Below are positions 1-42,954 of a DNA stretch of 42,954 bases, one piece after another. The position numbers were made by a program, and so were the translations under genes. The DNA is taken from positions 1-42,954 of the forward strand of contig CAINFN010000023.1 in NCBI GenBank assembly GCA_903848125.1. Reading direction: 5' to 3'. Position 1 is the first letter of the stretch. Each line of letters starts with the position of its first letter. The DNA comes from an uncultured Bacteroidota bacterium (lineage in GTDB: Bacteria > Bacteroidota > Bacteroidia > Chitinophagales > Chitinophagaceae). Under the pieces are notes generated by a model, which was not told where the DNA came from, ran no database searches, and saw only the letters and a program-made list of their open reading frames with translations.

Positions 1-2
1 TA

Positions 3-122
3 GGAGGGTATCAAATTAGCAACTTGCACGACTTTTTTATGTTCTTTGTTTTTATGGCAGGAACCGCTTCTCTAATTTTATTTTTTATATCTAAGAAGTT
101 GAAGAACTTAATGTCGCAATAG
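3..122 (+). CDS. C-terminal fragment of a membrane transporter, possibly POT/MFS peptide transporter (5' truncated by window edge)
   Basis: Frame 3 reads GYQISNLHDFFMFFVFMAGTASLILFFISKKLKNLMSQ* with TAG at 120-122; hydrophobic final TM followed by a basic tail. Not in the ORF track because its start lies outside the window. Confidence 0.5.
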   Translation, partial: GGYQISNLHDFFMFFVFMAGTASLILFFISKKLKNLMSQ

Positions 123-142
123 TTTTTTAAATTAAGTAAAAT

Positions 143-2653
143 CTAAAATTGGAATCGTACACTTCCAAACACACCAAAGTTTTGAATAGGCTGCATTCGT
201 GAAGGACTGTAATTGGCTGGATAAGGAGGGGCATGCCTCCAAACAAAATCGATTCTAAAGAATTTTAAGATATTATCAAAGCCAGTGCCATATTCTAAGT
301 AGAAATTAGATTTTAAGGATCTAAGTTGATAAGGACCTAGTTCTGTTCTATTGAAGGTCCTATTGGCTTGATTCATTTCACCCCACACTCCTTTAAATGT
401 CCAAAACTGTCTCATTTTTGTTTTGCGTAAAAAGGGTACTAAATTGATTAGCTTTTTTTCAAAATTGTGTTCTATTTGAAATCCAGCATATAAGTCACTA
501 TAATATTCAAAGCGGTTCATTAAATTAAATCCATTTTTATTATAGACATACGCTTCATTTCCAGGATGCAATTCTAACAACATAAAAGGAAGACTATCTC
601 CATAAATTTTTCCAGCATAAGCATTGTAAGTCAACACACCAAAGTTGGGTATTCTTAGTTTTTGTTCAACTCCTGCATGTATTTTACTGTATTGATAAGC
701 ACTACTTAAGATACCTTTAAATCCTTCGCTTACTCTAAGTTCAAAAATAGGCTTACTACCTTTAAAGCGAATGGTCCTTCTGTTAGTGGTTACTTTTCGC
801 TCTCCTGGGGCATACCTAATTCTATACATTAGATCACTATTTACAATCATTTCGCTTTTGCCATTTTGATTGATGGTATTGGTGGGCAAAGGGGTATAAG
901 GACTGTAATCAGTTCTTGCTAGAGTTAATGTATTGCTTATTCCTGATTCCCACTCTTTGGTGACTGCCATTTTAAATTCCCTTTCTCCTAAAAATTTTTG
1001 CGGAATACCTGGCCTTCTTAAAATTTGAGAGAAAATATTATCTATACTCTGGTCCTCTTCATTAAATCTGACTCTGCCATTATCCAGGTCATTTAAATAA
1101 GACAATTGAATCATTACTCCTTTTGATTTTGGAAGCTTATATTGTATGGCTAATTTTTCTTTTAATTTTTGATCCTTGATTCCATAAGCTAAGTACCCAG
1201 AAAATTTCCAATGTTTATTAAAATTAGTAGTAGTGGCCAAGTCAAATCTTAGCCTTGTGGATTCAAGCTGATTGCCACTGATCCATTTATACCATGGCCC
1301 TATTTCTATTTTCCCAAATTTTCTGTAACCATACACTAAAAATTCTACATTTCTGACATAGGATTTAAATAAGGGGATGGTTTTTAGGGTATCAATACTT
1401 TTGCGAATGCTTTGCTCGTTTTTATTTAAATCATCATGTCTTAAATTGGACCAATCGGTTTGATTTACTGTAGATGCGTTTTCAAGTAAAACCACTTGAT
1501 CTGGTTTGCTATTTAATTGAATGTTGTCATTCACGACTTGCTTATCAGTTGTAAGTTTTTTGTAGGAAATGCTTTTTCGAACAATAAAAGTTAGTTTGTC
1601 ATTGGGGAAGGGAGATAAGTCGGCAGTAATTTTATCCTTAGAAAAAATCATTTTATTATTTGCTAATTTTGCAAATTCTAAATTTACATTTAGCCTATTG
1701 ACGAAATTAATATCAGCCGTTTTTGAAATATTTAGGTTTACTTTATAAATACCCCAGGTTTCAGCATCAATCCAAGCATCCCCATTGAAAGTGTTTTCGC
1801 CTTCTCTTAAAGGAGAAAATAAAAGATGGAATATCCTTACCCCCTTTACATATTGCGTATCTGCTCCTTTAAACTTATAAAATTGATCGGCAAATTCGCT
1901 TATGGGGCTGATGAATTCTTTACCAAAAAACTTCATGTAGTTTTCGTAAATATTCACTTTTTGATTGACGCTTCCTATTAATTGAAGGATGGTTTCACTT
2001 TGTATGCCATGGCTTTGTGCAGCTCTGATTACCTCTCTTGAATTTTTGGGACTGCTCATGTAATAAAAATCTGACAAGGATTCTGTCATGATTACTGGAA
2101 GAAATGGCTTTGATTCAGAAATACTATCAATATTATCCAGTATGAATGTAAAAGGCTTTAACATTTTAATATTACTAAAGCTGTTTTTATTTACATTATT
2201 TAAATCTAATTCTAATTTGTTGTATACTTCACAACTGTATTCTGGATATAGATAAGGGTTATTTTCTTTTTTATGCTCTACCACTAATTTCCACCACCTT
2301 AATCCTTTATTGAATTTTGATTTTACAGTAGCTTCATTTTTTGGAGTAGCATAATCAAGTGGGATGTTTACAGTATCTTTTTTTAACTGCGAAGGGCCAA
2401 AAGTAGTTTGTTCATAACCAACATAAGTAACCAATAAACTATCTTTCAAAAAGGAAGACCTGACTATTTTAAAATGACCAACACTATCGGCGATGGTTCC
2501 TTTTTTAGATAAGGCCCATTTGATGGTTGCAAATGGAATCGGCTCTTTGGTAAAAGCATCCATCACCTTACCCATCAAATTGGGGGATGTTTGTGCTTCT
2601 AAACTACCTACATGAAGAAGGGCTAAAATAAAAAGTAAAAAAGGAAATTTCAT
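143..2653 (-). CDS. DUF5686/carboxypeptidase-regulatory-like-domain outer membrane protein
   Basis: 836 aa; signal peptide, N-terminal CarboxypepD_reg-like domain (LMGKVMDAFTKEPIPFATI), beta-barrel-like C-terminus ending in F (GSVRFQF). Confidence 0.75.
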   Translation of the reverse strand: MKFPFLLFILALLHVGSLEAQTSPNLMGKVMDAFTKEPIPFATIKWALSKKGTIADSVGHFKIVRSSFLKDSLLVTYVGYEQTTFGPSQLKKDTVNIPLDYATPKNEATVKSKFNKGLRWWKLVVEHKKENNPYLYPEYSCEVYNKLELDLNNVNKNSFSNIKMLKPFTFILDNIDSISESKPFLPVIMTESLSDFYYMSSPKNSREVIRAAQSHGIQSETILQLIGSVNQKVNIYENYMKFFGKEFISPISEFADQFYKFKGADTQYVKGVRIFHLLFSPLREGENTFNGDAWIDAETWGIYKVNLNISKTADINFVNRLNVNLEFAKLANNKMIFSKDKITADLSPFPNDKLTFIVRKSISYKKLTTDKQVVNDNIQLNSKPDQVVLLENASTVNQTDWSNLRHDDLNKNEQSIRKSIDTLKTIPLFKSYVRNVEFLVYGYRKFGKIEIGPWYKWISGNQLESTRLRFDLATTTNFNKHWKFSGYLAYGIKDQKLKEKLAIQYKLPKSKGVMIQLSYLNDLDNGRVRFNEEDQSIDNIFSQILRRPGIPQKFLGEREFKMAVTKEWESGISNTLTLARTDYSPYTPLPTNTINQNGKSEMIVNSDLMYRIRYAPGERKVTTNRRTIRFKGSKPIFELRVSEGFKGILSSAYQYSKIHAGVEQKLRIPNFGVLTYNAYAGKIYGDSLPFMLLELHPGNEAYVYNKNGFNLMNRFEYYSDLYAGFQIEHNFEKKLINLVPFLRKTKMRQFWTFKGVWGEMNQANRTFNRTELGPYQLRSLKSNFYLEYGTGFDNILKFFRIDFVWRHAPPYPANYSPSRMQPIQNFGVFGSVRFQF

Positions 2654-2751
2654 AGCAGTACATGCAAGATAATTTTATTATTACCCAATGCCATATTAAA
2701 TAATAACATTTTTTTTGTATAAACTTTATTGAGAAAAAGTTAATCAAAACA

Positions 2752-4695
2752 CTACAAAACTCCCCTTACAATCTCCTCTACCACTGCCGGATCCAATAAG
2801 GTTGAAGTGTCTCCTAAACTTTTTAATTCGCCTTCTGCCACCTTGCGTAAAATGCGGCGCATAATTTTTCCAGACCTGGTTTTGGGTAGGCCAGATACAA
2901 ATTGAATTTTGTCAGGTTTGGCGATGGGCCCAATGATTCTTGTGACAGTTTGTAAGATATCTTTTCTAATAATATCTGCAGTGCCATGGGTATCCTGACC
3001 ATGCGAGCCCATATAAATAACATAGGCATAAATACCTTGACCTTTTACATCATGCGGATAACCTACAACGGCACTTTCTACCACGCCTGCATGCATATTA
3101 ATTGCATTTTCTACCTCGGCAGTGCCTATTCTATGTCCACTTACATTTAATACATCATCCACACGTCCTGTAATTCTTATTTGACCTAATTCATTTTTTA
3201 AGGCACCATCTCCAGTGAAATATAAATTAGGATAGGTTGCAAAATAATTGGTTCTGCATCTTTCATGATCACCATAAGTAGTTCTAATGGTAGCTGGCCA
3301 AGGTTGGGTAATACATAAATTTCCTCTAAACAGTCCATCTTCCATGGTGGTTACTTCCGCCCCTTTTTCATCTACTAAAATAGTTTTCACACCAGGCATT
3401 GGATAAGTAGCCCATCCTGGTTTACCAGGGGTAATGCCTGCCATATTGGATATCATAATGCCTCCGGTTTCTGTTTGCCACCAAGTATCTACTATGGGAC
3501 ATTTTTTCTTACCAATGTGTTCATCATACCAATGCCAAGCTTCTTCATTAATAGGTTCACCCACGGTGCCTAATACTTTTAAACTACTTAAATCATGTCC
3601 TTGAACAGGCCCCAAACCAAAGCCCATCAATGATCTTATGGCGGTTGGTGCGGTATATAAAATATTTACTTTGAACTTGTCTATGATATCCCAAAATCTG
3701 CCTGCATCTGGAAAAGTGGGAATGCCTTCAAACATCAATGAGGTTCCTCCAGCACTTAATGGTGCATATACGATATAGCTATGCCCAGTGATCCAACCCA
3801 CATCTGCGGTGCAGAAAAAAAGATCATTGGGTTGATATTGAAAAACATTTACAAAAGTATAGTTTGTATACACCATATAACCTGCAATACTGTGAACGAC
3901 TCCTTTTGGTTTGCCTGTCGAACCTGAAGTGTATAAAATAAACAAAGGATCTTCGGCATCCATCTCTGCTGCCTCTACATGAACAATTCCTTGCGACTCC
4001 ACTTTTTTAATCTCATCTTCCCACCACACATCACGTCCTTTGATCATGGAAACAGAAGTGCGTGTTCGAGTGCAAACTATAACACGTTTAATGGTTTTAT
4101 TTCCAATAAGCGAATCATCAATTACTGATTTCAAAGGAATGTCTTTTGCACCTCTGTAAGCACCATCGCAAGTAATGATGTATTCTGCTTTTGCATCTTC
4201 TAATCTATCTGCAATACTTTGTGCCGAAAATCCTCCAAAAATGACACTGTGTATGGCACCTATGCGCGCGCAAGCTAATACGGCTATAGCTAACTCTGGA
4301 ATCATGCCCATATAAATACAAACGCGATCTCCTTTTTTTACGCCATTATTATATAGCACTTGAGCAAACTGACACACTTTTAAATGTAATTGCTTGTAAG
4401 TAATGATTCGATGGTGTTCGCTAGGATCATTGGGCTCCCAAATAAGCGCAGGCTTATCACCATTTTTAGCTAAATGCCTATCGATACAGTTTTCTGTAAT
4501 ATTAAGTTTGGCACCCTTAAACCACTCTATTTTAGGTTCCGTAAAGTTCCATTCTAAAACAGTGTCCCATTTTTTTCGCCATGTGAAATTTTCAGCAATT
4601 TCAGACCAAAATTGTTCAGGTGCTTCAATACTTTTTTTATAGGCTTCTTGATAAGCTTCTAAACTCTTAATTTGATAGGGGTAGCTCATATGCAA
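2752..4695 (-). CDS. acs: Acetyl-coenzyme A synthetase
   Basis: 647 aa; AMP-binding motif LYTSGSTGKPKGVVHS, WWQTETGG and C-terminal PKTRSGKIMRRILRK. Likely start is MSYPYQIKSLEAYQEAY (second Met of the ORF, two codons in). Confidence 0.95.
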   Translation of the reverse strand: MHMSYPYQIKSLEAYQEAYKKSIEAPEQFWSEIAENFTWRKKWDTVLEWNFTEPKIEWFKGAKLNITENCIDRHLAKNGDKPALIWEPNDPSEHHRIITYKQLHLKVCQFAQVLYNNGVKKGDRVCIYMGMIPELAIAVLACARIGAIHSVIFGGFSAQSIADRLEDAKAEYIITCDGAYRGAKDIPLKSVIDDSLIGNKTIKRVIVCTRTRTSVSMIKGRDVWWEDEIKKVESQGIVHVEAAEMDAEDPLFILYTSGSTGKPKGVVHSIAGYMVYTNYTFVNVFQYQPNDLFFCTADVGWITGHSYIVYAPLSAGGTSLMFEGIPTFPDAGRFWDIIDKFKVNILYTAPTAIRSLMGFGLGPVQGHDLSSLKVLGTVGEPINEEAWHWYDEHIGKKKCPIVDTWWQTETGGIMISNMAGITPGKPGWATYPMPGVKTILVDEKGAEVTTMEDGLFRGNLCITQPWPATIRTTYGDHERCRTNYFATYPNLYFTGDGALKNELGQIRITGRVDDVLNVSGHRIGTAEVENAINMHAGVVESAVVGYPHDVKGQGIYAYVIYMGSHGQDTHGTADIIRKDILQTVTRIIGPIAKPDKIQFVSGLPKTRSGKIMRRILRKVAEGELKSLGDTSTLLDPAVVEEIVRGVL

Positions 4696-4778
4696 TCGTT
4701 GTATAAATAATGATGATCAAATTTACATTTTTCATTTTAAATATTTAACTTGAATAATCAATTGCAAACTAATCAACT

Positions 4779-6383
4779 ATGAGTCAAGAAATTAAACAAA
4801 GCAAAATTGCTTTTGTGATAGGGGCTTCTTCGGTGGGTACCCTAATTGAGTGGTACGATTTTTACATTTTTGGGATGTTGGCCACCATTATTTCGAAACA
4901 GTTTTTTCCTGCAGATGCAGGTACAGCGGCCCTTTTAAGTACTTTGGCCATCTTTGCAGCAGGCTTTATTGTTAGGCCTTTTGGTGCCTTGGTTTTTGGA
5001 CGTTTAGGCGATTTAATTGGTCGTAAACATACTTTTTTACTGACTTTAGTCATCATGGGGGGGTCTACTTTTGCCATTGGATTGGTACCTGGCTATGCCA
5101 GTATTGGCTGGGCAGCACCCATATTAGTATTAATTCTAAGATTATTGCAGGGTTTGGCATTGGGAGGGGAGTATGGAGGAGCTGCGACCTATGTGGCGGA
5201 ACATGCGCCTGCTGGTCAAAGAGGATTTTGGACTAGTTGGATTCAAACAACGGCCACTTTGGGTTTATTTTTAGCCTTAGGTATTATTATTTTGATTAGA
5301 TCTAACCAAGGGGTAGAAAAATTTAGTGCAGAATGGGGTGGTTGGAGATACCCATTTTGGATTTCAATTGTATTAGTTGGGGTGTCCGTCTTAATAAGAA
5401 TGAGGATGAGTGAATCGCCCATGTTTACTAAATTAAAATCAGAAGGAAAAACTTCAGCGAATCCTTTAAAAGAGAGTTTTGGCCAAAAGAGAAATTTCAA
5501 AATGGTTTTATTGGCGTTGTTTGGTGCCGTTATGGGACAAGGAGTGGTGTGGTATACTGGCCAATTTTATGCACAAAGTTTTATTGAAAACGTTTGTAAA
5601 ATTGATTTTATACAATCTAGAAATATCATGTTGGTGGCGATTTTAATGGCTACCCCTTGTTTTGTTTTGTTTGGATGGCTGAGTGATAAGGTAGGAAGAA
5701 AATGGATTATGCTTTTTGGTATGTTGGCAGCAGTGCTTACTTATCGCCCTATTTATCAGCAATTTTTAACTATTTCAAGCACGCAAAATAGAATTGATAA
5801 AATTGATTTAACTAAAACGGTAGCTTCTGCTGTAAAAGCAAAAACGGATAGTAAAGACGCTACTAAAATTTACATAACACAAAGTTTTGACACAGTTTAT
5901 ACAGATGGCGCCGTGTTTAAATACACAAAAACAGACACTTTGAAATTGGGAGCAACTTATAATACCTTAATTCCTATTGATTCTTTGAATCCTAGTTTGA
6001 TTGTATCTAAATCTGCTAAACCAAATGTTGTAATAGAAAAAACTTTAGGAAGTGGTGATGCTTGGAGTATGATTTGGTTGGTCTTTATTCAAATTGTATA
6101 TGTTACTATGGTTTATGGTCCTATTGCAGCCTTTTTAGTGGAGCTGTTCCCTACTAAAATTAGATATACATCCATGTCTCTTCCTTATCATATTGGTAAC
6201 GGCGTATTTGGTGGGCTGGTTCCATTCTTGGGAACACTTATTGTTGAATTTTCAAAAACAGCTCAAAATCCTAAGGGAGATTCCTTGGCTGGATTATGGT
6301 ATCCCATTGGTGTTGCTGCAGTTTGTTTTATTATAGGACTTATTTATCTATCTAATAAAATTGACAAAGAGGTAATGGACTAA
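4779..6383 (+). CDS. MHS-family MFS transporter with a ~110-aa hydrophilic insertion
   Basis: 534 aa; GTLIEWYDFYIFG, RPFGALVFGRLGDLIGRKHTF, RLLQGLALGGEYGGAATYVAEHAP are MHS signatures; hydrophilic block between LTYRPIYQQF and WSMIWLVFIQIVYV. Confidence 0.9.
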   Translation: MSQEIKQSKIAFVIGASSVGTLIEWYDFYIFGMLATIISKQFFPADAGTAALLSTLAIFAAGFIVRPFGALVFGRLGDLIGRKHTFLLTLVIMGGSTFAIGLVPGYASIGWAAPILVLILRLLQGLALGGEYGGAATYVAEHAPAGQRGFWTSWIQTTATLGLFLALGIIILIRSNQGVEKFSAEWGGWRYPFWISIVLVGVSVLIRMRMSESPMFTKLKSEGKTSANPLKESFGQKRNFKMVLLALFGAVMGQGVVWYTGQFYAQSFIENVCKIDFIQSRNIMLVAILMATPCFVLFGWLSDKVGRKWIMLFGMLAAVLTYRPIYQQFLTISSTQNRIDKIDLTKTVASAVKAKTDSKDATKIYITQSFDTVYTDGAVFKYTKTDTLKLGATYNTLIPIDSLNPSLIVSKSAKPNVVIEKTLGSGDAWSMIWLVFIQIVYVTMVYGPIAAFLVELFPTKIRYTSMSLPYHIGNGVFGGLVPFLGTLIVEFSKTAQNPKGDSLAGLWYPIGVAAVCFIIGLIYLSNKIDKEVMD

Positions 6384-6417
6384 TACCATTTTAATTATTA
6401 ATTAGTAAAAAAAAATT

Positions 6418-6666
6418 ATGAATACAATAAAAAAATTAGCTGGTTATATATGGATGTTGATGTCGCCCATACTTATCTTATTTTTGGTATTTGAAGCCAA
6501 TCAAAAGATTTCAACCGCTACCGAGGCGGCTAAATCCAATGTGATTTTACAATGGGTAATTATATTATTAATTTTTACACCTATTTGTGTTGGCTTTTTT
6601 ATTTTCGGAAAATATGCCATCGCTGGGGAGTATAACCATTTGCCTGAATCTTCTGAGGAGCTATAA
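6418..6666 (+). CDS. Small two-TM membrane protein, possible transporter-associated protein
   Basis: 82 aa with two hydrophobic segments; 34 nt downstream of and co-oriented with the MHS transporter. Confidence 0.7.
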   Translation: MNTIKKLAGYIWMLMSPILILFLVFEANQKISTATEAAKSNVILQWVIILLIFTPICVGFFIFGKYAIAGEYNHLPESSEEL

Positions 6667-6716
6667 TTATAGCTTTAGTTAACACCGGATTCATTTTATA
6701 TAAGTACTTTTGAGTT

Positions 6717-7421
6717 ATGTCATTAGTAGTGGATCAATTGTCAAAAAGTTACGGCAATCAACTTGCAGTAGCGCCCATATCATTTCATTTGAAACAAGGC
6801 GAAGTGGTAGGATTTTTAGGCCCTAATGGGGCGGGGAAAAGTACCACTTTAAAAATGATTGCTGGATTTTTAGCACCTACTAGCGGCAAGATACAATTGA
6901 ACGGAATGGCTATTCATCAAGATGCCATTGAAGCAAAAAAGATAATTGGGTATTTGCCAGAATCCAATGCGTTGTATGAGCAGTTGTATGTAAAAGAATA
7001 TTTACAATTTTTGTGTTCAGTTCATAGCATTTACAAGGCGAGTCAAAGAATGAATCAATTAATTGAGCAAACGGGCTTGGGATTAATGCAGCATAAAAAA
7101 ATAGGCGCTTTATCTAAAGGTTATAAGCAAAGATTAGGTATTGCAGCTGCCATTATCCATCAGCCTAAATTGGTTTTATTAGACGAACCTACTACGGGAT
7201 TAGATCCCAATCAATTGATAGAAATTAGAGCGTTGATACAATCATTGAGTAAGGAGGCGCTAATTTTATTTTCCACCCATATTTTACAAGAAGTGACTGC
7301 TATTTGTGATCGAGTGTTAGTATTGCATCAGGGCAAACTGGTTGCAGATGAGCCTATTGGAAGTTTATTGCAAAAACACAATACAAGTTTAGAAGAAATT
7401 TTCAAATTGCTTACCCATTAA
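6717..7421 (+). CDS. ABC transporter ATP-binding protein (GldA/CcmA-like)
   Basis: 234 aa; Walker A GPNGAGKST, signature LSKGYKQRLGIAAAI, Walker B LVLLDEPTTGLDP. No permease gene adjacent. Confidence 0.9.
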   Translation: MSLVVDQLSKSYGNQLAVAPISFHLKQGEVVGFLGPNGAGKSTTLKMIAGFLAPTSGKIQLNGMAIHQDAIEAKKIIGYLPESNALYEQLYVKEYLQFLCSVHSIYKASQRMNQLIEQTGLGLMQHKKIGALSKGYKQRLGIAAAIIHQPKLVLLDEPTTGLDPNQLIEIRALIQSLSKEALILFSTHILQEVTAICDRVLVLHQGKLVADEPIGSLLQKHNTSLEEIFKLLTH

Positions 7422-7435
7422 AAAAAAGGGTGTAA

Positions 7436-8752
<1,317 letters not shown>

Positions 8753-8759
8753 TTCAAAC

Positions 8760-8800
8760 TAATTTGAATATAGTAAGAGGAGCTCAATTGAGCTCCTCTT
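8760..8800 (+). terminator. Rho-independent terminator downstream of eno
   Basis: Inverted repeat agaggagctcaattgagctcctct followed by a T-tract. Confidence 0.8.
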
Positions 8801-8848
8801 TTTTTGGCATATTATAAGAAGTAGGTTAATTTTACTTTCGTCTACCTT

Positions 8849-9166
8849 ATGGCCAATTTTAAAAAAATACTACCTGTTATTAGCAATCGCTACTTTTTAG
8901 TAGCCTTGGGTTTTGCTATCTGGATGTTGTTTTTTGATCAGCGTGATTTTTTTCAACAAAAAGAGAGAGCGGGAGAATTAAATAAACTAGAAGCTGCCAA
9001 AAAATATTATCAAGACGAAATAACTAAAACAAAAAAGCAGTTAGATAATTTACAAAATAATCCTGCAGCCATAGAGAAATTTGCCAGAGAGCGCTATTTA
9101 TTAAAAAGAGAAGGCGAAGAAGTTTATATGTTTGAAGACAGCAATCGTAGCGCTGAAAAAAAATGA
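8849..9166 (+). CDS. FtsB/DivIC-like septum formation initiator
   Basis: 105 aa; single TM, coiled coil, then FARERYLLKREGEEVYMFE typical of DivIC/FtsB. Confidence 0.85.
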   Translation: MANFKKILPVISNRYFLVALGFAIWMLFFDQRDFFQQKERAGELNKLEAAKKYYQDEITKTKKQLDNLQNNPAAIEKFARERYLLKREGEEVYMFEDSNRSAEKK

Positions 9167-9810
9167 CAAAGAAAGAACGTTATCAATCAGTACTTTCCTA
9201 TTTCCAACAGCAAGTGCCTATTGCGGAAACAGAATTGCTATATCAAAATCCATTTGAATTATTAGTGGCGGTTATATTGTCTGCACAATGCACCGATAAG
9301 CGTGTTAATTTAACTACACCAGCTATTTTTAAACAATTTCCTACTCCACAAAAAATGGCGAAAGCTAGTTTTGAAGAATTGTTTGCGTTGGTTAAAAGTA
9401 TTTCTTATCCAAACAATAAAACAAAGCATTTAATAGGGATGAGTAACTTGCTTTTAGAAAATTTTGATGGAGAAGTGCCTTTGACCGTGGAGGCTTTGGT
9501 TACCTTGCCAGGTGTGGGCCGTAAAACTGCCAATGTCATTACCAGTGTGGTGGACAAACAACCCAATATGGCCGTGGATACGCACGTATTTAGAGTGAGC
9601 CGTAGAATAGGTTTGGTGCCTATGACCGCTAAGACGCCATTGGCTGTTGAAAAGGAATTAATAAAGTTTATACCAAAGGAACTTGTACATACTGCCCACC
9701 ATTGGCTTATACTTCATGGGCGTTATACTTGTTTGGCTAGAAGCCCTAAGTGCAATGCTTGTGGGTTGATACCTTTTTGCAAAGAAGGGGCAAAAAAAAG
9801 CGCCTCTTAA
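9163..9810 (+). CDS. nth: Endonuclease III
   Basis: 215 aa; HhH LPGVGRKTANVI, C-terminal FeS cysteines (CLARSPKCNACGLIPFC). Start overlaps the previous stop (ATGA). Confidence 0.95.
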   Translation: MTKKERYQSVLSYFQQQVPIAETELLYQNPFELLVAVILSAQCTDKRVNLTTPAIFKQFPTPQKMAKASFEELFALVKSISYPNNKTKHLIGMSNLLLENFDGEVPLTVEALVTLPGVGRKTANVITSVVDKQPNMAVDTHVFRVSRRIGLVPMTAKTPLAVEKELIKFIPKELVHTAHHWLILHGRYTCLARSPKCNACGLIPFCKEGAKKSAS

Positions 9811-9820
9811 ATAAGAGACG
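9785..9820 (+). terminator. Terminator overlapping the nth stop codon
   Basis: aaaagcgcctcttaaataagagacgctttt: near-perfect inverted repeat containing the TAA stop, with A and T tracts on either side. Confidence 0.7.
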
Positions 9821-9866
9821 CTTTTATATAAATTAAAGCTGTAAGAAGAATACAGCTAATAATACA

Positions 9867-11711
9867 CTACAAATATTGTTCTACTGCAGTTACTAATTCT
9901 TGTTTAGTAATGGGCACGCCCATGATTTTATTGTATCCTTTTGCATCAACAAAATATTTATCACGAATAATTTTAATTAACTGTCCGTTGTTGATTTCAG
10001 GAATTAAAACAGTTTCAAAATTCTTTAAAATATCGCCTAAATTTTTTGGGAAAGGGCGCATGTATTTAATATGTGCATGGCTTACTTGCTTGCCTTTACT
10101 TTGTAATTCTAATGCCGCACTTTTAATGGTTCCATAAGTAGACCCCCATCCTAAGATCAACACTTTTCCTTTTTCAGCACCGGTGTCAATGGTTTGCAAA
10201 GGAATATAGTCAGCAATTTTTTCTACTTTGGCTTCTCTAGCTTTTACCATGAATTCATGGTTTTCAGAATCGTAGCTTACGTTACCTGTTTCAGCTTGTT
10301 TTTCTAATCCACCAATTCTATGTTCTAAACCAGGTGTGCCAGGAATAGCCCAAGGTCTTGCTCCTTTTTCATTTCTCTTATAAGGAAGGAATTTTTCTTC
10401 GCCTTCATCTAATCCTTTTTTAAACTTTACTTCAATAGTGGGCAAACTACTTGCAGTTGGGAATTTCCAAGGTTCAGCACCATTGGCAATATATCCATCA
10501 CTTAATAAAATAACTGGAGTCATGTGCTGAATGGCAATGCGAATTGCTTCAAAAGCCATGTAGAAACAATCGCTTGGGGTAGCAGCCGCAATAATTGGAA
10601 TAGGCGCTTCTCCGTTACGACCATAATAAGCTTGCATTAAATCGCTTTGCTCTGTTTTGGTAGGTAAACCAGTAGATGGGCCACCTCTTTGAATATTGAT
10701 GATCACCAAAGGAATTTCTAACATCATAGCTAGTCCCATGGCTTCCGTTTTCAAAGCCATTCCAGGTCCTGAAGTAGAAGTCATACCGATGGCACCACCA
10801 TAGCTTGCGCCAATGGCTGCACCAATACCAGCAATTTCATCTTCGGCTTGGAAAGTTTTAACACCAAAATTTTTATACTTGCTTAATTCATGTAAAATAT
10901 CTGTGGCAGGGGTAATAGGGTATGTACCTAAAAAAATAGGAAGTCCACTTTTTTGAGAGCCTGCTATTAAACCCATTGATAAAGCTTGGTTACCCATAAT
11001 ACTTCTGTAAGTACCTGGATCCATTTTAGACTTTTCTACCTTATATCTAGAAGTGAAAAGTTCTGTAGTTTCTCCGTAAAAATAACCTGCTTTTAAAACA
11101 TCAACATTGCTATTTAAAATAGATTCTTTCTTTTTGAACTTGTCTTTCAAATATTCAATAGTAGTATCTAAGTCTCTATTGTATAACCAATAAATCATGC
11201 CTAGTACAAACATATTTTTTGCACGATCACGTTCTTTATTACCTAATTCGGTATAGGCTTTCAGGGCTTCACGAGTTAATTTAGTAACATCTACTTTTGT
11301 TAAATCGTATCCATCCAAACTTCCATCTTCCAATGGATTAATTCCATCAGGATAGGCGGCTAAACGTAAATTTTTTGTATCGAAACCTTCAAGATTGGCA
11401 ATGATTTTACCACCCTTTTTTAAACTTTTTAAATTCACTTTTAAAGCGGCTGCATTCATGGCAACCAATACATCACAAATATCACCTGGGGTATAGACTC
11501 TATTAGAACTAAAATGAATTTGGAAACCACTTACTCCAGGTAGCGTACCTAATGGGGCCCTAATTTCTGCTGGGAAATCTGGGAAAGTAGCTAAATCGAT
11601 ACCTAATAAGGCGGTATTGTTGGTGAATTGCTGGCCAGTTAACTGCATTCCATCACCACTATCACCAGCAAATTTGATCACGACGTCTTGTAAAACAACT
11701 TCTTTTTGCAT
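9867..11711 (-). CDS. korA: 2-oxoacid (2-oxoglutarate):acceptor/ferredoxin oxidoreductase, fused gamma-alpha subunit
   Basis: N-terminal gamma-type domain (VIKFAGDSGDGMQLTGQQF) fused to alpha domain (FLGTYPITPATDILHELS, FQAEDEIAGIGAAIGASYGG). ORF track extends to 11747; MQKEVVLQ at 11711 is the more likely start. Confidence 0.85.
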   Translation of the reverse strand: MQKEVVLQDVVIKFAGDSGDGMQLTGQQFTNNTALLGIDLATFPDFPAEIRAPLGTLPGVSGFQIHFSSNRVYTPGDICDVLVAMNAAALKVNLKSLKKGGKIIANLEGFDTKNLRLAAYPDGINPLEDGSLDGYDLTKVDVTKLTREALKAYTELGNKERDRAKNMFVLGMIYWLYNRDLDTTIEYLKDKFKKKESILNSNVDVLKAGYFYGETTELFTSRYKVEKSKMDPGTYRSIMGNQALSMGLIAGSQKSGLPIFLGTYPITPATDILHELSKYKNFGVKTFQAEDEIAGIGAAIGASYGGAIGMTSTSGPGMALKTEAMGLAMMLEIPLVIINIQRGGPSTGLPTKTEQSDLMQAYYGRNGEAPIPIIAAATPSDCFYMAFEAIRIAIQHMTPVILLSDGYIANGAEPWKFPTASSLPTIEVKFKKGLDEGEEKFLPYKRNEKGARPWAIPGTPGLEHRIGGLEKQAETGNVSYDSENHEFMVKAREAKVEKIADYIPLQTIDTGAEKGKVLILGWGSTYGTIKSAALELQSKGKQVSHAHIKYMRPFPKNLGDILKNFETVLIPEINNGQLIKIIRDKYFVDAKGYNKIMGVPITKQELVTAVEQYL

Positions 11712-11795
11712 ATTGCATTTTATTGGAGCACGAAGGTACAAAGCCAAGGGACTAAAACCTTAACTTTTTATAATTTTTTTTATAGTTTTCTTGTA

Positions 11796-11803
11796 TAACT
11801 TTG
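11796..11803 (+). promoter_or_regulatory. Putative Bacteroidetes -7 element TAACTTTG upstream of the deacetylase gene
   Basis: Exact TAnnTTTG match 22 nt upstream of the ATG at 11825. Confidence 0.5.
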
Positions 11804-11824
11804 AGGGTATAATCGTCTGGTTTT

Positions 11825-12622
11825 ATGGCTTATAGCTCTATTTTTTATTTATTTAGTCATTTTTTAGTTCAATTCATCCCCAATGGGGCCAAGGGGGTTG
11901 ATTTTCCTAGTTCCAATACTTCCACCATTTTGGTGCAAAAACCTATCCAAGACAGTTTACTCAAGCATATTTATTTGACCTTTGATGATGGCCCTATTTT
12001 AGGTACCTCTAACTGTATTGATATTTGTTCAAGGCATCAACTAGCTGCCACTTTTTTTGAAGTAGGCCTGCATCAATCTAGAAATAAAGAGGGGCAAAAA
12101 TTATATCAAGAAATTCTTCAAAATGAAAACCTATTTGCTATTTGCAATCATAGTTTTTCTCATGCCTATGGCAAATATTTACCTTTTTATCATCATCCAA
12201 ACGAGGCGCTGGCAGATTTTTTACATGCCAAGGAATTGATACAACCTAAAAACAATATTGTAAGGTTGCCTGGTAACAATGCTTGGAACACGAAAGAGGT
12301 AAAAAGAGCAAGCGGATTGGTTCGCCCATTAGTGCATCAGCTGGATAGTGCAGGTTTTACTATTATTGGCTGGGATATGGAGTGGAGATTTAATAAAAAA
12401 GGCAAGCCGGTTCAAAGTCCAGAAGTACTAGTAGCATTGGTTGATAGCTTACTTAAGTTAAATCAAACTGTATCAAAAAATCACCTTGTCATATTAATGC
12501 ACGATCACATGTTTAGGGCAGCTGCTGACTCTATTAAGTTAGACAAAATGATTGCTTTATTAAAGCAAAATCCTCACTATCGTTTTGAAAAAATCACCCA
12601 ATATCCAGGGCTTAAGAATTAA
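11825..12622 (+). CDS. Polysaccharide deacetylase (NodB-like) family protein
   Basis: 265 aa; YLTFDDGPILGTS, HSFSH, VRLPGNNAW, ILMHDH. Confidence 0.85.
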   Translation: MAYSSIFYLFSHFLVQFIPNGAKGVDFPSSNTSTILVQKPIQDSLLKHIYLTFDDGPILGTSNCIDICSRHQLAATFFEVGLHQSRNKEGQKLYQEILQNENLFAICNHSFSHAYGKYLPFYHHPNEALADFLHAKELIQPKNNIVRLPGNNAWNTKEVKRASGLVRPLVHQLDSAGFTIIGWDMEWRFNKKGKPVQSPEVLVALVDSLLKLNQTVSKNHLVILMHDHMFRAAADSIKLDKMIALLKQNPHYRFEKITQYPGLKN

Positions 12623-12655
12623 TTGAATTAACCTTTTTTTATAGGTCTAATTCAA
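12623..12655 (+). terminator. Hairpin immediately after the deacetylase stop
   Basis: ttgaattaacct / agg(tc)taattcaa arms around a T-rich loop. Confidence 0.4.
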
Positions 12656-12696
12656 AGTATTTTGTATTTTTATAGTAGAAAATTAAATTCAATTTT

Positions 12697-13464
12697 ATGG
12701 CAATTTTTAAATCTAGCAATCCAACACTTACAGAAAAAATATTTGATAAAAGTTTACACGACAATGCGGCGTCTTTTGGCGTTATGAGCATACGTGGTAC
12801 CATCAATAAGTTTGGATTTTTATTGGTAATGGTGATGGCAGCTGCCATGTATGTTTGGAATATTTATGCAGAAGGAAATACAAGTACCGCCACCACTTTA
12901 ATGTTAGTCGGGGCTATAGGAGGATTTGTGGTTGCTTTGGTAATGATGTTTAAGCCAGGATGGGCTGGTTTTATTGCTCCTGCCTACGGCATTTTAGAAG
13001 GATTGTTTATTGGCGGCATTAGTGCTTTTTTTAATGCGATGTTTCAAAAAACCTATCCAAACATTGTATTGCATGCAGTGGGTTTAACTTTGGGCGTGGC
13101 ATTGGCCATGTTCTTATTGTATAATTTTAGAATCATTAATGTAACCAATCGTTTGCGTTCTATTATTATGTCTGCCACGATGGGCATTGGTTTATTTTAT
13201 TTAATAGTATGGATACTTGGCTTATTTCATGTGAATATGGGATTCGCTTTTGATAGTTCTCCACTCAGTATTGGTATTAGCTTATTTATTGTAGGCATCG
13301 CCGCCATGAATTTATTATTAGATTTTGATTCAATCGAACGTGCAGCGGAAATGGGTGCACCAAAGTACATGGAATGGTATGGTGCTTTTGGTTTATTGGT
13401 AACCCTGGTTTGGCTGTATATGGAAATCTTAAGATTACTGAGCAAATTAAATTCAAAAAATTAA
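12697..13464 (+). CDS. Bax inhibitor-1/YccA family membrane protein
   Basis: 255 aa; seven TM segments, conserved MEWYGAFGLLVTLVWLYMEILRLL end. Confidence 0.9.
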   Translation: MAIFKSSNPTLTEKIFDKSLHDNAASFGVMSIRGTINKFGFLLVMVMAAAMYVWNIYAEGNTSTATTLMLVGAIGGFVVALVMMFKPGWAGFIAPAYGILEGLFIGGISAFFNAMFQKTYPNIVLHAVGLTLGVALAMFLLYNFRIINVTNRLRSIIMSATMGIGLFYLIVWILGLFHVNMGFAFDSSPLSIGISLFIVGIAAMNLLLDFDSIERAAEMGAPKYMEWYGAFGLLVTLVWLYMEILRLLSKLNSKN

Positions 13465-13498
13465 ACGGTGCATTTATCCCATTAAATAAAAATAATAA

Positions 13499-15490
13499 AT
13501 GGAGTTTAAGCGGGGTAAATTATCTAACGAGCAGCTAGTACATTTTTATCGTTCTTTGCTTTTGCCAAGAATGATAGAAGAAAAAATGTTGCTCTTGCTT
13601 CGCCAGGGAAAAATTAGCAAATGGTTTAGTGGCATTGGACAAGAAGCGATTTCGGTGGGCGCTACTTTAGCGATGGAGCCGAACGAATGGATCATGCCAC
13701 TGCATAGAAATTTAGGTGTTTTTACCACCCGTAAAATGCCTTTAGTAGATTTATTTAAACAATGGCAAGGAGATCAAGACGGTTATAGTAAAGCACGAGA
13801 GCGCAGCTTTCATTTTGGGAATAAAGCACATCATATTTGCGGTATGATTTCGCATCTTGGCCCACAGCTAGCCATTGCAGACGGCGTTGCATTAGCCTAT
13901 CAACAAAGAGGACAATTAAAAGCCACCCTTGCATTTACTGGAGAAGGTGGAACAAGTGAAGGTGATTTTCATGAAGCATTAAATGTAGCAGCAGTTTGGG
14001 GATTGCCTGTTATTTTTTTGATTGAAAACAATGGCTATGGTTTAAGTACGCCCACCAATGAACAATATCAATGTGAAAATTTAGTGGATCGCGCCAAGGG
14101 TTATGGAATGGAAGGGGTGCGCATAGATGGAAACAATATTTTAGAAGTGTATGAAACAATTAAAGAAGTTAGAGAATATTGTATCAACCATCAAAAACCC
14201 TATTTAATTGAATGCACCACATTTAGAATGCGAGGTCATGAGGAAGCCAGTGGTATCAAATATGTACCAAAAGAATTAATGGAGCAATGGTCTAGAAAAG
14301 ATCCAATAAAAAATTACGAACAATTTTTAGTGAAGCAACAAGTGTTTACTGAAATGGATGTGGCAGACATTCGTAATGAATTCAAACAGTCGATTGAGCA
14401 GGACTTGCAATTGGCGATGCAGGAAATAATTTTTACGCCCAATACTCAACAAGAAATTGCTGATGTTTTTGCACCCTTGGTGCCCAATACCATTCCTTAT
14501 TTTGAACAACTGAATCATCCAATTTTAAACAATAAGCGTTTTATAGAAGCAATAAGTGAAGCTTTAAAACAGTCGATGGTGTTGTATCCGGAACTCATTT
14601 TAATGGGGCAGGATATTGCAGAATATGGAGGGGCTTTTAAAGTTACAGAAGGCTTTGTTCAACAATTTGGGAAACAAAGAATTCGCAATACTCCACTTTG
14701 TGAAAGTGCGATTGTGGGTGCAGCATTGGGTTTAAGCTTAGAAGGATTTAAATCGGTAGTTGAAATGCAATTTGCGGATTTTGTTTCTGTTGCTTTTAAT
14801 CAAATTGTAAACAACCTGGCAAAAATACATTACCGTTGGGGCCAAAATGCAGATGTAGTAGTGCGCATGCCAACCGGCGCAGGGGTTGGAGCGGGTCCTT
14901 TTCATTCCCAATCCAATGAAGCTTGGTTTACGCATGTGCCTGGATTAAAAGTGGTGTATCCTTCCAATCCCATTGATGCAAAAGGTTTAATGATTGCAGC
15001 TTTAGCAGATCCTAATCCCATTTTATATTTTGAACACAAGGCATTGTATAGAAGTGTTGAAGCAGAAGTACCCGATGAATATTATCAAATACCCATTGGC
15101 AAAGCTGCTTTAATAAGTGCAGGGGAAGCAGCTTGTATCATTACTTATGGAATGGGTGTTAGCTGGGCTCAACAATATCAAGCAGAAAATGCACAACATG
15201 AAATAAGTATTTTGGATCTTAGAACCCTCGCGCCACTTGATTATGATGCCATACAAAAAGTAGTTAAAACCACTGGTAAAGTGATGGTGTTGCATGAAGA
15301 TAATTTGACAGGAGGTATTGGGGGAGAAATTAGCGCATGGATTGCAGAGCACTGCTTTGAATATTTAGATGCACCTGTTATGCGTTGTGCATCACTGGAT
15401 ACGCCTATTCCATTTAATACTGAACTAGAAAAACAATATTTAGCCAATAGTAGGTTGCATGAAATGATGCAGCGATTAATAACTTATTAG
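13499..15490 (+). CDS. 2-oxoacid dehydrogenase E1, alpha and beta subunits fused
   Basis: 663 aa; TPP motif GEGGTSEGDFHEALNVAAVWGLPVIFLIENNGYGLSTP, then transketolase-like beta half (GQDIAEYGGAFKVTEGF, VVYPSNPIDAKGLMIAA). Confidence 0.9.
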   Translation: MEFKRGKLSNEQLVHFYRSLLLPRMIEEKMLLLLRQGKISKWFSGIGQEAISVGATLAMEPNEWIMPLHRNLGVFTTRKMPLVDLFKQWQGDQDGYSKARERSFHFGNKAHHICGMISHLGPQLAIADGVALAYQQRGQLKATLAFTGEGGTSEGDFHEALNVAAVWGLPVIFLIENNGYGLSTPTNEQYQCENLVDRAKGYGMEGVRIDGNNILEVYETIKEVREYCINHQKPYLIECTTFRMRGHEEASGIKYVPKELMEQWSRKDPIKNYEQFLVKQQVFTEMDVADIRNEFKQSIEQDLQLAMQEIIFTPNTQQEIADVFAPLVPNTIPYFEQLNHPILNNKRFIEAISEALKQSMVLYPELILMGQDIAEYGGAFKVTEGFVQQFGKQRIRNTPLCESAIVGAALGLSLEGFKSVVEMQFADFVSVAFNQIVNNLAKIHYRWGQNADVVVRMPTGAGVGAGPFHSQSNEAWFTHVPGLKVVYPSNPIDAKGLMIAALADPNPILYFEHKALYRSVEAEVPDEYYQIPIGKAALISAGEAACIITYGMGVSWAQQYQAENAQHEISILDLRTLAPLDYDAIQKVVKTTGKVMVLHEDNLTGGIGGEISAWIAEHCFEYLDAPVMRCASLDTPIPFNTELEKQYLANSRLHEMMQRLITY

Positions 15491-15495
15491 AGAAG

Positions 15496-15626
15496 GAATA
15501 AACAATCCTCAAATTTTCTCAAGCCTACCCGTTTATGGGGTAGGCTTGAGAAATCATTAGATAAAAATGAATTGGCCTCTTAGATTTTTATCAAGAGGCT
15601 AATTCATTATTGAGGATTGTTTATTC
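15496..15626 (-). repeat. Structured intergenic element: outer 17-bp inverted repeat enclosing hairpin 1, TCTAATGATTT linker and hairpin 2
   Basis: Outer arms 15496-15512/15610-15626 (gaataaacaatcctcaa/ttgaggattgtttattc). Hairpin 15567-15581/15593-15607. Linker aaatcattaga 15551-15561 (minus strand TCTAATGATTT). Hairpin 15515-15530/15538-15553. Confidence 0.85.
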
Positions 15627-16764
15627 TATACACTCTAAGGAAATTTCCTCCTAACACTTTCGCAATGTCTTTATCTGAATAGCCTCTAGCCATTAATGCT
15701 TGTGTAAACTTTGGATAGTCTAATACACTTTTTAATTCTTTAGGTGAAGAATCAATCCCATCAAAGTCAGAACCAATGCCAACATGGTCAATGCCAATTA
15801 ATTTAACAATGTGGTCAAAGTGTTTCATTAATTGTTCTAGGCTAGGTTTGTTGGCTTCGCTTTCGGCAGCAAATTTTTCTGCAAGGGCGCTTTGTGCATA
15901 TTCTCTTTGAATTCCAGTGTTTAATAAAGAATCCAATTCAGCTTGATGCCTGCTTCTAAAAGCGGCATCTTTCTTACCAAAAGTGCTATCCACAAATGCG
16001 GAATAAAAATTAAGATTAATCACACCGCCATTTTTTCCGACAGCTATTATTTGATTGTCTTTTAAATTCCTAGTAACAGGACAAATTGAATAAGCATTAC
16101 TATGCGAAGCGATGACTGGTTTGGTAGTAGTTTTAATAGCATCCCAAAAAGTGGCTTCCCCTACATGGGAGATGTCAACTATGATACCTAGTTTATTCAT
16201 ACGATGAATCACTTCTTTTCCAAAATCAGTAAGCCCTCTTGGGCCTGTATATTTTGGATTTTTTTCATCTGCATGTGAGCTAGCCCATGTGGGAGAGTTG
16301 TTCCAGGTAAGGGTCATATAGCGAACCCCTCTTTTATAAAAAGTATCTAGGCGATCAATATTGTCTTCAATCATATGTCCTCCCTCTACGCCATATTGTG
16401 CTACAATTTTATTTTCTTTTAAAGCCTTTTGAATGGCGCCCCAGCTTTTAGCAATGACAATTTTGTCAGGATTTCGAGAGGCTACTGCCTCTAGCGTATC
16501 CATAGATCTCATGGCCCAAGCGTATGGATTTTTTTTATCACCATCGCACCAAACCGAAAACAACTGATAATCTACTCCCCCTTGTTTAAATCTTTTTAAA
16601 TCTGATTGGTTGATGCCTGTAAGGTCTTGATCAAGGCTTACTTTTTTTTCGATACATGCGGTAATGCAATCATTATGGGTATCTACCAATACCGATTTAA
16701 AATGAATTGCTTGCGCATTTGCATTGGTGGCTATAAAAAGCAAAAGGGGGGCCAAATATTTCAT
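15607..16764 (-). CDS. Membrane dipeptidase (peptidase family M19)
   Basis: VDTHNDC, VEGGHMI, IVDISHVGEATFWD, ASHSNAYSICPVTRNL, IGIDHVGIGSDFDG. ORF track extends to 16812; signal peptide MKYLAPLLLFIATNANAQ implies the start at 16764. Confidence 0.9.
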   Translation of the reverse strand: MKYLAPLLLFIATNANAQAIHFKSVLVDTHNDCITACIEKKVSLDQDLTGINQSDLKRFKQGGVDYQLFSVWCDGDKKNPYAWAMRSMDTLEAVASRNPDKIVIAKSWGAIQKALKENKIVAQYGVEGGHMIEDNIDRLDTFYKRGVRYMTLTWNNSPTWASSHADEKNPKYTGPRGLTDFGKEVIHRMNKLGIIVDISHVGEATFWDAIKTTTKPVIASHSNAYSICPVTRNLKDNQIIAVGKNGGVINLNFYSAFVDSTFGKKDAAFRSRHQAELDSLLNTGIQREYAQSALAEKFAAESEANKPSLEQLMKHFDHIVKLIGIDHVGIGSDFDGIDSSPKELKSVLDYPKFTQALMARGYSDKDIAKVLGGNFLRVYRINNPQ

Positions 16765-16799
16765 AATAATTGATTGTTTTAATTGACAACTAAAATAGC

Positions 16800-16807
16800 T
16801 ATTTTTG
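16800..16807 (+). promoter_or_regulatory. Putative Bacteroidetes -7 element TATTTTTG upstream of prfA
   Basis: TAnnTTTG match 17 nt before the ATG at 16825; TTG triplets upstream. Confidence 0.4.
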
Positions 16808-16824
16808 CTCACCTAAAAACGACT

Positions 16825-17886
16825 ATGTTAGACAAATTAGAAGCCATAAAAGCAAGATTCCAGCAGGTAGGGGTGGCTTTGACAAATCCAGAAATTATCA
16901 ATAACCAATCAGAATTTGGAAAATTGAGTAAGGAATACCGTTCTCTCGAGCGAATCAATATTCCTTATGAGCGTTATTTGAAGGTATTGGATGAGCATAA
17001 GTTTGCTAAGGAAACATTAAATGGAGACGATGCAGATATGAGAGAATTGGCCAAATTAGAAATGCCTGGATTGGAGACAGAAAAAGAAAGCCTAGAAAAA
17101 GAATTGACAAAATTATTGATACCCAAAGATCCTCAGGATGATAAAAATGCCATCATTGAATTAAGAGCAGGCACAGGAGGGGATGAAGCAAGTTTATTTG
17201 TAGGTGATTTACTTACCATGTATACAAGGTATTGTCAGAAAAAAGGATGGAAAGTAGCGCTAGTAAGTGAAAGTGAAGGTTCTGTGGGTGGCTATAAGGA
17301 AGTGATATTAGAAGTAATGGGTGAAGATGTGTATGGCACCATGAAATTTGAAAGTGGCGTGCACCGTGTACAACGTGTACCTTCTACCGAAACGCAAGGT
17401 AGAGTGCATACTTCAGCAGCAACAGTTGCGGTGATGCCCGAAGCGGAAGAGGTTGATTTTGTGTTGAATCCTGCAGATGTAAAAATGGAAACTTCAAGAA
17501 GTGGAGGAGCAGGTGGACAGAATGTAAATAAAGTGGAGACCAAAGTAATGTTAACGCATATCCCTACAGGTACGGTGATCATTTGTCAAACAGAACGTTC
17601 TCAGTTGGGTAATCGTGAAAAAGCAATGACCATGATGCGTACCAAATTATTTGAAGAACAAGTGCGTAAGCAAGAAGATGAAATATCAAGACATCGTAAA
17701 ACTTTGGTAAGTACTGGAGATAGAAGTGCAAAAATTAGAACCTACAATTGGCCGCAAGGCAGAGTAACCGATCATAGAGTGGGTGTCACTTCTTACAATT
17801 TAGATGCGGTGATAAATGGTGAGATTGAAGAATTTATTGAAGCATTGCAAGTGGCAGAGAATGCAGCTAAGATGTTGGTGCAGTAA
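16825..17886 (+). CDS. prfA: Peptide chain release factor 1
   Basis: GGQ motif [20 protein letters not shown]1-type N-terminus [18 protein letters not shown] at 16825 rather than the ORF-track start 16783. Confidence 0.95.
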
Positions 17887-17899
17887 TAATAGGTTGTAA

Positions 17900-18916
17900 T
17901 TATTTTGCTAAACTTTTTTCCCATTCCCAAGCAGTACGCATCATTTCATTTAAGTCATATTGACAAGTCCAGCCTAATTTTTTTACAGCATAGTCATTGT
18001 TGGCATAGATAGCAACAATATCCCCAACTCTTCTTGGGCCTATTTCATAATTTAATTTAATGCCAGCTACTTTTTCAAAAGCCTGAATGGCTTCCAATAC
18101 AGTGATGCCATTGCCGGTACCTAGATTAAATATTTCGCAGCTATTTGCTTTGTCATTTTTGATAGAATATTGCAAAGCCAAAGTGTGCGCGTGTGCGATA
18201 TCACAAACGTGAATATAATCACGAATACAACTACCATCACGCGTATCATAGTCGTTGCCATGCACATGCATTTTAGGTAATTTACCAATTGCAGTTTGGG
18301 TAATGGCAGGCACTAAGTTTTGTGGACGTCCAATAGGCAATTCTCCAATGGCAATAGAAGGATGGGCGCCCACTGGATTAAAATACCTTAAAAGAATGGT
18401 AGACAAAGGATGTGCGGTAGCACTATCTTGAACAATGGTTTCACCCATTTGCTTGGTAGCACCATAGGGTGATGCGGCTGTTTTTATGGCGGTTTGTTCA
18501 GTTACTGGAATGGCATCTGGATTGCCATAAACGGTACAAGAGGATGAAAAGATAAAATGTTTTGCATGGTACTTAACAGCCAATTGCAACAAGTGTATTA
18601 ATGAAAATAAATTATTCTCGTAATAGTCTAAAGGTTTTTCAACTGATTCACCCACCGCTTTGTAGGCAGCAAAATGAATAATGCCTTTAATCGAAGGATG
18701 GTCTTTAAAAATTTGTTCTGTTGTTTCTTTATTGGTTAAATCAATAACATAGTTCTTGATTTTTTTACCCGTAATTTTTTCAATTCCTAGTAATGAATCA
18801 GCGGAAGCCCTGGATAAATTATCTACAGAAATCACCTCAAATCCATTTTGAATTAAATCAACAATGGTATGAGCTCCAATAAAGCCACAACCTCCAGTTA
18901 CTAAAATAGTTTGCAT
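17900..18916 (-). CDS. galE: UDP-glucose 4-epimerase
   Basis: 338 aa; ILVTGGCGFIGAHTIVDL, SSSCTVYG, SPYGATKQMGE, LRYFNPVGAHPS. Confidence 0.93.
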   Translation of the reverse strand: MQTILVTGGCGFIGAHTIVDLIQNGFEVISVDNLSRASADSLLGIEKITGKKIKNYVIDLTNKETTEQIFKDHPSIKGIIHFAAYKAVGESVEKPLDYYENNLFSLIHLLQLAVKYHAKHFIFSSSCTVYGNPDAIPVTEQTAIKTAASPYGATKQMGETIVQDSATAHPLSTILLRYFNPVGAHPSIAIGELPIGRPQNLVPAITQTAIGKLPKMHVHGNDYDTRDGSCIRDYIHVCDIAHAHTLALQYSIKNDKANSCEIFNLGTGNGITVLEAIQAFEKVAGIKLNYEIGPRRVGDIVAIYANNDYAVKKLGWTCQYDLNEMMRTAWEWEKSLAK

Positions 18917-18953
18917 TAAAAAATATTAGAATACAAAGTAACGAAAAAAAACT

Positions 18954-20003
18954 TTAGGAAGCCTTATTGGCTAAGGTAAATCCAACAGTGGTACCCACGC
19001 CCAATTTGCTTCTAATGTGCATGGTTTCATTGTGCGCTTCAATAATGTGTTTACAAATAGCTAATCCAAGACCGGTGCCTCCAATTTCTCTACTTCTGGC
19101 GTCGTCTGTTCGATAAAAACGCTCAAATAATCTTGGAATGTGTTCTTCTGCTATGCCTATTCCGTCGTCACTTACCTCTATTAAAATTTTCTGGCCTTCG
19201 ATAGAATAAACACTTGCTATAATGTGCCCATCTACTTTGCCGTATTTGGATGCGTTGGAAAGGATATTTACAATCACCTGGTATACTTTATTCTTATCAG
19301 CAAAAACATGAATTGGTGTTTCAGTTCCCTTCTTAAAACTAAATTGAATATTTTTTTGAATCCATTTCACATTTAAATTATTGGCTGCTTCAGAAATTAA
19401 GTCTTGAATAATAAAAGATTGTTTTAAAATAGGATCTTTATTAATTTCAAGATTAGTAATAGAATCTACATCATTGAGTAGCTGAACCAATCTTTGTACA
19501 TTAGATTGCGCTTTATTGATAAATCTTTTTCCAGTGATTGGGTCGTCAATGGCACCATCATCCAATAATTCTAAATAACCTTGTATGGCAAAGACAGGCG
19601 TCTTAATTTCGTGCGAAAGATTTTGTAAAAACTCTTTTCTAAAAGCTTCATTGGATTGAAGCGCGAGAATTTCTTTTGTTTTTTGAGCAGCCCATTCTTC
19701 CACATCTGCCCTTACTTCATCAATTCCTTTTTGCGGTAAAATGTACTTTTGGTAAGCTTCTTCTCTTTTACTTGCTTTGGTTTGTGAAATAAGTTTATAG
19801 ATTAATTTTATTTTACGATAAATAAATCGTTCTAAAATTTCATAAAGTATAAAATAGATGATGGCAAAGCTGACAATAAAATAAACCAATAATAATTGCC
19901 AGTTGGAAAACAAAATAAATACACTTAGTGTAATTAAAGTGGCTAGTAGTAAAGCTGTTAAGGCAGCCAGTTGTTTTGGTGAAAGATTCTTTCCTTTAAA
20001 CAT
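18954..20003 (-). CDS. PhoR-like sensor histidine kinase
   Basis: 349 aa; two TMs, H-box NLSHEIKTPVFAIQGYLELL, N-box NILSNASKYG, G-box GGTGLGLAICKHI. Confidence 0.92.
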   Translation of the reverse strand: MFKGKNLSPKQLAALTALLLATLITLSVFILFSNWQLLLVYFIVSFAIIYFILYEILERFIYRKIKLIYKLISQTKASKREEAYQKYILPQKGIDEVRADVEEWAAQKTKEILALQSNEAFRKEFLQNLSHEIKTPVFAIQGYLELLDDGAIDDPITGKRFINKAQSNVQRLVQLLNDVDSITNLEINKDPILKQSFIIQDLISEAANNLNVKWIQKNIQFSFKKGTETPIHVFADKNKVYQVIVNILSNASKYGKVDGHIIASVYSIEGQKILIEVSDDGIGIAEEHIPRLFERFYRTDDARSREIGGTGLGLAICKHIIEAHNETMHIRSKLGVGTTVGFTLANKAS

Positions 20004-20059
20004 AAATGTGTATAGCCTTGGATAAATAAAAATGCTACAGCAAAGTTATCCTTTTATTG

Positions 20060-20740
20060 CTAATAATCGAACTTGTATCCCACCCCTTTAACAGTAGTAA
20101 TACAATCAATACCAAGCTTTGCTCTTATTTTTCTAATGTGCACGTCAATGGTACGGTCACCTACAATCACATCATTGCCCCAAACCTGAGATAATATTTC
20201 ACCTCTTAAAAAAACTCTTCCTGGTTGTGCCGCTAGTAAGTAAAGTAATTCAAACTCTTTTTTTGCTAATATATAATTCACTCCTTTCAAAGTAGTTTTG
20301 TATTGAGTAAGATCGATGCTTAAATCGTTGCAATTGATTACTTTATTTTGACCTACACTAGGCTGTAATCTTCTAAATAAAGCAGAAATACGACTAATTA
20401 AAACTTTTGGACTAATGGGTTTAGTGATAAAATCATCTCCGCCCAATTCCAACCCTTTGATATGAGAAGCTTCATCATTTAAAGCAGTTAACAATACAAT
20501 TAAAGTTTTATCAAATTGCGAATTGCTTCTTAAGTATTCGCAAACTTCAAAACCAGTTCTTTTTGGCATCATGATGTCTAATATGATGCAATCAGGTGCG
20601 TAGGTGTTTGCTTTTTCTATGGCTTCACTTCCATCTTTTGCAGTGTGCACTTCAAATCCAGCTTTGATCAAATGAAAGCTAATAATTTCAAGGATGTCAG
20701 CTTCATCATCAGCTATTAATATTTTTATAGGTGCTTCCAT
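20060..20740 (-). CDS. OmpR/PhoB-family response regulator
   Basis: 226 aa; receiver domain (DIMMPKRTGFEVCEYL) and winged-helix C-terminus (DRTIDVHIRKIRAKLG...KGVGYKFDY). Confidence 0.93.
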   Translation of the reverse strand: MEAPIKILIADDEADILEIISFHLIKAGFEVHTAKDGSEAIEKANTYAPDCIILDIMMPKRTGFEVCEYLRSNSQFDKTLIVLLTALNDEASHIKGLELGGDDFITKPISPKVLISRISALFRRLQPSVGQNKVINCNDLSIDLTQYKTTLKGVNYILAKKEFELLYLLAAQPGRVFLRGEILSQVWGNDVIVGDRTIDVHIRKIRAKLGIDCITTVKGVGYKFDY

Positions 20741-20847
20741 AGTTTTTTGCTGTTACAAAATTAGTTTTTATATGCCACAACACGTGGACCTATCTATATT
20801 ATCAAATTGTTAACTGACCTTTGAAAATGAGCAGCTGCTGGACCTAA

Positions 20848-21501
20848 TTAGTTGTTTAATAGGTATTTGATATAAGGATTAAATTCCTTTTCTCTTCCCA
20901 AATGGGTTACTGGTCCATGACCAGAATAAATTGATAAAGCATCAGGCAGTGGTAAGATCTGATTTTTAATGCTATTGATCAAATCTTGAGGATTGCAGCC
21001 AGGTAAGTCTGTTCTGCCTACGCCATCTTTAAAAATAAGGTCTCCGCCTAGTATAAAATTTTGAGCTTCATGGTAAAAACAAACACTTCCGGGAGAGTGC
21101 CCTGGGGTGAGTAATACTTTAAGTTCGTCATCATCAAACGAAATGATCTCTTGGTCATGAATGTATTGAATGGGCCCTTTATAGGCTTCGGCAGGTACGC
21201 CCCATTTTGCAGCCGACTCGGGCAATCGGTCTAATACCACTTGTTCATTGGGATGCAATAAAGCGCTAAGCCCATAGGTTTCACTTATAAAATTATTACC
21301 AAACACATGGTCTAAATGACAATGGGTGTTTAATAATAAAGTGGGTGTTAATGAGTGTTGAACAATAAAATCTGTCAATATTTTTTGTTCTATTCTAGTA
21401 TAACAACCTGGATCAACTATGATCGCTTGTTTTTTTTTATTGTAAACAACAAAAGTATTTTCTTGAAATGCATTGAAGCAAAATTCTTTAATGGTTAACA
21501 T
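20848..21501 (-). CDS. MBL-fold metallo-hydrolase (glyoxalase II-like)
   Basis: 217 aa; THCHLDHVFGN, TPGHSPGSVCFY, GGDLIFKDGVGRTDL, SGHGPVTHLGRE. Confidence 0.9.
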   Translation of the reverse strand: MLTIKEFCFNAFQENTFVVYNKKKQAIIVDPGCYTRIEQKILTDFIVQHSLTPTLLLNTHCHLDHVFGNNFISETYGLSALLHPNEQVVLDRLPESAAKWGVPAEAYKGPIQYIHDQEIISFDDDELKVLLTPGHSPGSVCFYHEAQNFILGGDLIFKDGVGRTDLPGCNPQDLINSIKNQILPLPDALSIYSGHGPVTHLGREKEFNPYIKYLLNN

Positions 21502-21503
21502 GA

Positions 21504-22544
21504 TTATTTATTTCCACTTAAGCTGTTGCAGATATTTTTTACAATCGATGGACCTTCATAAATAAAGCCAGTCCAAACTTGAACAAGTGAAGCACCTGCA
21601 TTTAGTTTTGTTTGGGCATCTGCTCCAGTAAATATGCCACCACTTGCAATGATGGGAATACGTCCTGCAATTCCTTTATGTAAGTATTGTAAAACTTGTG
21701 TAGATTTTTCAAATAAGGGTCTGCCGCTTAATCCCCCCGCACCTATTTTTTTTGCTCTTTCAAAATTAAGTCCATTTAATAGGCTACGATCTATAGTGGT
21801 ATTGGTTGCTACTAATCCATCCATTTTTATTTCGGCAGTTAATTCAATAATATCATCTAAGGCAGATAGCTCCAAATCAGGTGCTATCTTGAGTAAGATT
21901 GGCTTATTATTTTTATTTAAATTTTGTAATTCAGAAAATATTTTTCTTAAAGATTCTTTTTCTTGTAATTCTCTTAGGCCCGGTGTATTCGGTGAGCTCA
22001 CGTTCACTACAAAATAATCAACAACAGATTCTAGTCCATTAAAGTTGGTGCAATAATCTATCCAAGCGTCTTTATTATCTGTTACTTTATTTTTTCCAAT
22101 ATTGCCTCCAACTATTAAAGTAGAGGTTGCTTTTGCTTTTCTTTCTTTTAATCTAGTAGCAATTATTTCCAAGCCTTCGTTGTTAAATCCCATTCTATTT
22201 ATTAAAGCTTGTTGATCAGGAATTCTAAATAATCTAGGTGTAGCATTTCCACCTTGTGGTTTAGGTGTCACCGTGCCAATTTCTACAAATCCAAAACCTA
22301 GCATTTCTAATTCATCTAAATAAGCTGCGTTTTTATCAAAGCCAGCACCTAGTCCAACAGGGTTAGGGAAGTAAAGTCCGAAACAGGTTTTTCCTAAATC
22401 GTTTTTCTTGTATTGAAACTGATTGCTGAATTGCTTTTTTAGCAAAGGGACAGAAGCCGCTATTTGCAAACCTCGCATAGATACATCGTGCGCCGTTTCA
22501 GGGGACAAAAGAAATAAGCCATTTCGCAACAAGGGATAGATCAT
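21504..22544 (-). CDS. pyrD: Quinone-dependent dihydroorotate dehydrogenase (class 2)
   Basis: 346 aa; NPVGLGAGFDKNA, GFVEIGTVTPKPQGGNATPRLFR, NVSSPNTPGLRELQ. Confidence 0.95.
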   Translation of the reverse strand: MIYPLLRNGLFLLSPETAHDVSMRGLQIAASVPLLKKQFSNQFQYKKNDLGKTCFGLYFPNPVGLGAGFDKNAAYLDELEMLGFGFVEIGTVTPKPQGGNATPRLFRIPDQQALINRMGFNNEGLEIIATRLKERKAKATSTLIVGGNIGKNKVTDNKDAWIDYCTNFNGLESVVDYFVVNVSSPNTPGLRELQEKESLRKIFSELQNLNKNNKPILLKIAPDLELSALDDIIELTAEIKMDGLVATNTTIDRSLLNGLNFERAKKIGAGGLSGRPLFEKSTQVLQYLHKGIAGRIPIIASGGIFTGADAQTKLNAGASLVQVWTGFIYEGPSIVKNICNSLSGNK

Positions 22545-22658
22545 ATTGCAAATTTACAATGAAATATTTAGTTGCATAAACAACTTTTTACAAAAATGAC
22601 TACATTTAGGGTGTCAAATGGGGCTATTTTATCTCGACCATTTCAAAATACTTATTTT

Positions 22659-23834
22659 ATGCAAGAGGCTTATATCGTGGCAGGCTTTAGGACTGCAGTT
22701 ACAAAAAGTAAAAAGGGAGGATTTAGATTCATGCGTTCGGATGAATTGGCGATTGAAGTCATCAAAGGATTAATGCAATCCTTGCCTCATGTAGATCCGA
22801 AATTAATTGATGATGTAATTGTTGGTAATGCGGTGCCAGAAGCGGAGCAAGGCTTACAATTTGGTAGAATTATTGCAGCCAAAGCATTGGGTATTGAAGT
22901 GCCAGGTATTACCATTAATAGATATTGCGCAAGTGGGTTAGAAAGTATTGCTATGGCTACTGCTAAAATTAGAGCAGGTATGGCAAATTGTATCATTGCA
23001 GGGGGCACAGAGTCCATGTCGATGGTCCCATTTGCAGGCTGGAAAACAGTTCCAGCCTATTCTGTTACGAAGGATGAACCTGATTATTATTTACCTATGG
23101 GATTAACTGCCGAAGCAGTAGCCAATGAATATAAAGTTACAAGAGAAGATCAAGATGCATTCGCTTTGGCTTCGCATCAAAAAGCAAAACACGCAATAGA
23201 CAATGGTTTTTTTAAGAAAGGCATTTTGCCAATCACTGTGAATGAAACGTATGTCAACGAAAAAAATAAAAGGGCGCTACGTAGTTATGTGGTAGACACT
23301 GATGAAGGTGTGAGGGCAGATACTACCCTAGAGGCATTGGCTAAATTAAAGCCAGCCTTTGCTTTGAAAGGTTCTGTGACGGCGGGCAATTCCTCACAAA
23401 CAAGCGATGGGTCTAGTTTTGTAATGGTAATGAGTGAAAAAATGATGCTATCATTAGGCCTTAAGCCAATTGGCAGATTAGTCAATTGTGTCTCTGCCGG
23501 TGTGGAGCCAAGAATCATGGGCATTGGTCCCATTGCAGCTGTGCCAAAAGTGCTTAAACAAGCTGGGATGAAGCTAGATCAAATAGATTTATTTGAATTG
23601 AATGAAGCCTTTGCTTCTCAATCTTTGGCGGTGATCAGAACCCTTGAATTGGATCCGAATAAAGTAAATATCAACGGTGGGGCTATCGCTTTGGGACATC
23701 CTTTAGGCTGTACAGGTAGCAAACTAACGGTTCAAATACTGAACGATTTAGAACGTCTTAATAAGAAATATGGCATCGTGACAGCTTGCGTAGGCGGGGG
23801 TCAGGGCATTGCCGGCATCATTGAAAGATTGTAG
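22659..23834 (+). CDS. Acetyl-CoA C-acyltransferase (thiolase)
   Basis: NRYCASGLESIAMA, GGTESMSMVP, INGGAIALGHPLGCTG, CVGGGQG. ATG at 22659 (MQEAYIVAGFRTAV) is favoured over the ORF-track start 22572. Confidence 0.93.
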   Translation: MQEAYIVAGFRTAVTKSKKGGFRFMRSDELAIEVIKGLMQSLPHVDPKLIDDVIVGNAVPEAEQGLQFGRIIAAKALGIEVPGITINRYCASGLESIAMATAKIRAGMANCIIAGGTESMSMVPFAGWKTVPAYSVTKDEPDYYLPMGLTAEAVANEYKVTREDQDAFALASHQKAKHAIDNGFFKKGILPITVNETYVNEKNKRALRSYVVDTDEGVRADTTLEALAKLKPAFALKGSVTAGNSSQTSDGSSFVMVMSEKMMLSLGLKPIGRLVNCVSAGVEPRIMGIGPIAAVPKVLKQAGMKLDQIDLFELNEAFASQSLAVIRTLELDPNKVNINGGAIALGHPLGCTGSKLTVQILNDLERLNKKYGIVTACVGGGQGIAGIIERL

Positions 23835-24003
23835 ACCCTAATTGAAATATAGGTTCTACAATCTTTCCCTCTAATGATTTTTCAAACCCTATTGGGTTTG
23901 GGAAGGATGTAAATCCTAATAGAAATCTAGGATTTACATCCTTTCCATCTAATGATTTTCAAACCCTATTGGGTTTGGGAAGATTGTAGACCCTAATTGA
24001 AAT
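23823..24003 (+). repeat. Structured intergenic element array: hairpin-linker-hairpin repeated twice plus a truncated third start
   Basis: Hairpin 23823-23840/23850-23867 (spans thiolase stop); linker TCTAATGATTTT 23870-23881; hairpin 23883-23900 (caaaccc-tatt-gggtttg); hairpin 23903-23918/23928-23943; linker 23948-23959; hairpin 23960-23977; 23-bp direct repeat agattgtagaccctaattgaaat at 23826-23848 and 23981-24003. Confidence 0.9.
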
Positions 24004-24113
24004 CTTACCATACATCAAAAACTGAGTGTTTTCTTAGCTTTTTTTACCATTTTTTGCCTAAAAATGGATAGTTTAGAGACTTCATTATTCTTTAAATAAG
24101 CAAACTTTTAACC

Positions 24114-27100
24114 ATGCGTATTACAATTGTCTGAACTCTATTGTTGACATTGACTTTGTCTGTTAGCAATTTGTCGGCTCAAAAATCAAAAAAAGCGTTG
24201 CCAGTTGCAGCGGCTACTGAAACAAAAGTAGATATCAATAAAGTATTTAAAAATTGGAAACCTCGTAATGTGGGTCCAGCTTCAATGAGTGGTCGTGTTA
24301 CTACCATTGATGCAGAAATAACCAATCCAAATAATATTTGGATCGGTGCAGCCTCTGGTGGTGTTTGGAAAACAAATAACAGTGGGGTTAGTTGGACACC
24401 TGTATTTGACGAACAACCTATTTTAAATATTGGCGCATTGGCCATTCAACAATCAAATCCAAGCGTAGTTTGGGTGGGAACTGGAGAAGGTAATCCAAGA
24501 AACTCAGTAAGTATTGGCGAGGGAATTTATAAAACATTGGATGCTGGTAAAACTTGGAAAAGAATGGGCTTGGAGCAAACAAGAAATATTCATAGAGTGA
24601 TTATAGATCCAACCAATCCAAATGTTGTGTATGCAGGCGCTATTGGAAATCCTTATGGACAAAGCAAAAACAGAGGGGTGTACAAAACTACCGATGGTGG
24701 TGAAACTTGGAATCAAATATTGTATACCAATGACACTTCTGGTGTGGGTGATATGATTATGGATCCAAAAAATCCAAATAAATTATTGGTGGCGATGTGG
24801 CATCATTATCGCAATCCATTTCATTTAGAAAGTGGTGGAAAGGGCAGTGGTATTTATATGACCATTGATGGCGGTAAGAATTTTACAAAATTGGGAAAAG
24901 AGAATGGATTGCCTGATGGCAATTTAGGTCGTGTAGGTATTGCTATTAGCAAGTCTAATCCAAACAGAGTATATGCATTAGTAGAATCTACTAAAAGTGG
25001 TTTATATAAAAGTGATGATGGCGGTTATAATTTTACATTAGTAAATGCGCAAAAATCAATTGTTGACAATCGCCCTTTTTATTTCCAAGACATTATATGT
25101 GATCCATTAAATGAAAATACACTTTGGTACATCAGTCAAACTGTGGTGAAAAGCATAGATGCTGGAAAAAGTTTTGAAACTGTAATCCCTTATAGTGGTA
25201 TTCATCCAGATCATCATGCATTTTGGATTCATCCAACTGATAATAAATTAATGTTAGATGGAAATGATGGTGGTATTGGTATTACAAGAGATGGTGGAAA
25301 AACATGGATGTTTGATGAAAAAATTCCAGTGGGTCAATTCTACCATGTAAATGTAGACAATGAAACACCTTATCATATTATGGGGGGAATGCAAGACAAT
25401 GGTTCTTGGAGAGGTCCAGCTTATACTTATATACAAGGCGGCATTAAGAATTTTTATTGGGATAATTTATGGGGTGGAGATGGTTTTGATGTAATGCCTG
25501 ATCAAGAAGATGCCAATTGGGTATATGCAATGAGTCAAGGTGGTTCAGTAGGAAGATACAATACATCAACTGGTGAGCGTTCTTATATTCAACCGCCATC
25601 ACCAGATGCAAAAACGCTTTTACGTTTTAACTGGAATGCTGCCATTGCACAAGATCCATACGATAAAAAAACAATTTATTTTGGTTCTCAATATTTACAT
25701 AAAAGTGTAAATAAAGGGGCTGCATGGAAAGTGATATCTCCAGATTTAACGACCAATGATAGTGCTAAAATAGATCAAACAAATAATGGAGGACTTAGTG
25801 TTGATATTACTGGTGCAGAAAACCATTGTACTATTATCACTATTGCGCCTTCTGCTGTACAAAAAGATTTAATATGGATAGGTACAGATGATGGAAACGT
25901 ACAAGTAACTACTAATGGAGGTCAAACTTGGAGTAATATTACCGCCAACATTACAGGCTTGCCTAAGGGTGCATGGGTACCTCAAATTAGACCATCCACT
26001 TACAATGCCAATGAAGTTTTTGTAGTGGCAAATAATTATAGACAAGGTGATTTTGCTCCTTATATTTTTAGATCAACTGATTTAGGAAAAACTTGGACCA
26101 ATGTTTTAAGTAGTACTAAGGTGACTGGGTATGCATTATCAATCATACAAGATCCAACTGAACCTAATTTATTTTTTGTTGGAACAGAGCAAGGTATGTA
26201 TGTTAGTTTAGACAATACCGAAACCTTTCAACAATGGAAAAACGGATATCCATCTGTTTCTACTTATGATTTTGCTATTCAAGAAAGAGAAGCCGATTTA
26301 GCGATAGCTACTTTTGGTCGTGCAATGTGGGTTTTAGATGATATCAAACCACTTCGTAAGTTAGCACACAATAAAGGAGTTGCTACTAACTTCTTTATAT
26401 CTGCACCTAGTGCAGCAATCAATGCTTCTTATAAAAATGCTACCTATGAGTGGAGTACTTGGGGAATGTATGACGGAACCAATCGCCCTGCTGGCTATCC
26501 TTTTACTGTTTATTTAATAGATAGTCTTAAGAAAGTAAAAGTGCAAATTAAAAATGCTCAAGATTCTGTTATAAGAAATTTAACTTTTAAAGTTGATTCA
26601 GGATTTAACAGACAATACTGGGGCTTTGAACAAAAAGGAAAGCGTGGAGCAGGTATGCCAAAAGCCGGTGGTGGTGGAGGTAGAAGAATGATGGAAGAAA
26701 CACCAGCTGCAGATGCCAATGAAGACAAAGAAATAAGAGGTCGTGATGTATTAGCAGGTAAATACAAAGTAGTGGTGACTGCCAACAATCAAAAAGATTC
26801 TATGTGGATTGAAGTTAAAGATGATAGCAGATTAGCAGACAGAACTGAGGTGGTAAAAAAACAAGACGAGCTAGCTGCTAAACATCAACCTAGTGCTGAT
26901 AAATTTAATAGTGTTATTGATCAATTAGATGAAGTAGATGCTTTGTTGTTACAATTAAAAGCAGAATGGAAAGATAAGAAGGACAAGGGATTAGACACCT
27001 TAAATAAAGCGCATAAAGCGATTACTGCAAAAGCAAAAACATTGCGTGAATACATTTATGGTAAAAAGCAAGAGAAACAAGGATATGGTACAGTGCCAGT

Positions 27101-27323
27101 CATTACACCAATGTCTACTATTAGAGATGCTAATATGTTGGTGTCGGGTAAAAATACCATTCCTGGTGAGCAAGAAGAAAAGAAATTACAAGAAGCTGAA
27201 GTAGCCATTCAAAATGTAATTGCCAAAGGCAATGAATTCTTTACAAAAGATTGGGCTGGTTTTAGAAAATTAGTCGAAGCTACACCAGTAGCTAAGTTTA
27301 AGGATTATGAAACCATAAAATAA
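24114..27323 (+). CDS. Secreted sortilin/VPS10-like BNR-repeat protein; in-frame TGA at codon 7 (possible pseudogene or recoded/alternative start)
   Basis: ATG at 24114 gives MRITIV*TLLLTLTLSVSNLSAQKS; TGA at 24132-24134. The ORF track starts at TTG 24141. Multiple BNR motifs (GGVWKTNNSGVSWTPV, KTTDGGETWNQI). Confidence 0.8.
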
Positions 27324-27328
27324 ATTGC

Positions 27329-27366
27329 AAGCGGGCCCTTAGTGAAAATTAAGGGCCTGCTTTTTT
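27329..27366 (+). terminator. Rho-independent terminator
   Basis: aagcgggccctta-gtgaaaat-taagggcctgctt followed by a T-tract. Confidence 0.85.
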
Positions 27367-27386
27367 AGTATTAAATATTTAAAAAA

Positions 27387-30300
27387 ATGAATAGTATGAA
27401 AAAGATTTTATTAATGGTACTGTCTTTATTTTCTTTACTGCTTTTTACTTCAGTAGATGCGCAAAAGAAAAAAACAGCAGTAGCCAGTGCAGAGCAAGCT
27501 GGTATGGCGCAGGATCCTATTGTTAAAGCGCAAAATTTTAGATTGATAGGTCCATTTAGAGGTGGTAGAGCTGCGGCGGGTGTAGGCTCTTTTAGCGATG
27601 TAAATACTTTTTACATGGGTGCAACTGGAGGTGGTGTTTGGAAAACAACTGATGCTGGAAATAATTGGAAAAATATTTCTGATGGCTTCTTTGGTGGTAC
27701 TATCGGCGCTATTGCCATTGCACCTACCAATGAATCAATTATATATGTAGGAGAAGGGGAGAACAGTATGAGAGGAAATGTAAGTGAAGGGTTAGGTGGC
27801 ATGTGGAAGTCGGTGGATGATGGAAAAACATGGAAAAACATGGGCTTAAAAGAAGCTAGACATATTGTTAGAATTATTGTACACCCAAAAAATCCAGATA
27901 TTATTTGGGCAGCTGTAATGGGCCATTTATTTGGACCTAATGAAACAAGAGGGGTATTTAAAAGTACCGATGGAGGACAAAGCTGGAAAAAAGTATTGTA
28001 TGTTAATCAGCAAACTGGTGCAAGTGATTTAGTCATTGATCCTAGTAATCCAGAAGTATTGTATGCAGGTACCTGGGAATTAATCCGTACGCCCTATAGT
28101 CTAGAAAGTGGAGGAGCGGGTTCTGGTTTATTTAAAAGTACCGATGGCGGAGAAACATGGACTTCAATTAAAACCAATAAAGGATTTCCAAAAGGCGTGT
28201 GGGGGATTACTGCGATTGCAGTTGCAAAATCTAATACGGATAAATTGTATGCCTTAATTGAAAATAAAGACGGTGGTTTGTATATGTCTGAGAATGCAGG
28301 AAAGACTTGGGAATTAGTAAGTAGTGATAACAATATTCGTCAAAGAGCATGGTACTATACCAAAGTATTTGTTGATCCTGCAGATGAAAATAAAGTATAC
28401 TGTCCAAATGTAAACTTTATGGTTTCAACAGATGGTGGTAAAACTTTTGTTACAGGCAGAACTCTACATGGCGATCATCATGATTTATGGATTGATCCTA
28501 AGAATGGTAAGCGTATGATAGTTGCTGATGATGGCGGTGCGCAAGTAAGTTTAGATGGTGCAAAAAATTGGAGTACGGTGATGAACCAACCTACGGTGCA
28601 AGTTTACCGCTTAAGTACGGACAACCATTTCCCATATAGAATTTTAGGAGCACAACAAGACAATTCTGCATTTAGAATTTTATCAAGTTCTTATGGAGCC
28701 TATATTGGTGAAAGCGATTTTGAAGTGACGGCAGGTGGCGAAAGTGGTTATATCGTTGCAGACCCTTTAAACAGTGATGTGGTATATGGCGGTTCTTATG
28801 GAGGATTAATCACGAGATACGATCACAAAACTGGAGAAAACAGAGTGGTGAATGTATGGCCTGATAATCCAATGGGTGCAGGAGCAGATGTACAGAAATA
28901 TCGTTTCCAATGGAATCATCCAATTTTCTTTTCTCCACACAATCCTAAAAAATTATATACAGCGGGCAATCATTTATTTTCTTCTGAAAATGATGGAGCA
29001 AGTTGGACGCAATTATCACCAGATTTAACAACGAATGATAAAAGCAGACAAAAAAGTTCTGGAGGTCCTATCACGCAAGACAATACCAGTGTAGAATATT
29101 ATTGTACCATATTTACAGCAGCTGAATCTCCATTAGAAAAAGATTTATTATGGACAGGAAGTGATGATGGATTAATTAATGTAAGTAAAGATGGTGGTGC
29201 ACATTGGAAAAACGTAACACCTAAAGATATCCCACAATGGATGATGTGGAATAGAGTAGAAGTGGATCCAATCAGAAAAGGAACTGCATATTTTGCCGGA
29301 ACACGTTATAAGCTAGATGATTTTGCACCTTATTTATATGTAACACATGACTATGGTGAAACTTGGGAAAAAATTACGAGTGGAATCAACCCTATGCATT
29401 TCACAAGAGCGATCGTAGCAAGTCCAAGAAAGGCTGGTGTTTTATTTGCAGGCACTGAATATGGATTGTATGTGTCTATGAATGATGGAAAATCTTGGGA
29501 GCCATTGCAATTAAATTTACCGGTTACGCCAGTGACTGATTTATTAATTAGAGATAATAACTTAATTGTAGGTACACAAGGCAGAAGTATCTATGTATTA
29601 GATGACTTATCTTTTATTGAAAACTACCAAGCAAGTAATGTGGCTTCTTCAAAAGTATTCCCAGTAGCGAATGCTTATCGCGTGCCTCCTCAAATGGGTG
29701 GACGTCGCAGCCGTGGTGTAAGAACAGGTATTCCCGCCAATGTGGGTATCAATCCTCCAAAAGGAGTAGTTATTAATTATTGGTTGAAAGACGTAAATGA
29801 TAGTACTACCGTTCAAATTGACATCTTAGATGAAAACAAAAAACTAGTTAGACATTTTAGTTCAAAGGAAACAGGCAAAGACAAATCGGGCATAGTAGTA
29901 GAAAATGGGATGCAACAATTCACTTGGAATTTATACCACAAGGAAATAGAAAAACCAAGCGAAGATTTAATATTATGGAATGGCTCTACTAGTCCTGTAT
30001 TAGCGGCACCTGGTAAATATTTTGCTAAAGTAAGTATTGACAAGGATTCTGTTACGGCTCCTTTTGAAATTATTGCCGATCCAAATTTTAAAGTAGCTAA
30101 TGCGGATTTAAAAGCGCAAGAGCAGTTTTTATTAGAAGTAGCAGGTAGTTTTAATACGGTGATGAAAGCTTTAAAAGGAATTAAAGAGATACGCGGACAA
30201 GTACAAGTTTTACAAAAGAAAACCAAGGATACAAGTTTCCAAAAACAAAGTGAAGCAGTGTTAGCTAACTTAAAAACAGTAGAGGAAGCATTACATCAAA

Positions 30301-30545
30301 CCAAAGCAAAAAGTGGTCAAGATGTTTTAAACTTCCCGATTCGTTTAGATGATAAATTAGCGGGCGTATTTGAATCAGCTGCTGCAGGATATGTAGCGCC
30401 TACCAAACAAGTTAAGGAGGCATATATTGAGTTAAAGGCATTGACTGATGAGCAATTAAAAAAGTATGAAACCATTAAGAAGGAAGGGGTAAAAGCTTTA
30501 AATGAAGCAGTTCATAAATTAATGATTCCTATTATTGGAAATTAA
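27387..30545 (+). CDS. Secreted sortilin/VPS10-like BNR-repeat protein (tandem paralogue)
   Basis: 1052 aa; signal peptide KILLMVLSLFSLLLFTSVDAQ; GGVWKTTDAGNNWKNI, KSVDDGKTWKNMG, KSTDGGQSWKKV; same architecture as the preceding gene. Confidence 0.88.
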   Translation: MNSMKKILLMVLSLFSLLLFTSVDAQKKKTAVASAEQAGMAQDPIVKAQNFRLIGPFRGGRAAAGVGSFSDVNTFYMGATGGGVWKTTDAGNNWKNISDGFFGGTIGAIAIAPTNESIIYVGEGENSMRGNVSEGLGGMWKSVDDGKTWKNMGLKEARHIVRIIVHPKNPDIIWAAVMGHLFGPNETRGVFKSTDGGQSWKKVLYVNQQTGASDLVIDPSNPEVLYAGTWELIRTPYSLESGGAGSGLFKSTDGGETWTSIKTNKGFPKGVWGITAIAVAKSNTDKLYALIENKDGGLYMSENAGKTWELVSSDNNIRQRAWYYTKVFVDPADENKVYCPNVNFMVSTDGGKTFVTGRTLHGDHHDLWIDPKNGKRMIVADDGGAQVSLDGAKNWSTVMNQPTVQVYRLSTDNHFPYRILGAQQDNSAFRILSSSYGAYIGESDFEVTAGGESGYIVADPLNSDVVYGGSYGGLITRYDHKTGENRVVNVWPDNPMGAGADVQKYRFQWNHPIFFSPHNPKKLYTAGNHLFSSENDGASWTQLSPDLTTNDKSRQKSSGGPITQDNTSVEYYCTIFTAAESPLEKDLLWTGSDDGLINVSKDGGAHWKNVTPKDIPQWMMWNRVEVDPIRKGTAYFAGTRYKLDDFAPYLYVTHDYGETWEKITSGINPMHFTRAIVASPRKAGVLFAGTEYGLYVSMNDGKSWEPLQLNLPVTPVTDLLIRDNNLIVGTQGRSIYVLDDLSFIENYQASNVASSKVFPVANAYRVPPQMGGRRSRGVRTGIPANVGINPPKGVVINYWLKDVNDSTTVQIDILDENKKLVRHFSSKETGKDKSGIVVENGMQQFTWNLYHKEIEKPSEDLILWNGSTSPVLAAPGKYFAKVSIDKDSVTAPFEIIADPNFKVANADLKAQEQFLLEVAGSFNTVMKALKGIKEIRGQVQVLQKKTKDTSFQKQSEAVLANLKTVEEALHQTKAKSGQDVLNFPIRLDDKLAGVFESAAAGYVAPTKQVKEAYIELKALTDEQLKKYETIKKEGVKALNEAVHKLMIPIIGN

Positions 30546-30562
30546 TTAAGCTTACCATATAA

Positions 30563-30600
30563 AAAAAGGGGCCCTTAATGAAAATTAAGGGCCCCTTTTT
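30563..30600. terminator. Bidirectional terminator between convergent genes
   Basis: aaaaaggggcccttaa-tgaaaa-ttaagggccccttttt, 16-bp perfect stem. Confidence 0.9.
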
Positions 30601-30619
30601 TATTGTTATTTTTAAAGCT

Positions 30620-31828
30620 TTATTCAAAATCTTTGTACATCAAATACTTCTTTCTAATTTTTTTAAATGCAATTAATTCTTTTTGCCAACTTGCTCTTAT
30701 ATCTTTTGCAGAAACGCCTGTTTGCAGTTGATGCATTAAGCTTGCATTGCCAGCAAGTTTATTAAAGTAGTAAGTTGTTGTATTGCTTTTGTTTTTTGAA
30801 GCAAGAAAAAAGGAGTCTTTCAATGGGAAAGCGTTGTAAACTTCAAGCATCCATTCCAAATCAATTTTTTGTGCTGGTGGATTTTTTTGACTTAAGTCCC
30901 AGCCAAAACAAACTTGACCTTTTAATTTTGGATCCTGTGCACCCACTCTTGGTGTGGGTGTAAATTGGAAACCTTTATTGGCAATCAAGGGGTGGCCAAT
31001 ATAAGCAAAGGCATGATCTGTGCCACGTCCCTCACTTAAAACAGTGCCTTCGATTAAGCAAGTAATAGGATACCAGTAAATTGCATTCATACTTGTTAGG
31101 TTTGGTGAAGGCGCTACTTTAATAGTATATTTAGTAGTATGGTTATAATTTTTACAAGGTATTACTGTTAGAGATAAGGTATTGTTGTTTTTTTCTTTCA
31201 ACCAATGCTCCCCATTTAACATGGTGGCATATTCGCCAATCGTCATACCATACACAATAGGGATGGGATTCTTACCAACAAAACTAGAGAAAGCAGGTTC
31301 GAGTACTGGGCCATCTACATAGTGCCCGTTTGGATTGGGTCTATCTAAAATAAGTAAGGGCTTGTTATTGTCTTTTGCGGCTTCCATAAAATAATGCAAG
31401 GAAGAGATATAGGTATAAAAACGAGCGCCTACATCTTGAATATCAAACAATAAAATATCAATATCATTTAAGTCGTTTTCATCGGGTCCGTATTTACTAC
31501 CATATAAAGAAACAATTTGAATACCTGTTTCAGCGTCAATTCCATTATTTGTTTTTTCTCCAGCATCCGCTGTACCTCTTAATCCATGTTCCGGTGTAAA
31601 TATTTTTTTAATTGAAACACCTGCTTTTAATAAGGTATCAATTAAATGTTTTTCATTGACGATGGCAGTATGGTTGGTAAAAATACCTACCCTTTTATTT
31701 AAAAGCAATGGAATGTATTGCTCTGTTTGGTAAGCGCCAGGCAAAACCATATTTTTTTCTTGCGCGATAGCTTTTTCATTTGTGAATAATAAAAACAAGC
31801 TTAAAAAGTAAACAAATGCTTTTTTCAT
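30620..31828 (-). CDS. DUF1343 family protein (exo-beta-N-acetylmuramidase NamZ-like)
   Basis: 402 aa; signal peptide, VGIFTNHTA, FTPEHGLRGTADAGE, LLFDIQDVGARFYTYISSL, LDRPNPNG. Confidence 0.85.
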   Translation of the reverse strand: MKKAFVYFLSLFLLFTNEKAIAQEKNMVLPGAYQTEQYIPLLLNKRVGIFTNHTAIVNEKHLIDTLLKAGVSIKKIFTPEHGLRGTADAGEKTNNGIDAETGIQIVSLYGSKYGPDENDLNDIDILLFDIQDVGARFYTYISSLHYFMEAAKDNNKPLLILDRPNPNGHYVDGPVLEPAFSSFVGKNPIPIVYGMTIGEYATMLNGEHWLKEKNNNTLSLTVIPCKNYNHTTKYTIKVAPSPNLTSMNAIYWYPITCLIEGTVLSEGRGTDHAFAYIGHPLIANKGFQFTPTPRVGAQDPKLKGQVCFGWDLSQKNPPAQKIDLEWMLEVYNAFPLKDSFFLASKNKSNTTTYYFNKLAGNASLMHQLQTGVSAKDIRASWQKELIAFKKIRKKYLMYKDFE

Positions 31829-31860
31829 AAATTAACTGAGTTAAAAAGTGGAGGAGTAAA

Positions 31861-33543
31861 TTAGTTCAAATATTTAGCTACAATGGGAACCCTTCTGCCT
31901 ACGCCAAATGCTTTGGGAGAAATACGAATGATAGGGCAAAACTGATTTCTTTTATATTCATTGGTGTTAACCATTTTAAGGGTTTTGTCCACTAAGTCCT
32001 GATCAAATCCGAGGGCTTTAATGGCACTTGGGCTAGCACGTTTTTCAATGTATTGAAATAAAATCTGATCTAAAATTTCGTAGGCTGGTAAACTATCACT
32101 GTCTTTTTGATCAGGCCTTAATTCGGCACTTGGCGCTTTGGTGATGATGTGTTGCGGAATGATTTCCGTTGAACGATTAATATATTTTGCTAACTCATAC
32201 ACTTGTAATTTGTAGCAATCTCCTAATACGCCAAGTCCGCCTGCCATATCTCCATACAAGGTACCATAGCCGGTAGCCAATTCACTTTTATTAGAGGTGT
32301 TTAGTAAAACATAACCAAATTTATTGGCCAAGGCCATTAATAAATTTCCCCTAGATCTGCTTTGAATGTTTTCTTCGGCCAAAGAAAAAGGAAGGTCTTT
32401 GAAAATAGGTTTTAAGGTGCTTAAAAAACTTTCATAAACTTCTTTGATAGGGATGGTATCGTATGGGTTATTTAAGTTTTTACTCAATTGTACTGCGTCA
32501 TTCACTGAATGATTGGTAGAGTAGGGAGAAGGCATTAAAATAGCGTGTACATTTTCTTTACCTAGCGCATCACAAGCAATGGCTAATGTTACAGCAGAAT
32601 CTATTCCACCTGAAGAACCTAAAATGGCTTTTTTAAATCCCATTTTAGTAAAATAATCTCTTACGCCTAAAACCAAGGCGCTATATACTTGATCAATATT
32701 GAGTGTAGGCTCAAGTGTTAATGGGTTTAATTCTTTATTGGGCACTCTAGCAGCAGGTTCGATAATGGGGGAATTAATCATGCCCTCTTCTGTGCATTCA
32801 AAAATTTCCATTGCATCTTCAAACATAGGAAGTGCTCCGCAAAGATTCGCCATCTTATCAAAAGCAAAAGAACCTCCGTCAAATACAATCTCTGTTTGAC
32901 TTCCCACAGCATTGCAATAAAATAAAGGAATTTTATATTTTAATACATTGGCTTTAATGGTGGCCTTTCTATCTTCATCATGCGTATAATCAAAAGGAGA
33001 GGCACTTAAGTTTAATAAAATATCAGGATGTTGATCCATCATTTTATCCATTGGGCAAATTCGGTAAAGCGGGTTATCACCTAAGTTCCAAATATCTTCA
33101 CAAATAGTGACGGCGAATTTTTTTCCTTTAAAAGAAATTACTTTCCATTCATCAGCACCTTCAAAATATCTATTTTCATCAAACACATCGTATGTAGGTA
33201 ATAATGTTTTATGAATTTCTGCAATTATTTCTTGCTCATACAGAAAAAAGGCAGCGTTAAATAAATCTTTACCTTTTTTATTTGTGTTGCGTGCAGGACT
33301 TCCTATTAAAACACCAATGGTATCTGCTGCAGCTTTAATTTGCTCAATACTTTCATAACATTTGGCAATAAAATCATCAAACTCAACAAAGTCTCTTGCA
33401 GGATACCCGCAAACGCTCATCTCGCTAAATAAAATTAAATCAGCACCTTGCTTTTTGGCTTCCTCAATAGCACATATAATTTTATGTGTATTTTGTTCGA
33501 AGTTACCAATATGATAATTCTGCTGAGCTATACAAATCTTCAT
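31861..33543 (-). CDS. nadE: Glutamine-hydrolysing NAD+ synthase
   Basis: 560 aa; N-terminal nitrilase-type glutaminase domain (CEDIWNLGDNPLY) and synthase ILGSSGGIDSAVTLAIA, NTSNKSELATGYGTLYGDMAGG. Confidence 0.94.
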   Translation of the reverse strand: MKICIAQQNYHIGNFEQNTHKIICAIEEAKKQGADLILFSEMSVCGYPARDFVEFDDFIAKCYESIEQIKAAADTIGVLIGSPARNTNKKGKDLFNAAFFLYEQEIIAEIHKTLLPTYDVFDENRYFEGADEWKVISFKGKKFAVTICEDIWNLGDNPLYRICPMDKMMDQHPDILLNLSASPFDYTHDEDRKATIKANVLKYKIPLFYCNAVGSQTEIVFDGGSFAFDKMANLCGALPMFEDAMEIFECTEEGMINSPIIEPAARVPNKELNPLTLEPTLNIDQVYSALVLGVRDYFTKMGFKKAILGSSGGIDSAVTLAIACDALGKENVHAILMPSPYSTNHSVNDAVQLSKNLNNPYDTIPIKEVYESFLSTLKPIFKDLPFSLAEENIQSRSRGNLLMALANKFGYVLLNTSNKSELATGYGTLYGDMAGGLGVLGDCYKLQVYELAKYINRSTEIIPQHIITKAPSAELRPDQKDSDSLPAYEILDQILFQYIEKRASPSAIKALGFDQDLVDKTLKMVNTNEYKRNQFCPIIRISPKAFGVGRRVPIVAKYLN

Positions 33544-33643
33544 GGGCCAAAGGTCGGTTTTTTACCAGAAATAAACTTGCTAAATAAAGAAGTAATTTTT
33601 TTACAGGATAGTAGCTCAACCGAGGCGAAATCTAACTTTTGCC

Positions 33644-34030
33644 TTAGTTTAATTTAATGGGAGCTACCATTTTAAAAGCAGGGATATTGACATGAATTAA
33701 ATCTCTTGTTTCAATATTTTCCATGGTATAATGGCCTTGCATCTTTCCTAATTCACTTTTTAAATGACAGCCACTTACGTATTGGTAGTGTTTTCCTGGC
33801 ATGATTAAAGGCTGAACACCCACCACACCTTCTCCTTCCACCACTCTGTGTTCACTATTGCTGTCAAAAACCTCCCAATAGCGCTTTAATAATTTAACTG
33901 GGAAAGAATTATGGTTTTCAATAGTAATACGGTAAGCAAACATGTACTCATTTTGCAATGGGTTGCTATAATCCTTTTGATAAAAGGTTTCTATGCTTAC
34001 TTCGACTCCTTCTGAAATTTTTGAGACCAT
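33644..34030 (-). CDS. apaG: ApaG (DUF525) family protein
   Basis: 128 aa; YRITIENHNSFPVKLLKRYWEVFDS, GVVGVQPLIMPGKHYQYVSGC. Confidence 0.92.
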   Translation of the reverse strand: MVSKISEGVEVSIETFYQKDYSNPLQNEYMFAYRITIENHNSFPVKLLKRYWEVFDSNSEHRVVEGEGVVGVQPLIMPGKHYQYVSGCHLKSELGKMQGHYTMENIETRDLIHVNIPAFKMVAPIKLN

Positions 34031-34143
34031 AGGAAAACTGAAATTATACCGTTGCAGATAATACTGCGGGATAAAAGTACCAAATATTTGGGCCTATTAT
34101 ATAAAAAGGTAAGCAATTTTTTTCTAAGACCCTATAAGTCGTG

Positions 34144-34151
34144 TAACTTTG
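34144..34151 (+). promoter_or_regulatory. Putative Bacteroidetes -7 element TAACTTTG upstream of icd
   Basis: Exact TAnnTTTG match 61 nt before the ATG at 34212. Confidence 0.45.
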
Positions 34152-34211
34152 CGAAAACGAATGAATTAGTACTAAAAATTACATTGGTTTTCACGCTAAA
34201 ATATACCCAAA

Positions 34212-35663
34212 ATGAAGATCGCAGTAGCAAAAGGAGATGGCATTGGACCAGAGATTATGGAGGCTGTAATTACCATTTTTAATGCCGCAAAAGTGCCTTT
34301 AGAATACGAATTTGTGGATATGGGAAAATGGGTTTTTGACAAAGGCTTTAACAATGGGATGACCTCGCAGGCGAAGGATACCATTGAGGCATTAGGGATC
34401 TTATTTAAAGGTCCTATGGAAACGCCCAAGGGGAAAGGGGTGAAAAGTGTAAATGTAACCGCGAGAAAAACCTGGAATACCTATGCCAATGATCGAAAAT
34501 TTCAAACATTAAGTGGGGTGGATACGGTATTTAGTAAAGCTGGCATTCCAATAGACATTACAATTGTTAGAGAAAACATTGAAGATACCTATGGAGGCAT
34601 TGAACACATGCTTACGCAGGATGTAGCCTTGGGTCGTCGATTTATTACAAGACCAGGAAGTGAGCAGGTCATTAGATATGCTTTTGAGATGGCTAAGAAA
34701 AAAGGAGCAAGAAGAATTACTTGTGGACATAAGGCAAACATCATGAAATTAACAGATGGTTTGTTTTTAGAAGTTTTTAAAGAAGTAGCAAAAGAATATC
34801 CTGAATTAAAAGCAGACGATGTAATTGTAGATGATCTTTGTATGAAATTAGTAAGTCGTCCAGATTTATTTGATGTAGTAGTATTGACTAATTTACAAGG
34901 TGATATTGTGAGCGACTTATGTGCTGGATTAGTTGGTGGGCTTGGGTTTGCGCCCTCTGCCAATATTGGAGATCATATTTCCATTTTTGAAGCAGTACAC
35001 GGTACGGCTCCAGATATTGCAGGAAAAAATATTGCCAATCCAACTTCTTTATTATTAAGTGGATTAAGCATGTTGCGTCATTTGGGTTTAATGGAGCAAG
35101 CCATCTCAATTGAAAATGCATTATTGTTTACTTTAGAATCAGGTGTGCATACAGGTGACTTTGGTGATAAAACAATTCCTTCGGTGAATACGACTGTATT
35201 TGCGCAAGCCATCATTGATAATTTTGGAAAGCAACCAAAGCACAATCCAAAACCATTGTTGCCTAATTTTTATGTAACACCAACTAATTTCAAGCTGGAG
35301 CACAATCCAATGTTACAGAGTAATTTAAATGACGATCATAAAATTGTGGGGGTTGATTTCTTTATAGAAAGCAATGATCAACCACAAGTAATTGCCGACC
35401 GATGTTTAAGTCACACCACAGAGGCGCTTAAATTAGTAACGATTACGAATAGGGGTACACAGGTTTGGCCTTCAGGATCCATTTTTACCAATTTAGTGAA
35501 CCAATATTATTGTCGATTTGAAACAATAGATTCAAAACCTTTATCTCAGAATGATGTGATTGATTTATACCGTGCTTTGGCCATTGATTTTAAAATTTGT
35601 TCATTAGAGATATTGAACATGTGGGCAGATAAAAAAGCCTATAGTTTGGCCCAAGGGCAATAG
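34212..35663 (+). CDS. icd: NADP-dependent isocitrate dehydrogenase, long form with C-terminal extension
   Basis: 483 aa; VAKGDGIGPEIMEAV, TIVRENIEDTYGGIEHM, DVVVLTNLQGDIVSDLCAGLVGGLG, EAVHGTAPDIAGK. Confidence 0.9.
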   Translation: MKIAVAKGDGIGPEIMEAVITIFNAAKVPLEYEFVDMGKWVFDKGFNNGMTSQAKDTIEALGILFKGPMETPKGKGVKSVNVTARKTWNTYANDRKFQTLSGVDTVFSKAGIPIDITIVRENIEDTYGGIEHMLTQDVALGRRFITRPGSEQVIRYAFEMAKKKGARRITCGHKANIMKLTDGLFLEVFKEVAKEYPELKADDVIVDDLCMKLVSRPDLFDVVVLTNLQGDIVSDLCAGLVGGLGFAPSANIGDHISIFEAVHGTAPDIAGKNIANPTSLLLSGLSMLRHLGLMEQAISIENALLFTLESGVHTGDFGDKTIPSVNTTVFAQAIIDNFGKQPKHNPKPLLPNFYVTPTNFKLEHNPMLQSNLNDDHKIVGVDFFIESNDQPQVIADRCLSHTTEALKLVTITNRGTQVWPSGSIFTNLVNQYYCRFETIDSKPLSQNDVIDLYRALAIDFKICSLEILNMWADKKAYSLAQGQ

Positions 35664-35786
35664 ATTCCTTGCTTTTGGATAATTAGCCTTTAATTTGACT
35701 CTTTTTACTATAAAATTGCTTTTTTGGGTGGGAAAAAAACATTTTTGATGTAATTTCACGCCTAATTACAAAATGTACTTTTACCT

Positions 35787-37427
35787 ATGGCTGAAGTTAT
35801 CTTAATGCCCCGTTTAAGCGATACCATGACCGAAGGGGTGGTAGCTGCATGGCATAAAAATGTGGGAGACACCGTTAAAAAGGGGGATCTATTAGCCGAG
35901 ATTGAAACGGATAAAGCAACTATGGAATTAGAAAGCTATCAAGATGGTGTTTTATTACACATAGGAACATCAAGAGGCGGAAAATTACAAGTGAACGACT
36001 TATTGGCGATATTCGGAAAAGCAGGAGAAGACGTAACTGCTTTAATTGCTCAAAATACCATGGGTGCTGCAGCTACATCAGCACCTGCTATACCATCCAC
36101 TACATCCACTGAAAACATTCCTACTGCAACAGCTACTGCAGTTGCCGATCTTAGCGCAATGGAAGAAGTAGTATTGATGCCACGTTTAAGTGATACCATG
36201 ACCGAAGGGGTGATTGCTGGATGGCATAAAAAAATTGGAGACAAAGTTACTAAAGGTGAAGTGTTAGCTGATATTGAAACTGATAAAGCCACCATGGAAT
36301 TAGAGTCTTATAAAGATGGGATCTTATTATACCAAGGAGCACAAGCAGGAGAAAAAATATTGGTCAATCAATTGTTGTGTATCATTGGACAACCTGGTTT
36401 AGACATTGATAGTATTGTAAAGTCTGTTAAAGCCAATAGTGCGCCTAAGGAAGAAGCTAAAGCGGAACCAATGGCAACGCCAGTTGCATCAGCTCCTGTT
36501 TCATCTACCCCAGTAATGGCAGCACCTGTAGCTAGTGCACCAACAGCAGTGGTAAACGAAGGAAGAATATTTGCTTCTCCATTGGCGAAAAAAATTGCAA
36601 AAGACAAAGGCATTGATTTAAAATATGTGCAAGGCACAGGGGAACATGGAAGAATTACCAGAACCGATTTAGAAAATTATAAACCAGTTGCAAATAATAC
36701 ATCAGCCGTAAGAACTGCAACTGTTAAAAGTAATTTTGTTGGTCAAGTAAGTTTTGTAGATACGCCTGTTTCACAAATGCGTAAAGTAATTGCTAAACGT
36801 TTAAGTGAAAGTTTATTTACTGCACCGCATTTTTATTTAACCATGAAAATTAACATGGACGCGGTTGTGGCAGCAAGAGCTGTTGTAAATGAATCGGCGC
36901 CAGTTAAAATTAGCTTTAATGATTTTATAGTAAAAGCGGTAGCGCTTTCTTTGAAACAACATCCAAAAGTAAACAGCAGTTGGTTGGGTGATGTCATTCG
37001 CGAAAATCATCATGTAAACATTGGTATTGCAGTGGCTGTTGATGAAGGATTATTGGTGCCAGTACTTCGCTATGCAGATGGACTTAGCTTAGATGAAATA
37101 AGTGTTTCAGTAAAAGAGTTCGCTAAAAAAGCAAAAGATAAAAAATTACAACCTGCAGATTGGGAAGGAAGCACTTTTACCATTTCTAATTTAGGTATGT
37201 TTGGAATAGATCAATTTACAGCCATTATTAATCCTCCAGATGCTTGTATTTTAGCAGTGGGTGGTATTGCACAAGAGCCCGTGGTAAAAAATGGACAAGT
37301 GGTTCCAGGAAATGTAATGAATGTGACTTTAAGTTGTGACCATAGAGTAGTGGATGGCGCCACCGGATCTGCGTTCTTACAAACTTTGAAAAGCTATTTA
37401 GAAGAACCTATAAGAATGTTTGTGTAG
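35787..37427 (+). CDS. Dihydrolipoamide acyltransferase E2 (pyruvate dehydrogenase-type) with two lipoyl domains
   Basis: 546 aa; two lipoyl motifs (EIETDKATMELESYQDG, DIETDKATMELESYKDG), peripheral-subunit-binding domain ASPLAKKIAKDKGIDL, catalytic LSCDHRVVDGA. Confidence 0.92.
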   Translation: MAEVILMPRLSDTMTEGVVAAWHKNVGDTVKKGDLLAEIETDKATMELESYQDGVLLHIGTSRGGKLQVNDLLAIFGKAGEDVTALIAQNTMGAAATSAPAIPSTTSTENIPTATATAVADLSAMEEVVLMPRLSDTMTEGVIAGWHKKIGDKVTKGEVLADIETDKATMELESYKDGILLYQGAQAGEKILVNQLLCIIGQPGLDIDSIVKSVKANSAPKEEAKAEPMATPVASAPVSSTPVMAAPVASAPTAVVNEGRIFASPLAKKIAKDKGIDLKYVQGTGEHGRITRTDLENYKPVANNTSAVRTATVKSNFVGQVSFVDTPVSQMRKVIAKRLSESLFTAPHFYLTMKINMDAVVAARAVVNESAPVKISFNDFIVKAVALSLKQHPKVNSSWLGDVIRENHHVNIGIAVAVDEGLLVPVLRYADGLSLDEISVSVKEFAKKAKDKKLQPADWEGSTFTISNLGMFGIDQFTAIINPPDACILAVGGIAQEPVVKNGQVVPGNVMNVTLSCDHRVVDGATGSAFLQTLKSYLEEPIRMFV

Positions 37428-37492
37428 GAATAGTTATCATTAAGCCTTTTAATAAATCTAAGGCTTAACGATAACATGCTCTAATGATTTTT

Positions 37493-37528
37493 AAAAAAAC
37501 CTCCCCGAGAAATCGAGGAGGTTTTTTT
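37493..37528. terminator. Hairpin B of the array, terminator-like
   Basis: aaaaaaacctcc-ccgagaaatcga-ggaggttttttt. Confidence 0.85.
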
Positions 37529-37537
37529 TGGCAATAA

Positions 37538-37569
37538 ATTAGCGCTTAAGAAAATATAAGCGCTAATTT
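37538..37569 (+). repeat. 32-bp hairpin direct repeat, copy 1 (second copy 37680-37711)
   Basis: attagcgcttaagaaaatataagcgctaattt, repeated 142 bp downstream with one difference (g to a). Confidence 0.9.
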
Positions 37570-37642
37570 TTTTTCCTATAATGATTTTTTCGAGGGACCC
37601 CATAAACGGGCCCCTCTATTTTTTTAAACTCTAATGATTTTA

Positions 37643-37675
37643 AAAAAGTCCCCACGATATTCGTGGGGACTTTTT
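37643..37675. terminator. Hairpin E of the array, terminator-like
   Basis: aaaaagtccccacga-tat-tcgtggggacttttt, 15-bp perfect stem. Confidence 0.85.
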
Positions 37676-37679
37676 AGGT

Positions 37680-37711
37680 ATTAGCGCTTAAGAAAATATA
37701 AACGCTAATTT
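37680..37711 (+). repeat. 32-bp hairpin direct repeat, copy 2
   Basis: attagcgcttaagaaaatataaacgctaattt; see 37538-37569. Confidence 0.9.
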
Positions 37712-37736
37712 AATTTTTGCTCTAATGATTTTTTAG

Positions 37737-40145
37737 TTAATCTACATCACAGCCAATAGGTGCGCCAGGAGCCATGATAGTAGGTTTAGGTAGCACAATG
37801 TCTTTTGGATTTTTAATTCTTTCTAAAGCATAAGCATATTGAGCTTTATGAGCACTGTCTGTTTTTACTAAAGTTTCTAATTTCGATTTCAATTGTTGAA
37901 TGCGATCATTACAAATGGTTCTTACTTCAAAATTGGCATCAGGACTTTGGCTTACTCCTAATAACCAAGTAAGTGTTAATTGTTGCGTTTGCAATTGAAT
38001 ACTACCTTCCAAGCCTGATAAGGTTTTGGTATACCAAGTTTTTTCTAAGATAGCATCTAATACTTGATCCCATCCGATGGTATTGGCCCTTGCTTTATTT
38101 TGTACTAGTCTGTTGGCTCTTTCAACATTGAATAAAAAACCCAATTCAAAATCGGCCAACGCTTCGGCAGCAGCTAAAGCATCAAAACTCATACCCGTTC
38201 TTTTATCAAATAATTCCCCAACAGTATAATACATAGGAGGACGCGGAGGAATTAATCCTAAAATTCTTTCAGGTATAGCCAGTGTGTTAGCTGATAAGCA
38301 AGCTACTGCAGCGTTTAATGCTCTTTGTTGTACAGCGTTAGGTAAGATAGTAGGTTTAATTTGATCCTCATCACCTCTTACACTATAATTATAATTGATG
38401 CCGCCAATAAGTTTAGTGACTGCTTCGTATTGATAACGATGGTAATTGTACAATGGAACCAACATGTCTTCTAATTTAGCAAGGGGTGTACCATTGGGTA
38501 TAGCCGATTCTCCAAATTGCTCTAATCCTTTTTTTCTGACTGCAATCACTTGTTCTAAGCCTACTACTGCATCAGACTGGTTGTCCCATAAATGGGCATA
38601 CGGATGAAAACCACTAGCAGCTCTTGCATCAGCATCTGCAATAAATAGCAAACCTTTTTTTGAATTCTCCTTTAACATATTATCTAAAGCTGTATTTTCA
38701 AAATCGGTACTTACTTTACCAAAATCTTGGTACCCAAAAAGGATGGCTCTTTTATCCCAAGGGCCAATTTCTGTGGTGTACACTTTAGAAAAGTCCATTT
38801 CGCCCTTTTCATTTACGAAAATATTAGGATGCGGATAATCCATAACAGAGGCTCGATCATTGAAACTAGAGGCATAGTTGTGTTGTAATCCTAATGTATG
38901 TCCCACTTCGTGTGCTGCCAATTGTCTTAATCTTTGTATTGCAGCAATTCTCATTTTATCAGTGACTGGTTTGCCATTAATATAGGGAGATAACAATGCA
39001 GTAAAGATTAAATAGTCTTGACGTACACGCAATGAACCTAATGTTACTTGACCTTTAATAATTTCACCTGTTCTTGGATCGGCAATAGAAGCGCCATAGC
39101 TCCAGCCACGGCTAGAACGGTGTACCCAGTTAATCATATTGTATCTAATGTCCATTGGATCGGCAGAGTCGGGCAATACTTGAACTTGAAAAGCATTTTT
39201 ATAACCTGCTGCTTCAAAAGCTTGGTTCCACCATCTTGCACCATCTAATAATGCAGAGCGAATAGGCTCAGGTGTGCCATTGTCTAAATAATAAATGATG
39301 GGTTTAACGGGTTCACTTAATGCAGCAGTAGGATCTTTTTTATTTAAACGATGTCTATTGATGACCATTTTTTGAATAGGCTCGCTGATATCGCTACCAT
39401 AATCATAGTAGCTAGTTCCTGAAAAACTACTTCTGATATCATATTTTCTTGGAGTATAATTATTGTCTGGAAGCTCAACAAAACTATGATGCATTCTCAC
39501 AGTAAGTGCTTCAGGTGAAGGAGCAATGGCTTGAATAAATTTTCCAGCATCAGCACCTCCTACAAATGTAAGGGTAGCTTCAAATTCAGAATTCTTTGGA
39601 AAGTTTCTAGTATTACTGATATAAATAGCAGAACGACCTTCATTTAAAGTATAGGTACCTTGTCTCATTTTTCTTATTCTATCTGCAACGCCATGTGCAT
39701 CTCTTAAAAAGAAGGAAGTAGCATCCACTAAAATAGTAGTCCCTTCTTCCGCTTCTACGTTAAAACTAAAAAGAATAGATTGTGCGAAAGACTCATTTAC
39801 TGCTTTTTGTTCCCTTGGATCATTGGTGATGGCACGAAAATCATAGTTGGGTTGAGTAAGTAAAACTTTTTTGCCTACTCTTTGAAAATAAACAATTCTT
39901 TTATCGCCAATTTGACCTCTATCAAGCCCGATATCATTGGATCCTAGGCCTGCAGGTAGGGAGTTGACATACAAAAAAGGAACATTTAATTTGTCAATGG
40001 CAATAAATATTCTTCCTTGGTTTGCATCCCACCAATAATTAAAATACCCTTTTCGGTATTCCATAGACTTAGTTTTATCTGCAATGGGATTGGATTGTGC
40101 TTGTAAAAGCATCGGGAAACATAAAAGCATTAAAATAATTCGCAT
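37737..40145 (-). CDS. Secreted zinc-dependent metalloprotease (DUF5117/DUF4953-type)
   Basis: 802 aa; signal peptide MRIILMLLCFPMLLQAQ, extended zinc-binding motif LAAHEVGHTLGLQHNYASS followed by SVMDYPHP. Confidence 0.9.
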   Translation of the reverse strand: MRIILMLLCFPMLLQAQSNPIADKTKSMEYRKGYFNYWWDANQGRIFIAIDKLNVPFLYVNSLPAGLGSNDIGLDRGQIGDKRIVYFQRVGKKVLLTQPNYDFRAITNDPREQKAVNESFAQSILFSFNVEAEEGTTILVDATSFFLRDAHGVADRIRKMRQGTYTLNEGRSAIYISNTRNFPKNSEFEATLTFVGGADAGKFIQAIAPSPEALTVRMHHSFVELPDNNYTPRKYDIRSSFSGTSYYDYGSDISEPIQKMVINRHRLNKKDPTAALSEPVKPIIYYLDNGTPEPIRSALLDGARWWNQAFEAAGYKNAFQVQVLPDSADPMDIRYNMINWVHRSSRGWSYGASIADPRTGEIIKGQVTLGSLRVRQDYLIFTALLSPYINGKPVTDKMRIAAIQRLRQLAAHEVGHTLGLQHNYASSFNDRASVMDYPHPNIFVNEKGEMDFSKVYTTEIGPWDKRAILFGYQDFGKVSTDFENTALDNMLKENSKKGLLFIADADARAASGFHPYAHLWDNQSDAVVGLEQVIAVRKKGLEQFGESAIPNGTPLAKLEDMLVPLYNYHRYQYEAVTKLIGGINYNYSVRGDEDQIKPTILPNAVQQRALNAAVACLSANTLAIPERILGLIPPRPPMYYTVGELFDKRTGMSFDALAAAEALADFELGFLFNVERANRLVQNKARANTIGWDQVLDAILEKTWYTKTLSGLEGSIQLQTQQLTLTWLLGVSQSPDANFEVRTICNDRIQQLKSKLETLVKTDSAHKAQYAYALERIKNPKDIVLPKPTIMAPGAPIGCDVD

Positions 40146-40170
40146 AAATATATTTTTAATTAAAAATAAA

Positions 40171-40211
40171 AAATCCCGCCTTGCCCGAAAAACGGAGTAG
40201 GGGCGGGATTT
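40171..40211. terminator. Terminator-like hairpin between the histone-like and metalloprotease genes
   Basis: aaatcccgcc ... ggcgggattt inverted repeat downstream of the 40230 stop on the minus strand. Confidence 0.7.
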
Positions 40212-40229
40212 ATAAGTTGTAATGAGTTA

Positions 40230-40601
40230 CTATGCAGTAGGATTTGTTGGCTCAGTAAAAAGTGTTGGCGCTACTACGACAGCTACTGGAGCTACGATAG
40301 GGGCTACTACTTTTTTAGGAGCTACTTTTTTCTTTGCTACCACTTTCTTTTTAGGAGCTGCTTTTTTTGCTGCTACTTTTTTCTTTGGAGCTGCTTTTTT
40401 AGGAGCAACTTTTTTCTTTGCTACTACTTTCTTTTTTGGAGCTACTTTTTTTGCAGTTGCTTTTTTCTTCACTACCACTTTCTTCTTAGGAGCTACTTTT
40501 TTCTTGGCTACCACTTTCTTTTTAGGAGCTACTTTTTTAGCAGTTACTTTCTTCTTTGCAACTACTTTTTTCTTTGCTGCTGCTTTTTTCTTTTTTGACA
40601 T
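40230..40601 (-). CDS. Lys/Ala/Val-rich histone H1-like repetitive protein
   Basis: 123 aa; MSKKKKAAAKKKVVAKKKVTAKKVAPKKKVVAKKK... followed by a non-repetitive tail VAPIVAPVAVVVAPTLFTEPTNPTA; ATG at 40601. Confidence 0.8.
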   Translation of the reverse strand: MSKKKKAAAKKKVVAKKKVTAKKVAPKKKVVAKKKVAPKKKVVVKKKATAKKVAPKKKVVAKKKVAPKKAAPKKKVAAKKAAPKKKVVAKKKVAPKKVVAPIVAPVAVVVAPTLFTEPTNPTA

Positions 40602-40688
40602 GAGGGTTATTTTAAATTGTTAGTTATGTTATTTATATAAAATTACATTGTTTTATTGTAACTAAATTAAATGTAACGATTTTTATAA

Positions 40689-40696
40689 TAGTTTTG
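40689..40696 (+). promoter_or_regulatory. Putative -7 element TAGTTTTG just upstream of the CoA-binding protein gene
   Basis: TAnnTTTG match ending 4 nt before the ATG at 40701. Confidence 0.45.
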
Positions 40697-40700
40697 TGTA

Positions 40701-41066
40701 ATGAAATCACCAGTCACTTTAGTTGTTGGCGCTTCGCCCAATCCAGAGCGCTATAGTTTTTTAGCTACTGAGCTATTAGAAGAAAAAGGGCATTCAGTGT
40801 ATCCGTTTGGTATTAAAAATGGCTTTATTAATTCAACCCCCATTCTAACAATATGGCCAGAGCAGGGTAGTATTGATACGGTCACTTTATATGTGGGTCC
40901 CGCTGCGCAAGTGGAGTACTTTGATGCTATCATTCATTTGGCTCCTCGTCGAATTATTTTTAATCCTGGTACTGAAAACCCAGTACTAGTAGCACTTGCC
41001 GCTAAAAACGGTATTGAAACTTTAGAAGCCTGTACTTTGGTTTTGCTTAAAACAGGTCAATACTAA
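40701..41066 (+). CDS. CoA-binding domain protein (YccU-like)
   Basis: 121 aa; VVGASPNPERYSFLATELLEEKGHSVYPFG, FNPGTEN. Confidence 0.8.
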   Translation: MKSPVTLVVGASPNPERYSFLATELLEEKGHSVYPFGIKNGFINSTPILTIWPEQGSIDTVTLYVGPAAQVEYFDAIIHLAPRRIIFNPGTENPVLVALAAKNGIETLEACTLVLLKTGQY

Positions 41067-41092
41067 TCCAGTCATTAGAAGGCTAAAAAACC

Positions 41093-42667
41093 TTACTCCT
41101 TGTATTGGCCCCAATTGGATCTGTCTAAATTTCTGTATTGAATGGCTTCACTAAGGTGGCTTATTTGAATGGAATCACTTCCTTCTAAATCAGCAATACT
41201 TCTGCTTACTTTCAAAATACGATCAAAAGCACGCGCGCTTAATTGAAATTTCTGCATTGCATTTTTTAACAGCGCTTCAGCTGAATCTGATAAAATACAG
41301 TACTTTTTCAACTGACCACTATTCATCTGGGCATTGGTGTACAATCCTTCCTCCAGTTTAAAGCGTTGCTGTTGAATAGCTCTTGCTTTTTTTACTCTTT
41401 TAGCTATGATAGCAGAATTGTCAATGGGTTCATTGCCTCTAAGTTCTTCGTATAAAACAGGGGTTACTTCAATATGTAAGTCAATTCGGTCTAATAAGGG
41501 CCCAGAAATTTTGTGCATGTACTTTTGAATAGAACTAGGACTACACAGACACTCTTTTTGAGGGTGATTGTAAAAGCCACAAGGACAAGGGTTCATAGAT
41601 GCCATTAACATAAATCTAGCCGGAAATTGAAGACTCATTTTGGCTCTTGCAATGGCAACAATACCCTCTTCCATAGGTTGTCTTAAAACTTCAATGACCG
41701 ATCTATTGAATTCAGGAAGCTCATCTAAAAATAGTACCCCATTGTGGGCTAAGGAAATTTCTCCAGGTTGCGGAAAACTACCACCTCCAATCATGGCGAT
41801 AGCAGATAAGGTATGATGAGGTTGTCTAAATGGTCTTTGAGAAAGCAATTGTTTACTATTTGTCATTTTGCCACTAACACTATAAATTTTACTTGTTTCT
41901 AATGCCTCCATTTTGCTCAATGGTGGTAAAATAGATACGATACTTTTTGCCAACATGGTTTTGCCTGCACCTGGTGGTCCAATCATAATAATGTTGTGTC
42001 CGCCTGCGCTGGCCACTTCCAAAGCGCGTTTGCAATAAAACTGTCCTTTTACTTCAGAAAAGTCTGGAATACTTTGTGTCGAAGAAAAGCTTGAATGAGA
42101 TTTTGACACTCCATTTTTTGATTGATCCATTTTTGCATCTTCAATCCTTTCATACAAAGGGTCTTTTAAAAATGCAATCACTTCTGCAATATGATTAAAT
42201 GCAAAAACTGGTAATTGGTCCACCATGGCGGCTTCCTCTTTATTCGCCCAAGGAATAATAATACTCGAAAAACCTTCTTCTTTTGCTTGCATGGCCATGG
42301 CTAATACGCCTTTGATAGGGTGTAAATAACCATCTAAGCCTAACTCGCCCATGATAAGATATTGATCTAAAGGAACTGTAGTTTGTAATTGTTCCGAAGC
42401 GGCTAAAATACCTAAGGCAATGGGGAGATCAAATGCAGCGCCTGTTTTTTTCAAATCTGCCGGCGACAAATTAATGACGACTTTGGTCCTAGGCATGTGA
42501 AAACCATTTGCTTTAATGGCGCTTTCAGTTCTGTCTAGACTTTCTTTCACAGCACTGTCAGGTAGGCCCACAATGCAATAACCCTGGCCCATGCTTACAT
42601 TTACTTCTATGGTAATAGTAATAGCGTCAATGCCCAATAGGGCACTTCCTTTTATTTTTACAAGCAT
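41093..42667 (-). CDS. comM: YifB/ComM family Mg-chelatase-like AAA ATPase
   Basis: 524 aa; IVGLPDSAVKESLDR, MIGPPGAGKTMLAKS, LFLDELPEFNRSVIEVLRQPME, MASMNPCPCGFY. Confidence 0.94.
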   Translation of the reverse strand: MLVKIKGSALLGIDAITITIEVNVSMGQGYCIVGLPDSAVKESLDRTESAIKANGFHMPRTKVVINLSPADLKKTGAAFDLPIALGILAASEQLQTTVPLDQYLIMGELGLDGYLHPIKGVLAMAMQAKEEGFSSIIIPWANKEEAAMVDQLPVFAFNHIAEVIAFLKDPLYERIEDAKMDQSKNGVSKSHSSFSSTQSIPDFSEVKGQFYCKRALEVASAGGHNIIMIGPPGAGKTMLAKSIVSILPPLSKMEALETSKIYSVSGKMTNSKQLLSQRPFRQPHHTLSAIAMIGGGSFPQPGEISLAHNGVLFLDELPEFNRSVIEVLRQPMEEGIVAIARAKMSLQFPARFMLMASMNPCPCGFYNHPQKECLCSPSSIQKYMHKISGPLLDRIDLHIEVTPVLYEELRGNEPIDNSAIIAKRVKKARAIQQQRFKLEEGLYTNAQMNSGQLKKYCILSDSAEALLKNAMQKFQLSARAFDRILKVSRSIADLEGSDSIQISHLSEAIQYRNLDRSNWGQYKE

Positions 42668-42714
42668 TTATTTTTGCTCGTAAACTACGCTAGTTTCTTA
42701 GTCTTGTTAAAGTA

Positions 42715-42954
42715 TTAATACTTGGTTTTGCTAATTTTTTCCAACAGGTCTACCACCCCCTCTCTTTCTAAAATCAAATAACCTAGCCTGTCTTGGCTTA
42801 CGCCTTGTTTTAATTGGTAATGAAAAATAAGTTCTTTTTCATGTACTTCCGTTTCAAAATAACTAAACAAAATGTTCTTATATTTTTTTAACCCATCACT
42901 AATTTCGTATAAATGCGTAGAAATAATAAACAAACTATTATTTAAATTTTGCAA
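42715..42954 (-). CDS. C-terminal part of a MutS-like ATPase domain protein (5' end outside window)
   Basis: 79 aa reaching the window edge; FIISTHLYEISDGLKKY...FHYQLKQGVSQDRLGYLILEREGVVDLL resembles MutS family switch/C-terminal region. Confidence 0.65.
   Translation of the reverse strand: MQNLNNSLFIISTHLYEISDGLKKYKNILFSYFETEVHEKELIFHYQLKQGVSQDRLGYLILEREGVVDLLEKISKTKY

What the first reader, a model, noticed from the sequence alone, without database searches (positions are those of the whole stretch)
15496..37732. Candidate new family of structured 3'-end elements: stop codon - hairpin 1 (A-rich loop) - TCTAATGATTT(T) - hairpin 2, at three loci
Seen directly: the linker TCTAATGATTT occurs six times (15551-15561 minus; 23870, 23948, 37480, 37630, 37721 plus) and once with a single mismatch (37577), always in intergenic DNA and not in any CDS I scanned. 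At each locus the order relative to the upstream gene is the same. A hairpin starts at or within a few nt of the stop codon, then comes the linker, then a second hairpin. Hairpin-1 stems differ (gaaagattgtaga-ccta, aaggatgtaaatccta, gttatcattaagcctt, aaattagcgctta, atgaattagcctctt) but are self-complementary. Their loops share an A-rich core: attGAAATATAgg, ataGAAATCTAgg, ttaaTAAATCTAagg, agAAAATATAag, gataAAAATCTAag. Variable paired stems with a conserved loop and linker is the pattern expected of a selected nucleic-acid structure. Inference: an RNA 3'-end/terminator/insulator element, or a DNA hairpin element mobilised or bound by a host factor. I do not recognise it as a named family.
Basis: partly seen in the sequence, partly recalled or inferred. 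Interest (0 to 1): 0.82.

Follow-up and report, generated by a model that had tools for sequence, protein, structure and literature searches.

The report
Hairpin-linker-terminator elements after housekeeping genes
One group of freshwater bacteria (small-genome Sediminibacterium) carries, right after the stop codons of about 10-30 housekeeping genes, a previously uncatalogued element made of a long hairpin whose stem sequence changes freely but stays paired, a fixed 13-letter linker, and usually a transcription terminator; what reads it is unknown.

Summary
230 distinct copies share this layout: stop codon, hairpin 1 (about 10-20 bp of any sequence), loop with an AA core, CTCTWATGATTTT, then usually a T-tailed terminator hairpin. 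Loop core and linker keep a fixed distance. Stems covary strongly, and orthologous genes show 42 double compensatory changes against 10 single ones. No Rfam family matches. Copies occur only in one clade of Sediminibacterium (single origin on a PdhC tree, 100/99), mostly 8-33 per genome, after housekeeping genes (pdhC, nrdA, acnA, rplT, fusA, ahpC, sucC, rho). They follow orthology rather than genome, and Y1 transposase is absent from carriers, so they are not mobile REP-type repeats now. The fold may therefore be selected on the opposite strand, which also serves the neighbour in the 70% of arrays between convergent genes. Best guess: a clade-specific 3'-end module in front of an intrinsic terminator, read by an unknown factor. 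The mechanism is inferred.

The parts
15563..15611 (-). Locus 1, hairpin 1 (19-bp arms 15563-15581 / 15593-15611, two mismatches) starting at the stop codon (15607-15609) of the M19 dipeptidase gene
15550..15562 (-). Locus 1, linker ATCTAATGATTTC
15515..15553 (-). Locus 1, hairpin 2 (16-bp perfect arms, loop CCCATAAACGGG), no T-run after it
15496..15626 (.). Locus 1, extra outer 17-bp perfect inverted repeat (15496-15512 / 15610-15626) that encloses the element; one arm is the last codons of the dipeptidase gene
23823..23867 (+). Locus 2, first hairpin 1 (18-bp arms), contains the stop codon (23832-23834) of the thiolase gene
23869..23881 (+). Locus 2, first linker CTCTAATGATTTT
23880..23903 (+). 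Locus 2, first hairpin 2 (TCAAACCCTATTGGGTTTGGGA), no T-run
23899..23947 (+). Locus 2, second (tandem) hairpin 1, 20-bp arms
23947..23959 (+). Locus 2, second linker ATCTAATGATTTT
23957..23981 (+). Locus 2, second hairpin 2
23977..24004 (+). Locus 2, truncated third copy: 5' arm and loop of a hairpin 1 only
   Evidence: pairs with 23850-23868
37433..37475 (+). Locus 3, unit 1 hairpin 1, begins 5 nt after the stop codon (37425-37427) of pdhC (dihydrolipoamide acyltransferase)
37479..37491 (+). Locus 3, unit 1 linker
37493..37528 (+). Locus 3, unit 1 hairpin 2: A-tract / GC stem / T-tract terminator hairpin
37533..37572 (+). Locus 3, unit 2 hairpin 1
37576..37588 (+). Locus 3, unit 2 linker CTATAATGATTTT
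37592..37616 (+). Locus 3, unit 2 hairpin 2 (loop CCCATAAACGGG)
37629..37641 (+). Locus 3, third linker, without a hairpin 1 of its own
37643..37675 (+). Locus 3, hairpin after the third linker: perfect bidirectional terminator-like hairpin
37680..37709 (+). Locus 3, unit 4 hairpin 1 (11-bp arms, 91%), folds no better than shuffles
37720..37732 (+). Locus 3, fourth linker, ends 4 nt before the stop codon of the convergent Met-zincin gene (37737-40145, minus)

Best explanation
A vertically inherited, clade-specific 3'-end element of small-genome Sediminibacterium. SHOWN: the anatomy is stop codon at the foot of hairpin 1 (HP1), about 10-20 bp of free sequence, a loop with AA core, a fixed distance, then the 13-nt CTCTWATGATTTT, then usually an intrinsic-terminator-like hairpin (HP2). 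HP1 pairing is maintained while its sequence drifts. Loop core and linker are conserved in sequence and register. The element follows housekeeping genes, can be tandemly repeated at about 89 nt, and is confined to one clade. INFERRED: HP2 ends transcription. HP1 plus linker form a composite recognition site, structure plus sequence at a fixed register, for a trans-acting factor (an RNA-binding protein or nuclease) that sets or protects the RNA 3' end of these abundant transcripts. Where two genes converge the same module serves the neighbour's transcript from the other strand, which would explain the opposite-strand wobble signature.
For: Covariation: 0.571 against 0.212 +- 0.017 shuffled on a MAFFT alignment with no structure fitted, and 0.732 against 0.208 on the model-fitted set. 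Orthologues: 42 double compensatory changes against 10 single changes in the pairs compared. Loop AA 92-94% and linker positions 88-99% conserved apart from one W position. Fixed loop-to-linker distance, 23.7 +- 1.4 nt. HP1 stem starts within -15..+10 nt of the stop codon in 149 of 178 first units, mode -2. In arrays between same-strand genes the element follows the upstream gene: 47 against 2 doubtful ORF calls. HP2 found in 161 of 225, T-tailed in 135. Housekeeping genes upstream. Vertical inheritance: HP1 similarity 0.65 same gene against 0.50 different gene, inside or between genomes. One origin on a PdhC tree. Relatives without the element have ordinary terminators at pdhC.
Against: No transcript data were available, so neither termination nor factor binding is shown. 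The A.C over G.T pattern is the reverse of what selection on the upstream gene's mRNA predicts and is also seen, more weakly, in non-convergent arrays (7 against 16, p = 0.09). No factor was identified. Some HP2 have no T-run, and 64 of 225 downstream stretches scored no HP2.
Confidence: 0.5

Rival explanations
1. Opposite-strand structure: the functional fold is on the strand complementary to the upstream gene (HP2' - AAAATCATWAGAG - HP1'), either as the 3' end of the convergent neighbour's mRNA, as an antisense RNA, or as bottom-strand single-stranded DNA bound by a protein.
For: HP1 mismatches G.T 9 against A.C 35 (9 against 25 after collapsing related copies) and HP2 3 against 20, while ordinary terminators in the same genus show 20 against 9 (Fisher p about 1e-4 to 1e-3). 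C.T/T.C mismatches 41 against G.A 3, often tandem, so tandem G.A on the other strand. Imperfect stems are 1.4 kcal/mol more stable as antisense RNA. 108 of 155 arrays lie between convergent genes and the bias is strongest there, 7 against 29.
Against: The element is anchored to the upstream gene's stop codon, not to the neighbour's. No Bacteroidota-type promoter on the opposite strand within 215 nt downstream. No T-run follows HP1 on the opposite strand. The tandem C.T copies may share one ancestor.
Confidence: 0.25
2. Stem pairing is kept by DNA template switching between the arms (quasi-palindrome correction) rather than by selection on the fold; only loop and linker are selected.
For: 42 double changes with only 10 single changes among orthologues, half of the doubles being A-T/T-A flips that cannot pass through a G.U state. 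Later tandem copies often keep only the inner part of the 5' arm. Template switching is known to create and maintain hairpins (PMC8794818).
Against: First copies have longer stems than later tandem copies (median 16 against 12 bp, p = 4e-8), and stem start and length are tied to the stop codon and linker, which a blind mutation process would not do.
Confidence: 0.15
3. Repeated 3'UTR-derived small RNAs with a shared single-stranded seed (CUCUWAUGAUUUU) between two protective hairpins.
For: Architecture (hairpin, single-stranded conserved stretch, terminator), tandem copies, abundant parent transcripts.
Against: No clear enrichment of the complementary sequence around 371 translation starts (9 to 23 of 100 shuffled linkers do as well). 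The conserved loop and fixed register are not needed for a seed.
Confidence: 0.06
4. Relic of a REP/RAYT- or IS200/IS605-type mobile hairpin.
For: Dispersed palindromes after genes; some similar HP1 cores at different genes.
Against: Y1 transposase (PF01797) absent from every genome with more than two element matches; the two genomes that have both carry only one or two weak element matches. Stems are not shared between copies of a genome more than between genomes. Positions are shared by orthologues.
Confidence: 0.04

Closest known systems
L17 downstream element (Rfam RF01708; Weinberg et al. 2010, PMC2864571)
   Same: Structured candidate element in the potential 3' UTR of a housekeeping gene, lineage-restricted, function unknown; its strand was argued from G-U pairs, the same logic as used here.
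   Different: That one sits at a single gene family in Lactobacillales/Listeria. This one follows dozens of gene families, has a 13-nt single-stranded signature, and is not matched by any Rfam model.
Intrinsic (Rho-independent) terminators, including hairpin clusters after stop codons (PMC8355165)
   Same: HP2 has a GC stem and T-tail; two hairpins close to the stop codon.
   Different: That survey reports no sequence conservation near stop codons or hairpins. Here loop and linker are conserved, and the strand signature of mismatches is reversed relative to ordinary terminators of the genus.
REP/REPIN elements mobilised by RAYT (Y1) transposases
   Same: Short palindromes, extragenic, repeated, close to gene ends.
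   Different: Stem sequence not shared between copies, vertical inheritance, no Y1 transposase in genomes with several copies.
Integron attC sites
   Same: Hairpin directly after a gene's stop codon, free stem sequence, folding of the bottom strand (from general knowledge of attC).
   Different: Ordinary housekeeping genes in conserved positions, no cassette arrays; conservation lies in loop and linker rather than at the ends. Integrase not searched.

Membership tests
Rfam families (release 15) | cmscan score at or above a family's gathering threshold | tested here: not met
   0 matches over the window; permissive searches gave only matches below the gathering scores to unrelated families
Intrinsic terminator (HP2 part) | GC-rich hairpin followed by a T-run on the gene's strand | tested here: met
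   HP2 found in 161 of 225 copies and T-tailed in 135 of those; not met at loci 1 and 2 of the window
Intrinsic terminator (HP1 part) | T-run directly after the stem | tested here: not met
   HP1 is followed by 0-10 nt and CTCTWATGATTTT
Selected RNA secondary structure | covariation above shuffled and slid controls | tested here: met
   orthologue comparison
Selected RNA secondary structure on the upstream gene's mRNA | G.U wobbles tolerated on that strand | tested here: not met
   G.T 9 against A.C 35 in HP1; 3 against 20 in HP2; ordinary terminators 20 against 9
REP/RAYT | Y1 transposase present in genomes with the repeats | tested here: not met
   PF01797 in 12 of 61 congeners; absent from all genomes with more than two element matches; G013 and G031 have Y1 and only two and one weak element matches
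REP/RAYT | copies of one genome more alike than copies of different genomes | tested here: not met
   0.504 against 0.507
L17 downstream element | match to RF01708 and location after rplQ | tested here: not met
   no RF01708 match; genes listed are others
3'UTR-derived sRNA | stable short RNA and base-paired targets | not testable with these tools
   no transcript data; target enrichment test negative

The most novel reading that the evidence does not exclude
A new kind of 3'-end control element selected on the strand opposite the gene it follows: a module at the ends of housekeeping genes whose fold matters in the convergent transcript or in bottom-strand DNA, recognised through a free-sequence hairpin plus a fixed single-stranded tag.
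Probability: 0.25. Interest if true: 0.8.

Novelty: new variant of a known kind. Interest (0 to 1): 0.6.

Why it matters
Structured elements in bacterial 3' UTRs that follow many unrelated genes are rare and mostly unexplained. This family has one apparent origin, a sharp consensus, abundant natural covariation and a clear with/without split inside one genus. That makes it a clean handle on what reads RNA 3' ends in Bacteroidota. The reversed mismatch signature gives a concrete, testable question about which strand is functional.

Tried and rejected
Rfam search (nothing at threshold). Viral collection: 31 pattern hits, none with a strong model score (best 29 bits), taken as chance. Other genera: 0 of 139 in the order. 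Y1 transposase mobility and within-genome copying rejected. Loop-linker pseudoknot (AAAT with ATTT) considered by eye: linker variants do not covary with loops, and the 14-20 bp stem leaves too little linker; not computed. Opposite-strand promoter (TTTG-N19-TAnnTTTG) near the element: not found, while the same scan does recover TAnnTTTG ahead of downstream same-strand genes. sRNA-seed targets at translation starts: no clear enrichment.
Full report
WHAT WAS CHECKED. The linker TCTAATGATTT is present at all stated coordinates. The window is contig C23 of a 1.84-Mb draft genome, 79% complete. Related contigs recovered by pattern are titled Sediminibacterium, Chitinophagaceae or Bacteroidetes, many of them freshwater MAGs, so the host most likely belongs to Sediminibacterium (Chitinophagaceae, Bacteroidota). 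In that genome CTCTAATGATTTT occurs 10 times exactly against one occurrence of the reversed pattern. Congeners show the same enrichment.

ANATOMY. Aligning the context of the linkers in the window and relatives shows one layout: stop codon; hairpin 1 (HP1) with about 10-20 bp of arbitrary sequence; a loop of about 8-13 nt with an AA core (92-94%); CTCTWATGATTTT (each fixed position 88-99%); hairpin 2 (HP2), usually with a T-tail. The distance from loop centre to linker is 23.7 +- 1.4 nt although the paired length varies with an sd of 2.5 bp. HP1 begins at the stop codon: in 149 of 178 first copies the stem starts within -15..+10 nt of it, most often 2 nt inside. Tandem copies repeat at a median of 89 nt. 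In the window there are three loci: after the M19 dipeptidase gene, after a thiolase gene, and after pdhC. Locus 3 carries four linkers but only two complete units.

IT IS A SELECTED STRUCTURE. On a MAFFT alignment made without a structure, the covariation score is 0.571 against 0.212 +- 0.017 in shuffles, and it falls when the partners are slid. On 126 distinct model-aligned copies it is 0.732 against 0.208 (this alignment leans to the model). Between orthologous genes of different species, 42 base pairs changed on both sides and stayed paired, while 10 single changes broke a Watson-Crick pair (21 pairs of sequences, not fully independent). Linker hits inside coding sequence have no comparable hairpin.

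DISTRIBUTION AND HISTORY. A covariance model finds about 14 good copies in the host genome and copies in 38 of 61 congeners, mostly 8-33 per genome; most negatives have genomes of 2.8-4.1 Mb, although a few small genomes are also negative. It finds none in 139 other genera of the order at E <= 0.001 (strict filters). On a PdhC tree of 31 species the carriers form one side of one branch (support 100/99). At pdhC, species without the element mostly have an ordinary single terminator further from the stop codon. HP1 similarity is 0.65 for the same gene in different species but 0.50 for different genes whether in one genome or two, so copies are inherited in place. The upstream genes are housekeeping genes by their sequence: ahpC-like, pdhC, nrdA, acnA, rplT, thiolase, sucC, efp, rho, lysS, carB, fusA, ndk, rpsA and others (names read from the sequences by eye, only window genes confirmed with Pfam).

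WHICH STRAND. This was not expected. In HP1 stems the mismatches on the gene's strand are A.C (35) rather than G.T (9); after collapsing related copies 25 against 9. Column composition predicts an even split. HP2 gives 3 G.T against 20 A.C, while 138 other T-tailed terminators in the same sequences give 20 against 9, as expected for selection on the transcribed RNA (Fisher p 6e-5 for HP1, 0.001 for collapsed HP1 events, and 7e-5 for HP2). Read on the other strand, these become G.U wobbles, and the frequent tandem C.T/T.C mismatches become tandem G.A. Imperfect stems are on average 1.4 kcal/mol more stable as RNA of the opposite strand. The same kind of argument was used for the L17 downstream element (PMC2864571), there in favour of the gene's strand. 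Of 155 arrays whose upstream neighbour lies on the same strand, 108 lie between convergent genes, where the opposite strand is the neighbour's 3' UTR. The bias is strong there (7 against 29, p = 3e-4) and weaker in same-strand neighbourhoods (7 against 16, p = 0.09). No promoter on the opposite strand was found. I therefore treat opposite-strand function as an open rival rather than the main reading.

MECHANISM. Shown: structure, register, gene context, vertical descent. Inferred: HP2 ends transcription; HP1 and linker are read together by a factor acting on RNA 3' ends. Rivals, with evidence, are listed separately. Template switching between arms (PMC8794818) could account for the near absence of intermediates and for the many A-T/T-A flips (21 of 42). 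It does not account for the tie to the stop codon or for longer stems in first copies (median 16 against 12 bp, p = 4e-8).

COMPARISON WITH KNOWN SYSTEMS. No Rfam family matches. HP2 meets the definition of an intrinsic terminator in most copies; HP1 does not. REP/RAYT membership fails on two tested features. A survey of hairpin clusters after stop codons found no conserved sequence near them (PMC8355165), unlike here. The literature library gave no paper on such an element in Sediminibacterium (limited to open-licence papers).

VERDICT. It is a new, lineage-restricted family of composite 3'-end elements, a new variant of a known kind. Its mechanism, and even the functional strand, remain to be shown by experiment.

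Noticed in passing
window 15496-15512 and 15610-15626: A perfect 17-bp inverted repeat encloses the whole element of locus 1, so that the locus could fold as a three-way junction; one arm is the last codons of the dipeptidase gene.
   Followed up: no
L169, L178, L180, L218 (second units): Later tandem copies repeat the 3' arm, loop and linker but have lost the outer 5' arm, as if duplication started inside the inner 5' arm.
   Followed up: partly
L181, L195, L197, L200, L205, L208, L221: Copies at rplT, efp, fusA and other genes share a tandem C.T/T.C internal mismatch about 6 bp from the loop (CTCGCC...GGCTCG); on the other strand this is CGAG/CGAG with tandem G.A.
   Followed up: partly
HP2 of many copies, e.g. 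window 37592-37616: HP2 has two recurrent types, one with loop CCCATAAACGGG and one with CCCGA..TCGGG; the first tends to go with HP1 cores of the type GCCCTTAATAAAATTAAGGGC.
   Followed up: no
window 24141-27323 and 27387-30545: Two large adjacent proteins (1060 and 1052 aa) with a Sortilin-Vps10 domain each.
   Followed up: no
window 30557-30612: An ordinary terminator with an A-rich loop scores weakly with the model although it has no linker.
   Followed up: yes
L237, L271: Contigs labelled Comamonas and Chitinophaga pinensis carry the element; probably mislabelled or mis-binned metagenome assemblies.
   Followed up: no
loci with a same-strand downstream gene: The motif TAnnTTTG is strongly enriched on the gene strand downstream of the element (23 against 4 on the other strand), as expected for Bacteroidota promoters of the next gene.
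   Followed up: partly
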